Positions 1-64,000 of a stretch of DNA of 64,000 bases are shown here, piece after piece; within the stretch, counting starts at the first letter, position 1, and each line of letters opens with the position of its first letter. This DNA comes from an uncultured Eubacteriales bacterium (GTDB lineage Bacteria; Bacillota; Clostridia; Oscillospirales; Oscillospiraceae). The notes beneath the pieces are model-generated. The model worked only from the letters and a program-made list of their open reading frames with translations, was not told where the DNA came from and ran no database searches. Made by a program: the position numbers and the translations under genes. The stretch is taken from positions 31,214 through 95,213 of the forward strand of contig UQWI01000011.1 in assembly GCA_900544765.1 (NCBI GenBank), in the 5' to 3' direction.

Positions 1-473
1 CCGCGCATCCCACAGGCCGCAAGATGACTGACGTCATCTACTACGATTACGCCTATGATGACTACGACCCGCACATCCGGGCCCGCTACGGCAAGATGCG
101 CGACGAGCTGCAGGAGTGGGAAGAGGTGCAGTGCGACGACGCCGAGCTCATCCTTGTCTCTTACGGCATCAGCTCCCGAGTCTGCAAGGAAGCTGTGAAG
201 ATTGGCCGGGGCGAGGGCCTGAAAATAGGCCTGCTGCGCCCGATAACCCTCTGGCCGTTCCCGGAGAAGGCGCTCAAAAAGTTTAACGGCAAGATAAAGG
301 GCTATCTCACCGTGGAGATGAACGCCTGCGGCCAGATGGTGGAGGACGTAGCGCTGCACGCAGGCGGCACGAAGGTCTATTCCGATCCCACCGGCAGAAA
401 GGTCGCCGACAGCGAGGAGCTTATAGCCCTTGTCCGCAGCATATTTGACGGCAAAGTTAAGGAGGCATATTGA
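1..473 (+). CDS. 2-oxoacid:ferredoxin oxidoreductase, alpha subunit (5'-partial)
   Basis: This is the C-terminal part of the alpha subunit of a 2-oxoacid:ferredoxin oxidoreductase (VorB/KorA type). The enzyme decarboxylates a 2-oxoacid to acyl-CoA and reduces ferredoxin. The reading frame is open to the window edge (first full codon at position 3), so the N-terminal pyrimidine-binding domain lies outside. The visible 157 residues are the C-terminal domain, with a typical segment around SYGISSRVCKEAV and a proline-rich LLRPITLWPFP motif. It is followed directly by the beta and gamma subunits, so the operon starts upstream. Substrate (branched-chain, aromatic or 2-oxoglutarate) cannot be told from this part. 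Confidence 0.9.
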   Translation, partial: AHPTGRKMTDVIYYDYAYDDYDPHIRARYGKMRDELQEWEEVQCDDAELILVSYGISSRVCKEAVKIGRGEGLKIGLLRPITLWPFPEKALKKFNGKIKGYLTVEMNACGQMVEDVALHAGGTKVYSDPTGRKVADSEELIALVRSIFDGKVKEAY

Positions 474-474
474 T

Positions 475-1206
475 ATGGCCATAACTAAGAAAATACCCGA
501 TACTATCTATGCCGCAAACTCGTTTTGCCCGGGCTGCGGTCACGGTATTGTGATAAGGCTCATAGGCGAGGTGCTCGATGAGATGGGGATGTCCGACAGG
601 GCTATAGGCGTGCTCGCAGTCGGCTGCGCATGCCTCGTAAACCGTTCCCTGGCGGTTGATCTCATGCAGAGCGCGCATGGGCGCACCGCAGCTGCCGCAG
701 ACGGCATAAAGCGCACCCGTCCCGGAAACCTCGTGTTTACATATCAGGGCGACGGCGATGCAATTTCCATAGGAATAGCCGAGACCCTTTATTCAGCCCA
801 GCGCCATGAGAAGATAACACAGATAATCGTCAACAACGGCGTGTTCGGCATGACAGGCGGACAGATGTCCCCCACAACGCTCGTCGGTCAAAAGACCGCG
901 ACTTCAGAGCAGGGAAGAATAGCGGAGCTCAACGGCGACCCCGTGAATATAATCGGCCTGCTCTCGCAGTTCAATCCTGCGTACCTGGCCCGCGGCAGCG
1001 TCCACGACGCGGCGCACATCCTCAAGACAAAGCAGTACATAAGGAATGCATTTGAAAAGCAGATGCGCGGAGAGGGATATACATGTGTTGAAATAATCTC
1101 GCCCTGTCCCACTAACTGGCACATGACCCCCCAGCAGGCCTCTGCGCGCATAGCAAGCGAAGTCCTCGAGGTATATCCCCTGGGCGAATTTGTGAAGGGA
1201 GAGTAA
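475..1206 (+). CDS. 2-oxoacid:ferredoxin oxidoreductase, beta (TPP-binding) subunit
   Basis: Thiamine-diphosphate-binding beta subunit, 243 aa, the usual length. The CPGCGHG motif near residue 20 and the GDGD segment (YQGDGDAISIG) with the following NNGVFGMTGGQMSPTT are the family's TPP/Mg and 2-oxoacid signature. The start at 475 is set by AAGGAGG at 459-465; a longer frame from 430 is possible but lacks a ribosome site and would overlap the alpha gene. It lies 1 nt after the alpha stop, so the two are translationally linked. No 4Fe-4S delta subunit is visible in the window; it may lie upstream. Confidence 0.93.
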   Translation: MAITKKIPDTIYAANSFCPGCGHGIVIRLIGEVLDEMGMSDRAIGVLAVGCACLVNRSLAVDLMQSAHGRTAAAADGIKRTRPGNLVFTYQGDGDAISIGIAETLYSAQRHEKITQIIVNNGVFGMTGGQMSPTTLVGQKTATSEQGRIAELNGDPVNIIGLLSQFNPAYLARGSVHDAAHILKTKQYIRNAFEKQMRGEGYTCVEIISPCPTNWHMTPQQASARIASEVLEVYPLGEFVKGE

Positions 1207-1211
1207 GCGGC

Positions 1212-1763
1212 ATGATAAAAGAATTCGTATTCTCCGGTTTCGGCGGCCAGGGCGTGCTCACGGCAGGGACTCTGCTCGCAAACACCGGCGCCATAAACGA
1301 CTATGAAGTGTCCTGGATACCGTCTTACGGCTCAGAGATGCGCGGCGGTACTGCCAACTGCGTGGTGAAGATAGGGGATGAGGAGGTCCCGTCCCCGTTC
1401 GCCAAAAGAATTGACGTGCTGGTAGCTATGAATAAGCCCTCGCTTGAAAAGTTTTCAGGCCTGGTGCGCAGGCCCGGCGGCGTCATAGTTGTAAACAGCT
1501 CGGTTGTACATGACATACCGGAGTATGAAAACGTAACTGTGATTGCGGTGCCCATGATGGAAATCACCCTCAAGCACGACAACGAGCGCGGCTCAAACAT
1601 AGTGGCTGTCGGGGCTGCCGTCGGCGCATCGGGCGTTATGAGCCGTGAGATGATGATAGAGGGCATCAAGGCCTATTTCGCAAAGTACGGCAAGGCCAAT
1701 GAGAAGAATATTGCCGTTTTCAATGAGGGGTATGACTTTGCAAGAAAGGAATTAAATAAATGA
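1212..1763 (+). CDS. 2-oxoacid:ferredoxin oxidoreductase, gamma subunit
   Basis: Gamma subunit of the same oxidoreductase, 183 aa. The N-terminus carries the characteristic FSGFGGQGVLTAG segment, followed by PSYGSEMRGGTANC, both typical of the CoA-binding pyruvate/ketoisovalerate oxidoreductase gamma domain. It begins 5 nt after the beta stop, and its own stop overlaps the next ATG (ATGA at 1760). With the alpha and beta genes it forms a three-subunit enzyme. Confidence 0.93.
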   Translation: MIKEFVFSGFGGQGVLTAGTLLANTGAINDYEVSWIPSYGSEMRGGTANCVVKIGDEEVPSPFAKRIDVLVAMNKPSLEKFSGLVRRPGGVIVVNSSVVHDIPEYENVTVIAVPMMEITLKHDNERGSNIVAVGAAVGASGVMSREMMIEGIKAYFAKYGKANEKNIAVFNEGYDFARKELNK

Positions 1764-3841
1764 ACCTTGAAAAGCTCCTAAGGCCCAAGAGTGTTGCCGT
1801 CATAGGCGCCAGTGACAAGCCGGGATTCGGGCTTTCGACTTGCGAGAACCTTATTCGCTCTCATCGCCAAGAGGACATATTCTTCGTGCATCCCAAGCGG
1901 GAGAGCGTGCTGGGGAAAAAGTGTTATAAGAGCATAGCCGACCTGCCGCAGCAGGTGGACATGTGCATAATACTGCTGAACAAGAGCCTGGTCATCTCAA
2001 CACTGGAGCAGGCTGCGGCTTGTGGCTGTAAGTCGGCTATTGTGTACGCCAGCGGCTATGGCGAGACCGGGGACAAAGAGGCCGAAAAGGAGCTGCGCGA
2101 AACCGCCGAGCGCCTTGATATGGCCGTCATGGGCGTCAACTGCGCCGGATATATCAGCAACAACGACGACCTGTTTCCCTTCGGCATGATAGTCAAGCGT
2201 GACGCTCGACCCGGCAACATAGCCATTATCTCTCAGTCGGGTAAAATCTGCCTTAACATGATGCAGGTTGACTATATGAATTTTTCCTACCTGATATCTG
2301 CGGGCAACTGCTCGTGCATTATGGTGGAGGACTATATAAGCTACCTGATAGACGACCCGGGGACCAAGGTTATAGGGCTCTACCTGGAGGGCGTCAAGGA
2401 TCCGGAGAAGTTCGCGGACGTCCTCAGGCGGGCCGCCGAGATAAGGAAACCCATAGTCATACTCAAGGTGGGCAGGAGCGAGGCCGGCAGCAGGGTGGCG
2501 TCCTCACACACGGGCAGCCTGTCCGGCTCCGATAAGGCCTTTGACGCGCTGTGCAGGAAGTTCGGCATAATCCGTGTCGACGACATCGAAGAGCTTGTCC
2601 AGATGTGCCATATGCTGAGCGTGATGCCGGAGCTGCCGGCCATCCCGACAATAAGCGCCATGTGTCTGTCCGGCGGCGAAACCGGCGTATGTGCTGACGT
2701 GGGTACGCTCAACGGCCTGGAATATCCGGCCTTCACCGAGGAGACGCTCGCAAAGCTCACTGAGCTGCTGCCGGATTACGCGTCGCCGGCCAACCCGCTG
2801 GATATGACCGCGACACTTTCACACGACGGTCCCAAGTACGCGGAGGTCATCAAGGCAATCATGCAGGACCCCAACGTCGGAATGGTGCTGTGCGGCCAGA
2901 CCGTACTGCCGCACCAGTCCGAAGAGGACGTCATATACCCGATGTCCGACGGTATGGTGATAGCCGCAAACGAGCGGATAAAGCCGGTCGCAGTCATAAA
3001 CTTCTTCAACTGCGACAGGGATCCCGTGATACGGGCCAAGCTAGAGAAGGCCGGCGTTGCGCTGCTGCCGGCTCCGGGTACGGCGTTCAAGCTTTTGAGG
3101 CACCTCATGGACATGGTGAAGTACAAGCCGGAGGAAAAGACGCTCACCCTCGCGGTACCGCATCCGGCGGCAAACGGCAGGGTGGCGCTCAGCGAGTATG
3201 ACAGCAAGATGGAGCTGCAGGATTTCGGCGTCAAGGTGCCGTATTCCGAGGTCGTGAAAAGCGAAGAGCAGCTTGAACGCGTCTGCTGCGAGGTGAGCTA
3301 TCCATGCGTCGCCAAAATTGAGTCCGCAGATATACTGCACAAGTCGGACATAGGCGGAGTAAAGCTGAATCTAAACAATGCCATGGAACTGCGGGAGGCC
3401 TACAGGGAAGTGCTGAAAAACGCCGCGGAGCGTGCCCCGGAAGCGAAGATAAACGGCGTGCTGGTGCAGCCCATGCTTCCGAAAGGCGTGGAAGTAATAC
3501 TCGGCGTGAACGTTGACCCGCAATTTGGGCCTATGGTGCTTTGCGGCCTCGGCGGCGTGTTTGTTGAGGTGTTTAAGGACGTGGCGCTGTATCCGGCGCC
3601 GCTGAACAAGGGCGAGGCAATGGATATGCTGCGTTCTTTGAAGGGCTACAAAATGCTGACAGGCTACCGAGGCGGCGAGAAGTGCGACGTGGATGCACTG
3701 GCGGACCTGATGGTACAGGTTTCCGAATACGCAGTCGCAAACAGGGACACCCTGTGCGAAATGGATTTGAACCCTGTGTTCGTGTACGGTGAAGGCAAGG
3801 GAGTTGAAATAGCCGACGCCGTCATAATAAAGAGAAACTAA
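1760..3841 (+). CDS. ADP-forming acyl-CoA synthetase (fused alpha-beta acetate--CoA ligase type)
   Basis: 693-aa single-chain ADP-forming acyl-CoA synthetase. These enzymes turn acyl-CoA + ADP + Pi into acid + ATP + CoA. Order: CoA-binding Rossmann domain (VAVIGASDKPGFG near residue 14), succinyl-CoA ligase-like domain with the phosphohistidine segment SSHTGSLSG near residue 250, then an ATP-grasp beta part near 470-690 with DILHKSDIGGVKLN. The ATGA overlap with the gamma subunit argues that acyl-CoA from the oxidoreductase is its substrate, giving substrate-level ATP. That pairing is known from peptide-fermenting anaerobes; the actual acid is unknown. Confidence 0.92.
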   Translation: MNLEKLLRPKSVAVIGASDKPGFGLSTCENLIRSHRQEDIFFVHPKRESVLGKKCYKSIADLPQQVDMCIILLNKSLVISTLEQAAACGCKSAIVYASGYGETGDKEAEKELRETAERLDMAVMGVNCAGYISNNDDLFPFGMIVKRDARPGNIAIISQSGKICLNMMQVDYMNFSYLISAGNCSCIMVEDYISYLIDDPGTKVIGLYLEGVKDPEKFADVLRRAAEIRKPIVILKVGRSEAGSRVASSHTGSLSGSDKAFDALCRKFGIIRVDDIEELVQMCHMLSVMPELPAIPTISAMCLSGGETGVCADVGTLNGLEYPAFTEETLAKLTELLPDYASPANPLDMTATLSHDGPKYAEVIKAIMQDPNVGMVLCGQTVLPHQSEEDVIYPMSDGMVIAANERIKPVAVINFFNCDRDPVIRAKLEKAGVALLPAPGTAFKLLRHLMDMVKYKPEEKTLTLAVPHPAANGRVALSEYDSKMELQDFGVKVPYSEVVKSEEQLERVCCEVSYPCVAKIESADILHKSDIGGVKLNLNNAMELREAYREVLKNAAERAPEAKINGVLVQPMLPKGVEVILGVNVDPQFGPMVLCGLGGVFVEVFKDVALYPAPLNKGEAMDMLRSLKGYKMLTGYRGGEKCDVDALADLMVQVSEYAVANRDTLCEMDLNPVFVYGEGKGVEIADAVIIKRN

Positions 3842-3926
3842 GCGCGGGAGAAGTGAGAAAAGCGGCTGCCGCTTTCAAGGAGGGACTGCGGTGGCCAAGA
3901 CAAAGGGTCAAGAGGAGGAGAACACA

Positions 3927-5183
3927 ATGGCTCAAAGCAAACAAAAAAAGTGGATAGCATTCATCGTACTAACCATTGCGGCGGGGCTGATTTACCGCGT
4001 CCCGTACCTTAAGACCGTGTTTTATGACCCCCTGGTAGCGGCATTTTCAATTACAAATACGGAAGTAGGCACCATGATGAGCGTCTACTCGGTAGTAAAG
4101 ACTGTGCTGTATATACCTGCGGGCATACTGGTCGACAGGTTTGACAACCGAAAGATGCTGGTATTTTCCATGCTGATGCTCGCCGTGCTGACTTTCATTT
4201 ACGCGCTGATTCCGAGCCTTATGATAGTTTACATACTGTACGGGCTCATGGCGGTGTCCAACGTAATCTTCTGGACCGCATTTATCAAGGCCGTCCGTAT
4301 GTTCGGCTCCGAGAAGGAGCAGGGCTCCGTGTTCGGATATTCCGAGGGCATCCGTGCGGTTGCGTCCCTTGTCATCAACTTCATAGCGCTTTGGATGTAT
4401 GCAAAGCTTGAGGTTACAAGCGACAGCCCGCTCACCGGGATACTTATACTCTACGGCGCCATCTACCTTGCCATGGGCGTGGCCATCTGGTTCCTTATCC
4501 CGTCCGGCACGGGCAACGAGGATGGGCATCATGCAACCTTCCGCGACTATGTGAATGTCCTGAAGATACCCGCCGTCTGGATAGTTTCGCTCCTGGTCAT
4601 GTGCTGCTACAGCGTACAGGTCGCTTCGGAATACACCACGCCTTACCTTAGCGACGTAATGCTCATGTCCGCCGCAACCGCCGGTGTTGTCGCTACAATT
4701 CGCAGTTACGGCGTCGGCCTGTTTGCAGCTCCAATCATTGGCAAAATCACCGACAGAGTGAAAGTGCCCTACTCTGTGTCCGTAATCATACTTCTGGTTC
4801 TCGAAATCGTAATGACGACCATACTGCTTGTCCTTCCCGGCGAGCCCAGCGTGCTTATAATAAGCATAGTCGTCATACTGGCGTTCGCCTGCTTCATGTA
4901 CGCCCTGCGCGGTGTATACTACGCGACATTGGGTGAAGCGGGCGTACCTGTGGCGCTCACTGGTACGGCTACCGGCGTAATATCGGTTATCGGCTATCTG
5001 CCCGACGCATTTATGAACCTGCTGATAGGCAACAAGCTTGACCAGTATCCCGGCGCCGCGGGCTACAAGTACATTTTCACTTACATGATAGGCTTTGCCG
5101 TCGCGGGCGTCATAATAGCTTTCATTATCAACCGCATCGGCAAGCGCAACGCCGCGAAGGCCGTTCCTGCCGACGAAGCTTAA
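3927..5183 (+). CDS. MFS transporter
   Basis: 418-aa major facilitator with about 12 hydrophobic segments; the segment GILVDRFDNRKMLV matches the MFS loop 2-3 signature (G-x-L-x-D-R-x-x-x-R). The ATG at 3927 is preferred because AGGAGG lies at 3913-3918. A GTG at 3891 with its own AAGGAGGG would add 12 mostly charged residues and cannot be excluded. It lies about 50-85 nt after the acyl-CoA synthetase, so probably the same operon. Likely an organic acid or amino acid carrier, by context only. Confidence 0.88.
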   Translation: MAQSKQKKWIAFIVLTIAAGLIYRVPYLKTVFYDPLVAAFSITNTEVGTMMSVYSVVKTVLYIPAGILVDRFDNRKMLVFSMLMLAVLTFIYALIPSLMIVYILYGLMAVSNVIFWTAFIKAVRMFGSEKEQGSVFGYSEGIRAVASLVINFIALWMYAKLEVTSDSPLTGILILYGAIYLAMGVAIWFLIPSGTGNEDGHHATFRDYVNVLKIPAVWIVSLLVMCCYSVQVASEYTTPYLSDVMLMSAATAGVVATIRSYGVGLFAAPIIGKITDRVKVPYSVSVIILLVLEIVMTTILLVLPGEPSVLIISIVVILAFACFMYALRGVYYATLGEAGVPVALTGTATGVISVIGYLPDAFMNLLIGNKLDQYPGAAGYKYIFTYMIGFAVAGVIIAFIINRIGKRNAAKAVPADEA

Positions 5184-5196
5184 TCGTGTGAAGCCG

Positions 5197-5223
5197 GGGT
5201 GCGGGGACATGTTTCCCGCACCC
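5197..5223. other. intercistronic hairpin
   Basis: A perfect 9-bp stem (GGGTGCGGG / CCCGCACCC) with a 9-nt loop lies between the MFS and the symporter genes. It has no T-run, so it is more likely an mRNA stability or processing structure than a terminator. Confidence 0.5.
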
Positions 5224-5277
5224 TGCGCGGGCGCAAATGAGTTTTGTCCAAAACACTAAGAACGGGGAACACAAGCT

Positions 5278-6687
5278 ATGACAACTACATTAATAGTAGT
5301 CGGCGTTTATATGGCCATCATGCTGGCCGTCGGCATATTATTCACCAAAAAGGCCAACAGCACTGAGGATTACTATTTGTCCGGCCGGTCTTTGCCCGCG
5401 CCGGTACTGATGTTTACATTTGCGGCAACCTGGATAGGCGCCTCTTCAACTCTTGGCAAGGCGGGGCTGGCCTACACGGATGGCATTTCCGCCATATCGC
5501 CCACTATTGGCTCATTTATCGCATTTTTTATATTCACGGCTTTCGCCGGGCGCATAAGGCGAATAGGCGCTGAGCATAGTATAAGCTCCATACCGGATCT
5601 CTTTGAAAAACGGTTCGGTAAAGCCACCGCGCTGATTGCCGCGCTCACAATAGCGTGGACGATGATTTGCACTACGGGTACACAGCTCATAGCGTTTTCA
5701 AAAGTCCTCGAGTACATGTTCGGGCCGTATGGCATCTCTTACGAGCAGTCGCTCATTATAGCTATGGCTATAGTCGTCTTTTATACTATGCTCTCCGGCA
5801 TGTACGGCGTTGCCTACACCGACGTCATACAGGGCATAATATTGCTCATTGTGATAGGCGTGGTACTGCCGTTCGGAGCGCTTGACAAGACGGGCGGGTT
5901 TGAAGGGCTCAAAGCGTCGCTTGACCCGGATTACTTTGTTTTCAAGCCTGACATAAGTATGATTGGCTACACTATTACGTCCTTGCTGTACTTTGTGGCC
6001 GGGCCTCCGTACTGGCAGCGGGCGTTTGCGGCAAAGTCGTCCAAATCCGCTACGGAGGGCTCGCTGGGCGGCAACATAATAATAATTTTCTACACGCTGG
6101 CCGTCGTGCTTATAGGCATCTGCGCCGCTAGCATGTATCCCGGAGTGTCGGACAGCGACACCGAGCTGGTAATGCTTATGATGACCGAGGAGTATTTCCC
6201 GCCTATCATATACGCGCTGACCATAGCGGCCATATTGGCCGTAATTATGAGCACTACGGACAGCTACCTGATACTCTCTGCACAGACTGTGACTACAGAC
6301 ATTGTATGCCGGGTCAAAGGCATAAAAAGCCAGAAGGAAGTTGTGCTAATAAGCCGCATATCCGTGGTCGCCGTGGGCGTTTTCGCCCTGCTCTACGCCC
6401 TGAAGATGAGCAACATATTTGAGAGCATGATGCTTTCGATGACTCAGTTTTCCGCCGGCATAGCTGTTCCCGCCCTCGCCGCGCTCTTCTCAAAACGCGT
6501 GACCCGTCAGGGGATGCTCGCCAGCATGATAAGCGGTCTGGCGTTTTCCGTTATATGGGCGACGGTCCTCAACAATCCGTGGGGGCTGAGCGAGGCCATA
6601 TCCGGCAGCGTAGTGAGTCTGATAGTCATAGTCGCCGTGTCGGCCTGCACGCAAAAAAGCTCTGAGCCGGCGCCGTTCTTCAACTGA
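5278..6687 (+). CDS. sodium:solute symporter family protein
   Basis: 469-aa member of the SSS family (PutP/PanF-like), with about 13 hydrophobic segments. The N-terminus has the family pattern: first membrane segment, then NSTEDYYLSGRSLPAPVLM and FAATWIGASSTLGKAG. AACGGGGAA at about 5263 serves as a weak ribosome site. Its place between the MFS transporter and two 2-oxoacid/amino-acid dehydrogenases suggests sodium-driven uptake of the amino or hydroxy acid used by this cluster; the substrate is inferred only from context. Confidence 0.9.
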   Translation: MTTTLIVVGVYMAIMLAVGILFTKKANSTEDYYLSGRSLPAPVLMFTFAATWIGASSTLGKAGLAYTDGISAISPTIGSFIAFFIFTAFAGRIRRIGAEHSISSIPDLFEKRFGKATALIAALTIAWTMICTTGTQLIAFSKVLEYMFGPYGISYEQSLIIAMAIVVFYTMLSGMYGVAYTDVIQGIILLIVIGVVLPFGALDKTGGFEGLKASLDPDYFVFKPDISMIGYTITSLLYFVAGPPYWQRAFAAKSSKSATEGSLGGNIIIIFYTLAVVLIGICAASMYPGVSDSDTELVMLMMTEEYFPPIIYALTIAAILAVIMSTTDSYLILSAQTVTTDIVCRVKGIKSQKEVVLISRISVVAVGVFALLYALKMSNIFESMMLSMTQFSAGIAVPALAALFSKRVTRQGMLASMISGLAFSVIWATVLNNPWGLSEAISGSVVSLIVIVAVSACTQKSSEPAPFFN

Positions 6688-6720
6688 AACCAACGCGCGA
6701 TAACAATACGGAGGTAAACA

Positions 6721-7677
6721 ATGCGTATAGTAAACACCTGCCATTATGCCAATCTGCCCAAGGAACACCCGGCTTTCCAGAGAGTGCTTTCCAAGGCGGA
6801 GTTTGTCACCTGCGAAAAGGCGCAGCTCACCAGCGAGGAATTGCTGGAGTTTGTGCAGGGCGCAGATGCGCTGATAAGCGGCACGGACTTCATAAGGGAG
6901 GATCTCCTGAAACGCTTCCCAAAATCTCTAAAAGTGATTTCCCGCCCGGCGGTCGGCTATGACCGGGTGGATATAGCGGCGGCGCGCCGCCAGGGCATAG
7001 ACGTTTGCAACGCGCCGGGCAGCAACAGCGAATCCGTAGCGGACTTGCTCATAGCGCTTATGATAATGGGCGCAAGGGACGTCTACAACAACATCAGCGA
7101 CGTGCGCAACGGAAAGTGGGGCGTTCGCCACAAGGGCATAGACCTCAAGGGGAAAACCGTAGGCATCGTCGGCCTTGGAGCAATAGGAAAGGCCCTTACC
7201 CGCCGCTGCCGCGGCTTCGACATGAGGCTCCTGGCCTACGACCCGTACATAAACGAGGAGTTCTGCGCTGAAAACGGCGTCAAGTCCGTTGAATTCGACG
7301 AGCTGCTGTCCGACAGTGATTTCATAGTGCTTGCAATGCCGCTCACGGATTCCACCTACCACATGATAAACGCGGATTCGATAGCCAAAATGAAGGATGG
7401 AGTCATAATAGCCAACGACGCCAGAGGCGGCGTTGTGGACGCTCAGGCGATGGTCGCGGCGCTCAAGAGCGGGAAGGTGGGTTTCTACGCTACCGACGTC
7501 ACCGACCCGGAGCCGCCGGCGGCCGATGACGAGCTGCTCCATCTTGAAAACTGCATTGTCACCTCGCATATGGGGGCCGAGACGACGGATGCAACGAATA
7601 ACATGATGGCCATGGCGCTGACCAACGCCATGGATGTGCTAGAAGGCAAAGAGTGCAAAAACATCGTAAATCGCTGA
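6721..7677 (+). CDS. D-2-hydroxyacid dehydrogenase (NAD-dependent)
   Basis: 318-aa D-isomer-specific 2-hydroxyacid dehydrogenase. Catalytic substrate-binding domain at about 1-95 and 285-318, NAD domain between, with the dinucleotide motif VGIVGLGAIG near residue 145, the active-site Arg in NDARGG near 237 and the catalytic His in TSHMGAE near 283. It would reduce a 2-oxoacid to a D-2-hydroxyacid, or work in reverse as in serine/phosphoglycerate metabolism. GGAGG ends 6 nt before the start. In this cluster it fits a reductive branch that disposes of electrons from the amino-acid dehydrogenase. Confidence 0.9.
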   Translation: MRIVNTCHYANLPKEHPAFQRVLSKAEFVTCEKAQLTSEELLEFVQGADALISGTDFIREDLLKRFPKSLKVISRPAVGYDRVDIAAARRQGIDVCNAPGSNSESVADLLIALMIMGARDVYNNISDVRNGKWGVRHKGIDLKGKTVGIVGLGAIGKALTRRCRGFDMRLLAYDPYINEEFCAENGVKSVEFDELLSDSDFIVLAMPLTDSTYHMINADSIAKMKDGVIIANDARGGVVDAQAMVAALKSGKVGFYATDVTDPEPPAADDELLHLENCIVTSHMGAETTDATNNMMAMALTNAMDVLEGKECKNIVNR

Positions 7678-7702
7678 AAAAGGAAAAGAAAGGAGAAAAC
7701 AG

Positions 7703-8851
7703 ATGAAACCGTATCTTATAGTCGAGTGGAACGACATAGAGAGCGAAGCGCATGGCTGGCTGTGCATACACAACCTCATAAAGGGCCTCGCAGGCGGCGG
7801 CACGAGGATGCACCCCTCAGTAACCCGTGAGGAGGTCATGCGCCTCGCCGAGATAATGGCGTACAAGTACAATGCCGCCGGCATACCTGACTGCGGCGGG
7901 TGCAAGGCCGGCATCGTTTACGATAACAAGGCTCCGGATGCCCGCGACGTGCTGAAGCGTTTCTTCGCCGCCATGCGTCCCTACGTCGAGATTGGCCTTG
8001 CCCTCGGGAACGACCTGGGTACAACCGGCCCGGAAATTGCGGCCATCCGCGCCGAGCTTGGAATGGCCACGATGACCGAGACGAAGAGTCAGCGTGCAGA
8101 CAAGCAGATGAGCGCCAATATGCAGAAGAAGGCCAAGCTGCTGCACGAAAAGTACGACGTGTTCACTGTTAACGACGCCATGACAGGCTACGGTACCGCC
8201 GCCTGCGCGGATGTCGCATGGCGAAGGAAGCACGGTGAGCCGAACGGCGCGAGGGTACTGGTCCAGGGCTTCGGCAATGTCGGCGCCAGCGCGGCGTACC
8301 GTCTGTACAAGCTGGGCTATAAGATTGTGGGCATCTCTGACGCGAAGCAGCTGGTGGTCTGCGAGGACGGCCTCGACGTGCCGTACCTCTATGAGCATCG
8401 TACCGAATACCTCGAGATGGATACAGAGAGCTTGAAGCCGGAGTACAAGGTCCTTCCAAATACCGAATGGATGAACGTGGAATGCGACATCTTTATCCCC
8501 GCCGCGCTCGAGGCCGTCATTAACAAGGATACCGTCAACAAGATTACTGCCTCCGTCATTTCCGAGGGAGCAAATATCCCCACGACCGAAGAGGCCGACA
8601 AGGTGCTGCGTGAGCGCGGGACCTATGTGATTCCGGACTTTATTGCCAATCTCGGCGCTATCCGCTTCCATGGCTATGCCAGGCTGGGGCTTATAGACTT
8701 CACCCCTGAATCGGCCATCAACGACGTAATAAAATGCAGTGAGGACAACACCAACCGGCTGCTCGACGAGAACGAAAAGACAGGGGAGTATTTCCGCGAT
8801 ATAGCCTACCGGCTCTTCGCACCGACCAAGCAGTCCGAGTTCGAGTTCTAA
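7703..8851 (+). CDS. Glu/Leu/Phe/Val-type amino-acid dehydrogenase
   Basis: 382-aa member of the Glu/Leu/Phe/Val dehydrogenase family, which deaminates an amino acid to a 2-oxoacid with NAD(P). The dimerisation/catalytic half has GGGTRMHPSVT and the lysine-bearing segment GIPDCGGCKAGIVY (unusual: glutamate dehydrogenases have Gly-rich PxGGxKGG here). The Rossmann half has VLVQGFGNVGASAA near residue 190. AAAGGAG precedes the start by about 6 nt. It is the last gene of the cluster and is followed by a strong terminator. Substrate specificity cannot be assigned. Confidence 0.9.
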   Translation: MKPYLIVEWNDIESEAHGWLCIHNLIKGLAGGGTRMHPSVTREEVMRLAEIMAYKYNAAGIPDCGGCKAGIVYDNKAPDARDVLKRFFAAMRPYVEIGLALGNDLGTTGPEIAAIRAELGMATMTETKSQRADKQMSANMQKKAKLLHEKYDVFTVNDAMTGYGTAACADVAWRRKHGEPNGARVLVQGFGNVGASAAYRLYKLGYKIVGISDAKQLVVCEDGLDVPYLYEHRTEYLEMDTESLKPEYKVLPNTEWMNVECDIFIPAALEAVINKDTVNKITASVISEGANIPTTEEADKVLRERGTYVIPDFIANLGAIRFHGYARLGLIDFTPESAINDVIKCSEDNTNRLLDENEKTGEYFRDIAYRLFAPTKQSEFEF

Positions 8852-8896
8852 ACACATTTCAGCCGCTGCTGAATTTCTCTCCCTAGTTTACTTATA

Positions 8897-8934
8897 AGAA
8901 AGGAGCCGCAGTTCGCAGACTGCGGCTCCTTTCT
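8897..8934. terminator. bidirectional terminator
   Basis: A perfect 15-bp stem (AGAAAGGAGCCGCAG and its complement) with an 8-nt loop lies between the convergent dehydrogenase and ABC ATPase genes. The stem ends in A/T-rich arms on both sides, so it can work for both strands. Confidence 0.9.
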
Positions 8935-8944
8935 AACTGTGTTC

Positions 8945-10582
8945 TCATTCAAATTCCAACGCTCCGAGAGCTATGCACTCGCCGCTCTGGCGGTCGAAAA
9001 GCATGATGTTCTCGCTGCCGGTTTTGACTCGCACCTTGGTGCCGAGCCTGAACAGCGTGCTGCCGAATACGACGCCGGTCAGCAGGTAATCGCCGACGCG
9101 AATCTTGATTGTAGACTCCATGCCGGTGGGCATGGCGCCGTATATCTCGCCGTCGAGGCCGCCGGTTTGGCTTATCTCGATGAACTCGGGGCGTATGCCG
9201 AGCACCAAATCCTCGTTTGTGAGAACAGGGTCGTCCTGGATGGAGAAGTCCTCCTCTGTCACCTTCGAGATATGGTAGCGGAAGGTCTCGTCCTTGTTGG
9301 ACTTCTCGACGTAGCCCTTGGCTTCGGCGGCCTTTCGGCGCACCTGCTCACGCTCCGAGGCGAGAGCGTCGCGGCGGGCGAACCAGGCGTTGAGCTCCAG
9401 CTTTTCCGCCGGGCGGAACAGGGCCTTGACATTGTCGAAAACCGTCAGCTCCACGGCGCCGTCGGCGCGCTGCGCCCCCCTGGCCTCGACAAAGTTTATG
9501 GCTGGGTTGCCGACGAAGTCAGCGACAAAGAGGTTGGCCGGGCGGTGATAGACGTCAAGCGGCGGCTCGTACTGCTGCAGTACGCCGTTATTGATGAGGC
9601 ATATCTGCGTGGCGAGGGTCATGGCCTCCATCTGGTCGTGCGTGACGTAGACAAAGGTGGAGCCCGTCTCAACGTGCAGGCGCTGCAGCTCATAGCGCAT
9701 TTCCAGGCGGAGCTTGGCGTCGAGGTTGGAGAGCGGCTCATCCATGAACAGCACGCTTGGCTCCGGTGCGAGGGTGCGCGCTATGGCGACGCGCTGCTGC
9801 TGGCCGCCGGAGAGCTCGGCGGGGTAGCGGTCCATGAACATGCCTATCTTGACGATGCGGCTCACGCGGCGGACGGTGAGGTCAATTTCCTCCTTGGTGA
9901 GCTTGCGCGTCTCGCGTACCACTTCGCCGTTCTTGACCAGTTCAAACTCGTCGTTTAGCTCGCCGCCGTTGGCCTGCGCGGACTTCTTCGCGCTCTCGGC
10001 CTTGGCGAGCATGGAGCTTATCTCGCCGGAGACGTCGGGCTTGTTCTCGAGGTGATAGCCGTAGAGCTTCTTCGCCGTGAACATGGAAATGTTAAAGGCG
10101 TCGATGAGCTTTATGTACAGCTTGTTCTCGTCGAGCTTGCCCTTCTTGTCGCGGCACTCCTCGATTATCCTGACTACTTCGTCGGGCTTCTGCAGTATCT
10201 CGGCCAGCTTCGCGGCGTTCTTCGCCTCAAAGTCAATCTTGGGCAGCGGCTCTTTTACGTTGCTCAGGCCGAAGGCGATGTTGTCGTATACGGTCATATT
10301 CGGCCAGAGGGCGTAGTTCTGGAACAGGAAGCCCACCTTGCGCTTGTTGGCCGGGACGTTGATGCCCATGTCGCTGTCGAACACAACCTGGTCGCCTATC
10401 GTGATGCGGCCGCTGGTGGGCGTCTCCAGACCGGCTATCATGCGCAGGGTGGTGGTCTTGCCGCAGCCGGAGGGGCCGAGCAGCGTGACAAAGGCGTTGT
10501 CCTCTATGACCATGCTCAGGTCCTCCACGGCGTAGAATTTGCCCCAGCGTTTGGTCACATGTTCAAGTCTTATTTCGGGCAT
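8945..10582 (-). CDS. ABC transporter ATP-binding protein with a large insertion (FbpC/PotA-like)
   Basis: 545-aa ATPase of the iron/spermidine/sugar importer class. Walker [10 protein letters not shown] at 36-44, Q-loop Gln88, signature LSGGQ at 257-261, Walker B with FMDEP at 279-283, H-loop His315, then a C-terminal TOBE-like region. The distance Q-loop to signature is about 170 residues where MalK-like proteins have about 50, so roughly 117 residues (about 107-235, Lys/Glu/Ala-rich, helical looking) are inserted in the helical subdomain that contacts the permease. The gene follows the permease by 3 nt. It energises the importer encoded with the two upstream genes. Confidence 0.9.
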
Positions 10583-10585
10583 GGT

Positions 10586-12415
10586 TTAACCTCCTATTCC
10601 CTTGTCCAGGCTGGCTCCGGTTATCTTGTTGACCAGGGCGTTGCAGACCAGAATCGTGATGATGAGCAGCAGGTTGATGCCGCTGGAGAAAGCGTAGAGG
10701 CCCATTTCGTCGAAGTAGTCGAGCGTGGTGGCCAGGATGAAGCCCTGGGTGCACAGCAGCATGAACAGGCTCAGCTCACGCAGGCAGGTCATGAAGGGCA
10801 GCAGGTAACCGCTTATGATGCTGGTCTTTTGGATGGGGATGATTATGCGGGTCATGCGCTTGACCCAGGGGATGTTGAGTATCATGGCGCTCTCTTCAAT
10901 CTCACCCGAGAGCTGAAGCATGGAGTTGAGCGCGCTGCGGCTGGCAAAGGGGATGTACTTGATGGTACCCACGATGATGAGCAGCGTGTAGGTGTTGAAA
11001 AGATTCAGGTGCTCGTTCGAGAAGAGCACGAAAAAGGCCGCGCCGACGGCGATGGACGGCATCAGGTAGGGCAGGAAGGCCATGGAGTTGACGTAGGTTG
11101 CCCACTTGCTGCGCCGCTTCTTGCTGACGGCGTAGCCTATCATGGTGCCGAGCGTGCCGGCGAGCAGCGCGCAGCATATGCTGACCCAGATGGTACCCTT
11201 GTAGGCGTTCCAGATTGTGTCATTGTATAAGATGCCTTTTTGTCCGTACATTCCGTTCTCGGTGATGTTCTCGCTGGTGAGCCACCACTTGGTGGTCAGA
11301 TTGCTGGGGTCGCCGGTGTACAGGAAGGAGTAGTCGCCGGGGTTGGGCAGGAAGGTCTCGAAGGCGAAGGAGACGATGGGGAAGATGCTGGTGAAGAAGG
11401 TCAGGATGATGAGTATGATTGCTATAACCACCCTGCCGGTCTTGCCGAGGTTTATTTTGGATATCTGCCCGCTCTTGCCTGTGACGGTGGTGTAGTTTTT
11501 GCGGCTCTGCAGGCTGAGCTGGTTGAGCAGCATGATGGCCACGCCGAATATCATCATTATGATGGCCAGGATGCTGGCCTCGCCGGTGTACTTGGAGTTC
11601 ATCGACACATACTTGGTCGAGAGCGTGGTGAAGTTCAGGTAGTGCGGCACGGGGTAGCTGCCCATGGCGCTGCCGAACACCAGCAGAATGGTGGAGAGTA
11701 TGGCGGGCTTGACCATGGGGAGGGTGATGCGGAACATTATCTTCCACTTGGGAGTGTCGAGTATGGTCGCGGCCTCCTCAAGGTTGGCGTCCATGTTGCG
11801 GAAAATGCCGCCTATCAGGATGTAGGCGAAGGGGGCGTAGTGCAGTCCCAGGACTATAACGCTCGGAAACAGCCCCACGCACCACCAGGCGGGCATCTCT
11901 ATGCCCAGCGTGGCGGCCAGCAGGCCGTTGGAGGTGCCGGTGACGGCGTTGGAGTTGAAGAGGTTCTGCCACACGACGGCGAGAGTCCACTGCGGCATGA
12001 TGTAGGGGAAGATAAAGATGCTGCTCAGGTATTTGCGGAAGGCCAGGTTCGTTCTCGTGACGAGGAAGGCCATTATGCCGCCGAAGAGTATGGACACAAC
12101 GCAGGCGCCCACGCTCATGAGCAGGGTGTTTATCAGCGGGGTCCAGAGGTTGGTCTTTGCCAGGTTGCTTGTAAAGAGGTCTATGTAGTTGACGAGCGTG
12201 TATCCCTCGGCCTGGCCGGTGAGGTGGGCGTCTATGGTGCCGGGGTGTATCGTTATGGTGTCCTGGATTATGGCCGCGATAGGCGCGAAGGTTGTGACGG
12301 TCACTACTATGCCCATAAGCAGGAGTATGACGTTGTAGGGCTTCGAGAGGTAGGTCTTGAGCCTGTTGAAGAGTATGGTCGACCTGCCGGCCCGGAGGGT
12401 GCTTGACTGGTTCAT
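10586..12415 (-). CDS. ABC transporter permease, fused two-domain (FbpB/AfuB-like)
   Basis: 609-aa permease with two copies of the binding-protein-dependent transport domain, as in FbpB/AfuB. It has about 12 hydrophobic segments; the EAA-type coupling loops are visible as EEAATILDTPKWKIMFRITLP (first half) and ESAMILNIPWVKRMTRIIIP (second half). The start at 12415 has a GGGGGAA ribosome site. It lies between the solute-binding protein and the ATPase genes. Family members move ferric iron or sugar phosphates; the neighbouring sensor genes favour sugar phosphate here (inference). Confidence 0.9.
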   Translation of the reverse strand: MNQSSTLRAGRSTILFNRLKTYLSKPYNVILLLMGIVVTVTTFAPIAAIIQDTITIHPGTIDAHLTGQAEGYTLVNYIDLFTSNLAKTNLWTPLINTLLMSVGACVVSILFGGIMAFLVTRTNLAFRKYLSSIFIFPYIMPQWTLAVVWQNLFNSNAVTGTSNGLLAATLGIEMPAWWCVGLFPSVIVLGLHYAPFAYILIGGIFRNMDANLEEAATILDTPKWKIMFRITLPMVKPAILSTILLVFGSAMGSYPVPHYLNFTTLSTKYVSMNSKYTGEASILAIIMMIFGVAIMLLNQLSLQSRKNYTTVTGKSGQISKINLGKTGRVVIAIILIILTFFTSIFPIVSFAFETFLPNPGDYSFLYTGDPSNLTTKWWLTSENITENGMYGQKGILYNDTIWNAYKGTIWVSICCALLAGTLGTMIGYAVSKKRRSKWATYVNSMAFLPYLMPSIAVGAAFFVLFSNEHLNLFNTYTLLIIVGTIKYIPFASRSALNSMLQLSGEIEESAMILNIPWVKRMTRIIIPIQKTSIISGYLLPFMTCLRELSLFMLLCTQGFILATTLDYFDEMGLYAFSSGINLLLIITILVCNALVNKITGASLDKGIGG

Positions 12416-12444
12416 ATGATTCCCCCGTTTTCTTGGTAAGTCAA

Positions 12445-12486
12445 GCGCCTCTGAACCGTTTTACGCGAGTCCAGAGGCGCTTTTTT
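12445..12486 (+). other. hairpin between solute-binding protein and permease genes
   Basis: A 9-bp perfect stem (GCGCCTCTG / CAGAGGCGC) with an 18-nt loop lies between two co-directional - strand genes. The T-run (TTTTTT) is on the + strand, so it would terminate antisense rather than operon transcription. On the operon mRNA it is a 3' stabilising hairpin behind the binding-protein gene. Confidence 0.6.
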
Positions 12487-12516
12487 CGCTTCGCGCCTCA
12501 CACCGGGCGCAAAGTG

Positions 12517-13902
12517 TTATGCGACAGCGTACTTGTCGAGAGTCTCAATCCAGCTGCCGACAGTGAATGCAACATCGGCGCAGTACTCGGGGTCCTCGAG
12601 CACGAGCTGGCCGTCGCCGACCCACCAGTCATAGCCGCGGTCGTTGAGGGCGTCGAACTCGACGGTCGTGCCGTCCTCGGCCATGCCGCCGGTCTGGTGA
12701 TGGTAGATTTCCTCGTTCTCAGCGGCGACCTCAGGGTTGGAGGAGTAGCCGCCGATGTCCTTGCCCCAGGCGGAGAAGCCGTCGGCCGTGCAGGTCATGT
12801 AGGCGATGAAGGCGCAGGCGGTCCAGGGCAGCGGGCTGTTCTCGGTGACGAACAGGTAGTGGCAGTAGCCAAAACCGCCGATGCCTGTGTAGTCGTCGTT
12901 GTAAGCGGCGACGGTGATGTTGTTCTTGGAGACGGTGGCGCTCTCCTCGACGCTGCGGAGCTTGGAGTAGACTATGAGGCCGAACTGGTCGGTCGCGGAG
13001 GCGTCGACGAGGGTGTTGCAGATGGGGCCGTCGTCGGTCTGGGCGTTGTAGCTGCCGACCCAGAGCTTAATCCAGGCGAGGGCGTACTTGCCGTTTTCGC
13101 CGAGGCCGAGGTCGGAGGCCTCAGACTCCATCTCGTCGATCGTGGGCTGGAAGTAGGCCTGCTCGTCGGCGGAGAGGGCGTCGAAGGCGTCCTTCAGCAT
13201 GGTGGCGTAGGTCTCTTCGGTGAGCATGTACAGGAAGTTCTTGCCGACCAGCTCGGAGTCGATGTCCATGAACAGGCCGTGGGCGTCCTCAGCGACGAAG
13301 TCCCAGACGTTGTTGAAGGCCTTGTCGCCGGTGTTGTTGTACATAAAGACCTTGTTCAGAGTCTGCAGCGGGAGATAGCCCTCGTACTCCTCGGGAGTGG
13401 TGCCGTTGGCGGTGGCCCAGTCGAGGGGGATGAAGGTGTCGAGGATGCCGGTCTGAACCATCTTGGACTCAATCTGGTTGCCGTCCTGGATGAGGGTCAT
13501 GGCAAAGGTGCCGGTGTCCTTCAGAGAGTCGCTGGTGAGCTGGCTGAAGATGTTGTTGTTCTTCGGCTGCTGCCAGTCTACCTGCATGTTGTAGCTCGGG
13601 TCGATGCTCTGCAGGTACTCGATGAAGAGCGGAAGGGCGGTGGCGCCGCGGCTGGAGTTGCCGATGCCGACAAAGGTCTTGCCGTTGGACTCCTCGATGG
13701 CCTTGGCGGCCAGCTCCTCAAGGGTCATGCCCTCGGCTTCCTTGATTATCTGCTGCGTAGCTGTGAGCTCGGTGTCATCGGGCGGGTTGTTGACGTCGCC
13801 GCCGGAGGTGCCGGGGGCGGGGGTGTCGGTGCTGCCGCAGGCCGCCAGGGCAAAGACCATGACCAGGGCGAGCAGCAGGGAGAGTATGCGTTTCATTTTC
13901 AT
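12517..13902 (-). CDS. ABC transporter solute-binding lipoprotein
   Basis: 461-aa extracellular solute-binding protein. The N-terminus is a lipoprotein signal (MKMKRILSLLLALVMVF then lipobox LAAC at about residue 21), followed by a Thr/Pro/Ser-rich linker. The start at 13902 is set by AAGGAGG; a longer frame from 13944 is not supported. The mature part binds the ligand for the downstream permease and ATPase. It is larger than AfuA/FbpA proteins (about 340 aa), and its ligand is not evident from sequence. It is transcribed divergently from the sensor operon. Confidence 0.88.
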   Translation of the reverse strand: MKMKRILSLLLALVMVFALAACGSTDTPAPGTSGGDVNNPPDDTELTATQQIIKEAEGMTLEELAAKAIEESNGKTFVGIGNSSRGATALPLFIEYLQSIDPSYNMQVDWQQPKNNNIFSQLTSDSLKDTGTFAMTLIQDGNQIESKMVQTGILDTFIPLDWATANGTTPEEYEGYLPLQTLNKVFMYNNTGDKAFNNVWDFVAEDAHGLFMDIDSELVGKNFLYMLTEETYATMLKDAFDALSADEQAYFQPTIDEMESEASDLGLGENGKYALAWIKLWVGSYNAQTDDGPICNTLVDASATDQFGLIVYSKLRSVEESATVSKNNITVAAYNDDYTGIGGFGYCHYLFVTENSPLPWTACAFIAYMTCTADGFSAWGKDIGGYSSNPEVAAENEEIYHHQTGGMAEDGTTVEFDALNDRGYDWWVGDGQLVLEDPEYCADVAFTVGSWIETLDKYAVA

Positions 13903-13931
13903 ATTTCCTCCTTCGTTATTTTGAATAAAAC

Positions 13932-13953
13932 CAGTTTGCCTCACGCAAACCTG
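13932..13953. promoter_or_regulatory. candidate operator upstream of the ABC operon
   Basis: An imperfect dyad, CAGTTTGC-N5-GCAAACCTG, followed by a further TGTTTG half-site, lies 30 nt upstream of the solute-binding protein start in the divergent region. It is a plausible site for the AraC-type regulator encoded at 16839-17579. No experimental consensus is available. Confidence 0.4.
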
Positions 13954-14046
13954 TTTGTTAAATTTATTCTAACGTTATCTTGAATGAAATAACAGTGGAC
14001 AAAACTGCGCTTTTTTGTACGATACTGATATTTTGGTGAAAACAGA

Positions 14047-14075
14047 TGAAACGGCAGGGGGCTTTGTGCTATAAT
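14047..14075 (+). promoter_or_regulatory. candidate promoter of the sensor operon
   Basis: A perfect TATAAT lies at 14070-14075, 35 nt before the start of the lipoprotein gene. The -35 at 17-bp spacing (TGAAAC) is poor, which would fit an activator-dependent promoter. Confidence 0.5.
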
Positions 14076-14110
14076 TAGTCGAAATCACGTTGAAGCCTGG
14101 AGGCGGTGTT

Positions 14111-15133
14111 TTGAAAAAGGCGGTTTGCATATGTCTGGCGCTGGCGCTCGCGCTGTTATCCGCCTGCGGAGAGCAGCCCGGCGAAGCGGAGCTGTCCCTG
14201 GCCCCGCCCGAGGACGAGCGCCTGGTGGTCTACACCTCGCACAAGCAGGAGCTGTGGTGGCCCATCGTGCGCGAATTTGAGGAGCGGACGGGCATATGGG
14301 TCGACGTCGTGACGGGAGGCAGCAACGAGCTGCTCGAGCGCATCTCTGAGGAGGCTGAGTCGCCGCGCGCGGACGTCATGTTCGGCGGAGGTGTGGACAC
14401 AATCGAGGTCTACCGTGACTATTTGGAGCCGTACACGGCGGAGGGCATAGAGCATGTCCCGGAGGACTACCGCTCAGAGGGCGGGCTCTGGACGCCGTTT
14501 TCCGTGCTGCCCGTGGTCATCATATATAACACCAGGCTCATAGACGACGGGGCCGTAACCTGCTGGCAGGACCTGCTCGAGCCCGCTTTCCGGGGAAAGA
14601 TAGCATTTGCGGACCCGGCAGTTTCAGGTTCCAGCTTCACCTCGCTTGTGACCATGCTGTATGCCCTGGAAGGCGACGTGGATACCAACCTGCGCGCTTT
14701 CGCCGGGAATTTGGGCGGTCGTGAACTCGACAGCTCGGGCGACGTGCTGACCGGCGTGTCCGACGGCAGCTTCTGGATAGGTGTGACGCTCGAGGAGACG
14801 GCGCTGAAACGGGTAGACGCCGGAGACAGCCTGCGCCTGGTTTACCCGGACGACGGGACTAGCCTGGTCCCCGACGGCAGCGCCATCGTCAAGGGTGCGG
14901 CACATCCCGACAACGCAAAGCGGTTTATAGATTTTACGCTCAGCCCCGAGGTGCAGAAGCTGCTGCTCGAGCAGTACCGCCGCCCGGTGCGCACGGACAT
15001 CGCTCTCACGGGCGAGCTGCCCGGTGAGGAAGATATGCAGGTGCTCGACTACGACGTGGCCTGGGCCAGCTCCCACCACGACACTGTGCTGATGAGCTGG
15101 GCCTTCTACCTGGACAAGGAGGATACGGCATGA
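14111..15133 (+). CDS. solute-binding lipoprotein, likely sensor component (AfuA/HptA-like)
   Basis: 340-aa periplasmic-binding protein of the Fe3+/sugar-phosphate (AfuA) class. A TTG start at 14111 is chosen because GGAGG ends 7 nt upstream; the earlier TTG at 14090 has none. Signal peptide MKKAVCICLALALALLSACG with lipobox LSAC. The mature protein shows VVYTSHKQELWWPIVREFE and FGGGVDTIEVY typical of the class. Its stop overlaps the histidine kinase start (ATGA), the same order as hptA-hptS-hptR in staphylococci, where the binding protein senses hexose phosphate. Sensor function is an inference from this order. Confidence 0.85.
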   Translation: MKKAVCICLALALALLSACGEQPGEAELSLAPPEDERLVVYTSHKQELWWPIVREFEERTGIWVDVVTGGSNELLERISEEAESPRADVMFGGGVDTIEVYRDYLEPYTAEGIEHVPEDYRSEGGLWTPFSVLPVVIIYNTRLIDDGAVTCWQDLLEPAFRGKIAFADPAVSGSSFTSLVTMLYALEGDVDTNLRAFAGNLGGRELDSSGDVLTGVSDGSFWIGVTLEETALKRVDAGDSLRLVYPDDGTSLVPDGSAIVKGAAHPDNAKRFIDFTLSPEVQKLLLEQYRRPVRTDIALTGELPGEEDMQVLDYDVAWASSHHDTVLMSWAFYLDKEDTA

Positions 15134-16836
15134 AGCGCTTCCTCTCATCGTCCTTCCGCAACCGCCTGTTCGTGGGCTTCCTCTGCGGCTCGCTGATACC
15201 GCTGCTGGTCTGCTCTGCTCTTCTGCTACAGATTTTCCGCCTGCAAATGACGCAGGACGCCAAGGACGAGGCGCAGGAGGAGCTCGCCGATGCCGCGCAG
15301 CAGCTCGACGAGACGGTGGAGCTGTTTGTACACGCGGCCAGGGCCGTGGAGGCCGACGGTATTATAGCGGACGCGCTGGAAAGCGGGCTCGCCGACGACC
15401 CGGTTGTGTATAACCGGTTCCTTGAGCTCACGGGCTCAATACGCGGTTCTGCCTGCATTGAGCTGTACGATGCCTCCGGCAGGCAGCTCTACTCTACGCG
15501 CAGCCTCGCCCACTCGGAGCCGCTGCCCACGCGCTGGGGCCTGCTGTACGCCGCCTCCGGCCGACTGTCGCCCGTGTTCCGGCCGGGGGACGACGTCTCG
15601 GGCTCCGACGGCACCTGCCTCGCAGGCGCCGTGCCGCTCTCGGGGGAGAGCGGAGGAAACGCGGGCTACCTGCTGGTGCGCTTTTCGCAGTCGGATTTGG
15701 ACAGGCTGATGGACAGCGCCGTGCCGTCAGGGAACGACTTGCTGCTGCTCAGCTCGTTCTGGCGCAGCGTGTACTGCTCGCAGCCGTCGCTTGCGGACAG
15801 CCTGTCCGAAGAATTGCGCGAGCGGCTGCTCTCGGGCGCCGGGCTCAACAGCGGCCAGGACGAATTCAGCTACAGCGTCGCGCGCAGCGCGCCCACCGGG
15901 CTCTACATAGTCCTGCGCCAGCCGAAGGTGTTCACCAGCGACACGATATCCCTCGTCTACGCCATCAGCGGCGCCTGCGCGCTGGTGTGCATAGCCGTGT
16001 CCGTGCTCCTGAGCCTGACGCTCAGCCGCCAGCTGTCGCGGCCGGTCAGCCGCCTGCACGCCGCGATAGAGGAGGTCTCAAGCCGCAACAACCTCGACGT
16101 CTATGTCCAGCCCGAGCACGACGACGAGCTGGGTGCTTTGGCCGAGCGCTTCAACGGAATGCTCATCGCGCTCAAGCGCAACCAGGAGCAGCTCGTTGAG
16201 AACCAGCGTGAGCTCAATGAGGCGCAGATACGCATGCTGCAGGCCCAGCTGAACCCGCACTTCCTGTGCAATACCCTCGACACCATGAAGTGGTTCGGCA
16301 AGATAAACAAGGTGCCCGAGGTGGCGGTGATGTCGACGGATTTGGCGGACATACTGCGTTTTTGCGTTTCTCCGGAGGAGTTCGTGCCGCTCAGCCGCGA
16401 GCTCGAGCTCATAGGCCGCTATGTTGAGATACAGCGCATACGCTTTTCCGGTTCCTTCACCTTCAGGGTAGATGTCCCGGAGGAGCTTGAAGGAGCCCTG
16501 GTGCCTAAGATGATTCTCCAGCCCATAGTCGAGAACGCGCTTTTGCACGGCCTGGAGGACGTGCCCGACGGCGTCGTCGAGGTCTTGGCGCGCGCGGACG
16601 GCGAGGTGCTGAAGATATGCGTCTCGGATAGCGGGCACGGCATCCCGGCAGAGCTCGAGGGCGAGTATTCCTGCCGGGGGGAGGAGCGCTCGCGCGGGCA
16701 TCTGGGGCTCTACAACGTGGACACCATCATAAGGAAACACTACGGCGCCGGTTACGGCCTGCGCCTTGAAAACCGCAAGGACGGGCCGGGTACGGTGGTC
16801 ACGGCCACGCTGCCGCTCGTGTACAAGGAGGCATAG
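15130..16836 (+). CDS. sensor histidine kinase, YesM/LytS type
   Basis: 568-aa membrane kinase. First membrane segment at about 12-35, an extracellular sensor domain of about 240 residues, second membrane segment at about 277-300, HAMP (LSRQLSRPVSRL), then the YesM-type His box LNPHFLCNTLDTMKW with His377 as the phosphorylation site, and a HATPase domain with PIVENALLHGLED and DSGHGIP. It starts inside the stop of the lipoprotein gene and ends 2 nt before the response regulator. It probably reads ligand binding through the adjacent lipoprotein. Confidence 0.93.
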   Translation: MKRFLSSSFRNRLFVGFLCGSLIPLLVCSALLLQIFRLQMTQDAKDEAQEELADAAQQLDETVELFVHAARAVEADGIIADALESGLADDPVVYNRFLELTGSIRGSACIELYDASGRQLYSTRSLAHSEPLPTRWGLLYAASGRLSPVFRPGDDVSGSDGTCLAGAVPLSGESGGNAGYLLVRFSQSDLDRLMDSAVPSGNDLLLLSSFWRSVYCSQPSLADSLSEELRERLLSGAGLNSGQDEFSYSVARSAPTGLYIVLRQPKVFTSDTISLVYAISGACALVCIAVSVLLSLTLSRQLSRPVSRLHAAIEEVSSRNNLDVYVQPEHDDELGALAERFNGMLIALKRNQEQLVENQRELNEAQIRMLQAQLNPHFLCNTLDTMKWFGKINKVPEVAVMSTDLADILRFCVSPEEFVPLSRELELIGRYVEIQRIRFSGSFTFRVDVPEELEGALVPKMILQPIVENALLHGLEDVPDGVVEVLARADGEVLKICVSDSGHGIPAELEGEYSCRGEERSRGHLGLYNVDTIIRKHYGAGYGLRLENRKDGPGTVVTATLPLVYKEA

Positions 16837-16838
16837 GA

Positions 16839-17579
16839 ATGTTGAAAGTGCTGGTCGTTGAGGACGAGGAGCTCATAAGGCGCGGCATAGTCCTGGCCGT
16901 GGACTGGGCGGCTCTGGGCTGTGTGGTAGTCGGCGAGGCATCCAACGGCGAGGAGGCGCTTGAGGCCGTGGAGCGGCTGAACCCGTCGCTTATCATAACC
17001 GATTTGAAGATGCCCCGCATGGACGGCATAGAGATGCTCCGCCGCCTGCGCGAGCGCGGCAACAACGCGTATGTGATAATCCTCACGGCCTACGACAGCT
17101 TCGAGTATGCGCAGAGCGCCCTGCGCCTGGGAGCGGTGGACTTCCTGCTGAAGCCCTTCCACGACGGGGATTTGGAGCAGGCTGTGCTCGGTGTACGCAA
17201 GCGCATAGACGGCAGCGGCGGCGCGCAGCCGGTGCTGTCTCTCAAAAAGGGCGATAAGAGCCGCTATGTTCTCGAAGCCATGGACTACATAGGCGAGCAC
17301 TACGCTGACCCTGGTATAAGCGTCGGCTCCATCGCGGCGCACCTGGGCATAAGCGAGGGGCATCTGAGCCACACGTTTAAGAAGGAGACGGATTACACCC
17401 TTCTCAACTACCTCACGCGTTACAGGATACACAAGTCTATGGAGCTGCTGCGAGGCGGTAAGCTGAAGGTTTACGAGGTGGCGGAGCGCGTGGGTTACCG
17501 GGATATAACGCACTTCTCGTCGACTTTTAAAAAGGTTGTGGGCATTTCGCCCTCGGAGTACCAGGACACCCGGGGCTGA
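16839..17579 (+). CDS. response regulator with AraC-type DNA-binding domain (YesN type)
   Basis: 246-aa regulator. Receiver domain at 1-120 with phospho-acceptor Asp55 (ITDLKMPRMDG), switch Thr (ILTAYDS) and Lys (LLKPF). An AraC/XylS double HTH fills 140-246 (VGSIAAHLGISEGHLSHTFKKE ... VAERVGYRDITHFSSTFKK). It is unusually compact for the YesN group. Likely target: the divergent ABC operon, with candidate sites at 13932-13953. Confidence 0.93.
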   Translation: MLKVLVVEDEELIRRGIVLAVDWAALGCVVVGEASNGEEALEAVERLNPSLIITDLKMPRMDGIEMLRRLRERGNNAYVIILTAYDSFEYAQSALRLGAVDFLLKPFHDGDLEQAVLGVRKRIDGSGGAQPVLSLKKGDKSRYVLEAMDYIGEHYADPGISVGSIAAHLGISEGHLSHTFKKETDYTLLNYLTRYRIHKSMELLRGGKLKVYEVAERVGYRDITHFSSTFKKVVGISPSEYQDTRG

Positions 17580-17594
17580 GATGGAGGGATGAGC

Positions 17595-18254
17595 ATGATA
17601 AAAGCCATAATATTTGATTTGGACGGCGTGCTGATAAGTACGGACGAGCTGCACTACCGCGCCTGGAAGGCGCTCGCCGACAGGCTGGGCGTGCCGTTTG
17701 ACCGCGCGCAGAACGACCGCTGCCGGGGCATCTCGCGCATGGACAGTCTGGAAATAGTGCTGGAGCGCTCTCCGGTGAAGTACACGCTCCGGGAGAAGGA
17801 GGCCTTCGCCGCGGAGAAGAACGAAAACTACCGCTCCATGCTCGCGTCATTGACGGAGTCAGACGTGCCGGAGGGCGTCCTGCCGACGCTTGCGCTGCTC
17901 AAAAAGCGCGGCTACAGCCTGGCCCTGGCCTCGGCGAGCAAAAACGCGCCGCTCATTTTGGAACGCACCGGCCTCGGCGCATATCTCGACGCGGTGGCCG
18001 ACGGGAACTGCGTCACACGCTCAAAACCCGACCCGGAAGTTTTCCTGGTCGCGGCGGAAAAGCTCGGCATAGCTCCGGGCGAGTGCGCCGCGGTGGACGA
18101 CGCTCTCGCCGGGGTTGAAGCCGCCCGCGCCGCCGGGATGCTGGCCGTGGGGTACGGCGACTCCGCCGCGAGCGGGGCGGGGGATATCAACCTGGAGCGC
18201 TTTTCGCAATTGGCCGAAGTTTTCACCGTACCGGGGGAGCCGGTCAAGGCCTGA
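17595..18254 (+). CDS. pgmB: beta-phosphoglucomutase-like HAD hydrolase
   Basis: 219-aa HAD-superfamily protein close to beta-phosphoglucomutase. Nucleophile motif FDLDGVLIS with the second Asp, the cap segment CRGISRMDSLEIVL that matches the PGM cap, motif II SASKNAP, Lys in RSKPDPEVF, and motif DDALAGVEAA. The ATG at 17595 has GGAGGG 6 nt upstream; the ATG at 17589 directly abuts that site. It lies 15 nt after the response regulator and is probably co-transcribed, consistent with sugar-phosphate use. Other HAD phosphatases of similar fold cannot be ruled out. Confidence 0.82.
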   Translation: MIKAIIFDLDGVLISTDELHYRAWKALADRLGVPFDRAQNDRCRGISRMDSLEIVLERSPVKYTLREKEAFAAEKNENYRSMLASLTESDVPEGVLPTLALLKKRGYSLALASASKNAPLILERTGLGAYLDAVADGNCVTRSKPDPEVFLVAAEKLGIAPGECAAVDDALAGVEAARAAGMLAVGYGDSAASGAGDINLERFSQLAEVFTVPGEPVKA

Positions 18255-18278
18255 AGCGGGACAGTACAAAACGCAATG

Positions 18279-18306
18279 CGCCCGGGCGGCTGCTGCCGCC
18301 CGGGCG
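18279..18306 (+). terminator. probable terminator
   Basis: A perfect 12-bp GC stem (CGCCCGGGCGGC and complement) with loop TGCT lies 24 nt after the HAD gene. The following T-content is modest, so termination may be partial. Confidence 0.65.
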
Positions 18307-18363
18307 TATCTCTGTCGCGCGGCTGCCGCGTGGCTTGCGCTGCGCCGCGTTGTTTCATTGTAC

Positions 18364-18392
18364 TGGAATTGCGGGCGGCATGCTGTTATAAT
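18364..18392 (+). promoter_or_regulatory. candidate promoter of the nuclease operon
   Basis: TATAAT at 18387-18392 lies about 33 nt upstream of the metallophosphoesterase start; the -35 hexamer at 17-bp spacing (TGGAAT) is weak. Confidence 0.5.
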
Positions 18393-18424
18393 AGGGGCAG
18401 GAAACATATCGAAAGGTGCCGACT

Positions 18425-19549
18425 ATGATAAGGATATTTCTCACCGGCGACAACCACATAGGGCTCAAATACGCCAGCCACGAGCGGGCCTCCGTGCTCT
18501 CTTCGGCACGCCTGACCGCCTTCGAGGGCATGGTCAGCGCCGCAAACGAGGCGGGCTGCGGCCTCTTCGTTATAGCGGGCGACCTCTTTGAAAACACCTA
18601 CGGCGTGCCGAAGCGCGACGTGAAGTCGCTTGTGGGCATGCTCGAGGGCTTTCGCGGCACGGTGGCCGTCCTGCCCGGAAACCACGACTACTACGACTCT
18701 GACGTGAAGGTCTGGCAGTACTTCGAAGACTGCGCCGGAAGCACCGACAACATCGTCCTCATGAAGGAGTACCGCCCGTACAGGCTCAGCCTGGGCGAGG
18801 ACGAGGCGGTGCTGTATCCGGCCATGTGTACGTCAATGCACTCCGCGCCCGGCGAGAACAACCTGGGCTGGATAAAGCGCGCGGAGATAGACGGCGGCTG
18901 CTTCAATATCGGCATAGCCCACGGCGCGCTCGAGGGCGAGACCATAGACACAGAGGGGCAGTATTTCCTTATGACGCGCCGCGAGCTTGAGGACATACCC
19001 TTGGACCTCTGGCTGCTCGGGCATACGCATGTGCCCTTCCCGGAGCTGGGTACGGAATTTGCCGCCTCGGGGCGCATATTCAACGCCGGGACGCACGTCC
19101 AGACGGACGTGGCCTGCAACTGCGCCGGGCAGTGCTTCATAATAGAGCTCGCAGACGACAAGTCCGTGCGCGCGAAGCGCATAGATTCGGGTACGCTGCG
19201 CTTCTGCCGCAAGTACATACGGCTCTCGCCGGGCAATATGCGCTCTCAGCTTGAGCGCGAGCTCTCCGCCCTCGGAGACGGCAGCGTCGTAGACCTCGTG
19301 CTCTCAGGCGCGGTGACTGATGAGGAGTACGCCGGGCGCGCAGAGCTGCTTGACGGTATGCTGGGACGCTTCATTGAGGGGACCTACAATGACAGCGCTC
19401 TCAGCCGTCTGATATCCCCGGAACTCATCGACTCCGAATTTGCCGAGACGAGCTTTGCCGCGCATTTCCTCAAGGCCCTGCTGGATGAGCCGAAGGAGGC
19501 GCAGCTCGCCTATGAGCTGCTCAAATCGCTGGAGGAGGGGAAGAGATGA
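18425..19549 (+). CDS. metallophosphoesterase, Mre11/SbcD/YhaO-like
   Basis: 374-aa calcineurin-like phosphoesterase. All metal-binding motifs are visible: LTGDNHIG near residue 6, AGDLFEN near 57, PGNHDYYD near 82, and LLGHTHVPFP near 197. The ATG at 18425 follows GAAAGGTG by about 6 nt. Its end overlaps the start of the AAA ATPase (ATGA at 19546), the arrangement of Mre11-Rad50, SbcD-SbcC and YhaO-YhaN pairs, which process DNA ends and hairpins. The C-terminal third is divergent. Confidence 0.88.
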   Translation: MIRIFLTGDNHIGLKYASHERASVLSSARLTAFEGMVSAANEAGCGLFVIAGDLFENTYGVPKRDVKSLVGMLEGFRGTVAVLPGNHDYYDSDVKVWQYFEDCAGSTDNIVLMKEYRPYRLSLGEDEAVLYPAMCTSMHSAPGENNLGWIKRAEIDGGCFNIGIAHGALEGETIDTEGQYFLMTRRELEDIPLDLWLLGHTHVPFPELGTEFAASGRIFNAGTHVQTDVACNCAGQCFIIELADDKSVRAKRIDSGTLRFCRKYIRLSPGNMRSQLERELSALGDGSVVDLVLSGAVTDEEYAGRAELLDGMLGRFIEGTYNDSALSRLISPELIDSEFAETSFAAHFLKALLDEPKEAQLAYELLKSLEEGKR

Positions 19550-21939
19550 AGATAGAAAAGGCCGGATGCGAGCAGTTCGCCGGTGTGCGGGATTTGTCGG
19601 TCGAATTCGGCGACGGCGTGAACGTCGTCTACGGCGCAAACGAGGCGGGCAAGAGCACGCTGGTGAACCTCATTTCAAGAACTCTCTTCCAGAACGCCAA
19701 GCTGGACAAGCGGCGCGACAGGGAGTTTTACGAGACCTATTTCCCAAGTGCGGTATCCGGCGGTACGGCGGGCGACTTCATTGACGGCACTCTTGTGTTT
19801 TCCGAGGGCGGCGGCACCTACCGGCTCACAAAGGAGTGGGGCAGCGAGCCGCGCAGCAGCCTCTCCGCGCCCGGCGGCTCCGTGCGCGACCAGGACAGAA
19901 TAAACGAAATACTGCGCGGCGTACTGCAATACGGCGAGGGCGTTTACACCGAGGTGCTGTTCTCGTCCCAGAGCGGCGCCGCCGGCTCCCTGAAGGCCCT
20001 GCTCGACGCCTCGGTGAAATCCGATGCGCGCCAGGACATAGCCGACGCCGTGTCCACGGCCTTCGCCGAGAGCGGAGGGGTGTCACTCGACGCCATAGCT
20101 CAGGCCATCGACGCGAAACTCGCCGAGATAGAGGGCAAGCACTGGGACGGGGAGCGGAATATGCCGCAGCGCAAGGCCGGACGCTGGAGCCGCGACCTCG
20201 GCAGCATACTCAAGGCCTACTACGAGCTGGAGGACGCGCAGGAGCAGCTTCGCAGCATATCCGAGCTCGAGGAGAGCGTGACGCGGGCCTCGGCGGCATA
20301 CTCCGCCGCAGACGCGGCGGCGCGCGAGGCGGAGGCCGAGTTCGACAGCTTCAACGCCTTCGCGGGCAGCCTGGCAGCGCGCAGCGAGCTGAGCAAACGC
20401 ATAGAGCGGCTCAAGTCCGACATCGCCAAGTACGACGCCGTGCTCGAGGCCTGGCCGGAGATTGAGTCCGCCCTGGAAAGCGCGAGGGACCTCGCCCGCG
20501 AGAAGTCGCAGCGGGAATTGCGCGACCGCTTTGAGCAGATAAAGGCTGCCTCGGACGAGCTTGACGCGGCCCGGGAGACGTGCGCGCAGGCAAAGAGCCC
20601 CGCGCCGGAGGAGATGGACGCGGCCCGCCGCGCGCAGAGCGCCGCCGCTTCGCTGGAAAACCGTCTGCGCGGCATGAACCTGAGCGCCGCGCTGAGCATG
20701 TCGGGCGGGCACAGCGCCAGCATACGCTCTCTGCGAACGGGCGAGGAGCTGGACATATCCTCCGGCAGCGTGGACATAAACGAGGCTGTCATATTGACTG
20801 TGCCCGGCGTCATGGAACTGCGCCTGGCTCCGGCCAATGTGGACAGCGAGGCCGTCACGGCCTCGCTGGAAGAAAACCGAGCCCTGCTTTCGGGCATACT
20901 TGGTAAGTACGGGGCCGATGGGCTTGAGGAGCTCGAGGCCGCCGCCCGCCAGGCCGCTGCGCTAAAGGCCGCTGCAGACGCCGCGGCGGGAAGGCTGGAA
21001 ATGCTGCTGGGCGGCGACAGCCTCGAGGAGATGCGTGCGGCTTATGCCGCCCTGCCCGCGCAAGTGCGCGGCAAAGCAGAGATAGACGCCGGTATACGCG
21101 CGCTCTGCGGCCAGACGGACACAGGCCGTTTCATTGCGGCAAAGGAGGCGGGCCTCGCCGCATACTCCAACGAGTACGGCAGTGCTTCCGAGCTTGCACA
21201 GCGCCGCGCTACGGCCGCTTCGGAGCTGCGAGAGGCCGAAGCCGGCCTCTCGTCCGTGGACGGCGTCCCGGCCGAATACCTGAGCGTCGCAGACCCGATG
21301 CGCCGTCTGGAGCGGCTGCAAAACGCTGCGAGGGAGAGCCGGGCCGCCCGTGAGGCCGCGCTTGCGGCCAAATCCGCCGCCGAGAGCCGCCTCGAGGGTT
21401 ACAAGTCCTCGCTGGAGGCCGAGCCTGCCGAGACGCTTGAGGGCGCGCAGCGCCGCTTCGACGAGCAGAAAACCCTGCTGAACCACTGGAAGCACATAGC
21501 ACGGGTGTTCCGGCAGCAGCGCGAGCAGCTCGACAACAGCCCGCTTCGCGATGTGGCGGACAGGTTTGAGCGCTATCTCGGGCTCATCTCCTCCGGGCGC
21601 GACAGTTCATTCCTGAAGGAGCCGGACAAGCTGGAGCTGGGCATATACAGCGCTCAGCGGAGGATAGACTACGCAAAGCTCTCAGAGGGCACGAAGGACA
21701 CGGTCTTGCTGGCCTTCCGCCTGGCCGTACTCGACCACCTGTTCCCGGAGGGGGGCGGAGTGATAGTCCTGGACGACCCGTGCGCCGACATGGACGCCGT
21801 GCGCGCAGCTCAGGCCTGCCGCCTCATACGCGATTGCGCGGAGAGGCACCAGGTCATCTTCCTCACCTGCCGTGAGGAGTACATAGATATGCTCGGCGGC
21901 AGCGTCATCCGCTTCGGCGACCCGGCTAAGGAGGCGTGA
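19546..21939 (+). CDS. SMC-like AAA ATPase, Rad50/SbcC/YhaN-like
   Basis: 797-aa ATPase. Walker A GANEAGKST at about 29-37; a long Ala/Glu/Arg-rich coiled-coil middle at about 220-690; C-terminal signature region LSEGTKDTVLLAFRLAVLD and Walker B VIVLDDPCADMD near 745, then a His loop. No CxxC zinc hook is seen in the middle, and at 797 aa it is shorter than SbcC (over 1000) and nearer YhaN. It partners the phosphoesterase it overlaps. Its stop lies 1 nt before the FadR-type gene. Confidence 0.88.
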   Translation: MKIEKAGCEQFAGVRDLSVEFGDGVNVVYGANEAGKSTLVNLISRTLFQNAKLDKRRDREFYETYFPSAVSGGTAGDFIDGTLVFSEGGGTYRLTKEWGSEPRSSLSAPGGSVRDQDRINEILRGVLQYGEGVYTEVLFSSQSGAAGSLKALLDASVKSDARQDIADAVSTAFAESGGVSLDAIAQAIDAKLAEIEGKHWDGERNMPQRKAGRWSRDLGSILKAYYELEDAQEQLRSISELEESVTRASAAYSAADAAAREAEAEFDSFNAFAGSLAARSELSKRIERLKSDIAKYDAVLEAWPEIESALESARDLAREKSQRELRDRFEQIKAASDELDAARETCAQAKSPAPEEMDAARRAQSAAASLENRLRGMNLSAALSMSGGHSASIRSLRTGEELDISSGSVDINEAVILTVPGVMELRLAPANVDSEAVTASLEENRALLSGILGKYGADGLEELEAAARQAAALKAAADAAAGRLEMLLGGDSLEEMRAAYAALPAQVRGKAEIDAGIRALCGQTDTGRFIAAKEAGLAAYSNEYGSASELAQRRATAASELREAEAGLSSVDGVPAEYLSVADPMRRLERLQNAARESRAAREAALAAKSAAESRLEGYKSSLEAEPAETLEGAQRRFDEQKTLLNHWKHIARVFRQQREQLDNSPLRDVADRFERYLGLISSGRDSSFLKEPDKLELGIYSAQRRIDYAKLSEGTKDTVLLAFRLAVLDHLFPEGGGVIVLDDPCADMDAVRAAQACRLIRDCAERHQVIFLTCREEYIDMLGGSVIRFGDPAKEA

Positions 21940-21940
21940 C

Positions 21941-22651
21941 ATGACTAATTTCGATAGGCTCAGCGCCGTTTCAATCAAGGACAGCATTTCGGACGCATTG
22001 CTTGGCAAAATACTCTCCGGCGAGCTCAAGCCCGGAGACCGCCTGCCCGCCGAGCGGGATATGGCGGAGCAGATGGGCGTCTCGCGCAGCTCTCTGCACC
22101 ACGCCGTGCTGCAGCTCGAGACCCAGGGCTTCCTGAGGATAGAGCCGCGGCGCGGCACCGTCGTCGCCGACTACCGCAAGCATCCGACCCCGCAGTCGCT
22201 CTCCGCGCTCGTCGGCTACGGTTCCATCGAAATAGATGAACCGCTCTTCCACGACATGATGGACGCGCGTATCTGGCTGGAGACGGGATGCGCGCGCAGG
22301 GCCTGCCGTTACATCTACGAGAGCACCTTTGAGGAGATGAAGGAGATAGCCGGGCGCATTGCCACGGAAAGCGACGACTTACCGGGAATTATATACCGCT
22401 ATCACTACCTGCTCACCCAGGCCTCCGGCAACAGCATATTCTCCATGATGTTCAGGGCCTTTGAGCCGGTCATAACCACGCTCATCACCAGATATTACAC
22501 CATGCGCGACGCCGACATAGAGTCCGAGGCCGCCATGCACCTGGAGCTGCTGGAGCATATCCGCGCTGGGGACGAGGACGCCGCTGCCGCGTGCGTTGAG
22601 CGCATGCTCCGCCTCGGCATGGATGCGCTCGGACGCAGATATCAAAGATAA
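21941..22651 (+). CDS. GntR-family regulator, FadR/FCD subgroup
   Basis: 236-aa repressor-type protein. N-terminal winged helix at about 10-75 (KILSGELKPGDRLPAERDMA, QMGVSRSSLHHAVLQLE), then an all-helical FCD domain at about 90-230 with conserved Asp/Arg/His positions (DARIWLETGCARRA; YRYHYLL). GGAGG precedes the start. It may be co-transcribed with the nuclease pair, but its likely target is the flavoprotein operon that follows, where a matching operator is seen at 22735-22745. Such regulators bind small carboxylic acids. Confidence 0.9.
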   Translation: MTNFDRLSAVSIKDSISDALLGKILSGELKPGDRLPAERDMAEQMGVSRSSLHHAVLQLETQGFLRIEPRRGTVVADYRKHPTPQSLSALVGYGSIEIDEPLFHDMMDARIWLETGCARRACRYIYESTFEEMKEIAGRIATESDDLPGIIYRYHYLLTQASGNSIFSMMFRAFEPVITTLITRYYTMRDADIESEAAMHLELLEHIRAGDEDAAAACVERMLRLGMDALGRRYQR

Positions 22652-22657
22652 GCGGTT

Positions 22658-22685
22658 CCGCCGTTTTAAACGGCGGGATATTTTT
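22658..22685 (+). terminator. rho-independent terminator
   Basis: A CCGCCGTTT / AAACGGCGG stem with a very short loop, followed by GATATTTTT, directly after the FadR-type gene. It separates that gene from the flavoprotein operon. Confidence 0.85.
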
Positions 22686-22703
22686 CATAAAGTCATTGAA
22701 GTG

Positions 22704-22745
22704 TTGAATAGAATGTGTTAAACTGTTATCAACCTGGTATAACCA
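22704..22745 (+). promoter_or_regulatory. promoter with FadR-type operator
   Basis: TTGAAT (22704-22709), 17-bp spacer, TATCAA (22727-22732), then a perfect 11-bp palindrome TGGT-ATA-ACCA at 22735-22745, over the expected transcription start. The palindrome fits the TnGTnnnACnA pattern of FadR-group operators. The FadR-type gene lies directly upstream. Confidence 0.55.
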
Positions 22746-22772
22746 CCAACATTACCACAAAGGAGGACGAGC

Positions 22773-24323
22773 ATGGAGAAGTATGACGTTATCGTCGTCG
22801 GGGCCGGAAACGGCGGCCTATCGGCGGCGGCATATTTGGCCAGCGAGGGCAAAAAGGTGCTGGTGCTTGAGAAGCACAACCTGCCCGGCGGCTGCGCCAC
22901 GAGCTTCAAGCGCGGCGCTTATGAGTTCGAGTCGGCCCTGCACGAGCTGTGCCAGATGGGTGACGGCAAGGAGGGCAGGCCCAGAGGCGCGGTCCGCGAG
23001 CTGTTGGAGGACAAGTACGGCCTGGACGTGGACTGGCGGCCTGTAGACGAGGCCTTCCGGGCAATTGCTACGGATGAGAACGGCTTCAATGTGACGATGC
23101 CGGCGAGCGTACAGGGCTTCATTGACGAGATGGAGCGGCAGGTGCCCGGCTCACGAAAGCCGATGACGGACATCATGGAAATGGCCCGTATGGTGGGCGA
23201 CGGCGTGGACTGGCTGGCCAAGCACAACAATGAGCCGGAGGGCCTGGCCAAGGTTGAGATGCTGTTCAAATACGGCGATTTGATGAAGCTGGTACCTGTG
23301 TCCTGCGACAAGGTCTGCGACATGATTGGGCTGCCGGAGAAGGCCAAGCACATCTTTGAGAGCTATTGGACGTATATCTCGGCCGATTCGACGAACATAT
23401 CCTTCGCCGTCTATGCCTTTATGACCTATGTGTATCTGACGCAGATGCCCTGGGTGGCGGCGGGGCGCAGCCACGAAATATCCCTTGCCTTCGACAAGCG
23501 CATACGCGACATGGGCGGGGATATCTGGTACAACACCGAAGTGACCGGGATAGACGTCAAGGCCGGGAAGGTCTGCGGCGTGAAGCTCGCCTCGGGCGAG
23601 TACATACCCTGTGAGTGGGTTATGTCCAACCTGATGCCCAGCGTGGTGTTTGACCGCATGATGGATAAGGACAAGGTTCCGGAGCGCAACAGACGCATGC
23701 TGAATGCACAGAAGCTGGCGCAGGCGCCGCTGACCGTATACATGGGCCTGGACGCTTCGGCCGAGGAGCTCGGCCTGGAGGGCTACGACACCTTCCTTCG
23801 CCACGACCCGGATAACCACCACCAGTACCTTTCGGACAGCAGCATAGAGACGCACCGCGACTTTTCCGTCACAATACTGGATAACGCCATCCACGGTGTT
23901 TCCGGCGAGCACCGCTGTATGATAGAGTTTGCGAAGTTCTACACCGGCGACCCGTTTGCGGACGTTAAAGAGGAGGACTATTTTAAGGTGAAGGACCGCA
24001 TCGCCCGCGAGTGCGTAGAGCGCTACGAGTCCGTGACCGGCTGCAATATCCACGACCACATAGAGGAGATAGTAATAGCCACACCTGTGACCTGGGCGCG
24101 CTACCTCGGCACGCCTCGCGGCGACGTCTACGGCTATGAGCCCGCCGGATGGGACGGCATGTTCCCGCGCGTACAGTCCGGGCATAAGCTCGACTATACG
24201 ATACAGGGCCTGCGCTTCTGCGGCGGCCACGGCACGCAGATGGACGGATTCTCGCAGGCGTACCTCTCCGGCGCCGAGCAGGCGAGATACATGCTGCTGG
24301 ACATGCAGAAGGAGGGCAAGTGA
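22773..24323 (+). CDS. NAD(P)/FAD-dependent oxidoreductase, phytoene-desaturase-like
   Basis: 516-aa flavoprotein of the phytoene desaturase/amine-oxidase superfamily. The N-terminal FAD motif VVGAGNGGLSAAAYLASEGKK and the following KHNLPGGCATSF are characteristic; the C-terminal FAD segment is CGGHGTQMDGFSQAYLSGAE. GGAGG precedes the start at 22773. The stop is 1 nt before the start of the reductase gene, so the two probably form one redox system. It is not a carotenoid gene by context, as no other carotenoid genes are near. The substrate is unknown. Confidence 0.85.
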   Translation: MEKYDVIVVGAGNGGLSAAAYLASEGKKVLVLEKHNLPGGCATSFKRGAYEFESALHELCQMGDGKEGRPRGAVRELLEDKYGLDVDWRPVDEAFRAIATDENGFNVTMPASVQGFIDEMERQVPGSRKPMTDIMEMARMVGDGVDWLAKHNNEPEGLAKVEMLFKYGDLMKLVPVSCDKVCDMIGLPEKAKHIFESYWTYISADSTNISFAVYAFMTYVYLTQMPWVAAGRSHEISLAFDKRIRDMGGDIWYNTEVTGIDVKAGKVCGVKLASGEYIPCEWVMSNLMPSVVFDRMMDKDKVPERNRRMLNAQKLAQAPLTVYMGLDASAEELGLEGYDTFLRHDPDNHHQYLSDSSIETHRDFSVTILDNAIHGVSGEHRCMIEFAKFYTGDPFADVKEEDYFKVKDRIARECVERYESVTGCNIHDHIEEIVIATPVTWARYLGTPRGDVYGYEPAGWDGMFPRVQSGHKLDYTIQGLRFCGGHGTQMDGFSQAYLSGAEQARYMLLDMQKEGK

Positions 24324-24324
24324 C

Positions 24325-25548
24325 ATGGCGAAATACAACTATGATAAGAAGCTGCTGAAGGGCCTGGGTACGGGTGCGTTTTTGCATCAGGTCGAGACCA
24401 GGAACGAGGCGATTGCCGCCGCGCCGGACACCATACCCAGCTCCATGTTCAACGCGAACGTCCTGGCAAAGCGCCTGCACCCGGCGGCGCAGCACTGCCT
24501 GATCGTGTCCGTCACCGACCACGGCGACGCCAAGAGCTTCGTTCTCGTGCCCGACGAGGCCAAGGGTACGCAGGAGCTGGCATTTTTCCGCGCAAGCCAG
24601 TACGTCTCTGTCACGCTGAACATTGACGGCGCGCTGGTGCACAAGCCCTACACTATCCGCTCCGGCCCCGCCGACGCGCTCGGTACGGAGAATACGAGCT
24701 ATACCCTCACGATAAAGCGCACTAATCCGGCTTATGCCTCGGCCTACATCCTGGACAACTGGAAGGAAGGCGACGCGGTGGACATATCCGGCCCGCTCGG
24801 CGACTTCTATTACCAGGGCCTGCGCGACGCGAAGCACGTCGTGGCCGTCGCGGGCGGCAGCGGCATCACCCCGTTCTACTCCATGGCCGACGCCATCGTC
24901 AACGGCCAGGAGGACTTCGAGCTGACCATACTCTACGGTTCGCGCACGGCGGAGGGCATCCTGCTGAAGGAGGGGATTGAGGCCCTGGCCGCGAAGAGCG
25001 GAGGACGGGTCAAGGTGGTCCACGTCCTCTCCGATGAGGAACGCGAGGGCTATGAACACGGCTTCGTCACCGCGGAGCTCATCAAAAAGTACGCCGGGGA
25101 CGGCGACTACAGCGTCCTCATGTGCGGCCCGAAGGCGATGTACACCTTCTGCGAAGGTGAGTGCAAAAAGCTGGGCCTGCCCAAGCGCCGCTATCGTGCC
25201 GAGATGAGCGGAGATTACATGGGGGTCGTGGACAACGCCGATTACCCGAAAGAGCAGATAGGCCGTGAGTACAATCTCACTGTGCTCATCCACGGCGAGC
25301 GCACGGCACTCAAGTGCCAGGCGGGCGAGAGCCTGCTCTGGGCGATGGAGCGCGCGGGCATAAACGCGCCCAGCCACTGCCGGAGCGGCGAGTGCGGCTG
25401 GTGCCACTCCAGGCTAGTGAGCGGCGAGGTATACATCCCTTCCGACGCCGACGGCAGACGCATCGCCGACAAGAAGTTTGGGTGGATACACCCCTGCGTC
25501 AGCTACCCGCTGAGCGACGTGGAGATAGAGGTGTTCCCAACGGCATGA
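24325..25548 (+). CDS. ferredoxin reductase-type flavoprotein with C-terminal [2Fe-2S] domain
   Basis: 407-aa oxidoreductase. Residues about 60-300 form an FNR-type FAD/NAD(P)H module (KPYTIRSGPAD for FAD, VAGGSGITPFYSMAD and VLMCGPKAMY for the nucleotide). Residues about 310-407 form a plant-type [2Fe-2S] domain with CRSGECGWCHSRL and the distant fourth Cys in HPCVSYP. GGAGGGC lies 7 nt before the ATG at 24325; a longer frame only shadows the upstream gene. It most likely passes electrons from NAD(P)H to the upstream flavoprotein. Confidence 0.88.
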   Translation: MAKYNYDKKLLKGLGTGAFLHQVETRNEAIAAAPDTIPSSMFNANVLAKRLHPAAQHCLIVSVTDHGDAKSFVLVPDEAKGTQELAFFRASQYVSVTLNIDGALVHKPYTIRSGPADALGTENTSYTLTIKRTNPAYASAYILDNWKEGDAVDISGPLGDFYYQGLRDAKHVVAVAGGSGITPFYSMADAIVNGQEDFELTILYGSRTAEGILLKEGIEALAAKSGGRVKVVHVLSDEEREGYEHGFVTAELIKKYAGDGDYSVLMCGPKAMYTFCEGECKKLGLPKRRYRAEMSGDYMGVVDNADYPKEQIGREYNLTVLIHGERTALKCQAGESLLWAMERAGINAPSHCRSGECGWCHSRLVSGEVYIPSDADGRRIADKKFGWIHPCVSYPLSDVEIEVFPTA

Positions 25549-25596
25549 GTGTTCGTGCCGCAGGCTTTCCCGGATACATGATGTAAAGCCCTGATA

Positions 25597-25643
25597 AAAA
25601 GCACAAGACAGATCTGCGGTTGTGCAGACTGTCTTGTGCTTTT
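25597..25643. terminator. bidirectional terminator
   Basis: A 15-bp perfect stem (AAAAGCACAAGACAG and complement) extended by an inner TCTGC/GCAGA stem, A-rich on the left and T-rich on the right. It separates the convergent reductase and molybdate operons. Confidence 0.9.
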
Positions 25644-25714
25644 GCTTTGTACAAAAATGATGGGCAGGCGGTGCAAAGCCCGGTTTGCAGCCGGGCAGCC
25701 GCCAGGTATGGGGC

Positions 25715-25927
25715 TCAGTCGTCGATACCAATCATTACGCTGGTGGCCTTTATCACCGCGTAAGCTTCCTTGCCGACGGCGAGGCCCAGCTCCTTGATCG
25801 CGTTCATGGAGATAGTCGAGGAGACGACGTTTCCGCCGCCGATGTCAATCTTGACTATACCGTTGACGGCGCCCTCCTGGATGTCGGTGATGGTGCCCTT
25901 GAACTGATTGCGTGCGCTGAGTTTCAT
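25715..25927 (-). CDS. molybdopterin/molybdate-binding protein, Mop (TOBE) family
   Basis: 70-aa single TOBE domain: SARNQFKGTITDIQEGAVNG, VVSSTISMNAIKELGL and AVIKATSVMIGID are the conserved strands of Mop proteins, which bind molybdate or tungstate as oligomers and store it in the cytoplasm. It follows modC by 15 nt with an AAAGGAAG ribosome site, as the last gene of the molybdenum operon. Confidence 0.92.
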   Translation of the reverse strand: MKLSARNQFKGTITDIQEGAVNGIVKIDIGGGNVVSSTISMNAIKELGLAVGKEAYAVIKATSVMIGIDD

Positions 25928-25942
25928 TTTTATCTTCCTTTC

Positions 25943-27004
25943 TTAGTCATTTACCGGCTCATATAGCAGCAGGACGTTTGCGGAGGACGTGCCGAGGGCA
26001 TAATCCTCCGAGACGTTCTGAGGGCGGAACTGTTTTGGTAGCCTCCACCACAAATCCGGCGAGTCAGGAGCCTGCGCCGTGTAGCGGAAGCGGATAATGT
26101 CCTCGAACGGCTCCTCAATCGTGCCGAGAAGCTTTACGGGGTGGCTGTTCTGCTTTGTGTTAGGGCTGAAATAGTGCGCGCGTATGCCTATATAGGCGAT
26201 GTCATCGCGAACGGGCTTCGCCGCTGTGAAGCTGACGCCCCAGTCGACAGCGTAAACCTCGTACTCGCCGGCCTTCTTCGCCCTCGAGAAGTTCTTGCAT
26301 CCGGTCATTGACGCGCCGGCCCTGGTTCCCGGGTCGGCGAAGAGCTCCTTGGTGGGCTTGAGCGTGTGGATGTGTCCGTCCTCCATGAGCGCTATCGTGC
26401 CGCAGAGGTCGTAGGCTTCGTCTCGGCTGTGCGTCACGGCTATTGAGACTCCGCCGAAGCGCTCCAATATGCCCTTCATCTCCACGAGCAGCTTTTCACG
26501 CAGGTGCGTATCCAGCGCGGAAAACGGCTCGTCGAGCATCAAAAGCTTGGGCTGGTTCACAAGTATGCGCGCGAGCGCCACGCGCTGTTGCTGGCCGCCG
26601 GAGAGCTGCGCCGGGTAGTGCTTCTCAAGTCCCGTCAGCTGCATGAGCTCTATGTAGTGGGCGAGAAGCTCCTCGCGCTTCGCTTTGTCCTTTTCCCGCT
26701 TCGCGCCGCAGAGGATATTCTGCCGCACGGTCATGTTGGGGAAGAGGGCGTAGTTCTGGAAGAGGTAGCCCACCTGTCGCTGCTGCGGCTTGAGGTTTAT
26801 ACGCTGCTCGCTGTCGAAGAGCGTGACTCCGTCGAGAACAATTTTGCCCTCGTCGGGGCGCTCTACGCCCGCTATGCAGCGGAGAGTCATGCTCTTTCCG
26901 CAGCCGGATGGGCCGAGTATGCCCATTACCCCGTCTTTGGCTTCAAACTTTACTGAGAGCCTGAAGCCGCCCAGGTCCTTTTTTATATCGATGTAGAGGC
27001 TCAC
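25943..27004 (-). CDS. modC: molybdate ABC transporter ATP-binding protein
   Basis: 353-aa importer ATPase. Walker A GPSGCGKSMT near residue 32, Q-loop LFQNYALFPNMTV, signature [15 protein letters not shown], Walker B LLMLDEPFSALD, H-loop VTHSRDEAYD, then a C-terminal regulatory part of about 120 residues. It overlaps modB by 4 nt. With modA and modB it takes up molybdate (or tungstate), which fits the cofactor genes in the same operon. Confidence 0.9.
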   Translation of the reverse strand: MSLYIDIKKDLGGFRLSVKFEAKDGVMGILGPSGCGKSMTLRCIAGVERPDEGKIVLDGVTLFDSEQRINLKPQQRQVGYLFQNYALFPNMTVRQNILCGAKREKDKAKREELLAHYIELMQLTGLEKHYPAQLSGGQQQRVALARILVNQPKLLMLDEPFSALDTHLREKLLVEMKGILERFGGVSIAVTHSRDEAYDLCGTIALMEDGHIHTLKPTKELFADPGTRAGASMTGCKNFSRAKKAGEYEVYAVDWGVSFTAAKPVRDDIAYIGIRAHYFSPNTKQNSHPVKLLGTIEEPFEDIIRFRYTAQAPDSPDLWWRLPKQFRPQNVSEDYALGTSSANVLLLYEPVND

Positions 27005-27669
27005 CTCGCGCCGCCCCCTTTCTGCTTCTTTTCAAGCAGGTTGACGGACAGCAGCACCACGGCGGAGATGGCCAGGTTAATCAGCACCCATATCATGGCG
27101 CTTCGGTCGTCGCCTGTGCGCCAGTACTGGTACACGGAGGTCGAGATGGTGGCCGTGCGTCCGGGGGTGTAACCTATCAGCATGCTCGTCGCTCCGTATT
27201 CTCCGAGCGCGCGGGCAAAGGCGAGGACGGCCCCGGCCAATATGCCCTGGCGGCAGTACGGCATGCGTATGCGCCAGAATATGAAGGTGTTTGAAAGGCC
27301 AAGCGTCTGCCCGGAGTAGGCCAGGGTGCTGTCGAAGCTCTCGAACGCGCCTCGCGCGGTGCGGTACATAAGCGGGAAGGCCACCACAGAGGCCGTGACG
27401 ATACCGCCGTACCAGGTCATTACAAAGCGTATGCCCATTGTCCCCAGCAGCTGGCCGAGCGGGCGGTTTACGCCGAAGAGGAGCAGCAGGAAGTAACCCA
27501 CGACCGTGGGCGGCAGCACAAGCGGCAGAGTGAGGATGACGTCCAGCACGCCTTTGAGCACGCGAGGCAGCTTCGCGACATAGTAGGCGAAGAAAATGCC
27601 CAGGAAGAACACAATTACGCTGCTTATGGCCGCGATACGAAGCGAGTTCCAAAGCGGATACCAGTCCAT
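27001..27669 (-). CDS. modB: molybdate ABC transporter permease
   Basis: 222-aa permease with five to six hydrophobic segments and the EAA coupling loop (QTLGLSNTFIFWRIRMPYCRQG). LPLVLPPTVVGYFLL in the N-terminal half is typical of ModB. It sits between modA and modC. Confidence 0.92.
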   Translation of the reverse strand: MDWYPLWNSLRIAAISSVIVFFLGIFFAYYVAKLPRVLKGVLDVILTLPLVLPPTVVGYFLLLLFGVNRPLGQLLGTMGIRFVMTWYGGIVTASVVAFPLMYRTARGAFESFDSTLAYSGQTLGLSNTFIFWRIRMPYCRQGILAGAVLAFARALGEYGATSMLIGYTPGRTATISTSVYQYWRTGDDRSAMIWVLINLAISAVVLLSVNLLEKKQKGGGAR

Positions 27670-27694
27670 CAGCTCACCTCCTTACAGTGTTATT

Positions 27695-27716
27695 GCCGGG
27701 GGCATACGCCCCCGGC
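27695..27716 (+). other. hairpin between modA and modB
   Basis: A perfect 9-bp stem (GCCGGGGGC / GCCCCCGGC) with loop ATAC. The following T-rich run is on the + strand, so it is not a normal terminator for the - strand operon. It can act as a stabiliser of the modA message and block antisense transcription. It parallels the hairpin at 12445-12486. Confidence 0.6.
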
Positions 27717-27739
27717 TTTGTTTTTGGCTGTTATCGGTT

Positions 27740-28636
27740 TCAGGCCACAGGGGCGAAGCCGACGCTTTCGAACACGGCCATGGCCTCGTCGCCGGTGAGG
27801 TAATCGAGGAAGGCCTGAGCGGCCTCCTGGTTCTCGGAGGTCTTGAGCACGGCGGCGGGGTAGATGACCTGGCCGCACATCTCGGCGGTGGCGTAGTCGA
27901 CTATTTCGAGCTCCTCGCTGTAGGCGTCGGTGCAGTAGATGACGCCGCAATCAACGCTGCCTTCCTTAATCTGAGTGGCGACTTCCTTGACGTTGGTGCC
28001 GTATGTAATCAAGCCGTTGTTGGCGAGAGTGGCTTCGTCGAGGTTGTAGTACTGGAGTATGAGCTGGGTGTACTGGCCGACGGGGACGTCGCTGTTGCCC
28101 ATGCACATGAACACGTCGCCGGCGGAGAGCAGCTCGGCGAGGTTGTCAAAGCCGGTGATGCCCTTGGGGTTGCCGTCGGGTACGCAGAGGGTGACGCGGT
28201 TCTCAAGCAGGTCTATGCGGCTGCTCTCGAGCACGAAGTCGAGGCCCTCGGTGTTGACGCTCGCGTCGGCGGTGATGTCGAGCTGATCCATCTGCTTCTG
28301 GCCCGCGCTTATGAAGAGGTCGCAGGCAGCGCCCTCCTGAATCTGAGTCTTGAGCGTGCCGGAGGAGTCAAAGTTGAACACCAGCGTCACGTTCGGGGCG
28401 ACTTCGGCGTAGAGGCCCTGAATCTCGGTCAGCGTCTCCTCCATGGAGGCGGCGGCAAAGACTACGAGCTCTACGGGCTCTCCGGCGGCTTCGCTGGGCT
28501 CCGCAGAGGGCTCAGGCTCGGCCGAAGCTTCGGTGGGGGAAGTGGTTGGGGTGCTCGCGTCGGTGCCGCAGGCGGCGAGAGCAAATACCATTGCCAGGGC
28601 CATGAGCAGGGCGAGCAGTTTTCTTGACTTTTTCAT
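27740..28636 (-). CDS. modA: molybdate-binding lipoprotein
   Basis: 298-aa periplasmic-binding protein. Signal MKKSRKLLALLMALAMVF with lipobox LAAC at about 22, then a Ser/Thr/Glu/Pro linker. The mature part begins VELVVFAAASMEETLTEI, the ModA hallmark (AASL-like oxyanion-binding serines). AAGGAGG lies 9 nt upstream. It is first of the modABC-mop group. Confidence 0.92.
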   Translation of the reverse strand: MKKSRKLLALLMALAMVFALAACGTDASTPTTSPTEASAEPEPSAEPSEAAGEPVELVVFAAASMEETLTEIQGLYAEVAPNVTLVFNFDSSGTLKTQIQEGAACDLFISAGQKQMDQLDITADASVNTEGLDFVLESSRIDLLENRVTLCVPDGNPKGITGFDNLAELLSAGDVFMCMGNSDVPVGQYTQLILQYYNLDEATLANNGLITYGTNVKEVATQIKEGSVDCGVIYCTDAYSEELEIVDYATAEMCGQVIYPAAVLKTSENQEAAQAFLDYLTGDEAMAVFESVGFAPVA

Positions 28637-28677
28637 TTTCTTTTCCTCCTTGCTGTTCGCAAAAAGTGTGTATGCAA

Positions 28678-28695
28678 AACGTGACTTTACACGTT
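28678..28695. promoter_or_regulatory. palindrome upstream of modA
   Basis: A perfect dyad AACGTG-N6-CACGTT lies about 42 nt before modA in the 67-nt gap after the MOSC-MogA gene. It could be an operator (for instance for a ModE-like protein) giving modABC separate control, or a small hairpin. Confidence 0.35.
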
Positions 28696-28722
28696 ATTGC
28701 CTGGAAAAAGTGTGATTTCCCG

Positions 28723-29655
28723 TTACCTGGCGCAGTCGTGGACTGTGTTGCGCAGCATGTCCAGCGCGTGGGGCAGCTCTTCGAGAAAGACCTCCATGCT
28801 CTCGCGCACGGCTTTCGGGCTGCCGGGCAGGTTTATAATGAGCGTCTTGCCGCGTATTACGGACACGCCGCGCGAGAACATGGCGCGTTTCGTGTACTTC
28901 ATGCTTTCGGCGCGGATTGCCTCGGCGATGCCGGGCGCGGTCCTGTCCGCAACGGCGAGAGTGGCCTCCGGCGTCTGGTCGCGGGGGGTGAAGCCCGTGC
29001 CGCCGGTGGTGAGGATGAGGTCGAGCTGGCGCTGGTCGCAGAGCCTTATGAGTTGGGCCTTGAGCGGGCCTGTGCCGTCTGCGAGCAGGAGCTTTTCCAC
29101 GACCTCGTAGCCGCGCGACTCAAGCTCCCCGACTATGGCGGGACCGGACTTGTCCTCGCGCTCGCCCGCGGCGCCCTTGTCGGAGAGGGTGATTACCGCC
29201 GCCTGATAGGGGAGGGGGGAAGTGCGCTCCACGATGGACATCTCTTCGCCGACGGTTATCGTACCGCCTTCAAGCACCCTGGCAAACACGCCCTCGCGCG
29301 GCATGATGCAGTCGCCCATGGTCTTGTAGATTGCGCAGTGGCTGTGGCACTCCTTGCCTATCTGCGTCATCTCGAGCAGCACCTCGCCGCAGCGCAGCAG
29401 AGTACCCACGGGGAGGCTGCGGAAATCAAAGCCGCTGACAACCAGGTTCTCGCCAAAGTCGCCGTAGACCACCTCCGCGCCCTTCGCGCGGAAGGCCTCT
29501 ATCTTGTCGGCGCTGAGCAGGCTGACCTGACGATGCCATTTCCCGGCGTGCGCGTCGCCGTCTATGCCCCACTCGGGAGTGAAGTGAGCGCTGTGAACAT
29601 CGCGCTTTTGGACGCCTTTTTCGGCACTGGTACATACAGCAAGTACGGTACCCAT
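28723..29655 (-). CDS. MOSC domain fused to MogA/MoaB-type molybdopterin adenylyltransferase
   Basis: 310-aa fusion. Residues about 1-140 form a MOSC domain (EWGIDGDAHAG, YGDFGENLVV, IGKECHSHCAIY with the MOSC cysteine). Residues about 150-310 form a MogA/MoaB domain (PYQAAVITLSDKGAAGEREDKSGP, TTGGTGFTPRDQTPEAT). MogA adenylates molybdopterin before metal insertion; MOSC domains handle sulfur or mature Mo enzymes. The ATG at 29655 follows GGAGG by 8 nt. It is 4 nt after moaA, inside the operon. Confidence 0.9.
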   Translation of the reverse strand: MGTVLAVCTSAEKGVQKRDVHSAHFTPEWGIDGDAHAGKWHRQVSLLSADKIEAFRAKGAEVVYGDFGENLVVSGFDFRSLPVGTLLRCGEVLLEMTQIGKECHSHCAIYKTMGDCIMPREGVFARVLEGGTITVGEEMSIVERTSPLPYQAAVITLSDKGAAGEREDKSGPAIVGELESRGYEVVEKLLLADGTGPLKAQLIRLCDQRQLDLILTTGGTGFTPRDQTPEATLAVADRTAPGIAEAIRAESMKYTKRAMFSRGVSVIRGKTLIINLPGSPKAVRESMEVFLEELPHALDMLRNTVHDCAR

Positions 29656-29659
29656 ATAA

Positions 29660-30625
29660 TTATCCTCCAATCTGTGACATGAGGCGGCACTCCGTCATCT
29701 CCTGCGGGGTGTCGAAGCAGTGCTGTCTCGGCTTACGGTATATGGTGAGGCGCATGGCCTCGAGCAGCTCTTCGTCGCTCGCGCCGCCGCGAAGCAGCGC
29801 GCGCAGGTCCGCGCCCTCGTCGAAGCAGAGGCAGGGCTTGAGCCAGCCGCGGCTCGTCACCCTGACGCGGTTGCAGCTTGCGCAAAACCTGTGGGACACG
29901 GCGTCTATCATGCCGATGGGCGCGGCAAGCTCTGCGCTCGCGTAGTAGTGAGCAGGGCCGGAGCCTATGTGCGCGTCGACCGGATGCAAATCCGGCCACG
30001 CCGCTTTGAGTATGCCGAGAGCCTCGTCGGGGCTCAGCCCGGTTTCGTTCTTACCTACGCCCATGGGCATGAGCTCTATGAAACGCACGGGTACGCCCTG
30101 CCCGGCGAAGCTGGCCAGGTCTGCAATTGTCCCGGCCGTCTCGCGCAGCAGGACGGCGTTTAGCTTGACAGGTACGCCGAGGGAGAGCATGAGCTCCATG
30201 CCCTCCATGACGGGGCCGATAACGCCGGAGCTGCCGGTTATGCTGCGCTCCAGCTCCGGGTCGGTCGTGTCAAGGCTGATGTTCACGCTGTCAAGGCCCG
30301 CTTCCGCCAGCTCTCGGCCGTAGCGGGGCAGCAGCGTACCGTTTGTCGTCACCGACACCTTCTTAACTCCGGGGACGCGCTTGAGCTCCGCCACGAACCC
30401 GGCGGCGCCGAGGCGCACCAGCGGCTCCCCGCCCGTCACGCGCACATGCTCCACGCCGAGCGTGGCGAAGAGGCGCGCAAGGCGCAGGAACTCCTCGTAG
30501 CTCAAAATGTCCCCGTGCTCGACCATGTCGCAGCCGTCGGGCATACAGTAGCGGCATCTGAGGTTGCAGCGGTCAGTTATTGAAAGGCGCAGGTAGTTTA
30601 TATCACGTCCGAATTGGTCGGTCAT
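29660..30625 (-). CDS. moaA: GTP 3',8-cyclase
   Basis: 321-aa radical SAM enzyme for the first step of molybdopterin synthesis. N-terminal cluster motif CNLRCRYC at about 20-27, GGEPLVR segment, and a C-terminal cluster motif [20 protein letters not shown]; the C-terminal tail is short of the usual double glycine but ends QIGG, which matches the conserved GG end. It overlaps moaC by 4 nt. Confidence 0.95.
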
Positions 30626-31104
30626 TTCTCGTCACCATAGTAGAAGTCCCCGCTCTTGCCGCCGTGCTTTTCCACGAGGTGGACGCTCAGGATTTCCATG
30701 GAGCGGTCGACGGCCTTGCACATATCGTATACAGTCAGCAGCGCCACGCTCGCGCCGGTGAGCGCCTCCATCTCGACGCCGGTCTTGCCGTCGCATTTGA
30801 CGGAGCACACGGCGCGGACCGCGCTCTCTTCATCGAGCAGTTCCAGCTCGACCTTCACGCTGGTGAGCAGCAGCGTGTGGCACAGAGGGATGAGCTCGGC
30901 GGTTTTCTTCGCAGCCATGATACCGGCGACCTGAGCGACGCCGAGGACGTCGCCCTTCTTCATACGTCCGGCCTTCACAAGCTCGAAGCACTCGCGGGAC
31001 ATGCGTATGCGCCCCTCGGCCACGGCGCGGCGGGACGTGACGTCCTTCGCCCCTACGTCGACCATGAGCGCGTTGCCGTGCTCGTCGATGTGAGTAAAGC
31101 CCAT
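30622..31104 (-). CDS. moaC: cyclic pyranopterin monophosphate synthase
   Basis: 160 aa, the usual MoaC length. Start [18 protein letters not shown] at 31104 overlaps the stop of the molybdopterin-binding gene (TGATG). Conserved segments [15 protein letters not shown] and [23 protein letters not shown] contain the active-site His, Glu and Asp. It acts just after MoaA. No MoaD/MoaE genes are seen in the window. Confidence 0.95.
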
Positions 31105-32129
31105 CACTGCCACCTGCCGAAGCCGCAGTTGGGGAAGTGGCACACTTTGCAGTTGAGACACAGGCCGCCGTTGCCGAGCCCTGCGAGCATGTCCGCCGTC
31201 ACCGGCTCGTCGGCGAGCAGGTAGGGCAGGACGATGTCGAAGATGGTGCGCTTGGCGTACATGACGCAGCCGGGCAGGCCACAGATGGGACGCCCGTCGG
31301 CGGTATATGCGAGCAGGAACATGGCTCCGGGCAGCACGGGGGCGCCGTAGGAGACGATGTTTGCGCCGGTGTTCTTTATGGCCAGAGGCGTCTTGTCGTC
31401 GGGGTCGACGCTCATGCCGCCGGTGCACAGCACCATGTCCACGCCGTCGGCGAGCATTTTGTTTATGATGCCGGTAATCTTCTCGTGGTCGTCGTTCGAG
31501 ACCTCGTGCGCGGCCATTTCGCAGCCGAACTGCGCCATCTTTTCGACGATGACGGGCGTGAACGTGTCCTCAATACGCCCGTAGTAGACCTCGTTGCCGG
31601 TGGTGACGAGCCCGAAGCGCTTGGGCTTTATCTCCGCGAGGCGCAGCAGAGGCGCATCCCCGGCGACGGCCTTCGCCCGGGCCATGGCCTCCTTTTCAAT
31701 GACGAGCGGGATGATGCGCGTGCCGCAGAGCTTGTCGCCGGCCTTGACGGCCACGCCGCCGGGGCGGGTAGCTATCATCATGCGGCCGAAGGAATTCACG
31801 GCGCGCAGCCTCTCGCGGTCGACGAGGAACAGCCCGTCGCGCTCGGCGGTCAGCTCTATCTTGCCCTCCTTGGGCTTCGAGGCGCTCATACCCTCGTTCA
31901 TGCACATGTCGCGCAGAATCTCGGCGGCCTCGTCCTCGTGAAGCATGCTGTCGTCGTTTTCCCAGACATATATGTTGTCCTTGCCCACGCTGAGCAGCAC
32001 GGGTATGTCCTCGGGCTGGATTATATGGCCCTTACGGAACACGGCGTCCTTTGTAACCCCTTTGATTATCTGAGTAATATCGTGACACAGTACCATTCCG
32101 ACCGCGTCTTCGGTTTTGACGAGCTGCAT
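31104..32129 (-). CDS. molybdopterin-binding protein (MoeA/CinA-like), Cys-rich C-terminus
   Basis: 341-aa protein with a MoCF-type molybdopterin-binding domain in the C-terminal half ([50 protein letters not shown]). The N-terminal half is shorter than in classical MoeA. The last 20 residues hold three Cys ([13 protein letters not shown] gives four), an uncommon tail that might bind a metal. Family members of this type are found next to XdhC and MobA-like genes in Clostridia and probably serve metal insertion into the cofactor. Confidence 0.82.
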
Positions 32130-32203
32130 TAGACTTCATCTCCATTTAGTATTTAGCTGATTTAATCTTCTCGCAAACTACGTTTGTGCGCTCTGCGCGC
32201 GTT

Positions 32204-33202
32204 TTAACCTGCGCTGTGTCCGGCGCGCACGGCTATGAGCTGGGCGGCGATGGATATGGCTATCTCCGCCGGGGTCTCCGCGCCTATGTCCAGGCCGATG
32301 GGTGTCGTGACGAGGCCGCAGTCGGCCTCGGATATGCCGTAGTTCTCTATAAGCTGCTTCCTAACTCCCGCCGCTTTGGCGCGGGAGCCGATGACGCCGA
32401 CGTAGTACGGCCTGAGCGGCAGCACCTGCGCCTGTACCACGGTGTCGAAGGCGTGGCCGCGCGTCATAACGCAGACATAGTCCTCGCCGGTTATGCTCAC
32501 GCTCGCGGCGATGTCGTTGAAGTCAATGAGTTTTATCTCCTCGGCGGTCGGGAACAGCTCCCGCCGCGTGAAGTCCGGCCTGTCGTCCATGACGACGCAG
32601 CGGAAGCCGATGTTTGTGAGTACGGGCTCCAGCGCCTGCGCCACATGTCCGCCTCCGAATATGTACACGCGGCCGGAAGAGTTTATCTGCTCGGCAAACA
32701 CGTCGTACCCGCCGTCCTGCACACGCTGGGGGCGGCCGCTGAGATGCGGCAGCAGCCATTCGGGCGCGCCGACTTTGTCCACAACGGAGAGCTTGCCGCC
32801 GTTTTTGAGGTCGGTAAGCAGCCAGAAGCTCTCGCCGCGGCTGAAGCGCTCAGCAGCCTCGCCGCAGACGGCTATGGCATTTTCATCGCCGGCCGGTATG
32901 TAGTGGAAGAAAACCTTGACGTCGCCGCCGCAAATCATGCCCAGGTTCTGCACATCGTCCTTCGTGAGCGTGAAGTCGTGCTCTAGCGAGGCCTTTTTCG
33001 CAAGCTGCTCTGCGGCGATGTGCTCGCTGCGGTACTCCACCGCGCCGCCGCCTATCGTGCCGCAGACGCGGCCTTCGCGGCCGACAAGCATCCTCGCGCC
33101 CGCGCCGCGAGGAGTCGCGCCGGAGGATGCAATAACCGTGACTAGGATTAAATCTTCGCCGGAGCGTAGCTTTTCACCCATAATCTTCAACAGCTTTTTC
33201 AT
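32204..33202 (-). CDS. xdhC: XdhC/CoxI-family molybdenum hydroxylase maturation protein
   Basis: 332-aa protein with an N-terminal XdhC/CoxI domain (VTVIASSGATPRGAGARMLV, GTIGGGAVEYRSE, CGGDVKVFFHYI) and a C-terminal Rossmann-like XdhC_C domain (VYIFGGGHVAQALEPV, VVMDDRPDFTRRELFP). XdhC binds and sulfurates the cofactor for xanthine-dehydrogenase-type enzymes. The structural genes for such an enzyme lie at 36.5-40.2 kb. It overlaps the next upstream gene by 4 nt. Confidence 0.92.
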   Translation of the reverse strand: MKKLLKIMGEKLRSGEDLILVTVIASSGATPRGAGARMLVGREGRVCGTIGGGAVEYRSEHIAAEQLAKKASLEHDFTLTKDDVQNLGMICGGDVKVFFHYIPAGDENAIAVCGEAAERFSRGESFWLLTDLKNGGKLSVVDKVGAPEWLLPHLSGRPQRVQDGGYDVFAEQINSSGRVYIFGGGHVAQALEPVLTNIGFRCVVMDDRPDFTRRELFPTAEEIKLIDFNDIAASVSITGEDYVCVMTRGHAFDTVVQAQVLPLRPYYVGVIGSRAKAAGVRKQLIENYGISEADCGLVTTPIGLDIGAETPAEIAISIAAQLIAVRAGHSAG

Positions 33203-34215
33203 ATTTTCACGCCTCTTCCTTCTATGAGAGTGGCTATTTTTTCCGCCGCGATGCGGCGCATATCGTGCTTTTTAATTGCCTCCGGCGTGGCGCATTTACC
33301 GGCGCTGGCCTCAAAGCGCTCTGCGAGCGTGCACGGCCTGTCCTCGATGAAGAGCTTGTCCGCCAGGTACACCACGGCGGCTTCGTCGAGCGTTTTGCCG
33401 TCGTGGCTGTGGTGCAGGCGCACGAGCTCTGCAAGCTCCCCATAGCCCAGCTCCGCGAGCCAGCCTGCGCCGTCCTCCGGGTGCCTGGGATGCGCGCGGG
33501 CTATGTCATGCAGGTACGCGGCGGCGCGCACACGCCGGGCGTCCATGCCGAGCGCCGCAGCCAATTCTGACGCCTTACCGGCTACGGCGGCGCAGTGGCG
33601 GATTACACGCCCCGGCGTTCCGGCCGCGTGAAGCAGCGCCAAACAGAGCGCGTCGTTCGGCTCTGGGTGCGGCGCCACGCCGATGCGCGCCGGATGTCCG
33701 CCGTCCAACTCCGCATATGAGCCGTAGGGTATCTTTATCATGCCTGCGCCCAGGCTGTCCAGGTACAGGCGTATGGCGCTCGCGTGGGATACGATTGCGA
33801 GCGTACCGCCGCCATGCGAAGCGGCTTCGTCCAGCGCCAGCTTGAAGCGCGCGAGCACTTCGGCGTCCGGCTCGGCGCCGGGCATGGGCAGATAACGCTC
33901 GACTGCGCGCCGCGCGTACAGCTCCGGGTAACGCGCGCGTATCTCATCAAATGTGAGGCCGTCCCACTCGCCGGCGTCCTGCTCGGCCAGGCCGTCAATC
34001 ACCGTTATCGGGCGGCGCAGCGCCTGCGCCGTCTGCACGGCGCGCGAGAGCGGGCTTGAGTACACCGCCTCAACCATCCCGGAGAGCTCCGCGCCGAGCA
34101 GCACGGCCTGCATGCGTCCAACGGCGCCGAGCGGCAGCTCCGTGCGGCCGAGGCACATGCTCGAGCCGGCAGGGAAGTCAGGCTTACCGTGCCGTATCAA
34201 ATAAATTTTCCGCAT
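33199..34215 (-). CDS. histidine phosphatase fused to HD domain
   Basis: 338-aa two-domain protein. Residues about 1-185 are a histidine phosphatase of the CobC/phosphoglycerate-mutase type: RHGKP at 8-12, SSPLSRAVQTAQAL, and the second His in AIVSHASAIRLYL. Residues about 195-338 are an HD hydrolase (RHCAAVAGKASELA ... AAYLHDIARAHPRHPE ... LHHSHDGK). It overlaps the NTP-transferase gene by 19 nt and xdhC by 4, so it belongs to the molybdenum operon. A role in processing a cofactor or nucleotide phosphate is inferred from position only. Confidence 0.85.
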   Translation of the reverse strand: MRKIYLIRHGKPDFPAGSSMCLGRTELPLGAVGRMQAVLLGAELSGMVEAVYSSPLSRAVQTAQALRRPITVIDGLAEQDAGEWDGLTFDEIRARYPELYARRAVERYLPMPGAEPDAEVLARFKLALDEAASHGGGTLAIVSHASAIRLYLDSLGAGMIKIPYGSYAELDGGHPARIGVAPHPEPNDALCLALLHAAGTPGRVIRHCAAVAGKASELAAALGMDARRVRAAAYLHDIARAHPRHPEDGAGWLAELGYGELAELVRLHHSHDGKTLDEAAVVYLADKLFIEDRPCTLAERFEASAGKCATPEAIKKHDMRRIAAEKIATLIEGRGVKI

Positions 34216-35138
34216 TTGAAAAGGTCTGCAAAGTATGCGTCAAACTGCTCTTCGGCAAAACTCTGTATCGCGCCCTGGTAGCGGCGATACCGGTCAAGGA
34301 GACGGCTCGCCTCGTCGGTCAGCGTGCTTCGGCCTCCGTTTGCCCCGCCCTGGGAGCGGAGTACGAGCGTACATCCAAGCTGCTGCTCGAGGTTGTGTAT
34401 TAGCTTCCAGCCCGTCGAGTAGGACACCTGCATCCTCTGGCAGGCTTCGCGCACGGACCGGGTCTCATCCGTGAGCATGAGCAGCATGGCCATGCGCTTA
34501 TCAAAAAACGGTGTCTCACGCGACAGGTTCACGCTCGCTTCGGGGCGTATAAGCTGCGAATTGTGGTACTTGAGCAGGCGGCTGTAGTCCTCTGGGGTGT
34601 CCGCGTCATACAAGGTACCCGCGTCTTTGACGGGGACGCGCTTCATTGTGCAACCGCAGCGCTCGAGAGCGCCCTTCAGGCCGCCTTCGCCGCTGTCGGC
34701 GAGTATGTCCTCAAAATAGTTCGAGCAGATGAGTATGGGGTGGCCGGTCCTGCCGCTGCACATGGGGCAGGCCAGCCCGGAGCCGGATTCCAGCAGGGCG
34801 CGGACCGTGTTCACCGTGAACAGCGGAATATCCACCGGCGTAAACAGCACCGCGTCGCACTTGCCTGCGAGATAGCTGAGGCCTATTTTCACCGAGTCAA
34901 ACATCTGCGTGTGCTCGTAGTCCTCGTTGCGCAGGAAAATGATGCTGTTGCCGGACAGATGCCGCTCAAGCTCCTGGGCGCGGCAGCCGGTGACCATTAC
35001 AATACGGCTGATTCCAGCCTGCCGGAAGGTGGACACAACCCGCTGCGCTATGGATATGGTTCCCAAATTCAGCATGGGCTTGAACTCACCCATTCGAGAG
35101 CTCATCCCCGCCGCTGTTATTAATGCCGCACATGTCAT
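34197..35138 (-). CDS. MobA/MocA-like nucleotidyltransferase fused to ModE-like HTH domain
   Basis: 313-aa fusion. Residues about 1-195 are a MobA-like NTP transferase (ALITAAGMSSRMGEFKPML, FTPVDIPLF as the metal-binding DxD-like site, GRTGHPILI), the kind that adds CMP or GMP to molybdopterin. Residues about 210-300 are a LysR/ModE-like winged helix (RMAMLLMLTDETRSVREACQRMQVSYSTGWKLI, GGANGGRSTLT matches ModE). ATG at 35138 has a GGTGAGG site very close; a GTG at 35147 is the alternative. It is first in the operon and lies beside a strong inverted repeat, so autoregulation is likely. Confidence 0.88.
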   Translation of the reverse strand: MTCAALITAAGMSSRMGEFKPMLNLGTISIAQRVVSTFRQAGISRIVMVTGCRAQELERHLSGNSIIFLRNEDYEHTQMFDSVKIGLSYLAGKCDAVLFTPVDIPLFTVNTVRALLESGSGLACPMCSGRTGHPILICSNYFEDILADSGEGGLKGALERCGCTMKRVPVKDAGTLYDADTPEDYSRLLKYHNSQLIRPEASVNLSRETPFFDKRMAMLLMLTDETRSVREACQRMQVSYSTGWKLIHNLEQQLGCTLVLRSQGGANGGRSTLTDEASRLLDRYRRYQGAIQSFAEEQFDAYFADLFKCGKFI

Positions 35139-35176
35139 AGACCTCACCGCCAGAACAGAGCATCGAATTGTTTTTG

Positions 35177-35223
35177 AATTTTAGTCACACATAAATTTTA
35201 TGGAGAGCGACTAAAATTGTCAA
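35177..35223 (-). promoter_or_regulatory. promoter and operator of the molybdenum operon
   Basis: On the - strand: TTGACA (35223-35218), 17-bp spacer, TAAAAT (35200-35195), close to consensus. A perfect 10-bp inverted repeat, AATTTTAGTC (35177-35186) and GACTAAAATT (35209-35218), flanks the -10 with about 32 bp between arm centres, three helical turns. A second TTGACA lies a little upstream. This is well placed for a dimeric repressor; the ModE-like domain of the first gene is the best candidate. Confidence 0.75.
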
Positions 35224-35358
35224 GCGAAAATGTCAAAATTGTAACTATTGCTGCAATATTTACATTCCGTGTCGCTAAATACCGTCAATGTTCAACATGT
35301 TAGACAACAAAACCCCGGCGTACCGTATGAACGCCTTCGGGTCAAAATATTCTGAGTT

Positions 35359-36039
35359 TCACCGCTCTTCCACAAAAATGCGGTTGCTGTCCAGTGTTGT
35401 GTCGAGCGCCTCCCACGGGAAGCTGCTTTCCAGGGCGTGCAGCTGTTCTTTTATGAGCTGGAAATCGCTGTCGCCTATGCAGAGGATTCTCCTATATATT
35501 TCAATTGAGAGCTCGCTTATCTGGTGATAGCCGAGGCCGTAGCTGTTGTTGGCTACATAAAGCCGCACGATGTTGTCGAAAGCGAGCGAGGCCATGGTTT
35601 CAAAGCAGTCCAAAGCAGTGGGCTCGGAGGGGAAGCCCTCGTCGAAATAGAGAATCTGGGCCTGAGAGAATATGAATTCACTCAAATTCGCTGAGTTGAG
35701 CAGTCTCGAAGCGTCGATGTTGAAGCGCAGGAATTTTTCGTCCGCCTCCATCTTGTAGAGATATATCTCGCCGCCAAAGAAGTATTTGGTGTACATCAGA
35801 GTACCGGGAGGGGAGGCCGCCTCCGCCGCGGCGTTGTTTTTCTTTATCGTGTCCTCGTATATGGTCCGCAGTATATTTTCCTTGTTTTTGAAATGGTAGT
35901 GAATAGAACCCTGGTTCACCCTGGCGGCTTTGCAAATATCTACAAAGGTGGTTTTATCGAATCCCTTTTCATAAAAAAGACCTCTGCAGGCGTCAATTAT
36001 GCTGCTTCTAGTTTCTATACCAGTCTGATACTCGGACAT
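35359..36039 (-). CDS. TetR/AcrR-family transcriptional regulator
   Basis: 226-aa regulator. HTH at about 10-55 (SIIDACRGLFYEKGFDKTTFVDICKAARVNQGSIHYHFKNKENIL). The ligand domain is not assignable. It is divergent from the molybdenum hydroxylase genes and separated from them by about 265 nt with an operator-like dyad, so it probably controls them and itself. Confidence 0.92.
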   Translation of the reverse strand: MSEYQTGIETRSSIIDACRGLFYEKGFDKTTFVDICKAARVNQGSIHYHFKNKENILRTIYEDTIKKNNAAAEAASPPGTLMYTKYFFGGEIYLYKMEADEKFLRFNIDASRLLNSANLSEFIFSQAQILYFDEGFPSEPTALDCFETMASLAFDNIVRLYVANNSYGLGYHQISELSIEIYRRILCIGDSDFQLIKEQLHALESSFPWEALDTTLDSNRIFVEER

Positions 36040-36098
36040 AGTTAAACTCCGTTCCTGAACGAATTGTATTTAAAAGCAAACCGATATTATACCGAGTT

Positions 36099-36115
36099 GT
36101 ATTCAATTATAATAC
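36099..36115. promoter_or_regulatory. candidate TetR-type operator
   Basis: A GTATT-N7-AATAC dyad (17 bp) lies about 60 nt upstream of the TetR-family start. A related TTGTATT half-site is repeated at about 36064. Size and position fit TetR-family operators. Confidence 0.4.
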
Positions 36116-36214
36116 GCTTAGCCAAATTTGTCAACTTTTTCGTCATAGTAATTAAACCTCGGCATTCCTATTTGTTGCAATCCCTGAATGTTAACTGTTA
36201 GGCAATCATTCGCG

Positions 36215-36243
36215 TTGACATGGTTAATTATCTGTCGTACTAT
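36215..36243 (+). promoter_or_regulatory. promoter of the molybdenum hydroxylase operon
   Basis: TTGACA (36215-36220), exactly 17 bp, then TACTAT (36238-36243), about 62 nt upstream of the small Cys-rich gene. The rest of the 265-nt divergent region is AT-rich and holds the TetR-type dyad. Confidence 0.7.
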
Positions 36244-36305
36244 TTATGCGTACACAAATTTGGTTATACATAAAATTCACAAGACGAGCTCCGAGGAGGG
36301 ACTAG

Positions 36306-36476
36306 ATGCAGGGCAACGAAGAAGAAAAAAGGTGCTCCGAGCTGGCTGACATAGCCTTCAACTGTGAGGGAAAATGCAGAATCTGCCCGTTCCCGGGCTT
36401 TAACTGTGCGCAGCACCAGATGCAATCTGAAAAAATGACCAAGCCGAAGAAGATCAACGAAAAAACCCAAAACTAA
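36306..36476 (+). CDS. small cysteine-rich protein
   Basis: 56-aa protein with a near-perfect ribosome site (AGGAGGG, 5 nt before ATG). Five Cys at 10, 20, 24, 27 and 34 (spacing C-x9-C-x3-C-x2-C-x6-C; core CEGKCRICPFPGFNC) suggest a metal or Fe-S/zinc site. The tail is Lys-rich. It is the first gene after the promoter at 36215 and ends 20 nt before the FAD subunit gene, so it should be co-expressed with the molybdenum hydroxylase. I do not recognise the family. Confidence 0.75.
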   Translation: MQGNEEEKRCSELADIAFNCEGKCRICPFPGFNCAQHQMQSEKMTKPKKINEKTQN

Positions 36477-36496
36477 GAAAGATGTAGGTGAAAGTA

Positions 36497-37375
36497 ATGT
36501 CTCTGGGTATCAGAACAAATTTTGAGTACCACGTCCCCAAAAACCTGGACGAGGCCCTTGAGCTGCTTGCCGAATACGGCAGTGAGGCCAGGCCCATCGC
36601 AGGCGGCACCGATGTTATTCCCAAGATAAAGTCGGGCGTAATGGAGTTTTCTCATCTTGTAAGTCTCAAAGAGCTCGACGAGCTTCGCAGCACTTATATC
36701 GGCGAGGACGGGGCCCTCCACCTTGGCGCCTGCACGACTATCCGTGAAACCGAGGCCTTCCCGGGCGTGAAGGAGACCTGGCCGGCCCTTTGGGAGGCTA
36801 TGCACAGCATGGCTAACACCCAGGTCCGCAACCGCGGCACTGTTGTCGGCAACATCTGCAACGCCGTACCCAGCTGCGAGAACGGACCGGCGCTCATCGT
36901 CTACGGCGCGAGCGTCGTCATCAAGAAAAAGGGCGGCAGCAGGGTAGTGCCCATCACTGAGTTCTTCACCGGCGTGCTGCAGACTGTCGTTGAGCCCGAT
37001 GAGCTTGTCACCGAGATAATCATTCCCAAGCCTGCGGACGGCTCCAGCAGTACCTATTACAAGTACGCTCTGCGCAAGGCCCTCGACCTCGCCATGGTAG
37101 GCGTGGCGTCCTGCGTGCTGCTCGACAGCGAAGGCGTCGTCAAGGACGCCAAGATAGGTCTCGGCGCCGTCGCCGTGGTGCCCAAGCGCGCCTACAATGC
37201 CGAGGAGCTTATAGCGGGCAAGAAGCTCACCGAGGAGCTCATCGAAGAGGCCGCGGCCGTTGCCAGCCAGCAGGACTGCAAGCCCATAACAGATATTCGA
37301 GGCACTGCGGAATACCGCCGCGAGATGGTGCGGGTGCATGTGCGCGACGCACTGCGCTTGGCCGCCGGACTGTAA
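36497..37375 (+). CDS. molybdenum hydroxylase FAD-binding subunit (xanthine dehydrogenase family)
   Basis: 292-aa medium subunit (XdhB/CutM type). The FAD motifs are clear: PIAGGTDVIPKIKSG near residue 35 and TQVRNRGTVVGNICNAVPSC near 100. The ATG at 36497 has AGGTGA 5 nt upstream. The order FAD subunit, [2Fe-2S] subunit, Mo subunit is that of CO-dehydrogenase/xanthine-dehydrogenase-type operons. It passes electrons from the Fe-S subunit to the acceptor. Confidence 0.92.
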   Translation: MSLGIRTNFEYHVPKNLDEALELLAEYGSEARPIAGGTDVIPKIKSGVMEFSHLVSLKELDELRSTYIGEDGALHLGACTTIRETEAFPGVKETWPALWEAMHSMANTQVRNRGTVVGNICNAVPSCENGPALIVYGASVVIKKKGGSRVVPITEFFTGVLQTVVEPDELVTEIIIPKPADGSSSTYYKYALRKALDLAMVGVASCVLLDSEGVVKDAKIGLGAVAVVPKRAYNAEELIAGKKLTEELIEEAAAVASQQDCKPITDIRGTAEYRREMVRVHVRDALRLAAGL

Positions 37376-37390
37376 GGAGGAGAAATAGGA

Positions 37391-37888
37391 ATGAAACAGG
37401 TTATAACCCTCAGAGTTAACGGCACCGAATACACCCTTGCCGCCGAGCCGAACGCCACGCTGGCCGACGTGCTGCGCGAAGAGCTGCGCTTCACCGGCGT
37501 CAAGAAGGGCTGCGACGACGGCGAGTGCGGCGCGTGCAGCGTGCTGCTCGACAAGTGCAAGGTCATCCCCTCCTGCACTACGCTGGCCTGCGAGGTGCAG
37601 GGCCACGATATCACAACCGTCGAGGGCCTCAAGCAGGGCGACAAGCTCCACCCCGTGCAGCAGGCGTTTGTAGACTGCTTCGCAGTGCAGTGCGGCTTCT
37701 GCACTCCCGGCATGATAATGGCCACCTGCGCCCTCCTCATTGAGAACGACGATCCCACTGAAGATGAGATCCGCGACTACCTGCGCGGCAACATCTGCCG
37801 CTGCACCGGCTACGGCAAAATAATCGAGGCGGTCCAGGAGGCTGCCAGGAACATAAGAGCAGCAAAGGAGGCAGTTAACAATGGCTGA
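37391..37888 (+). CDS. molybdenum hydroxylase [2Fe-2S] subunit
   Basis: 165-aa small subunit with the two expected clusters: a plant-type [2Fe-2S] site (CDDGECGACSVLLDKCKVIPSC) in the N-terminal half, and the helical cluster with CGFCTPGMI and NICRCTGYG in the C-terminal half. GGAGG is present upstream. Its end overlaps the start of the Mo subunit by 8 nt. Confidence 0.95.
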   Translation: MKQVITLRVNGTEYTLAAEPNATLADVLREELRFTGVKKGCDDGECGACSVLLDKCKVIPSCTTLACEVQGHDITTVEGLKQGDKLHPVQQAFVDCFAVQCGFCTPGMIMATCALLIENDDPTEDEIRDYLRGNICRCTGYGKIIEAVQEAARNIRAAKEAVNNG

Positions 37889-40216
37889 TTACAAGGTCAT
37901 AGGCACAAGCCAGAAGCGCTACGACGCTGTTGAAAAGGTCACCGGCGCGGCCATATATTCCGGCGACATCAAGCCCGACCGCATGTGCTACGGACGCTTT
38001 GTCGCAAGCCCGCATGCGCACGCCAACATACTGAGCATCGACACCTCCGAGGCGGAGGCCATGCCCAATGTCGTCGGCATTATAACCGGCGCCGACGTCC
38101 CCGAGAAGCGCTACGGCGGCTATCTCCGCGACAGGCACATACTCTGCAAAAAGACCGTCCGCTTTGTCGGCGACTATGTCGCCCTCGTTGTGGCTACCGA
38201 CGAGGTCTCCGCAGCCAACGCAGCGGCCAAGGTCAAGGTCGAGTACGAGGTACTGCCCGCTATTTTCGACGTCGAGGATGCGGCGAGCTCCAACCCCTCC
38301 GTCATCGTACACCCCAACCTCTTCAACTACTCCGACACCGGCTTCCAGGGCGTCTCCGAATACGGCTGGGAACTCGACCGCCCGAACCAGTTCACCTCCT
38401 ACGTCCAGAAGAAGGGCGACATTGAAAAGGGCTTCGCCGAGTCCGACATTATAATCGAGAACCGCTACACCCTGCCTTTCGTCAGCCACTGCACCATGGA
38501 GACCCACCAGTGCGTCGTGGCTCCCCGTGCCGACGGCGGCCTCGACATCTGGGGCAGCGAGCAGAAGGGCGGCATAGCCAAGTACGAGATCGCCGAGGAC
38601 CTCGAAATCGACCCCGCGATGATACACTTCCACACCCCCTATCTGGGCGGCGGCTTCGGCGGCAAAACCGGTATCCCCATAATCGATGTCGCCTGCGTGG
38701 CAGCGCTCAAGTTCAAGCGCCCCGTCCGCATATCCCAGACCCGCGAGGAAAACTTCATCCAGGGCGGCCTGCGCGGTGCGGCCGTTATGAACATCAAGGA
38801 CGGCTACAAAAAGGACGGCACCCTCGTGTCCCGTTTCGTTGAGCTGCTCGCCAACTCCGGCGGCTACGCGGCCCACGCCACCATCCTCGTCATGTGCGCC
38901 GGCTTCGGCGGCACCGGAAACTACCGCTGCCCGAACCAGCTCGTCGTCAGCCGCGGCATATATACCAACCTGCCCATCAACGCGCCTTACCGCGCCCTCG
39001 GCTCCGAGTACTTCGTGGTCGCGATAGAGCGCAACATGGACGAGGCCGCCCGCAAGCTCGGCATAGGCCGCGACGAGATTCGTCTGAAGAACGTCCTGCG
39101 CGACGGCGACCGCGACGGCAACGACAAGGAAGTTTTCAACAACGCCTCCGAGTACTGCCTGAAGAAGGCCATTGAGGGCATCCATCTTGAGGAGCGCCGC
39201 GCCCCCGAGGGCCCGTGGCGTTTCGGCAAGAGCGTCTCCCTCGGCAACAAGTTCGTCGGCACCGAGGATGAGCAGGCACCGGCGCCCTCGTCAAGGTCAA
39301 CTGCGACGGCTCCGTCACTCTCTACAACGCCCACGTCGAGCTCGGCCAGGGCGCAAAGACAGTCGACGCCATGGCAGTTGCCGAAACGCTCAAAATGCCC
39401 TATGAGATGGTTCACGTCTTTTCCGGCGACAGCGAGCTCTGCCCGCACGACATGGGCACCTTCTGCAGCCGCGGCACCTTTGTCAACGGCAACGCCGCCA
39501 TCCTCGCGTCCCTCGACGCCAAGAAGAAGATACTCCACCTCGGCAGCAAGCACCTGAACGTCCCCGAAAAAGAGCTCGACCTTGAGAACATGGTGATTTT
39601 CGAGAAGGCCAATCCCGAAAACAGCATGAAGGTCAGCGAGCTGTTCTCCTTCGAGGGCGGCATAGAAGAAGGCGGCGACATCATCGGCGGCGCAACCTGG
39701 CACCATCCCTATGCCGGCGGCGTTCTCGAGATTCCGCGCGACACCTACTCCTACGGCTCCTGGGGCATGGAGGTCGGCGCCAACATCGAGACCGGCGAGG
39801 TCAAGATAACCAAGCTTATCGGCTGCTACGACGGCGGCACTATCGTCAACCCGACGGCTGCGGAGGCCCAGATAGAGGGCGCATTCTCCATGGGCTTCGG
39901 CCAGGCACTCTTTGAGCACGTTATGGTCAACGACCAGGGCAAGATGATAAACTGCTCCTTCCGCGACTACAAGGTGCCCACCTTCATGGACAGCCCGTCC
40001 ACCAAGATAATGGACATCAGCTTCGCCCCCGACAACCCGAACGAGTTCGGCCCGCACGGAGCAAAGGGTATCGGCGAGGTCTCCACCGTCCCCGTCCTGC
40101 CCGGCATAGCCAACGCCGTCTCCGACGCTATCGGCATCGAGCTCTACGACCTGCCCTTCACCCGCGAGACTATCGTCAACGCCATTAACGGCGTACACAG
40201 CGATTTCAAGGTGTAA
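37881..40216 (+). pseudogene. molybdenum hydroxylase Mo-cofactor subunit, frameshifted
   Basis: Large subunit of the same enzyme, about 778 aa if the frame is restored. The first frame runs from 37881 and is normal to NKFVGTEDE at about 39275; from there the family sequence continues one frame away (AGTGALVKVNCDGSVTLYN ... VELGQG) to the stop at 40216. Both halves carry active-site motifs: GGGFGGKTG near residue 257 in the first and the catalytic Glu in AKGIGE near the end of the second. No slippery heptamer is visible at the junction, so this is a one-base loss or a sequencing error rather than programmed shifting. As written, the first frame ends at 39557. Confidence 0.88.
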
Positions 40217-40242
40217 TTACAGTACCCAAAGCGTAGACAAAA

Positions 40243-40282
40243 GCGCCGGTATGCCTTCTCCGGCATGCCGGCGCAGTTTTTT
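40243..40282 (+). terminator. terminator after the molybdenum hydroxylase genes
   Basis: A 13-bp stem (GCGCCGGTATGCC with one G-T pair to GGCATGCCGGCGC), 6-nt loop, then AGTTTTTT. The next gene's AAGGAGG begins only about 4 nt after the T-run, with no room for a promoter between. Confidence 0.85.
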
Positions 40283-40297
40283 ATAAGGAGGATAACT

Positions 40298-41326
40298 ATG
40301 GCTAGAAAAATGAGAATCGCGGTATTCGGCGCGGCGGGCTTTGTGGCCTCGGTGTGCATCAAGACGCTGGTCGAGCGCGACGTGGAGATTGTTGCGGCTT
40401 TCGGCAGCAAGAACCACCTGCGCGAGGACCTCGGCGAGCTGCTCGGCCTGGGACGCATGGGAGTAATCCTTTCCCCGTCGACTGAGGACAACATCGCCAA
40501 GACGCTCGACCGCACCAAGCCCGACCTCGCGCTGGACTGCTCGCTCAACACAATACCCGACATCTACGACCACATCAAGCTCTGCATGGAGCGCGGCGTG
40601 AACGTCATGGCCGTCGGCGTGCAGTGCTACCAGCCCTGGCGCTCCGACCCGGAGCTCGCAAAGGAGATTGATGAAATAGGAAAGCGCACCGGCGCCACCT
40701 ACCTCGGCTCCGGCTCCGCGGAGCTGTGGCAGAGCCTGCCCCAGGTGCTCAGCGGCCTGTGCGGCAGCGTAAAAAAGATAAGCCTCGAGTTCATAGCCCT
40801 GCTGGACGGCTTCGGCGAGGAGTCCACCCTCGGCACGCCCTTCGCAAGCAAGCCGGAGGAGTGGGGCGTTGTTGAAAACAATCCCGAGCCCTCTCCCTGG
40901 GAGCCCATATCCCGCCTCATCCCCGAGAAGCTGGGACTGCATGTGGTGTCGCATGAGCAGAGCTACAAGGGCATAGCCGCCAAGAAGGATATGGCCCCTG
41001 CCGACCTCAAATACCCCATTCCCGCCGGTACGCTTGTCGGCTACGTCGACGTCAACACCGTGCACACTGCAGAGGGCATAGATGTGGAGACCATGTCCTG
41101 CTTCAAGTTCCGTGAGGGCGACCAGACTAACTCCTTCACCGTGCGTATAGAGGGCGAGCCGGGCTTCGAGATGGTCATCCCCGACTTCCACGGAGACGTG
41201 ACCACCAGCACCATCATGGTAAACCGCATCCCCGACGTCGTTAAGGCCCCGGGCGGCGTGATGATGGTAAACGCTCTGCCCATGATTTCCTATCACGGCA
41301 GCGCCGCCTACGAGCTGGAGGACTGA
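40298..41326 (+). CDS. DapB/2,4-diaminopentanoate-dehydrogenase-like NAD(P)-binding oxidoreductase, copy 1
   Basis: 342-aa protein with an N-terminal Rossmann domain (MRIAVFGAAGFVASVCIKTL) and a dihydrodipicolinate-reductase-like C-terminal half; the segment VRIEGEPGFEMVIPDFHG, then STIMVNRIPDVV, is shared with the next gene. The ATG at 40298 has AAGGAGG 7 nt upstream. Known relatives include 2,4-diaminopentanoate dehydrogenase of ornithine fermentation, but the substrate here is unknown. It is followed 1 nt later by its paralogue. Confidence 0.75.
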   Translation: MARKMRIAVFGAAGFVASVCIKTLVERDVEIVAAFGSKNHLREDLGELLGLGRMGVILSPSTEDNIAKTLDRTKPDLALDCSLNTIPDIYDHIKLCMERGVNVMAVGVQCYQPWRSDPELAKEIDEIGKRTGATYLGSGSAELWQSLPQVLSGLCGSVKKISLEFIALLDGFGEESTLGTPFASKPEEWGVVENNPEPSPWEPISRLIPEKLGLHVVSHEQSYKGIAAKKDMAPADLKYPIPAGTLVGYVDVNTVHTAEGIDVETMSCFKFREGDQTNSFTVRIEGEPGFEMVIPDFHGDVTTSTIMVNRIPDVVKAPGGVMMVNALPMISYHGSAAYELED

Positions 41327-41327
41327 C

Positions 41328-42392
41328 ATGGAAAACTCACTGAAAAGACCCATACGGGCTGTTCTCTTCGGCGTCGGCGTCACCGGGCGCGAGCTGATTG
41401 CGCGGCTGCCTGAACGCGGCGTGGAGCTCACCGGTGTGTTCGCCAGGAGCAGCCACATAGGCGAGGACAGCGGCCTTGTTGCCGGCTGCGCGGCAAACGG
41501 CGTCAAGGTCAGCCCCTCCGACGACGCTTCCATAAGGGCGGTGCTGTCCGAGACGAAGCCCGACCTCGCAATAATATGCACCACCGACGACCTGCCGACA
41601 TTGATGCCGCTCATTAAGCCCTGCGTGGAGTGCGGCGTGAACGTGCTCTCGTCCTCGGGACTGCTGTACTATCCCTACGGAATTTACCCGGAGGGCTCCG
41701 TGGAACTCGACGAGCTGGCCAAGGCCAACGGCGTCACGGTTTTCGCCAGCGGCATACAGGACGTGTTCTTTACCAGCCTTGTCACCGTGCTCACCGGCGC
41801 GTGCTACAGCATAAAATCCGTAACGCTCACCGACCTTGCCACGATAGACAGGTTCGACTTCTGGCCCGTGTTCGGCATCGGCAAGACCAAGGAGGAGTAC
41901 GAGGAGTATTTGAAGGCGCATCCCGTGGACGAGGCCCATGCCTACAGCCATCTGGCCATCGCCACGAATGCCACGGTCGCCGCCCTCGGCCTCACGGCTG
42001 TCGCCCAGCACGATGGGCTGGAGATACTTTACACGGACGAGGACACCTACAACGCCTATCGTGACCTCCACATCAAAAAGGGCTGCGTTATAGGCAAAAA
42101 CGAGACAACTGTCATTGAGACTGCTGAAGGAATCACCTTCAGGTGCGAGTTCATCTCCAAGATGGCCGAAGAGCACAAGGGTGAGACCGGCAACCTGAAC
42201 CGCATAGTCGTGGAGGGAGAGCCCAACCTCGACCTTGTCACCACCGACAAGCACGGCGAAATGACCACTACGGCCTCCATGCTCAACCGCATACCGGACG
42301 TGCTCAACGCCGGTCCCGGACTGAAAACCGTGGCGGACCTCAGTATGCCGTACCTGAAAGTCAAGCCCCTGGGAGATTACCTTGAGGCCTGA
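41328..42392 (+). CDS. DapB/2,4-diaminopentanoate-dehydrogenase-like NAD(P)-binding oxidoreductase, copy 2
   Basis: 354-aa paralogue of the preceding gene, diverged strongly. Glycine motif LFGVGVTGRELIARL at about 14-28; the C-terminal signature IVVEGEPNLDLVTTDKHG and ASMLNRIPDVLNAGPG lines up with copy 1. The tandem suggests two subunits of a hetero-oligomer or two steps on related amino compounds. Downstream is an MFS transporter that may import the substrate. Confidence 0.75.
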   Translation: MENSLKRPIRAVLFGVGVTGRELIARLPERGVELTGVFARSSHIGEDSGLVAGCAANGVKVSPSDDASIRAVLSETKPDLAIICTTDDLPTLMPLIKPCVECGVNVLSSSGLLYYPYGIYPEGSVELDELAKANGVTVFASGIQDVFFTSLVTVLTGACYSIKSVTLTDLATIDRFDFWPVFGIGKTKEEYEEYLKAHPVDEAHAYSHLAIATNATVAALGLTAVAQHDGLEILYTDEDTYNAYRDLHIKKGCVIGKNETTVIETAEGITFRCEFISKMAEEHKGETGNLNRIVVEGEPNLDLVTTDKHGEMTTTASMLNRIPDVLNAGPGLKTVADLSMPYLKVKPLGDYLEA

Positions 42393-42414
42393 TATCGGAG
42401 AGAGATTACCGGCA

Positions 42415-42466
42415 GGGCAGCACAGGCGCAAATGTAAATAACCACTTGTAACAGCATGTGCTGCCC
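42415..42466 (+). other. stem-loop in the leader of the MFS gene
   Basis: GGGCAGCACA (42415-42424) pairs perfectly with TGTGCTGCCC (42457-42466) across a 32-nt loop, about 70 nt upstream of the transporter start. No T-run follows. It may be a regulatory leader or an operator with distant arms. Confidence 0.4.
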
Positions 42467-42535
42467 GATTTGATAAAAATACTTAGTTGCCTATTTGACG
42501 ACAAAGTATGCGACCGTACCGAAAGGATGGTATCA

Positions 42536-43717
42536 ATGCAAACTAAATTGAAACACCCTAACCTGACAATATTCGCGCTGCTGCTCTCGTCGTTCATGAC
42601 TTCCGCAGACACGATGGTGCTGCAGCCGATAATCGACCTGCTGGCAACCGACGTGTTCCCGGAGTACGGCTACTCCATGTCAGCCATGATAATGAACATA
42701 TCGGCCATAGCTCTTGCGGTTATCTCCGTGGCTTCCGGAGCGCTGGTGCGTTTCGGCAAGAAGCGCCTGATAATCCTCGGCACGATTTTCTTCACCGTCG
42801 GCGGCGTGGCGGGCTCGTTCATCACGAACATATATTACATATGGTTTACCCGCCTGTTTGAGGGCTTCGGAGCCGGCCTGGTTATGACCGTTTCGCTCAT
42901 GATGATACCCCAAATCTTCACCGATCAGGCCAGGGTTGACAAGATTATGGGCTACAACGGCATACTTATGGCGCTGTTCTCCGGCATCATCACCTTCACC
43001 TCGGGCTATCTGGCGCTGGTGAGCTGGAAGCTGCCGTTTATGTACTATCTGGTCGGCGTCGTAATTCTCGTATTTCAGGTGCTGTATATACCCGACGACA
43101 GAAAGGAACTCGCCGCAGAGGGCGGAGCACCGGCAAAGTCCCATATCTCCAAGGCAGGCGTCATGCACGCTATAAGCGGACTTGCTTTTGGACTTTTCAC
43201 CAGCTTCTTCTTCGTGTGCATCTCCGGCGTGCTGGCCGAAAACGGCGTGGGCGACGCCTCCATGGCGGGTACGGCCTCGACCTTCAACACGATAGGTTCT
43301 TTTATCAGCGGCTTCTTCTTTGCCTACCTGTTTGGAAAGCTCAAGGACTATTCCTTCACAGTGTTCTATCTGTTTATGATAGTGGCGTGGGCCGGACTGC
43401 TGAACACCAGCAACGCCATAATGGTTTACTTTGCCGCCTTCGTAAACGGCATCGGCTGGAACCTGTTTTTCTCCGGCTATCTGGCCAAGGTTTCCATGAT
43501 ATCCGACGAGGGTTCCGTGGAGGCCAATATGGCCCTGGCAAACGGTGTGTTCTATATAGGACAGTTCCTGACGCCCTTTGCGATGACCGCCATAACCGCT
43601 ATTTCCGGCAACACCAGCCCGGTCTTTGCGATGAAGGTTGTCTGGGTCATTCTGGCCATACTCGCCGTGCTGCATCTGATATCCGCGATTACTTCCAGCA
43701 AGAAGCAGAAAGCGTAA
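42536..43717 (+). CDS. MFS transporter
   Basis: 393-aa major facilitator with about 12 hydrophobic segments and the loop motif GALVRFGKKRLIILG (G-x-x-x-x-x-G-x-K/R). The ATG at 42536 is chosen for AAAGGAT upstream; ATGs at 42527 and 42458 are alternatives with weaker support. Position after the molybdenum hydroxylase and the two reductase-like genes suggests substrate uptake for that pathway. Confidence 0.85.
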   Translation: MQTKLKHPNLTIFALLLSSFMTSADTMVLQPIIDLLATDVFPEYGYSMSAMIMNISAIALAVISVASGALVRFGKKRLIILGTIFFTVGGVAGSFITNIYYIWFTRLFEGFGAGLVMTVSLMMIPQIFTDQARVDKIMGYNGILMALFSGIITFTSGYLALVSWKLPFMYYLVGVVILVFQVLYIPDDRKELAAEGGAPAKSHISKAGVMHAISGLAFGLFTSFFFVCISGVLAENGVGDASMAGTASTFNTIGSFISGFFFAYLFGKLKDYSFTVFYLFMIVAWAGLLNTSNAIMVYFAAFVNGIGWNLFFSGYLAKVSMISDEGSVEANMALANGVFYIGQFLTPFAMTAITAISGNTSPVFAMKVVWVILAILAVLHLISAITSSKKQKA

Positions 43718-43792
43718 GAGCTGAGATGGGCTTCCCTGAGATATAAGTACGGGATACCTACATTAAAGAAGTTATCCGCAACCGGATACACC

Positions 43793-43828
43793 GACCTCCT
43801 GTTTTGAGTTCAAAACAGGAGGTCATTT
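43793..43828. terminator. terminator after the MFS gene
   Basis: A perfect 15-bp stem (GACCTCCTGTTTTGA and complement) with a 2-nt apparent loop, followed by ATTTTAAT. It closes the catabolic region. Confidence 0.8.
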
Positions 43829-44088
43829 TAATGCGTATAACCGTGTGGCAGTAAAGTCGGGTTTCAAATACAATACCGCCTTGGCCGGCCGTAGGCGGGT
43901 GTTGTTTGTGGATTTTTTCTTCCCTGTTTACGGTGGAAACTTTTCGCGTGCGCTCTTCGTCTCTACAGGCAAATAGCTGTGACGGGAGGGGGCGGCAAAA
44001 TCGAGCAACCAAAACTTTGAATTGTAAAGTGCAGGCGGATTGCCTGCCAAAACAACACATCTATATCATGGTTACAAGGAGAAGTAAA
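43829..44088. other. intergenic region without recognised gene
   Basis: About 260 nt between the terminator and the stalk-domain gene. A T-rich stretch and GCAAA-containing segments recall riboswitch leaders, but no known class could be matched. It presumably holds the promoter of the next gene; I see no clear -35/-10 pair. Confidence 0.5.
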
Positions 44089-45051
44089 ATGAAACGTACA
44101 CTACAGAAAGTGTTCTCTCTGCTCCTGTGCGCAGCTATCCTGGTTGCGCCAGCCTTTGCCGCCGGGGAGAGCGGTGAAAGCGCCGACGAAACCGGGCCCG
44201 TCACGGTATGGGGGACTCTCACCTGGCTCGATGACGGCGGACTGCTGCTGCAAAACGACTCGGAGACGTCGATTAACGAAGTCATACTGCACGGGGAATC
44301 CATCATCTGCCTGGACGCCGTCACAGGGGAGCCCATAGATATAAAGAGCCTGAAGGACGGGGATACGGTCTACGCCTGGGTAAGCCCTGTTATGACCATG
44401 AGCCTGCCCCCGCACGCTACGGCGTATCTCATACTGGGCAACATACCGGCGGATTACCGCGTCCCCATGTATTATGAAATCGCGGCTGCAAATGTCACCG
44501 GCACTGACAGCGACACCCAGATGCCTACCTCGGTGGAGCTGACCGCTGCGGGCGGCGTCGTTTTCACTGTGACCGACGAGGCCACTCTGACGCCCTATCT
44601 GACCAAGAACGTTGTCACGCTGGGGGACCTGGTTCCCGGCACCCGTGTCCTGGTCTGGTCCAACAGCCGCGGCGAGGCCGAGCGGGTTCTGGTGTTTCCC
44701 TATGAGTACCGCGCTTATATCTCCCTCTCCGAGGATGGCGGCGTTTCCGTCAGCGGGCAGGCAGTTGAACAGGCCGCCAAGACCACTGAAGACGGAACCG
44801 TCCTTCTTCCTATCCGCGCCATATCCGAGGCCCTGGGCCTGTCCGTGAGTTGGGATCCGGAGACCGGCGTAACAGTTGCCGCCGGCGGCAGCGAGACAGC
44901 GCAGACCATATTCGTCGCCAAGCCCGACGGGGCTATTACCGGCGTAAATGCGGATGGGAGTACCTATGAATGTTTCATATTAGGAAAACACACTGCCAGA
45001 AATGGTGTGGCGGGCATTAGCCCGCCGCGGCGGGAATTTCAGAAATGTTAA
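44089..45051 (+). CDS. secreted protein with copper-amine-oxidase-like stalk domain, 3' end altered by element insertion
   Basis: 320-aa protein. Signal peptide MKRTLQKVFSLLLCAAILV...AFA, then an unknown extracellular part of about 210 residues, and a copper-amine-oxidase N-terminal type domain (VLLPIRAISEALGLSVSWDPETGVTV) at about 240-265, usually a cell-surface stalk. The ATG at 44089 follows AAGGAG. The last about 20 codons run into the sequence beside the recombinase and overlap its stop region (45017), so the true C-terminus was probably cut off by integration. It is the chromosomal side of the left junction. Confidence 0.75.
   Translation: MKRTLQKVFSLLLCAAILVAPAFAAGESGESADETGPVTVWGTLTWLDDGGLLLQNDSETSINEVILHGESIICLDAVTGEPIDIKSLKDGDTVYAWVSPVMTMSLPPHATAYLILGNIPADYRVPMYYEIAAANVTGTDSDTQMPTSVELTAAGGVVFTVTDEATLTPYLTKNVVTLGDLVPGTRVLVWSNSRGEAERVLVFPYEYRAYISLSEDGGVSVSGQAVEQAAKTTEDGTVLLPIRAISEALGLSVSWDPETGVTVAAGGSETAQTIFVAKPDGAITGVNADGSTYECFILGKHTARNGVAGISPPRREFQKC
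44989..45009. other. candidate left attachment site
   Basis: CACAC (44989-44993) and GTGTG (45005-45009) form a quasi-palindrome around position 44999, just where the host gene appears to be cut. Large serine recombinases use short quasi-palindromic sites with a 2-bp core. The right junction is needed to confirm it. Confidence 0.3.
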
Positions 45052-46696
45052 TTTCAATGTATTCGGCAATTCTGCGGAACTCGTCAGCAAACTTGAATTT
45101 CACGCTGATATTGCCGTTTTCGTAAACCTTGATGTAGTTTACAAGATCTATGAGGATTTCCCGGTTGAGCGTTTCAATGTTCTGGTGTTTCTTAAATGCC
45201 ACCAGCGCCGGATGTTCGCTGTCAACGCCGTTTGCCAGTTCCGCCCGTTCAGCGGTCAGCCGTTCCAGCACATCGGAGAGTGTACTCACTTGCCGTTCAT
45301 AGTCGGCTTTCATAGTCCGGTAGTCCTGCTGGGTAATTTCCCCGTCTTTCCAGTCTTGATAAAGGGACTGTTTGTATCGGGTAATTTTCGCCAGTTCCTT
45401 TTCCTTTGCGGCAATCAGATCGTCCAGTCGGAATGACTGGCTTTTTTTGACTGGAGCCGAGTTGATACGGGCAAGTATCTCCGAAAAGGAAACGGCCAGA
45501 TGTACCTGTTGACGGACGGCAAACAGGACGGCGGCCTCCAGCCGCTCATGCTTGATTGAGTGCATGGAGCAGGCGGCCCGGGAACGGTATTTGTAGGTAG
45601 AGCAGGCGTAATACACATTTTTCCCGCTCTGGCTCCGTGTAATGGATTTTCCACAATCCGCACAGCGGAGAAAACCGCTGAACAGATGGAGCTCCTTTTT
45701 CCGTGGGGCCGTCCGTGTGTCCCTTTTCAACAGGGACTGCACCTTTTCAAAGGTTTCCCGGTCTATAATCGCCTCGTGGGTATCAGCCACCCGCACCCAT
45801 TCATCCTCCGGCACCGCCTCAATCTCATGTACCTTATAGCTTTTCACACGGCGGCGGCCCTGTACCAAATCCCCGGTATAAATCGGGTTGGTAAGAATGT
45901 TTGTAAGCACCCGATCTCCCCACATGGGATTATCTGATACCGAACAGGAATAGGGCAGGCCCTTATTTTTTCGGTAGGTTGTCGGGCTGGGGATGCCGTG
46001 ATCGTTTAGGTGGTAGACGATAGCCCGCCTTGTTTCCCCTTGCAAAGTCTTGTTATAAATGAGCTTTACAATCTCGGCGGCCTCGGGATCGACAATCAAC
46101 TGGTGTTTGTCTTTTGGATCTTTTATGTAGCCGTAGGGAGCAAAGGAGCCGATGTACTGGCCGTTGCGCCGCTTATAGTCAAACACCTGGCGGATTTTCT
46201 TTGAAGTCTGATAGCAGTATTGATCGTTCATCACATTTGTAATCGGAACAATAATGCTGGAAACGCTGTCCGGGTTGAGGTAACTATCCACATTTTCAGC
46301 AAGACTGATAAAACGGACACCCATCTGCACAAACAGGTTGTCAATCAGACTTCCCGCATCGCTGTAATTCCGGGCAAAACGGGAAAGGTCTTTTACCACA
46401 ACACAGTTGATTTTCCCACTCATTACATCGGACAGAAGCCGCTGGAAATTTTCGCGGTTGGCATCCGTCCCCGTGTGTCCATCGTCCACATATTCGGAAA
46501 CGCTTTCAAATTCCTCAATGTGCTTTTGGTAAAAGTCATTCAGCAGGTCGCGCTGGTTTTTTACGCTGTTGCTATCGTCTTTTCCCTTTTTCAAATCTTC
46601 TTTGGAAAGCCGGATATATTCGCCCAGCCGCCAGCGCCGGATCGTATAAGAGGGAGAGAAACTCTGTTGAAACCCTCTGTTTTTTGTTCGTGACAT
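45017..46696 (-). CDS. large serine recombinase (element integrase, TndX/TnpX-like)
   Basis: 559-aa site-specific recombinase. Resolvase catalytic domain at about 20-170 with nucleophile Ser31 (GEYIRLSKEDL) and VVVKDLSRFARNY; recombinase domain at about 185-300 (APYGYIKDPKDKHQLIVDPEAA); zinc ribbon at about 345-375 (CADCGKSIT ... YACSTYK); coiled-coil C-terminus. It catalyses excision and integration without a separate xis. AAGGAGG precedes the ATG, and the promoter at 46728-46756 carries an operator-like palindrome. Confidence 0.95.
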   Translation of the reverse strand: MSRTKNRGFQQSFSPSYTIRRWRLGEYIRLSKEDLKKGKDDSNSVKNQRDLLNDFYQKHIEEFESVSEYVDDGHTGTDANRENFQRLLSDVMSGKINCVVVKDLSRFARNYSDAGSLIDNLFVQMGVRFISLAENVDSYLNPDSVSSIIVPITNVMNDQYCYQTSKKIRQVFDYKRRNGQYIGSFAPYGYIKDPKDKHQLIVDPEAAEIVKLIYNKTLQGETRRAIVYHLNDHGIPSPTTYRKNKGLPYSCSVSDNPMWGDRVLTNILTNPIYTGDLVQGRRRVKSYKVHEIEAVPEDEWVRVADTHEAIIDRETFEKVQSLLKRDTRTAPRKKELHLFSGFLRCADCGKSITRSQSGKNVYYACSTYKYRSRAACSMHSIKHERLEAAVLFAVRQQVHLAVSFSEILARINSAPVKKSQSFRLDDLIAAKEKELAKITRYKQSLYQDWKDGEITQQDYRTMKADYERQVSTLSDVLERLTAERAELANGVDSEHPALVAFKKHQNIETLNREILIDLVNYIKVYENGNISVKFKFADEFRRIAEYIEINISEIPAAAG

Positions 46697-46727
46697 TGTT
46701 CCTCCTTCCCTATCACATTACACTTAT

Positions 46728-46756
46728 ATTATAACTCTGTCCCATAGGGACAACAA
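46728..46756 (-). promoter_or_regulatory. recombinase promoter with everted GGGACA operator
   Basis: On the - strand: TTGTTG (46756-46751), exactly 17 bp, TATAAT (46733-46728). The spacer is almost filled by the perfect palindrome TGTCCC-TAT-GGGACA (46738-46752). A repressor bound here would block RNA polymerase. Nearly the same module recurs at 52942-52970. Confidence 0.8.
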
Positions 46757-46767
46757 GGATGGCTCCG

Positions 46768-46790
46768 CCTCGGGACACTTTGTCTCGAAG
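46768..46790. repeat. GGGACA-N3-TGTCCC palindrome, copy 1
   Basis: CGGGACA-CTT-TGTCTCG with flanking C and AAG, between the 88-aa gene and the recombinase promoter. One of 11 copies in the element. Confidence 0.8.
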
Positions 46791-46812
46791 CTGGGGCTGG
46801 CCGCAGCCAAAG

Positions 46813-47079
46813 TCACAGCCCGCTTTTTTGCCGGATCAAATAGTCCGTCAAGGTGTCCTGCAAAGACGGCCCGCCTTCCGCAAATTCAATTTTCACACCG
46901 ACTCCGCCGATGTTGAAGCAGTACAGATTTTTGGCAACTTGCAAAAACCTTGTGACGCGCTCTTTGCGGGAAAGGGCGTTATCAAAGGTCATACCGCTCA
47001 CATCGGGCAGAGACTCAGGGGAAACTGCGCCAATGTCAACGCTTTTCATTTGTTCCAGTTCCTGTGCGGTTAATCTCAC
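46813..47079 (-). CDS. small accessory protein of the conjugative element (DUF6870-like)
   Basis: 88-aa protein that begins at a GTG (47079) with AAAGGAGG 7 nt upstream; a longer frame from 47193 starts inside a repeat and is not supported. Sequence features: MRLTAQELEQMKSVDIGAV, RKERVTRFLQVAKNLYCFNI, VKIEFAEGGPSLQDTLTDYL. It resembles a short conserved protein often encoded beside serine recombinases in these elements; I recall it as DUF6870 without certainty. Function unknown. Confidence 0.75.
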   Translation of the reverse strand: MRLTAQELEQMKSVDIGAVSPESLPDVSGMTFDNALSRKERVTRFLQVAKNLYCFNIGGVGVKIEFAEGGPSLQDTLTDYLIRQKSGL

Positions 47080-47183
47080 GGTAAAACCTCCTTTGTTCAG
47101 ATTGATAAACGCCTCCCGGTTGTCCTGTGGGGAAACGCGAAAAGGCGGCACCGCACAAGTGCCGCCCTTTAGCCTGTCCTCAC

Positions 47184-47205
47184 ATCGGGACACTTTGTCT
47201 CGAAG
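47184..47205. repeat. GGGACA-N3-TGTCCC palindrome, copy 2
   Basis: CGGGACA-CTT-TGTCTCG followed by AAG, exactly abutting the stop codon of the 66-aa gene that ends at 47206. Confidence 0.8.
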
Positions 47206-47406
47206 TTAATAGGAGCCGTTTTCGTAATGGTGCTGGGCCTCGTCCAGCGTTTTGAAATCAAATACATAATGGAGCTCACCGACAACGCGCCGGATGTCCT
47301 CGGGGGAAAAACCACAGTTTTCCATCGCATAGATCACATATCCCCGGCAGGCGTTGTTGCTCCACGGCTCGGCCAGCATAGCGGCCAATGTAGGATCGAA
47401 CTTCAT
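47206..47406 (-). CDS. small conserved element protein of unknown function
   Basis: 66-aa protein starting at 47406 with AAAGGGGG upstream. It is acidic and helical looking (LAEPWSNNACRGYVIYAMENCGFSPEDIRRVVGELHYVF). It lies between the 88-aa gene and an apparently non-coding stretch. I do not recognise a named family. Confidence 0.65.
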   Translation of the reverse strand: MKFDPTLAAMLAEPWSNNACRGYVIYAMENCGFSPEDIRRVVGELHYVFDFKTLDEAQHHYENGSY

Positions 47407-47410
47407 TTTT

Positions 47411-47605
47411 TCATTCCCCCTTTGATAAAAATTTAGGGAACGCCTCGCCCATTTCCTTGACCTGTCCAAAGACAACTGTACTCGGCGCGGCGCTCCCTCG
47501 CAGACGAGAGGGCGGCCCGGAGGGACAGGCGGCCAGCCTGTCCACTGCCGGATCGTGGCCGTAGGTTGGCCGGGCCCACTTGCGGCGCTGGTGTTGTTCG
47601 CTCAT
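47411..47605 (-). CDS. possible small protein
   Basis: A 64-aa open frame starting MSEQHQRRKWARPTYGHDP with AAAGGA only 3 nt before its ATG. It occupies much of the 335-nt gap between the sigma-like gene and the 66-aa gene. Composition (Arg, Pro, Ser) is not convincing, and it may be chance. Confidence 0.25.
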   Translation of the reverse strand: MSEQHQRRKWARPTYGHDPAVDRLAACPSGPPSRLRGSAAPSTVVFGQVKEMGEAFPKFLSKGE

Positions 47606-47741
47606 TTTCCTTTGGGAAAAGTCACCGCGCACCCGCCGCCTGGCTCCCCGGATCATGCTCGGGGCCGCCCTTGTTCATCTACGGAGAAAAGAAAACCTCC
47701 TCTCATAAACCGAGACATTTTTGGATGATATTCGGACTGGT

Positions 47742-48164
47742 TCAGCGTGATTTTTTCAAATATTTTTTCATGTTCTCCAAACCGCGCTCCACAGCCCGCC
47801 GCACCGCGCTTTCGTGAACGCCTTCCGCTTCAGCTACTTCAGAATAGGTCTTGCCAAGAATGACACAGGCATCCACACGGCGGCCCTGGGCTTCGGGCAG
47901 AGAGTTAAGCGCGTTCCACAGACGGATAAAGAGTTCCATGCGTTCCAAGAGCTCCTGGGGCGTGGGCTCATGCAGGCAGGCCGAGTATTCGATCCCGTCC
48001 TCGCAGTCCAGGGAATACTGTGCCTTGTGCCGGGAGAGCCGCCGCTGATAAGCCATCTCATGGCGGGTATCAGCCAAAAACACTTCGGCCACCTCGTTAG
48101 AAACCTCGATAAACTGATCCTGCGTGTACCAATAATAAAAATCTTTCAGATTGATTGTAGTCAT
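47742..48164 (-). CDS. sigma-70 region 4-like protein
   Basis: 140-aa protein. The C-terminal third is a sigma region 4-type HTH (RVDACVILGKTYSEVAEAEGVHESAVRRAVERGLENMKKYL); the N-terminal part (DQFIEVSNEVAEVFLADTRHEMAYQRRLSRHK) is typical of short sigma-like factors of conjugative elements. GGAGG precedes the ATG. Likely controls transfer or excision genes. Confidence 0.88.
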   Translation of the reverse strand: MTTINLKDFYYWYTQDQFIEVSNEVAEVFLADTRHEMAYQRRLSRHKAQYSLDCEDGIEYSACLHEPTPQELLERMELFIRLWNALNSLPEAQGRRVDACVILGKTYSEVAEAEGVHESAVRRAVERGLENMKKYLKKSR

Positions 48165-48722
48165 AATAAACCTCCGCTTCGGTGTTGGGTGGATGAGTGA
48201 CCGAAACGGAGCTCGGCGGGGAGCGGCACCCTGGGGAGCTGCTCCGTACCTCGGGACATTTTGTCTCGAAGTATGGATAACAAAATGCGCCTGCGCGACA
48301 CAAAGCCACGCAAGCGCATGAAATTACATATTCGTTTATGTACTGCCAAATTTCGCATCCATTGCCAGACTGATCCTGCTGGGTAGGTGGGCTTTTTTTG
48401 ACAGGTTAGGGGGATGGGAAAAGAACAAGGACACGGCGGTACCTCCTGGACACCGCCGTATCCTAAAAAATGGGCGACTTTAATACACCCCCCGCAATCT
48501 CATTTTTTGAAAAGAAAACGGCGGCTTGAAATTGTTATTTCAAAACCGCCGCAAGGCTACTGTATTTTGTTTTGGCGCGTGATGACCCAGCCGCCGAAAC
48601 AACGGTTTTTTTTATTACCGCTGTTCGACAGTGTTGGTGAAATAAAATAGCCTATTACATAAAATTTAATTACATTCTCATAATCTAACCCGAAATGTAC
48701 AATGATATAGGGTGATATGAGA
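48165..48722. other. regulatory intergenic region with palindrome and hairpins
   Basis: About 560 nt with no convincing gene. It holds palindrome copy 3 (48249-48271), a hairpin ACGGCGGT / ACCGCCGT at 48433-48459, a longer imperfect stem-loop at 48519-48551 (CGGCGG-CTTGAAAT / ATTTCAAAA-CCGCCG), and weak promoter elements for the downstream regulator (TACAAT at 48698-48703). Confidence 0.55.
48249..48271. repeat. GGGACA-N3-TGTCCC palindrome, copy 3
   Basis: CGGGACA-TTT-TGTCTCG flanked by CCT and AAG, about 85 nt upstream of the sigma-like gene. Confidence 0.8.
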
Positions 48723-49082
48723 ATGAACCAAGATGAACGAAGATTTGACTTTCATGGGCTCGGTCTAGCACTGAAACAGGCCAGAGAGGAAAAGGGATGG
48801 ACGCAAGCCTATGTAGCGGAGCTGGTCGGCAAGACAGACCGCACCATTATGAACATCGAGAACAAAGGCCAGCACCCCAGCTTCAACCTGTTTTTTAAGC
48901 TCGTCACACTGTTCGATATATCCGTAGACCAGTTTTTCTATACGGAGGGCAACCGTGGCGGAAACAGTTGCCGGAAACACATTGATGTACTTTTAGACTC
49001 CATGAACGAAAAAGAGCTTGTTGTCATGGAGGCCACAGCCGAAGGGCTCAAGAAAGCCAGAGAAACGGAGGTTCTAAAATAG
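48723..49082 (+). CDS. XRE-family HTH regulator
   Basis: About 119-aa protein with an N-terminal Cro/CI-type HTH (LGLALKQAREEKGWTQAYVAELVGKTDRTIMNIENKGQHPSFNLFFKLVTLF). ATG at 48723 has AGGGTGAT upstream; an ATG at 48717 is also possible. It is one of few + strand genes in the element. A candidate for the protein that binds the GGGACA/TGTCCC sites, but only by position and family. Confidence 0.9.
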   Translation: MNQDERRFDFHGLGLALKQAREEKGWTQAYVAELVGKTDRTIMNIENKGQHPSFNLFFKLVTLFDISVDQFFYTEGNRGGNSCRKHIDVLLDSMNEKELVVMEATAEGLKKARETEVLK

Positions 49083-49100
49083 GAATCTCCGTTTCTTTCT
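49062..49100 (+). terminator. terminator of the XRE gene
   Basis: GAAACGGAG / CTCCGTTTC stem spanning the stop codon of the regulator, followed by TTTCT. Confidence 0.75.
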
Positions 49101-49126
49101 GCTTTCAGAGAATGAGCAAAATTATA

Positions 49127-50164
49127 TTAGCAGACAGCATTTTCAAGTATGGTAAGTTTTTTCTGCTCGCAATCTATCTCCGCCATCACTCCATAAGGTA
49201 AAATACAAACAGGCGATGTATGACTGCAATTTACATTATATAAAATAGGCAAGTCTGGCCGCTTAGCTTCATTTCCTATAACTTGAATATAAATATTTTT
49301 ATATTCGTCATAATATCTTTCATCCATTGGTTTTCCGATGATTATTCCATTTATTTTATCTATAATGCCTTGTGCCACAAGATTTCTTAAGAAGTAGCAG
49401 ACCTCTTCCGGCTTAGGATAATCCTCTCCTGTTTCAAGGAACAGGAGTTTATTTTCCCATTCGTCAAGGGCGGGCCATATTTCTGTTCCTATAACCATTT
49501 TAAGTACGCCCAAACATCCACCAAGAAGTTTTCCTTTAACTCGACCTGTCCCTTGTAATATTTCATAGCCGTGTTTTTCGGGCTTCATTTTCCTCGCAAT
49601 CTTTTGGTTTTGAGGATCTGCCCAGTCTAAAAATTCAGAAGTCCACATATTGCATGAACTTATTTCCATTTCTGAAGCACAAGAGAATAGCATTTGTTTA
49701 ATGCAGTCAATGGTATATTGGTGCATCTGCTTGTTTTCTGCAAATTCGACCATGAGACAAGGCCCGTGGAAAGAAACTACCCCGGCTTTATAAAGCATCA
49801 AATGATTAACGGTTGTGTCAGAATAACCCATGAATATTTTTGGATTATCTCTGATAATTTGGTAATCAATGTAGGGAAGCAGGCGAATAGTATCATCTCC
49901 GCCAATCATACAAATAATCGCTTTAATGGTCGTGTCTTTGAACGCTTGCATTAAATCCTGTGCCCTTAATTCGGGATGATTATATAAGTATTCATTCCCT
50001 TTTAGAGCATTGGGCATTGTGATAACATGAAGCCCGAATACAGTTTCTAATCTGTTAATACCTGTATAATATCTATGGATAAGAGACTTTTCCCCACCCA
50101 TACCAGAAGATAGCGACACAATAGCAACGGTGTCTCCTCTCTTTAATGCTTTTGGTTTTATCAT
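49127..50164 (-). CDS. S66-family LD-carboxypeptidase (MccF-like)
   Basis: 345-aa serine peptidase of family S66. Nucleophile Ser in KIFMGYSDTTVNHLML, the upstream IGGDDTIRLLPYID, Glu in LLFLETGED and His in NVNCSHTSP form the Ser-Glu-His set. The family includes MccF, which cleaves aminoacyl-nucleotide antibiotics of the microcin C type, and LdcA, which trims peptidoglycan peptides. The ATG at 50164 has AAAGGGGT upstream. The gene is AT-rich compared with the element backbone and divergent from a Crp/Fnr regulator, so it is cargo. Confidence 0.88.
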   Translation of the reverse strand: MIKPKALKRGDTVAIVSLSSGMGGEKSLIHRYYTGINRLETVFGLHVITMPNALKGNEYLYNHPELRAQDLMQAFKDTTIKAIICMIGGDDTIRLLPYIDYQIIRDNPKIFMGYSDTTVNHLMLYKAGVVSFHGPCLMVEFAENKQMHQYTIDCIKQMLFSCASEMEISSCNMWTSEFLDWADPQNQKIARKMKPEKHGYEILQGTGRVKGKLLGGCLGVLKMVIGTEIWPALDEWENKLLFLETGEDYPKPEEVCYFLRNLVAQGIIDKINGIIIGKPMDERYYDEYKNIYIQVIGNEAKRPDLPILYNVNCSHTSPVCILPYGVMAEIDCEQKKLTILENAVC

Positions 50165-50181
50165 AGTATTACCCCTTTGTC

Positions 50182-50211
50182 TTGACAAAATTATACTTCA
50201 ATTCGTATATT
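50182..50211 (+). promoter_or_regulatory. promoter of the Crp/Fnr-type gene
   Basis: TTGACA (50182-50187), 18 bp, TATATT (50206-50211), about 39 nt before the gene, in the 85-nt region shared with the divergent peptidase gene. Confidence 0.6.
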
Positions 50212-50249
50212 AAAGTAAGGTCAAGTGACCCATTTTGGAGGAAATGTTT

Positions 50250-50888
50250 ATGGATGCTGAAATACTTCGTGGCCGTATGCCGATTACAATTCGCAAAAAG
50301 CTAATGAAAAAAATTTATGATCCCGGAAATCTTATTATTATAGCAGGTTACGAAAATAAATATGTATTTTTCTTAATTGAGGGAGAAGCAGAAGCCTCTA
50401 TCCAAAATAATGATGGCACTGTCGCTACTGTCTACTTATATAAATCGAATAGCATATTTGGTGAAGTAGAGCCATTTTATAATGACTTCAAACCTGTAAG
50501 CATAACCGCAACTAAAAAGTGTATTGTAGAGGCACTTCATCAGACCGATTTTTTAGAATGGTTGAAAAGTGATTTTGAAGCCACAAAACTGCTTATTCGT
50601 ATAATATCAGAGAAGCTAATACACAATGGTCAACTTATAGAGGAAATGTCTTTGCTGTCTGTTCGTAAAAGAGTTTTACGATGTATAGCTATTTACAATC
50701 ACAAAGGACAGCTACACAAACTAACGAAAAAGCAACTTTCAATCGAAGCAAATACACCTATTAGGAGCGTAAATCGAGCGATTGCAGAATGTGTAAAAAT
50801 GGGTTTAATCTCTTATGAGAATAAACAAATTTACATAAAAAATCTCGCTGTCGTTATGGAACACTTACCTTCTATATTACACTTTTAG
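50250..50888 (+). CDS. Crp/Fnr-family regulator
   Basis: 212-aa regulator. Cyclic-nucleotide-binding-like beta-barrel at about 15-115 (FFLIEGEAEASIQNNDG, YKSNSIFGEVEPFY), dimer helix, and a Crp-type HTH at about 160-200 (LTKKQLSIEANTPIRSVNRAIAECVKMGLI). No N-terminal Cys cluster is seen, so it is not an oxygen-sensing FNR. TGGAGG sets the ATG at 50250. AT-rich and divergent from the S66 peptidase, which it probably controls. Confidence 0.88.
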   Translation: MDAEILRGRMPITIRKKLMKKIYDPGNLIIIAGYENKYVFFLIEGEAEASIQNNDGTVATVYLYKSNSIFGEVEPFYNDFKPVSITATKKCIVEALHQTDFLEWLKSDFEATKLLIRIISEKLIHNGQLIEEMSLLSVRKRVLRCIAIYNHKGQLHKLTKKQLSIEANTPIRSVNRAIAECVKMGLISYENKQIYIKNLAVVMEHLPSILHF

Positions 50889-51053
50889 TAAATAAATTGA
50901 ATGGAGGGAGCGTTAAAATCGTGACCTCCGTTTTTCGCGCCATTTTCGGGGCTTGCACAAAACGGCAAGCAATTCGGGTGTGGCCACACTCCGAAATTTT
51001 TGCAGGCCGCAGGCCCGCAAAAATGCTTGTTGGGGAGCTCCCCAAACCCGCTG

Positions 51054-51080
51054 GACTTCGGGACAAATTGTCCCAAAGTC
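51054..51080. repeat. GGGACA-N3-TGTCCC palindrome, copy 4
   Basis: 27-bp near-palindrome GACTTC-GGGACA-AAT-TGTCCC-AAAGTC, 33 nt beyond the relaxase stop. The surrounding gap (50889-51112) otherwise holds a GGAGG/CCTCC hairpin after the regulator gene. Confidence 0.85.
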
Positions 51081-51112
51081 CCGGCGCAAGCGCCTGTTGG
51101 ATGCGGCCCGGG

Positions 51113-52519
51113 CTAACGCTCCTGGGCCTTATTTTCCCGCCCGTCCGTATGGCCGAGCAGATAATCAATGTTTGCCTTGACCGCAACGGCCTGCCGCATA
51201 TCCGCCTGGGCTTTGCGGTACTCGGCATAGAGGGCCTTTTTCTTTTCGGAGAGTTCCCGGCGCTCCTTTTTCAGCGTGTCCATTTTCGGGAGCTTCGCCC
51301 CGCCTAAAAGATCATTCATGGCAGCTTTCGCCGCCCGGTATGCGGCCAGCTCCGCTTCATGCTGGGCCAGATATTTTCTGCTATACCGGGCCGCCTTATA
51401 GCCATCGAATACAGGCCGAGTTTTTGCAAAATCAACCGTAGCGCCCATGAGCTGTACTGTATGGGAGAGGGCTGCTTCGGTTTCCCGAAGTTTCCCAGCC
51501 AGGGCGTGAAAGCGATCCACCGCCGCCTCGGTACTGGCCGCCAGTTTCTCATAGTCTGTGAGCTTGTGCTCCTGGAGATATTGGAGCGCGGCGGCCATCT
51601 GTTTGAGGTTGTAAACTTTGGCCCACCGCGCATAGGCCGGGCCTATGCCCTGTGCCATACGCTCTTGAATATCAATAATCAGATTGACACGCCGGGCCGG
51701 AGCCGGGCCGTCTTTCGGGATCTCCGGGATCGGACGCTCCCCGGCAATCACCGCCCGGATGTCATCGGGATCAAAGCCTGGGCCCAGGACAGAAGCCCGC
51801 AGACGGGTGTATTTATCCTGCCCAGGAGCCAGGAATGAGATCACGCCGCCCCGCCCATGCTTCACCGCAAAGCCGGACTCCTCCATAAGCCGCAGGAACG
51901 CTGGGAAGTCGGCGGGCTTTTTCCCCAGGGCCTCCACGATGGCCAGCCGCACCCGTTGTTGTGCGGCGGGCGGCTTTTCCCCGATCCACTGGCCATAGTG
52001 GAGAAAACGGCCTTTGCTGTGCTGTTTTGGATTTTGAATGACCGACAGCTCATGCTCGATGCACACCCGGTCAGAGAGTCGCCGCACCGCAAAGCTGGAG
52101 CCGATGAAGTTATGAAACTTCCGGGAGCAATCCTGGGCCGTGGAGTTGTAATAAATGTGATTATGAATGTGCCCTTTGTCGATGTGGGTACAGACGAAAA
52201 ACTGGTACTTGCCCTTTGTCCAGCGCATGGCTGTTTCATAGCCGATTTTGTTTGCCTCCTCCGGCGTAACCTCACCGGGAGGAAACGCCTGCCGGATCTG
52301 AAAAAACAGAGCCCCGCGCTCCACGGCCCGGCCCGTTTCTGCCTGGTACTGGCTTTTGGTCAGAAGAAACTCAGCCGGGGCCAATGCCGGATCGCAGAGG
52401 TAGGCAGACACAGCTCCTATCTTTTTCGGATTGAGCCCGTAGGCAAACCGATCCTCCATCGTCTGGACAGCAGTTTTTCCTGCCGCTACCTTGTAGGGCC
52501 GGATATAGGTTGTAGCGAT
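51113..52519 (-). CDS. relaxase / mobilization nuclease (VirD2-like), apparent ATC start
   Basis: 468-aa relaxase if it starts at 52519. Motif I Tyr in GAVSAYLCDP near residue 40; metal-binding His motif HIDKGHIHNHIYYNS at about 112; long helical C-terminus. AAAGGAGG lies 7 nt before an ATC codon at 52519, and the frame then reads ATTYIRPYKVAAGKT, the N-terminus usual for this family; the first ATG in frame (52459) has no ribosome site. It nicks the element's origin and leads the strand into the recipient. MobC is encoded nearby. Confidence 0.88.
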   Translation of the reverse strand: MATTYIRPYKVAAGKTAVQTMEDRFAYGLNPKKIGAVSAYLCDPALAPAEFLLTKSQYQAETGRAVERGALFFQIRQAFPPGEVTPEEANKIGYETAMRWTKGKYQFFVCTHIDKGHIHNHIYYNSTAQDCSRKFHNFIGSSFAVRRLSDRVCIEHELSVIQNPKQHSKGRFLHYGQWIGEKPPAAQQRVRLAIVEALGKKPADFPAFLRLMEESGFAVKHGRGGVISFLAPGQDKYTRLRASVLGPGFDPDDIRAVIAGERPIPEIPKDGPAPARRVNLIIDIQERMAQGIGPAYARWAKVYNLKQMAAALQYLQEHKLTDYEKLAASTEAAVDRFHALAGKLRETEAALSHTVQLMGATVDFAKTRPVFDGYKAARYSRKYLAQHEAELAAYRAAKAAMNDLLGGAKLPKMDTLKKERRELSEKKKALYAEYRKAQADMRQAVAVKANIDYLLGHTDGRENKAQER

Positions 52520-52573
52520 AGCCGCGCCTCCTTTCTGAAAAAAGACGGCGGCTGTGCTCCCGCCGCCGCAAAG

Positions 52574-52599
52574 GACTTCGGGACAAATTGTCCCAAAGC
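52574..52599. repeat. GGGACA-N3-TGTCCC palindrome, copy 5
   Basis: GACTTC-GGGACA-AAT-TGTCCC-AAAGC, one nucleotide after the stop of the small membrane protein and upstream of the relaxase. Confidence 0.85.
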
Positions 52600-52600
52600 G

Positions 52601-52894
52601 TCATCCCGCAATAAAGGTCTTTAATGAATAGTTGAGATCATCCAGCCTGCAGACCAGCCACTCGGCTGCGGCGGGCAGCCCGAAAGGAGAAAGCAGAAAA
52701 GCAAGCACCAGCCCGGTGATCCCCCATTGTGGATTGCTCTGGATGAACAGCTCGAACAGACCGCACACTGCAAGGATAAAGGACAGGATGCCAAGCACCC
52801 AGGACGCAAGGGAAACGCTGAAATTGAGGACTGCGACAATCAGCGTAAGAGCCAGCACAGCAGGAGCCGCGATGATTTTCAGAATGATCCGCAT
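52601..52894 (-). CDS. small membrane protein, CD1845-like
   Basis: 97-aa protein with three hydrophobic segments (about 5-30, 32-52, 58-78). The start IILKIIAAPAVLALTLIVAVLN-type segment is that of the CD1845 family of conjugative elements. AAGGAGG precedes the ATG. It is transcribed from the promoter at 52942-52970, ahead of the relaxase. Confidence 0.8.
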   Translation of the reverse strand: MRIILKIIAAPAVLALTLIVAVLNFSVSLASWVLGILSFILAVCGLFELFIQSNPQWGITGLVLAFLLSPFGLPAAAEWLVCRLDDLNYSLKTFIAG

Positions 52895-52941
52895 AGCTTG
52901 ATACCTCCTTGTTTTTGTTGATGGTTTACCTCTATATGACT

Positions 52942-52970
52942 ATTATACCTCTGTCCAGGAGGGACAACAA
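52942..52970 (-). promoter_or_regulatory. promoter of the mobilization genes, twin of the recombinase promoter
   Basis: On the - strand: TTGTTG (52970-52965), 17 bp, TATAAT (52947-52942), with an almost perfect everted palindrome TGTCCC-TCC-TGGACA in the spacer (52952-52966). The region upstream also repeats CATCCTTGTTGTCCCT as at the recombinase promoter. Confidence 0.8.
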
Positions 52971-52991
52971 GGATGCCTCCGGCTTTCAGCA

Positions 52992-53014
52992 CCTCGGGAC
53001 AAAGTGTCCCGAAG
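52992..53014. repeat. GGGACA-N3-TGTCCC palindrome, copy 6
   Basis: CTCGGGACA-AAG-TGTCCCGAAG, the most symmetrical copy, 22 nt upstream of the mobilization promoter's -35. Confidence 0.85.
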
Positions 53015-53083
53015 TATATCCCATCGTAAAAATGTACAATTTGTGCTATTCTATATTTATGCTGAAAAGAAAGGGTTGGTTTT

Positions 53084-53989
53084 ATGAGAATGGGTGAAGG
53101 TAGAGAAACCTTCAATAGGCTTCTAAATTGGGATAGAGGACAAGCTCCTTCGGAGCGTTTAGCCGCTATCATATTATCCAAAGAGGGCTTTATGGGAATT
53201 GACCCCTCACATCCGTTAGGTGGTAAAGACGGACTAAAAGATATGACTCTATCCTTCGAAGGAAAACGGTGGATTGGAGCTGTATATTTTCCGCGCGGCC
53301 AGCAATCATTTACGGTTATAAAGGACAAATTTATTCACGACCTAGATGGCGTAAAAGCCAATGGTGCAAAGGGCCTAGTTTTTGTAACAAATCAAGAATT
53401 ACGCCTTAATGAAAGAAAAATTTTATCTGAGCTGGCCCCTAATATTGATATTCAAATATATCATTTGGAAAGAATTGCATCTTTATTGAATACACCTTCT
53501 TTCTACGGAATCAGAATGGAATTTCTGGATATTGAAATGAGCAAAGAAGAACAATTATCTTTTTTTGCCGATAAAGAACAACGCCTTATAAGAATGGAAA
53601 ACATTTTAGAGCGAATGGTTAGTGGTCTGGATGAATACAAGGCATTAGACGAATCTGTTTCGACAAAATTAGAGACTGATGACGATGAGCCTGAAGAATA
53701 TACGATTGAACCGCGCACGATGGACGAAGTAGCAGAAGCGGCGTATCAGTTCGTAGAAAAAATTTGGTTTGATCGCCATCTATCGTTAAAATATAAGGTT
53801 GAAAAGGGTATAGAAACTGTCGATCCTCAAATTTGGGAAGGTGCATTAAAGTCTGCTGAAAAAATGATACAGAAATATGGAGAGGAAAACCTCGGGCCTT
53901 ATAGTGATTTTGAATGGGGAATGTTAAATGGAAAACTATCGGCACTTAGGTGGGTATTAGGCGAAGATTGGGATATGCTTGATACATAA
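53084..53989 (+). CDS. predicted nuclease-like cargo protein (PD-(D/E)XK-like N-terminal domain)
   Basis: 301-aa protein in AT-rich DNA unlike the backbone. N-terminal about 130 residues: ETFNRLLNWDRGQAPSERL, AAIILSKEGF, LGGKDGLKDMTL, KRWIGAVYFPRGQQSF, KGLVFVTNQELRLNE; this order resembles the core of restriction-endonuclease-like folds (acidic residue after GGxDG, then a strand), although the usual ExK is replaced by the VYFPR strand. The C-terminal half is acidic and helical. AAAGGG lies 8 nt upstream. It is an isolated + strand insert with its own terminator; a defence role is possible but not shown. Confidence 0.6.
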   Translation: MRMGEGRETFNRLLNWDRGQAPSERLAAIILSKEGFMGIDPSHPLGGKDGLKDMTLSFEGKRWIGAVYFPRGQQSFTVIKDKFIHDLDGVKANGAKGLVFVTNQELRLNERKILSELAPNIDIQIYHLERIASLLNTPSFYGIRMEFLDIEMSKEEQLSFFADKEQRLIRMENILERMVSGLDEYKALDESVSTKLETDDDEPEEYTIEPRTMDEVAEAAYQFVEKIWFDRHLSLKYKVEKGIETVDPQIWEGALKSAEKMIQKYGEENLGPYSDFEWGMLNGKLSALRWVLGEDWDMLDT

Positions 53990-53993
53990 AAAT

Positions 53994-54035
53994 AACGCGG
54001 GGAAATATGGACATATACCCCTTTCCCCGCGTTTT
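53994..54035. terminator. bidirectional terminator
   Basis: A perfect 12-bp stem (AACGCGGGGAAA / TTTCCCCGCGTT) with a 16-nt loop between the convergent cargo gene and mobC. Confidence 0.88.
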
Positions 54036-54036
54036 G

Positions 54037-54384
54037 TCATAGCTCCACAATAGCAGACAGTTTTTTCAAAAGTTCGGACAATGGCCCCCACAGCTTTTCA
54101 TAGTCCCGTTGCAAGGCTTTGATTTCCTCGGGATAGATCCCGCCGTAGGTATTGGCCTGGATTGCCACTTGATTGAGATTGTTTGAGCACCGCCGTTGGA
54201 GCGACACCAGCTCCCGGACGGGCGAAAGGTCAACATGGAGTACATACCCATTCAACGCCATTTTCCGCATATAGGCCCCCATGTTTCGGATGCCCGCCTC
54301 GGCCATGCGTTCCCGGATCAGCGCCTGCTCCTCCTCCGACACCATCACATGGAGATTGATCGGGCGGCGGCGTTTCTTTGTCAT
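54037..54384 (-). CDS. mobC: MobC-like relaxosome accessory protein
   Basis: 115-aa protein with an N-terminal ribbon-helix-helix (RPINLHVMVSEEEQALIRERMAEAGIRNMGAYMRKMALNGYVL) and the MobC segment VSLQRRCSNNLNQVAIQANTYGG. It binds the transfer origin and helps the relaxase. Its start overlaps the stop of a 54-aa gene (ATGA). Confidence 0.92.
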   Translation of the reverse strand: MTKKRRRPINLHVMVSEEEQALIRERMAEAGIRNMGAYMRKMALNGYVLHVDLSPVRELVSLQRRCSNNLNQVAIQANTYGGIYPEEIKALQRDYEKLWGPLSELLKKLSAIVEL

Positions 54385-54545
54385 CGTTCCTCCCGTTCCA
54401 GACTGCGGATGGCCCGGGGCGGCTCTTTTACCTTGTCTAACGGCTTCTCTCGCTCCCGGGGGCTTGCGGAGATCGGGGCATGAAATTCCCGGTAAAGTCG
54501 CATGGCCTCCTGGTCGGCCAGTTCCTGTTCACGCTTTTTCTCCAT
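54381..54545 (-). CDS. 54-aa charged protein upstream of mobC
   Basis: Small Glu/Arg/Lys-rich protein (MEKKREQELADQEAMRLYRE ...). GGAGG lies 8 nt before the ATG, and the stop overlaps the mobC start as ATGA, a strong sign of a real coupled gene. No family recognised. Confidence 0.7.
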   Translation of the reverse strand: MEKKREQELADQEAMRLYREFHAPISASPREREKPLDKVKEPPRAIRSLEREER

Positions 54546-54557
54546 AATACAGACCTC

Positions 54558-55169
54558 CTATCTATCGTCCCGGCTGGGACTTTTCTTTTCCGGCGCATCC
54601 GGGGCCCGCTGTTCCCGGGCCTTGCGTCCGGCCTCTTTCATCTGCTCGGCAATCGGCGGCTTCTTTGCCGCACCACGTTCCGGCACAGGTTCACGGCCTT
54701 CGGGATTGTCATGGGCGGGCCGCAGCTCATAATCCTGCATTTCCCGTTCCGTCAAAGGATGGGCATAGGTGATGGCTCCCCATGCCTGGAACGCCTCACC
54801 CGGCACTTGCTGGCGGGTAAAGTATAAATCCATGTGGACAGGGCGGTTAAAGTAGCTGTTCGGGTAAGTGCCGATGTCGATAGGCCGCTGGGTGGAGTAG
54901 TACAGATAGGTTTCCTTGTCCGGGGCCGGTTCCACTTCCTGCACATGGTAACGCCGCTGGTAGTCCTCGGCCCGGTTGAGTAAGTCCCGTTCCGCCATAT
55001 CCGGCTCATTCATGTAGTGGCCCCAAAAGTAATTCCGCTGGCCGTCCTGCTCGTTAAAACGCCACGTCACAAAGGGATTAGGGGCCCTGCTATTTTCCCC
55101 CAGGGCAAAACCGCACTGATTGTCAAACAGGATCGTGCGGCGGATCACATAGCCTTGATTTTCTTCCAG
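54558..55169 (-). CDS. conserved element protein, apparent CTG start
   Basis: 203-aa protein. With the CTG at 55169 (AAGGAGGTG 5 nt upstream) it starts MEENQGYVIRRTILFDNQCG; the GTG at 55148 has no ribosome site and would remove seven residues. Conserved-looking segments: NPFVTWRFNEQDGQRNYFWGHY and YYSTQRPIDIGTYPNS, FQAWGAITYAHPLTEREMQDYEL. The C-terminus is low-complexity and charged. I recall similar proteins in related elements without a known function. Confidence 0.75.
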   Translation of the reverse strand: MEENQGYVIRRTILFDNQCGFALGENSRAPNPFVTWRFNEQDGQRNYFWGHYMNEPDMAERDLLNRAEDYQRRYHVQEVEPAPDKETYLYYSTQRPIDIGTYPNSYFNRPVHMDLYFTRQQVPGEAFQAWGAITYAHPLTEREMQDYELRPAHDNPEGREPVPERGAAKKPPIAEQMKEAGRKAREQRAPDAPEKKSPSRDDR

Positions 55170-55196
55170 AATAACACCTCCTTAGATGCCCCGCCA

Positions 55197-55219
55197 CCTC
55201 TGGACAAAGTGTCCAGAAG
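55197..55219. repeat. GGGACA-N3-TGTCCC palindrome, copy 7 (variant)
   Basis: CTCTGGACA-AAG-TGTCCAGAAG. A compensated change (GGGACA to TGGACA, matched in the other arm) keeps perfect pairing, which suggests the hairpin or dyad itself is conserved. It lies between two genes. Confidence 0.8.
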
Positions 55220-55348
55220 CGGCGGGGGTAGATGTGGAAAGCATTTGAGTAAAACAAGGGCAGGCCATAGAAAGATACGGCCCACCTCCAAAAGGGCCCC
55301 GGAAAGCCTTGATACAAGCGGGTTTTCCAGGGCCTAATTTTCCACACA

Positions 55349-55702
55349 TCACCTCCGTTTTTTCCGCATATAGTCCCGCTTTTGCCGCCGCAGGGCAATC
55401 CGGGCACAGGACTCGGAGCAGTAGGCCATGCGCCCATCCGCAGGGACGGCCCCGCCACAGATGGGGCAGGGCTTAAAATCCGGCCTGGGGCCCTCACTCA
55501 GCAGGGACACCTCCAGCGCCGGATCAAGGGGCAGGACGGCCTCTCGAAAGTAGCGGCAATATGCGCCCGTCCAGCATTTTCCCAGCATATAGCACTCACA
55601 GTCCAGAGGCAGACACCCGCACTCTCGGTCATAGTTGGCGCACCACTTTGTTACCAGGGCGCGGATCGCCCTTTTTTCCTCGCGTGTCAGTTCACGGGCC
55701 AA
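55349..55702 (-). CDS. Cys-rich VLP-domain protein
   Basis: 117-aa protein with two Cys groups: WCANYDRECGCLPLDCECYML...CWTGAYCRYF and a C-terminal zinc-ribbon-like CPICGGAVPADGRMAYCSESC. It matches the Cys_rich_VLP family of conjugative elements. The TTG at 55702 has GGAGG 7 nt upstream; a frame from 55756 overlaps the preceding gene in another frame and is unlikely. Confidence 0.8.
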   Translation of the reverse strand: MARELTREEKRAIRALVTKWCANYDRECGCLPLDCECYMLGKCWTGAYCRYFREAVLPLDPALEVSLLSEGPRPDFKPCPICGGAVPADGRMAYCSESCARIALRRQKRDYMRKKRR

Positions 55703-55706
55703 GCCG

Positions 55707-55883
55707 TCACCTCCCGCCAGCCGGGGCCCGCATGAGCTCCCGGTAGCAGGACACACAGCCGATGCCCCGCCAGTAGGGGCACCCGGAGCACCGGGAGCCC
55801 CTGGGCGGTTTCGCCGGGGCAGGAGCCTGGGGACGGGGCTTCTGCTTCATCATTTTTTCAAAGGGGCTGTCGGTAAACCTCAT
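55707..55883 (-). CDS. 58-aa Cys-rich small protein
   Basis: Pro-rich N-terminal half, then C-x2-C (CSGC) at 32-35 and C-x2-C (CVSC) at 43-46, a probable zinc site. Its ATG overlaps the stop of the DUF4366 gene (ATGA) and its stop is 4 nt before the TTG of the Cys-rich VLP gene, so it is tightly coupled on both sides. Function unknown. Confidence 0.75.
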   Translation of the reverse strand: MRFTDSPFEKMMKQKPRPQAPAPAKPPRGSRCSGCPYWRGIGCVSCYRELMRAPAGGR

Positions 55884-56671
55884 TTGTCAGCCTCCTCTCC
55901 GTCATCGTCCTCCTCGTCCCAGGGCGGGCCGTCATCGTCCTCGTCCCCGTAGGGTTCCCCGCCGTCATAGCCATCCAGCTCCCCGCCGTAGTCCTCCTCG
56001 GGTTCGGCGGCTTTTTCATGTTTCGGGCGATAAATCTTAAAGTACCAGCCAGCCCCGCCGCCGATCACCGCCACGGCCAGCACCAGCAGAAGCATCCCCA
56101 TATTGCCGCCCGTTTCCGGCTCGGCCTCCTCCGGGGCGGGTTCCCCGGTTTCCTCCGTTTCCACTGGTTCCGGCTCCACGCCCGCGCACTCGGTCATATT
56201 GACAGCGCAGACCGGGCAATCCGTATTGACAGCCCCCGCCGCGCATTTTTCAGAGCAGGAGCAGGCGGCCTGTTCCACCCCGGCAGCCTCCGCCGCAGCC
56301 AGCAGATCGGCTTCGTCCGTCATGCTCAAAAAGTAGGTTTCATACTGCTCGCCTTCCTCGTCCACGGGCTTGTCATAGTCAATGACAATGTAAAAGGTGT
56401 TCCCGCCCGCCGTCTGCACCGTGATAAACTGCTTGTTGGTGTGCTCGTCATAGAGCAGATCACGGGTAACAAGGTTGCCCTCCTCCGAGAAGCCCTCGCC
56501 CGGTTCAATGGTGGGCTCCGGCTCCGGGGCCGTGGTTTCCTCGGTCATGGTGGGATCTCCATAGTTTTCGCCCTCACCGCCGTCTGCATAGGCAAAGGCT
56601 GGGACAGCCGAAAAGCCGCATAAAAGAACGGCGGCACAGAGCGCCGCCGTCAGAGACTTCCATCGTTTCAT
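55880..56671 (-). CDS. DUF4366 surface protein (CD1107-like)
   Basis: 263-aa protein: signal peptide MKRWKSLTAALCAAVLLCGF..AFA, an acidic/Pro linker, the DUF4366 domain at about 60-175 (TRDLLYDEHTNKQFITVQTAGGNTFYIVIDYDKP, LSMTDEADLL, Cys group), one membrane segment at about 190-215, and a very acidic Asp/Glu/Gly cytoplasmic tail. Start at 56671 (ATG) with AGGAGGAG upstream. A cell-envelope part of the transfer apparatus. Confidence 0.88.
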   Translation of the reverse strand: MKRWKSLTAALCAAVLLCGFSAVPAFAYADGGEGENYGDPTMTEETTAPEPEPTIEPGEGFSEEGNLVTRDLLYDEHTNKQFITVQTAGGNTFYIVIDYDKPVDEEGEQYETYFLSMTDEADLLAAAEAAGVEQAACSCSEKCAAGAVNTDCPVCAVNMTECAGVEPEPVETEETGEPAPEEAEPETGGNMGMLLLVLAVAVIGGGAGWYFKIYRPKHEKAAEPEEDYGGELDGYDGGEPYGDEDDDGPPWDEEDDDGEEADK

Positions 56672-56673
56672 AT

Positions 56674-56928
56674 TCAATTCTCCTCCTTCCTGCCGGGTTC
56701 AGACTTCGGGACACTTTGTCCCAAAGCCCCATCGCCCTTCAGCTTTTCAAACAGGAGCGGGAGCTCCGCAAGGGGGATGCTCATGCCCCGCACGATGTCC
56801 ACGATCTCGCTGTTTTCCGCCTCCAGCTTTTTCTGCTCCAGTTCTTTCAGTCGGGCCTGTTGTTCACTGATTTTAGCCTTGACCTTATCAATCTCGGCCT
56901 GGATTTTCATGCTTTTTGCCGTTGCCAT
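56674..56928 (-). CDS. DUF4315 coiled-coil protein
   Basis: 84-aa protein. An N-terminal coiled coil (MKIQAEIDKVKAKISEQQARL) is followed by IVDIVRGMSIPLAELPLLFEKLKG, the DUF4315 pattern. The last 16 residues (LGQSVPKSEPGRKEEN) are encoded by palindrome copy 8 and what follows, so this tail seems repeat-derived. It lies between the NlpC/P60 and DUF4366 genes. Confidence 0.85.
   Translation of the reverse strand: MATAKSMKIQAEIDKVKAKISEQQARLKELEQKKLEAENSEIVDIVRGMSIPLAELPLLFEKLKGDGALGQSVPKSEPGRKEEN
56702..56727. repeat. GGGACA-N3-TGTCCC palindrome, copy 8
   Basis: GACTTC-GGGACA-CTT-TGTCCC-AAAGC, inside the 3' end of the DUF4315 gene, translated as LGQSVPKS. Confidence 0.85.
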
Positions 56929-56941
56929 AGATAACCTCCAA

Positions 56942-58648
56942 TCATGGTAAACGCCCGTAGGCGTAGAAATGAGATTGCCAGTAGCTTGTATTTAGGTTTG
57001 CGTAACCGATGGGATCTCCACAGTGCAACATTTTATTGTCACCCACATAAATCCCACAATGGCTCACCCCCGGCGTGTCATAAGTACCCTTGAAAAAGAC
57101 CAGATCGCCGGGTTGCGGATTGCTGGTCGGCGTACAGATGTTATAAAGCCCCTGGGCCCCCAGGCGGCCCACATTCCAGCCGGAGTGATTGATTACCCAG
57201 GACACATAGCCCGAGCAGTCAAAGGATGTGGCCGGACTGGAGCCACCCCACACATAGGGATAGCCGATATATTTCTCGGCCTCGGAGAGAATGGCGGCAA
57301 AGGTTTCGTCATCCAGATACTCCCGGGGCACCTCGTATCCTTCGGGCGGTTCGGTGTACTTGCCGACATACTCGGAGCCGGGGAACAAATCCGGGCGGTT
57401 TCCCAGCGTTGCCATATAGATGGCATATCGGGACATCTGATCCTCGCTTAACAGGTAGACGGGCAGATGGGACAGGTTTTTGTTTTCCAGCGTCACATAG
57501 CAGATATAGTAATTGTAGGGAACCTCCACCTCGTAATCGTTGCCCTCGCTGTCGGTGCGGGTTTCCGTCCGGTAGCGTACCTCCACCACCACATCCTCGG
57601 TCAGAATGTACTGGCTGTCAAAGAGCGTTTGCAGAGAGCCCTCCACCTGGTCAAGCGTCCACTGTCCTTCATGGAGCGAACACAAAAGGGAAAGAAGTAC
57701 ATAGGGATCATGCTCGATCTCGTCCAGGTCAAAGTGGTACTCGTCATAGTCGTGGGTGCTTTCGTAGCTGTCCAGATAGCCGGATAGCTCCGCCTCCAAG
57801 TCACAGTAAGCGGCTTCGGCCCCCAGCAGATCCCCGTCCTCGCAAGGGTAGGTGCTGGCCCCCACCGCGCCGATGGTGCTGTTTCCCAGCGTAACAAGGG
57901 AAGAAGAACAGGACTGCATCACCAATACAAGCAGAACGCAGGCCAGAGCCAGCAGACAGCCCACGGGATGGCGTTTCACAAAACCAACCGCCAGGGCCGC
58001 CAGCTTTTCTGTGGTAACAGCCGTTTTCCCGGCGGCCTGGGCCCCGTATTTGGCCGCCTCCTTTGCCTGCTTCTGATACCTCTTGCGGAGCCGCCGCTTC
58101 TGCCAAAACCGGGACAAAGCGTTTTTGGAGAGCTCCGGGTGCTCCTGTGCGGCGGTGTGAAAATGGTAATCTGCCGTAGCCTTGATATATTTGGACTCGG
58201 CCTTACGAACCGCCTTTGCCGGGTGCTCCCGGATTTTCCGTTTCACAAACCGGGAGCCATGCCGCAGGGCAGACTCGCCCACAAGCTCAGAGCGGTGGGC
58301 CCCTTCGATGCCCACATTCTCATGCTCGTTTTCGTAAATCTTCCCATGCACAAAGCTGTGGGCGGAGCCGCTGGCCACCCGGCCCACACGCCTCACCGGG
58401 CCCGGCTTTTTGGGCGGCTTCTGTTTTGCCAGCTTTTCCTTTGCCCGATCCAGCTTTTCCCCGCGCTTTTCCATGCGGAGTTTGGATGCCGCCGCTTTCT
58501 CCTGGTTGCTTTTCTGCCGGAATTTTGACTTTGGGACACTTTGTCCCGAAGTACCCCCGGCGTTTCCTTCGCCAGCCCCGCCCGGATCGGCGGCCCCAGC
58601 CGCCTCCCTGGGTTCGGGGCCCGCGCCGTTATTCGGTTTTCGCTTCAT
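56942..58648 (-). CDS. NlpC/P60 cell-wall hydrolase of the transfer apparatus (CD1108-like)
   Basis: 568-aa protein. A basic N-terminal cytoplasmic part (about 1-220), a membrane segment near 227-250 (VGCLLALACVLLVLVM), an extracellular middle, then an NlpC/P60 peptidase at about 455-568 with catalytic Cys478 (SFDCSGYVSW) and His530 (GVSHCGIYVG). It opens peptidoglycan for the mating channel. Residues about 32-40 (GQSVPKSKF) come from palindrome copy 9. It overlaps the virB4 gene by 20 nt. Confidence 0.92.
   Translation of the reverse strand: MKRKPNNGAGPEPREAAGAADPGGAGEGNAGGTSGQSVPKSKFRQKSNQEKAAASKLRMEKRGEKLDRAKEKLAKQKPPKKPGPVRRVGRVASGSAHSFVHGKIYENEHENVGIEGAHRSELVGESALRHGSRFVKRKIREHPAKAVRKAESKYIKATADYHFHTAAQEHPELSKNALSRFWQKRRLRKRYQKQAKEAAKYGAQAAGKTAVTTEKLAALAVGFVKRHPVGCLLALACVLLVLVMQSCSSSLVTLGNSTIGAVGASTYPCEDGDLLGAEAAYCDLEAELSGYLDSYESTHDYDEYHFDLDEIEHDPYVLLSLLCSLHEGQWTLDQVEGSLQTLFDSQYILTEDVVVEVRYRTETRTDSEGNDYEVEVPYNYYICYVTLENKNLSHLPVYLLSEDQMSRYAIYMATLGNRPDLFPGSEYVGKYTEPPEGYEVPREYLDDETFAAILSEAEKYIGYPYVWGGSSPATSFDCSGYVSWVINHSGWNVGRLGAQGLYNICTPTSNPQPGDLVFFKGTYDTPGVSHCGIYVGDNKMLHCGDPIGYANLNTSYWQSHFYAYGRLP
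58527..58554. repeat. GGGACA-N3-TGTCCC palindrome, copy 9
   Basis: GACTTT-GGGACA-CTT-TGTCCC-GAAGTAC, inside the 5' part of the NlpC/P60 gene, translated as SGQSVPKS. Confidence 0.85.
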
Positions 58649-60992
58649 TTTTCACATCCTCCGGGCGGGTGGTCAGCAGGTTATAGATCTCGCCTTTCGG
58701 GAACCGATCCACAAAGGGGATGGTCACATTCCCATAGAACAGCAGGCCCTCGCCGGAATTGGAGTGGGTGATGTAGGAAAGCTGATGCTCGGAAATGCCG
58801 AGCTGTTTTGCCAAAATCGTCCGGTCACTTTGGGCCTGGGACAGCAGGATCATAAAATCCGTGTTGTCGAGAATGTTCTCAATCTCCCGGCTGGCCAAAA
58901 GGTCTTTCACATTCTGCGTAAGTGCGCTGGGGACACATCCTTTTTTTCGGAGCATCTTCCAGACCGCAACAAAATAGCTGGCGGTCAGAGGATCGCGGAG
59001 CAGGACATGGAACTCGTCAAAGTAGCACCAGGTCGCCACGCCCTCCCGAAAGTTGGTGTCCACCGCCTGGGAGACAAACTCGTTTGTGATGTGCATGGCA
59101 ATCTTGCGGAGGTTTTCTCCCATGTTCTTGAGCACGATGCACACCACCCGGCTGTCCGTTTTTACATTGGTGGGATGGTTAAAGAGATTGAGAGAGCCCG
59201 TACAGTAGAGCTCCAGGGCCGTTGCTACCCGGCGGGCCTCCGGCTCCGGCTGTTTGAGAAGCTCCTCGTACAAGTCCTGCAACAGCGGCGTTTTTTCAGT
59301 GGCAATCCCCAGGGCCTGCTCCCGGTAGACCAGCCGCACACAGCGGTCAACCACCGTTTTTTCGATGGGCTGTAAGCCGTCCTTGCCGCCTACCACCAGC
59401 TCGCACAGGGAAAGCAGGAAATCCGCCTTCATGGAGAGCGGGCTTTCCCCGGCGGTCATGTTAAGCTCCACATCCATCGGGTTTAAGTGGTGGGGGCTGT
59501 CCGGGGCAATCTCGATCACCTGGCCGCCCAGCCTGCGAACCAGCGGGGCATATTCCCCCATCGGATCAACAATCAAAATCCGATCCTGGGGGATGGCAAG
59601 GAACACATTTAAGAGCTCCCTTTTTGCGGCGAAAGATTTTCCCGAGCCGGTAGAGCCGAGATACAGCCCGTTGGCCGACTTCAGCTTTTTGCGGTCAGCC
59701 ATGATGACATTGTGGGAAAGGGCGTTCATGCCGTAGTAGAGGGCCTGTCCAGCCATCCGCAGCTCTCTTGTCATAAAGGGAATAAAAATCGCCGTGGAGC
59801 TGGTCGTCATGCCGCGCTGGATCTCCACCTCGTTATAGCCGAGAGCCAGCGAGGACACAAAGCCCTGTTCCTGTTGCCAGTCAAGACGCTTTAAGGAGCA
59901 GTTGTATTTCTGCGCGATGCCGCCCACAGTAAACACATCGTTTTCCAGCCGCTGGCGGGTGGGGGCAAAGTTTACCACCGTAAAAGTGAGCAGGAACATC
60001 CTCTCGTTGCGGGACTGGAGGTCAGCCAGAAGCTCCGCCGCGTCCTTGCTGAATGTGATAAGGTCGGGTGGCAGGATGTCGGGATCATACCCGGCCCGCA
60101 CCGCCTTACGCTGTTCCTCCACCTTCATTTTTCCGATGTCAGAGATTTTGCCCTTGATGGTCTTAATGGCCTTTAACTGATCCACCGTCTGAATATGGAG
60201 CGTGACCGTCATTTCCGCATCCATCTCTAAAATCTCCGCAAGGAGCTTGTCAGAGAGTTCGGACGCTAAAATCTGCAAGTAGGACACCGCGCCCCAATAC
60301 TGGCCGATCCGAAATGAGCGGGACTGCCGAAAGTCGAAGCTGTCCGGGGCAATAAAGTCCTTTGTGCCGAGCCCGGTCTGCGGAATGTCCTTCCACGAAA
60401 AGCGGAACGGCTCCCGGTTTCCCGGGTGCATCTGGCTATAAAGCAAGGCCAGCCTTGCCCGCCCGTCCATCGGCTCACAGGGAACACCCAGCCGCTTGAA
60501 GTTTCCCATCACATCGGCCTCCACGCGCTCCAGGCGGGGGCGGGCCTCCGCGATCCCTTCGGCGGGTATGCCGAAAGTGATGTATTTGGAGCGTTCAATG
60601 CCGTTGTTGCTTTTGGCGATCTGATTTTTCAGCATCCCGGTAAATTCCTCCCGGACGCTGTTAAAATCATCATCCGCCTGGGGAATGTTTACCTTGTAGC
60701 GGCTCCTGGAATGGGAACGGCGGTTGATAAAAGAAAGCTGGAACGGCAGAGTGCTGTCAAAGTAGTTGAGGAATGAGCTCCAGCCGCCGAAAATCGCCGT
60801 CTGATCCTCGGTACTTGCCACGGAATAATTGATGTCCTCATATTCCACGGTCTTTGTATAGAGCCCGCCGGGGAGCTTGCACACCCCGTCCGGGTGCATT
60901 GCCAGATAGGGGATCGTCTGCTGGACGGACAAGGCCGCCCGGCTGTTACCCCTTCCGGGACTGTTTTTGCTTTTTGCCTTTCGCAATCGCAT
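58629..60992 (-). CDS. VirB4/TraE-like conjugation ATPase
   Basis: 787-aa type IV secretion ATPase. Walker A GSTGSGKSFAAKRE with Lys452, Walker B-like RILIVDPMGEYAPL, later motif TWCYFDEFHVLL and LTQNVKDLLASREIE. It powers DNA transfer. AGGAGG abuts the ATG at 60992; a TTG two codons on (60986) is at better spacing. The start overlaps the PrgI-family gene. Confidence 0.93.
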   Translation of the reverse strand: MRLRKAKSKNSPGRGNSRAALSVQQTIPYLAMHPDGVCKLPGGLYTKTVEYEDINYSVASTEDQTAIFGGWSSFLNYFDSTLPFQLSFINRRSHSRSRYKVNIPQADDDFNSVREEFTGMLKNQIAKSNNGIERSKYITFGIPAEGIAEARPRLERVEADVMGNFKRLGVPCEPMDGRARLALLYSQMHPGNREPFRFSWKDIPQTGLGTKDFIAPDSFDFRQSRSFRIGQYWGAVSYLQILASELSDKLLAEILEMDAEMTVTLHIQTVDQLKAIKTIKGKISDIGKMKVEEQRKAVRAGYDPDILPPDLITFSKDAAELLADLQSRNERMFLLTFTVVNFAPTRQRLENDVFTVGGIAQKYNCSLKRLDWQQEQGFVSSLALGYNEVEIQRGMTTSSTAIFIPFMTRELRMAGQALYYGMNALSHNVIMADRKKLKSANGLYLGSTGSGKSFAAKRELLNVFLAIPQDRILIVDPMGEYAPLVRRLGGQVIEIAPDSPHHLNPMDVELNMTAGESPLSMKADFLLSLCELVVGGKDGLQPIEKTVVDRCVRLVYREQALGIATEKTPLLQDLYEELLKQPEPEARRVATALELYCTGSLNLFNHPTNVKTDSRVVCIVLKNMGENLRKIAMHITNEFVSQAVDTNFREGVATWCYFDEFHVLLRDPLTASYFVAVWKMLRKKGCVPSALTQNVKDLLASREIENILDNTDFMILLSQAQSDRTILAKQLGISEHQLSYITHSNSGEGLLFYGNVTIPFVDRFPKGEIYNLLTTRPEDVKNEAKTE

Positions 60993-61335
60993 CCTCCTTT
61001 CTCACAGCGCCCCGCCCGGTAAACGGAGCGTAAATGTTTTCTGTCTGATAGTGCCGAACCCCGGGCCGCAGGAATTTGGCCCGGATGATGTTATGAACCA
61101 CTTTTTCAAAGGGGAGCCCGTCTTTTTCATACATCGCCAGCAGGAACGCCGGGAGCATGACCGCCAGCATAAGGAACATGGCCCCGGTATTCCCCAGGGG
61201 CTCCCGCGCCAGCAGGTAGGACGGGATGCCGATGGCCGCCGCCCCGCCAAAACAGATGAGCTGGCGCTTTGTCAGATTGAACGCCATTTTCGTTTTGATT
61301 TTGGATAAGTCATTCGGGACATTTACATAGGGCAT
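60946..61335 (-). CDS. PrgI-family membrane protein
   Basis: 129-aa protein: MPYVNVPNDLSKIKTKMAFNLTKRQLICF, two hydrophobic segments (about 30-48 and 52-72), then VVHNIIRAKFLRPGVRHYQTENIY and a basic tail. PrgI proteins sit next to VirB4 in Gram-positive transfer systems. The ATG at 61335 has AAAGGAGG; a longer frame from 61653 shadows the methyltransferase gene. Confidence 0.9.
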   Translation of the reverse strand: MPYVNVPNDLSKIKTKMAFNLTKRQLICFGGAAAIGIPSYLLAREPLGNTGAMFLMLAVMLPAFLLAMYEKDGLPFEKVVHNIIRAKFLRPGVRHYQTENIYAPFTGRGAVRKEDAIAKGKKQKQSRKG

Positions 61336-61915
61336 GAGAAACCTCCTTTCTCGCCCCGGAGACTTCGGGACAATTTGTCCCAAAGTCCGGGACGGTGCTT
61401 TCCACCTCGTTTCCCCACACATCCCAGCCGGGCGGCGTCTGTCTTGCGAACAGCTCCACCCGGGGCAGATCGCCCATAAGGGCAACAATCTTTTCCCGGG
61501 CCTCGTCCGGCTTTTTGCTGTGGGCTTCAATGGGGGAAATGATAAACTGGTGGATATTGGCCGCCTGCCGCTTCGGATGCCCTTTTGTTGCCAGCAGGCA
61601 GATCTCCGCATTTCCCCGCGTCCAAAAGCCCAGGCCGTAAAACCAGCTATCAACTTTCCGGTTTTTCTTCAGCCAGACGAAAGCCACGGACTTATACTGA
61701 AAGCCCCACGCCTTAATCAGTCGCAGGGCCTCGGGGAGCTGGGGGAAAGTCGCCCACAAAAAAAGCGCGCTGTCCGGGGCGGCCAGATCCGCCACCGGGA
61801 GCGCACATAACTCGTCAATCCCCATTGTGGGATAATGGTGCTCCGCCGCCCCTTGCAGGCCCTTTTGGGCGTACCGCCACGGGGGATCGGCGTAAATGAT
61901 AGAATATCGTCCGAT
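61310..61915 (-). CDS. MT-A70-type adenine methyltransferase, apparent ATC start
   Basis: 201-aa N6-adenine methyltransferase. The catalytic DPPW is at residues 10-13 (YSIIYADPPWRYA), then SALFLWATFPQLPEAL, FWTRGNAEICLLATKG, RVELFARQTPPGWDVWGNEVE. The first ATG in frame (61825) would cut off DPPW, so translation must start upstream; AAAGGAG lies 7 nt before an ATC at 61915, 2 nt after the stop of the preceding methyltransferase. The last about 25 residues (DFGTNCPEVSG...) come from palindrome copy 10. It overlaps prgI by 26 nt. Confidence 0.87.
   Translation of the reverse strand: MGRYSIIYADPPWRYAQKGLQGAAEHHYPTMGIDELCALPVADLAAPDSALFLWATFPQLPEALRLIKAWGFQYKSVAFVWLKKNRKVDSWFYGLGFWTRGNAEICLLATKGHPKRQAANIHQFIISPIEAHSKKPDEAREKIVALMGDLPRVELFARQTPPGWDVWGNEVESTVPDFGTNCPEVSGARKEVSHALCKCPE
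61361..61387. repeat. GGGACA-N3-TGTCCC palindrome, copy 10
   Basis: GACTTC-GGGACA-ATT-TGTCCC-AAAGTC, inside the 3' end of the MT-A70 gene (translated as FGTNCPEV) and 26 nt upstream of prgI. Confidence 0.85.
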
Positions 61916-61917
61916 AG

Positions 61918-62712
61918 TTACACTCCTTTCTCCCCGGCCTCCACCGCCGAGCGTGCCACGCGGATGCGCTCACTGGCGGCGGCGTAAAAGGCTGGAGCTG
62001 TTTCAAAGCAGACGAAGCGGCGTCCCGCATTGAGGGCGGCAACGGCGGTTGTGCCGGAGCCCGCGCAGATGTCGGCCACCAGCTCGCCGGGCCGGGTGTA
62101 GGTCTTGATGAAATACTCGCATAGTTCCACGGGCTTTTGCGTGGGATGGATGCCGCCTGTTACGGTGGGGACAAACAGCACATTTCCCGGATAGCGCCGC
62201 CCATCGCTGGACTCGGAGCTCTGCCGCTCGAATTTTCCATAGTTCGGGCTGGTGCCGCTGCGGGCATGGACACGGCTGTACGGCTTGCCGTAAGTAAACT
62301 GCGGATTGTAAAGCGGGGCTTTTTGATAGAACACCAAAATATTCTCCGACTTTTTCAGCGGGGCCCGGTTTGCATTGAGAAATCCTGTCCCGCGCTCCTT
62401 GTACCAGATCCACTCATAGCGGAGCATGGAGAGGTTGGAGGCCCCCAGCACCTTGTCATAGGGGCATTGAGCAAAGAACAGCACCGCGCCCTCCGGCTTG
62501 ACCGCCCATTTCACTGCCTCCCATAATTCCGGGAGCGGCAATGGCACATCCCAAAAGTTGCGGGTAGTGCCGTAAGGCGGATCGGTTAAGAGCATATCCA
62601 CCGAATGACGGGGAAGGGAGCGCAGGCCCTCGATGCCGTCCATCAGAAACAGCCCCTCCGGGCAGTCCGGGGACTTCGGGACACTTTGTCCCAAAGCCGC
62701 CTTATCGGTCAT
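61918..62712 (-). CDS. site-specific DNA methyltransferase (N4/N6, DPPY first)
   Basis: 264-aa methyltransferase. DPPY at 44-47 (LLTDPPYGTTRNFW) comes before the AdoMet motif I region (ELVADICAGSGTTAVAAL) near residue 225, the beta-class order; HPTQKPVELCEYFIKTY is typical. The ATG at 62712 has AAGGAGG. Residues 8-14 (GQSVPKS) are encoded by palindrome copy 11. No cognate endonuclease is adjacent, so it is probably an orphan that protects the element on entry. Confidence 0.9.
   Translation of the reverse strand: MTDKAALGQSVPKSPDCPEGLFLMDGIEGLRSLPRHSVDMLLTDPPYGTTRNFWDVPLPLPELWEAVKWAVKPEGAVLFFAQCPYDKVLGASNLSMLRYEWIWYKERGTGFLNANRAPLKKSENILVFYQKAPLYNPQFTYGKPYSRVHARSGTSPNYGKFERQSSESSDGRRYPGNVLFVPTVTGGIHPTQKPVELCEYFIKTYTRPGELVADICAGSGTTAVAALNAGRRFVCFETAPAFYAAASERIRVARSAVEAGEKGV
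62672..62698. repeat. GGGACA-N3-TGTCCC palindrome, copy 11
   Basis: GACTTC-GGGACA-CTT-TGTCCC-AAAGCC, inside the first 15 codons of the DNA methyltransferase gene. Confidence 0.85.
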
Positions 62713-62953
62713 CCCTTGCCTCCTTGCCCTTTGCCGGGACAGGGCGGGCAGCGTTTTCACGGGCGGCCTGCGCCCGCCCTTCCGCTAACTGCCGGGCAAT
62801 CGTCTTTGCGTCATCCCTTCCGCCCATCAATTCCCGCTTTTGCAAAACGGCTTCTGTTTCCGCCATAAAGCGGGCAGCATCCGCCTCGTTAAAGTCCTCC
62901 GGCGCTTTTCCGTACCACAGGCGCGTCCCGTCGGGCCCATATCTTCTCGGCAT
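62702..62953 (-). CDS. small conserved element protein of unknown function
   Basis: 83-aa protein: MPRRYGPDGTRLWYGKAPED, then a helical DAARFMAETEAVLQKREL and an Ala/Arg/Lys-rich tail. GGGGTG precedes the ATG. It overlaps the methyltransferase start by 11 nt and follows the VirB6-like gene by 15 nt. Not recognised. Confidence 0.65.
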   Translation of the reverse strand: MPRRYGPDGTRLWYGKAPEDFNEADAARFMAETEAVLQKRELMGGRDDAKTIARQLAEGRAQAARENAARPVPAKGKEARDDR

Positions 62954-62968
62954 ATAACACCCCTTTCC

Positions 62969-63835
62969 TTAATGCGCTCCAAAGATGCTTTTTGAAATTG
63001 TCCCGGTTTTGAACAGCATAAAGCAGAGCAAAACCGTATAGCCCACGGCTCCCCATATTGCGCCGATGGGATCTCCGCCTGTGGCGATCCCTTGAATGAG
63101 CACCGCATAGATGCCCACGCACAGCAGGATCAAAAGCCCCTGAAAACCGATGGCGAACAGGGACTTCAGATAATTCTGCCCCATGCTCCCCATTTCACGG
63201 TTGGACAGGGTAGCCACCGGGATGGGCGCTAAACTGGTCAGCATATAGATTTCCAGCATACGGCCATAAATCAGAACGAAAATCACGATATTCAGTGCGG
63301 TCATGGTAAAGCCAATAAAGATCGACTGGAGCCACAGGCCCAAAAGGGAACCCAGCCCCATTGTCTCCAGCGTGGCCTCCAAATCCGCCAGCATATCCGG
63401 CGAAATATCCGTGGAGCCCTGGATCACCCCCGCCGAGCTTGCAATCACGCTCTGCGACACATCAAAAATCGCGTTGACGATATTGAATGTGTTGGAGAGG
63501 ATCAGGATGGCCGCCGCCGTTTTGAAAATCCACTTGAAAAACATCCAAGTGTCGATGTCGTGTAAGTTATTGCGGTCTATGAGCATTTGAATGAGCTCGT
63601 ACACCGCCACATAGGTTAGGACTAACCCGGCAATCGGTAAAATTACCGTTTCGGAAATCTGGCGGATAAGGGAGAAAACCCCGGCGTTCCATGCCGCCGG
63701 GGTTGTTCCCACCTCTCCCGCAATCTCCCCGACTCGGGCGTTTACCGTATCAAACAGGCCGCTCAGATTGCCTAAAATGCCTTCAATGAGCAGGCTTTTG
63801 AGCCAGTCGGTCAGCCAGTCGGTGAGAAATCCCAT
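62969..63835 (-). CDS. VirB6/TrbL-like membrane protein of the transfer channel (CD1112-like)
   Basis: 288-aa protein with about six hydrophobic segments (around 45-70, 85-120, 170-200, 225-250, 260-280). TDWLTDWLKSLLIEGILGNLSGLFDTVNARVGEIAGEVGTTP at the N-terminus, of which the first part is an amphipathic helix, is typical of the CD1112/VirB6-like proteins. It follows a Maff2-like end by 11 nt. Confidence 0.88.
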   Translation of the reverse strand: MGFLTDWLTDWLKSLLIEGILGNLSGLFDTVNARVGEIAGEVGTTPAAWNAGVFSLIRQISETVILPIAGLVLTYVAVYELIQMLIDRNNLHDIDTWMFFKWIFKTAAAILILSNTFNIVNAIFDVSQSVIASSAGVIQGSTDISPDMLADLEATLETMGLGSLLGLWLQSIFIGFTMTALNIVIFVLIYGRMLEIYMLTSLAPIPVATLSNREMGSMGQNYLKSLFAIGFQGLLILLCVGIYAVLIQGIATGGDPIGAIWGAVGYTVLLCFMLFKTGTISKSIFGAH

Positions 63836-63846
63836 AAGCCGCTACC

Positions 63847-64000
63847 TTAAAACAGGCCGGACAGCAGAGGGATCAGGGTAGTACCCAGCAGGATGATGCC
63901 GCCGCCCGCCATGAGCTGCTTCATGCCCTGGCTTTTTGCTAATGTGCGATAAAGAAGTAATAGAAGTGTAAAAAATTTTGCCGTTCCTATCCGGCACTTG
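63847..64000 (-). CDS. Maff2-family membrane protein, C-terminal part; upstream sequence anomalous
   Basis: The frame ends with AKSQGMKQLMAGGGIILLG then TTLIPLLSGLF, the C-terminus of Maff2-type small membrane proteins that usually precede the VirB6-like gene. Upstream of AKSQG (from about 63940) the frame reads an unrelated LLLLLYRTL-type sequence instead of the expected Asn/Pro/Gly loop and first membrane segment. The gene is therefore either interrupted here or divergent; it continues past the window. Confidence 0.6.
   Translation of the reverse strand, partial: KCRIGTAKFFTLLLLLYRTLAKSQGMKQLMAGGGIILLGTTLIPLLSGLF

Follow-up and report, generated by a model that had tools for sequence, protein, structure and literature searches.

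The question raised by this locus is why a single short palindrome recurs along an integrative and conjugative element (ICE), and what reads it. In the window, the 64-kb stretch of DNA that was analysed, all eleven copies listed in the initial annotation are recovered at their coordinates and lie inside the conjugative element. Seven have the exact dyad GGGACA-N3-TGTCCC, the three closest to the recombinase read GGGACA-N3-TGTCTC, with one mismatch, and the seventh copy reads TGGACA-N3-TGTCCA, the paired change in both arms preserving the symmetry as had been noted. The one-mismatch copies are located between the recombinase start and the ORF at 46813-47193 (46768..46790), at the 5' end of that ORF (47183..47205), and upstream of a sigma-like gene at 47742-48164 (48249..48271). 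Exact copies follow immediately 3' of the relaxase gene (51056..51078), between the relaxase start and the ORF at 52601-52894 (52576..52598), and upstream of the latter (52992..53014), while copy 7 (55197..55219) represents another half-site class within a GGGACA element. The remaining exact copies fall in the last codons of a DUF4315-type gene named by position (56704..56726, read as GQSVPKS), at about codons 33-40 of the CD1108/NlpC gene 56942-58648 (58529..58551), near the 3' end of the ORF at 61310-61825 (61363..61385, read as FGTNCPEV), and at about codons 22-29 of a methylase-like gene at 61918-62760 (62674..62696). This is the placement at gene junctions or gene ends that had been described, and sister elements of many gut Clostridia carry similar arrays at matching junctions.

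The left end of the element is placed near 44,980, where similarity to a related element in Gemmiger sp. An50 (C12:192,385-213,215) starts. Its last gene encodes a large serine recombinase (45017..46696, minus strand), which is the last gene of the Clostridium cadaveris element also, and it includes a VirB4 gene of the CD1110 family (58629..60992, minus strand), used as bait for sister elements. The earlier statement that the chromosome to the left lacks copies agrees with the window, in which no sequence left of 46,772 comes within one mismatch of the dyad, and a relaxed 21-base pattern gives a single isolated match left of the element, at 15,791. The consensus across sister elements is a 21-23 bp dyad, CTT-Y-GGGACA-N3-TGTCCC-R-AAG, and the check proposed at the outset, a motif count in the genome and in related elements, finds it concentrated in the element. 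Allowing at most one mismatch, the An50 genome (3.6 Mb) has 29 sites, compared with 12 for a reversed control pattern, and these comprise 15 in the element, one more on the same contig (229,445), four on contig C33, and nine scattered; in C. cadaveris, 14 of the 17 genome-wide matches to a degenerate pattern are inside the element, with none for the control. Over 77 sister loci, a position 40 or more codons into the body of a conserved gene is found for only 32 of the 551 sites, where 51% would be expected, and the median site spacing is 1520 bp.

Among the elements the half-site exists in four versions, GGGACA, TGGACA, GGGCCA, and TGG(C/T)CA, and each element keeps to one, the version of the locus itself being present in 1066 of 1074 half-sites across 68 element loci. 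A site precedes VirB4 in 62 of 67 loci, and every one of these 62 is of its locus's own class. This concerted switching bears on two rival readings. A selfish palindromic repeat spreading by insertion, as the Rickettsia palindromic elements are, might explain why some copies are in frame at protein ends, as in the two peptides given above, but it is very improbable given that positions are kept across elements of different class with the sequence switching in a matched way, and given that copies are concentrated in the element. The intercistronic RNA hairpins suggested in the initial annotation, which would tune expression, suit dyads in presumably transcribed junctions, and terminator-like matches are in excess across the element (57 compared with 26.3 expected); only one of these 57 (47175-47192) overlaps a site, however, asymmetric sites show no strand preference (138 in one orientation and 136 in the other), and class switching is shared by all sites of one element and goes with a residue of a protein, so that hairpins are very improbable. 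Promoter-like matches in the element (13, with 13.3 expected) are at chance, such that the sites are not demonstrably at promoters, and a promoter association was rejected.

The protein whose residues follow the half-site class is a long ParB-family protein whose gene, seen in the An50 element, is located at the far end from the recombinase. In An50 numbering, ParB residue 332 corresponds to half-site base 1, with R found with G, and L, once H, found with T, and residue 345 corresponds to base 4, with Y or G found with A, and V with C or T. Across 281 ParB core columns, 332 alone fixes base 1 and 345 alone fixes base 4, free of error, in 77 rows that include repeats of the same element (52 are different) and two short homologues (L201 and L230); the count left out ParB loci without a site in the stretch, those whose core is less than 45% identical to that of An50 (L230 excepted), and rows with an aligned core span under about 200 residues. 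All four residue combinations are found, the TGGACA class occurs with two different residues at 345, and L008 and L014, which the tree places in the TGGACA clade, nevertheless have R332 and GGGACA sites. Base 1 has changed only three times on the tree, as has base 4, too few for phylogeny-aware sign tests (p 0.25 and 0.5) to reach significance. Because of linkage, many columns in several proteins track class in L001-L080, the numbers for base 1 and base 4 being 25 and 49 of 410 in ParB, 5 and 53 of 608 in VirD4, 2 and 7 of 774 in VirB4, 1 and 62 of 230 in ArdA, and 0 and 88 of 446 in the relaxase, with the base-4 counts resting on few V-class rows. In the alignment, residue 345 takes the place of the known ParB/Noc specificity residue 173: its column falls on the GKAR arginine of Spo0J 1vz0 (alignment confidence there about 0.7), which is by motif the equivalent of Caulobacter R173, a residue described as contacting parS base 1 (PMC7383237).

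The code was also tested by predictions written in advance. Site class was predicted for 56 new ParB loci, and stretches from 40 of them were then examined. The prediction was right in all 34 testable stretches, and the reversed control in none; four of the 40 were without any site (L340, L343, L355, and L362), and two (L328 and L329) have residue states outside the code. Six of the stretches repeat DNA already used (L348 to L351, L353, and L360), and without them the prediction is right for all 28 loci and for 214 of 222 half-sites. Where the ParB core is less than 95% identical to any earlier one, 16 of 16 predictions were right. Genomes with a ParB match numbered at least 2 of 391 in a class-wide draw and at least 13 of 396, 27 of 400, and 21 of 397 in family draws, some of them already known, with no more than four candidates scored in any one genome.

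On this comparative evidence the ParB is almost certainly the protein that recognizes the dyads, its dimer presumably reading each half-site with its helix-turn-helix (HTH), residue 332 reading base 1 and residue 345 reading base 4. Recognition by another element protein, such as the XRE, MobC, or sigma-like protein, or by a host protein appears highly unlikely. An XRE gene, which is at 48717..49082 (plus strand) in the window and whose product the initial annotation named for a binding test, is present in 39 of 77 sister loci, but none of its 116 columns tracks base 1 or base 4, and the An50 element has sites although its nearest XRE match is only 24.5% identical and outside the element. In MobC, 0 and 2 of 113 columns track base 1 and base 4, respectively. 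The sigma-like protein has 46 of 134 columns tracking base 4, though on two V-class rows of 21, and none of the 134 tracks base 1. A host recogniser is argued against by one Anaerotignum genome containing two elements of different, nearly uniform class. In the case of the window, the ParB gene would lie beyond position 64,000, outside the window; the An50 element, to which the window element is 96% identical over 8.7 kb, has a ParB gene about 7 kb upstream of VirB4, from which we infer one here.

Judged by its N-terminal domain and HTH, the long protein is a member of the ParB/Spo0J/Noc family. The N-terminal domain matches PF02195 (E 1.6e-14, above cut-off) and the long ParB matches TIGR00180 (2.5e-18, above cut-off), and the HTH that follows the N-domain aligns with 1vz0 through the HTH. 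Where other family members have the GERR-type nucleotide-binding motif, GHRR is invariant or nearly so in sets of 18 and 23 sequences, with His in the place of the Glu. A structure model has helices at 326-340 and 345-357 and long disordered parts; Foldseek matched it to ParB, Noc, and KorB with E down to 4.3e-10 and low TM-scores, and KorB was also matched by profile (1.5e-8). A scan for the classical ParA Walker motif, which a divergent ATPase would escape, gave none in L001-L080, of which 32 contain the ParB core, or in a set of 16 ParB stretches, whereas short ParB homologues have the motif in 35 of 49 loci. The short homologues were considered as further users of repeated dyads and rejected, since a dyad with at least three copies occurs in only 2 of 46 of their loci (L218 and L230 among L185-L230); the same scan finds one in 4 of 14 long-ParB loci (L172-L184 and L231), a low number because much of those stretches is outside the element, which leaves the short/long contrast weak. 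Two long-ParB loci, L176 and L177, have no strict site near the parB gene in the 10 kb or more examined, and L177 is on the same contig as L046, whose sites start about 30 kb further on.

The initial annotation had also proposed operators of an element-wide regulator, or sites for partition, and both were in the right territory, since the recogniser suggested here belongs to the ParB/KorB family; what finds no support is the XRE protein as the regulator, and partition proper is doubtful because the element loci have no classical ParA motif. The same ParB could treat the sites as a distributed centromere, the excised circle being segregated via a host or plasmid ParA, which would be in keeping with the family membership and with many sites per element, but the absence of the Walker motif from the loci scanned, compared with its frequency beside short ParBs, makes this unlikely. 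ParB-parS and Noc-NBS are similar in combining ParB_N with an HTH, a palindromic site, and an aligned specificity residue (R/Q173, 345 here), but here ParB has no ParA motif beside it and about 14 sites along one mobile element, and residue 332 is not one of the four specificity residues named in the available text of PMC7383237.

We consider it probable that the palindromes serve this ICE-encoded long ParB-family protein as cognate loading sites, at which it would act in a KorB-like manner without a ParA partner. On the model of its homologue KorB from plasmid RK2, the ParB would load at its sites and slide as a CTP-dependent clamp, clamps would cover the element of about 25 kb from about 14 sites, and transfer genes would be held silent while the element is integrated. 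The comparisons show the array, its concentration in the element, the switching of class, and the match of residue to base with its success on new elements; physical binding, loading, sliding, and silencing are what we infer. KorB bound at an OB site is described as repressing over a distance of 1.5 kb (PMC11790492), and since the spacing found here is near that working distance, clamps could cover the entire element. KorB/OB is also similar in being a ParB-family CTPase clamp of a conjugative element with palindromic operators and a disordered N-terminal region (PMC11790492), and the long ParB matches it in profile and fold; several operators are spread over a conjugative element here as well. 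It differs in working with IncC, a ParA, and with KorA, which locks the clamp and has no named counterpart here, and in its site, while the hosts here are Clostridia and the family shows several site classes. Whether silencing is the main function is, by this analogy, an even call.

An alternative use of the same ParB is that each bound site forms a transcription roadblock between genes, similar to the stoperators of Cluster A mycobacteriophages, which are described as numerous in each genome, their sets varying with the repressors (PMC6550527). Genes that mostly run one way, with the sites at their junctions, would fit, although junction placement is expected anyway because inserts within genes are harmful. 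Stoperators are asymmetric and mostly one-way, with a relation to ParB not mentioned in the text available from that source, whereas the sites here are near-symmetric and their asymmetric subset is evenly oriented, so that roadblocks are somewhat less likely even than a centromere. BisD of ICEclc is likewise a ParB-domain regulator of an ICE, but it is described as an activator acting together with BisC, in a parA-shi-bisDC neighborhood, and the part of that report available mentions no element-wide dyad array for ICEclc (PMC7423338).

More broadly, it is conceivable, at somewhat under even odds, that a family of gut ICEs carries loading sites for its own ParB-type clamp from end to end, without ParA, that recognition has diversified as a two-position code, and that the system is a self-silencer or a protective coat. 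If the palindromes are such loading sites, this group of gut ICEs would have a master DNA-binding protein whose addresses are known, and would offer a natural experiment on how specificity changes in the ParB family, with four half-site types tracked by two residues across dozens of elements. The results also suggest that mobile elements carry ParBs of two kinds, short proteins, most with a ParA motif close by, and long proteins that lack ParA and come with arrays of sites. No description of the site array or its ParB was found in a mainly open-access literature, judged by title and the start of the abstract. Class-based element exclusion or immunity was considered and rejected, as 12 of 19 ParB pairs in the same genome differ in class, compared with 11.7 by shuffling. 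Finally, the window element resembles Tn1549-type ICEs in gene order but not in its sites, as in two Tn1549-type stretches of 34 kb the ParB core has no match and no dyad exceeds two copies. The names CD1112, CD1107, DUF4315, and MT-A70 rest on gene order, NCBIfam giving no such match for the window proteins, while the CD1108 protein (NF045974, 9.7e-75) and the CD1110 VirB4 (NF045971, 9.5e-297) of the window both score above cut-off, the VirB4 being about 50% identical to that of pMG2200.

The window element is an ICE resembling Tn1549-type elements in its VirB4 of the CD1110 family and its CD1108 protein, and all eleven GGGACA-N3-TGTCCC dyads that the initial annotation had reported along it were found at the stated positions (copies 1 to 11, left to right). 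Seven are exact, three have TGTCTC as the right arm, and copy 7, for which a paired change had been described, is indeed a symmetric TGGACA variant; comparison of sister elements extends the site to CTT-Y-GGGACA-N3-TGTCCC-R-AAG. These sites belong to the element. As had been claimed for the chromosome to the left, the 46 kb left of the array holds no match with one mismatch or fewer, and a genome-wide count in C. cadaveris places 14 of 17 matches inside the element, with none for the reversed pattern. In Gemmiger sp. An50, 15 of 29 matches are in the element, one more is on the same contig, four are on contig C33 and nine elsewhere, with 12 in the reversed control. Separately, a lone dyad, TTGCGGACAGCCTGTCCGAAG, was noted at 15791-15811 in the chromosomal part of the window.

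The three TGTCTC sites lie at the recombinase end of the window element, An50 has sites with a single mismatch, one arm reading TGTCTC or GAGACA, at both element ends, and in several sister loci one-mismatch matches, of whatever variant, recur at the ParB end; such sites may be weaker ones. The An50 element matches the window at 96% identity over 8.7 kb and at 94% and 81% over shorter stretches, leaving about 47.1-51.0, 53.0-54.0 and 54.6-55.2 kb of the window unshared. Since copy 7 sits at the edge of a stretch absent from this alignment, recombination between site classes would be the simplest reading of its origin; one sister locus, L008, likewise has a TGGACA-class copy in a GGGACA element. 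Within the unaligned stretches fall genes of LD-carboxypeptidase-like and Crp/Fnr-like type and another plus-strand ORF (49127-50888 and 53084-53989, named by eye), which look like cargo. At the left edge, the gene at 43906-45051 seems cut near its 3' end, the element starting near 44,980.

In C. cadaveris the chromosomal element opens with a ParB_N protein of 510 aa and has the serine recombinase at its other end, its genes running mostly in one direction with 14 sites along them, and An50 has a homologous ParB protein of 486 aa. Among 16 loci the genes listed upstream of this long ParB appear, by eye, to differ from locus to locus, which places its gene at the edge of the element or close to it. 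None of the 80 loci retrieved by VirB4 (32 with the ParB core) and none of the 16 ParB stretches showed a classical ParA Walker motif; of 49 loci surrounding short ParB homologues, 35 have one.

Most of the 80 VirB4-related loci have several GGGACA dyads, and the examined loci lacking them have TGGACA or GGGCCA dyads instead, often at matching places; in L058 the class is TGG(T/C)CA. In the 68 loci that have four or more sites, 1066 of 1074 half-sites are of the locus majority type. A dyad precedes VirB4 in 62/67 loci and another just follows it in 63/67, always of the locus's own class, and two further junctions have a site in 49/66 loci (48 fully of the own class) and 57/65 (all of it). Two elements of different class share the single genome of Anaerotignum lactatifermentans. 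When almost all sites of one element carry the same paired change, a reader acting in trans, with changed specificity, is indicated.

Alignment of the ParB proteins shows class-specific residues in the HTH. Half-site base 1 can be predicted from column 332 (An50 numbering) alone (R with G in 50 rows, L with T in 26, H with T in one), and base 4 from column 345 alone (Y with A in 49, V with C or T in 25, G with A in three); no other column among 281 predicts either base error-free. In L179 the residues (KLS with MSVK) led us to expect TGGCCA, of which no exact palindrome was present; L058 and L165, with the same residues, have TGGTCA/TGGCCA sites, and a relaxed scan of L179, done afterwards, gave two TGGCCA/TGGTCA-type sites and one GGGACA site. 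Residue 345 aligns with the R of GKAR in the solved Spo0J structure 1vz0, which by motif would correspond to R173 of Caulobacter ParB, a residue that contacts the first base of parS and is replaced by Q in Noc (PMC7383237). In a predicted model with a mean pLDDT of 61, more reliable in the N-domain and HTH than elsewhere, residue 345 starts the second HTH helix and 332 is within the first.

On a tree built without the HTH, each base needs three changes, all matched by residues in the pairs compared, a number too small for a sign test to reach significance. In the L001-L080 set, 25 (base 1) and 49 (base 4) of 410 ParB columns track class, as do zero to five columns (base 1) and up to 88 (base 4) in each other protein, the base 4 counts resting on few V345 rows; this is linkage. 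With so few changes and such linkage, a test on new data was needed. Site class was therefore predicted for 56 further ParB loci before their sites were inspected. Forty stretches were fetched, of which 34 were testable, four had no sites and two had residues outside the code; the prediction was right in 34/34, with 305/314 half-sites as predicted and none in the reversed control. Six of the 34 were DNA already used, and their removal leaves 28/28 loci and 214/222 half-sites. The ParB core is below 95% identical to any earlier one in 16/28 (lowest 78%), and the proteins still fall in known clades, so that the rule is tested within clades more than across new ones. Of the two stretches outside the code, one pairs a K332/G345 ParB with TTG-TGGACA-N3-TGTCCA-CAA (six sites in L328, the stretch of ParB locus L283, three read out in full), so that the base flanking the core can change as well, and in the other an A345 ParB has a lone mixed site, GGGTCA/GGGACA.

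The described placement at junctions and gene ends extends to sister elements, where 32 of 551 sites lie inside gene bodies (24 in the CD1108 protein, eight in ParB) against 51% expected, as does the spacing of about 1.5 kb (median 1520 bp). Regulation need not be the cause of the junction bias, because selection would act against inserts inside genes. RK2 KorB, a ParB-type clamp, is reported to repress at a distance of 1.5 kb from its OB site (PMC11790492). Given this match to the site spacing, we favour a mechanism in which an ICE-encoded clamp of this type would silence the whole element from its spread sites, giving it roughly an even chance against partition, roadblock or coat by the same protein. 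Asymmetric sites show no orientation bias (138 vs 136), and promoter-like matches in the element are at chance. Terminator-like matches in 45000-64000 are about twice those in shuffles (57 vs 26.3), only one of the 57 overlapping a site. Class does not govern co-residence (12/19 pairs differ, 11.7 expected).

Similar dyads occur elsewhere. Seven phage contigs (L084, L095, L096, L099, L100, L103 and L112) have three to five copies of TTTGGGACA-N3-TGTCCCAAA within a few kb, adjoining a terminase-like ORF (by eye) in L084 and L112; no ICE proteins matched within the stretches examined, and these copies may form an unrelated array that has this core in common. In L230 (G017:C95), about 7538-14783, five exact TGGACA-N3-TGTCCA dyads, or six when the pattern is relaxed, adjoin a 34%-identical ParB with a ParA-type motif upstream, an arrangement midway from a partition pair to a site array.
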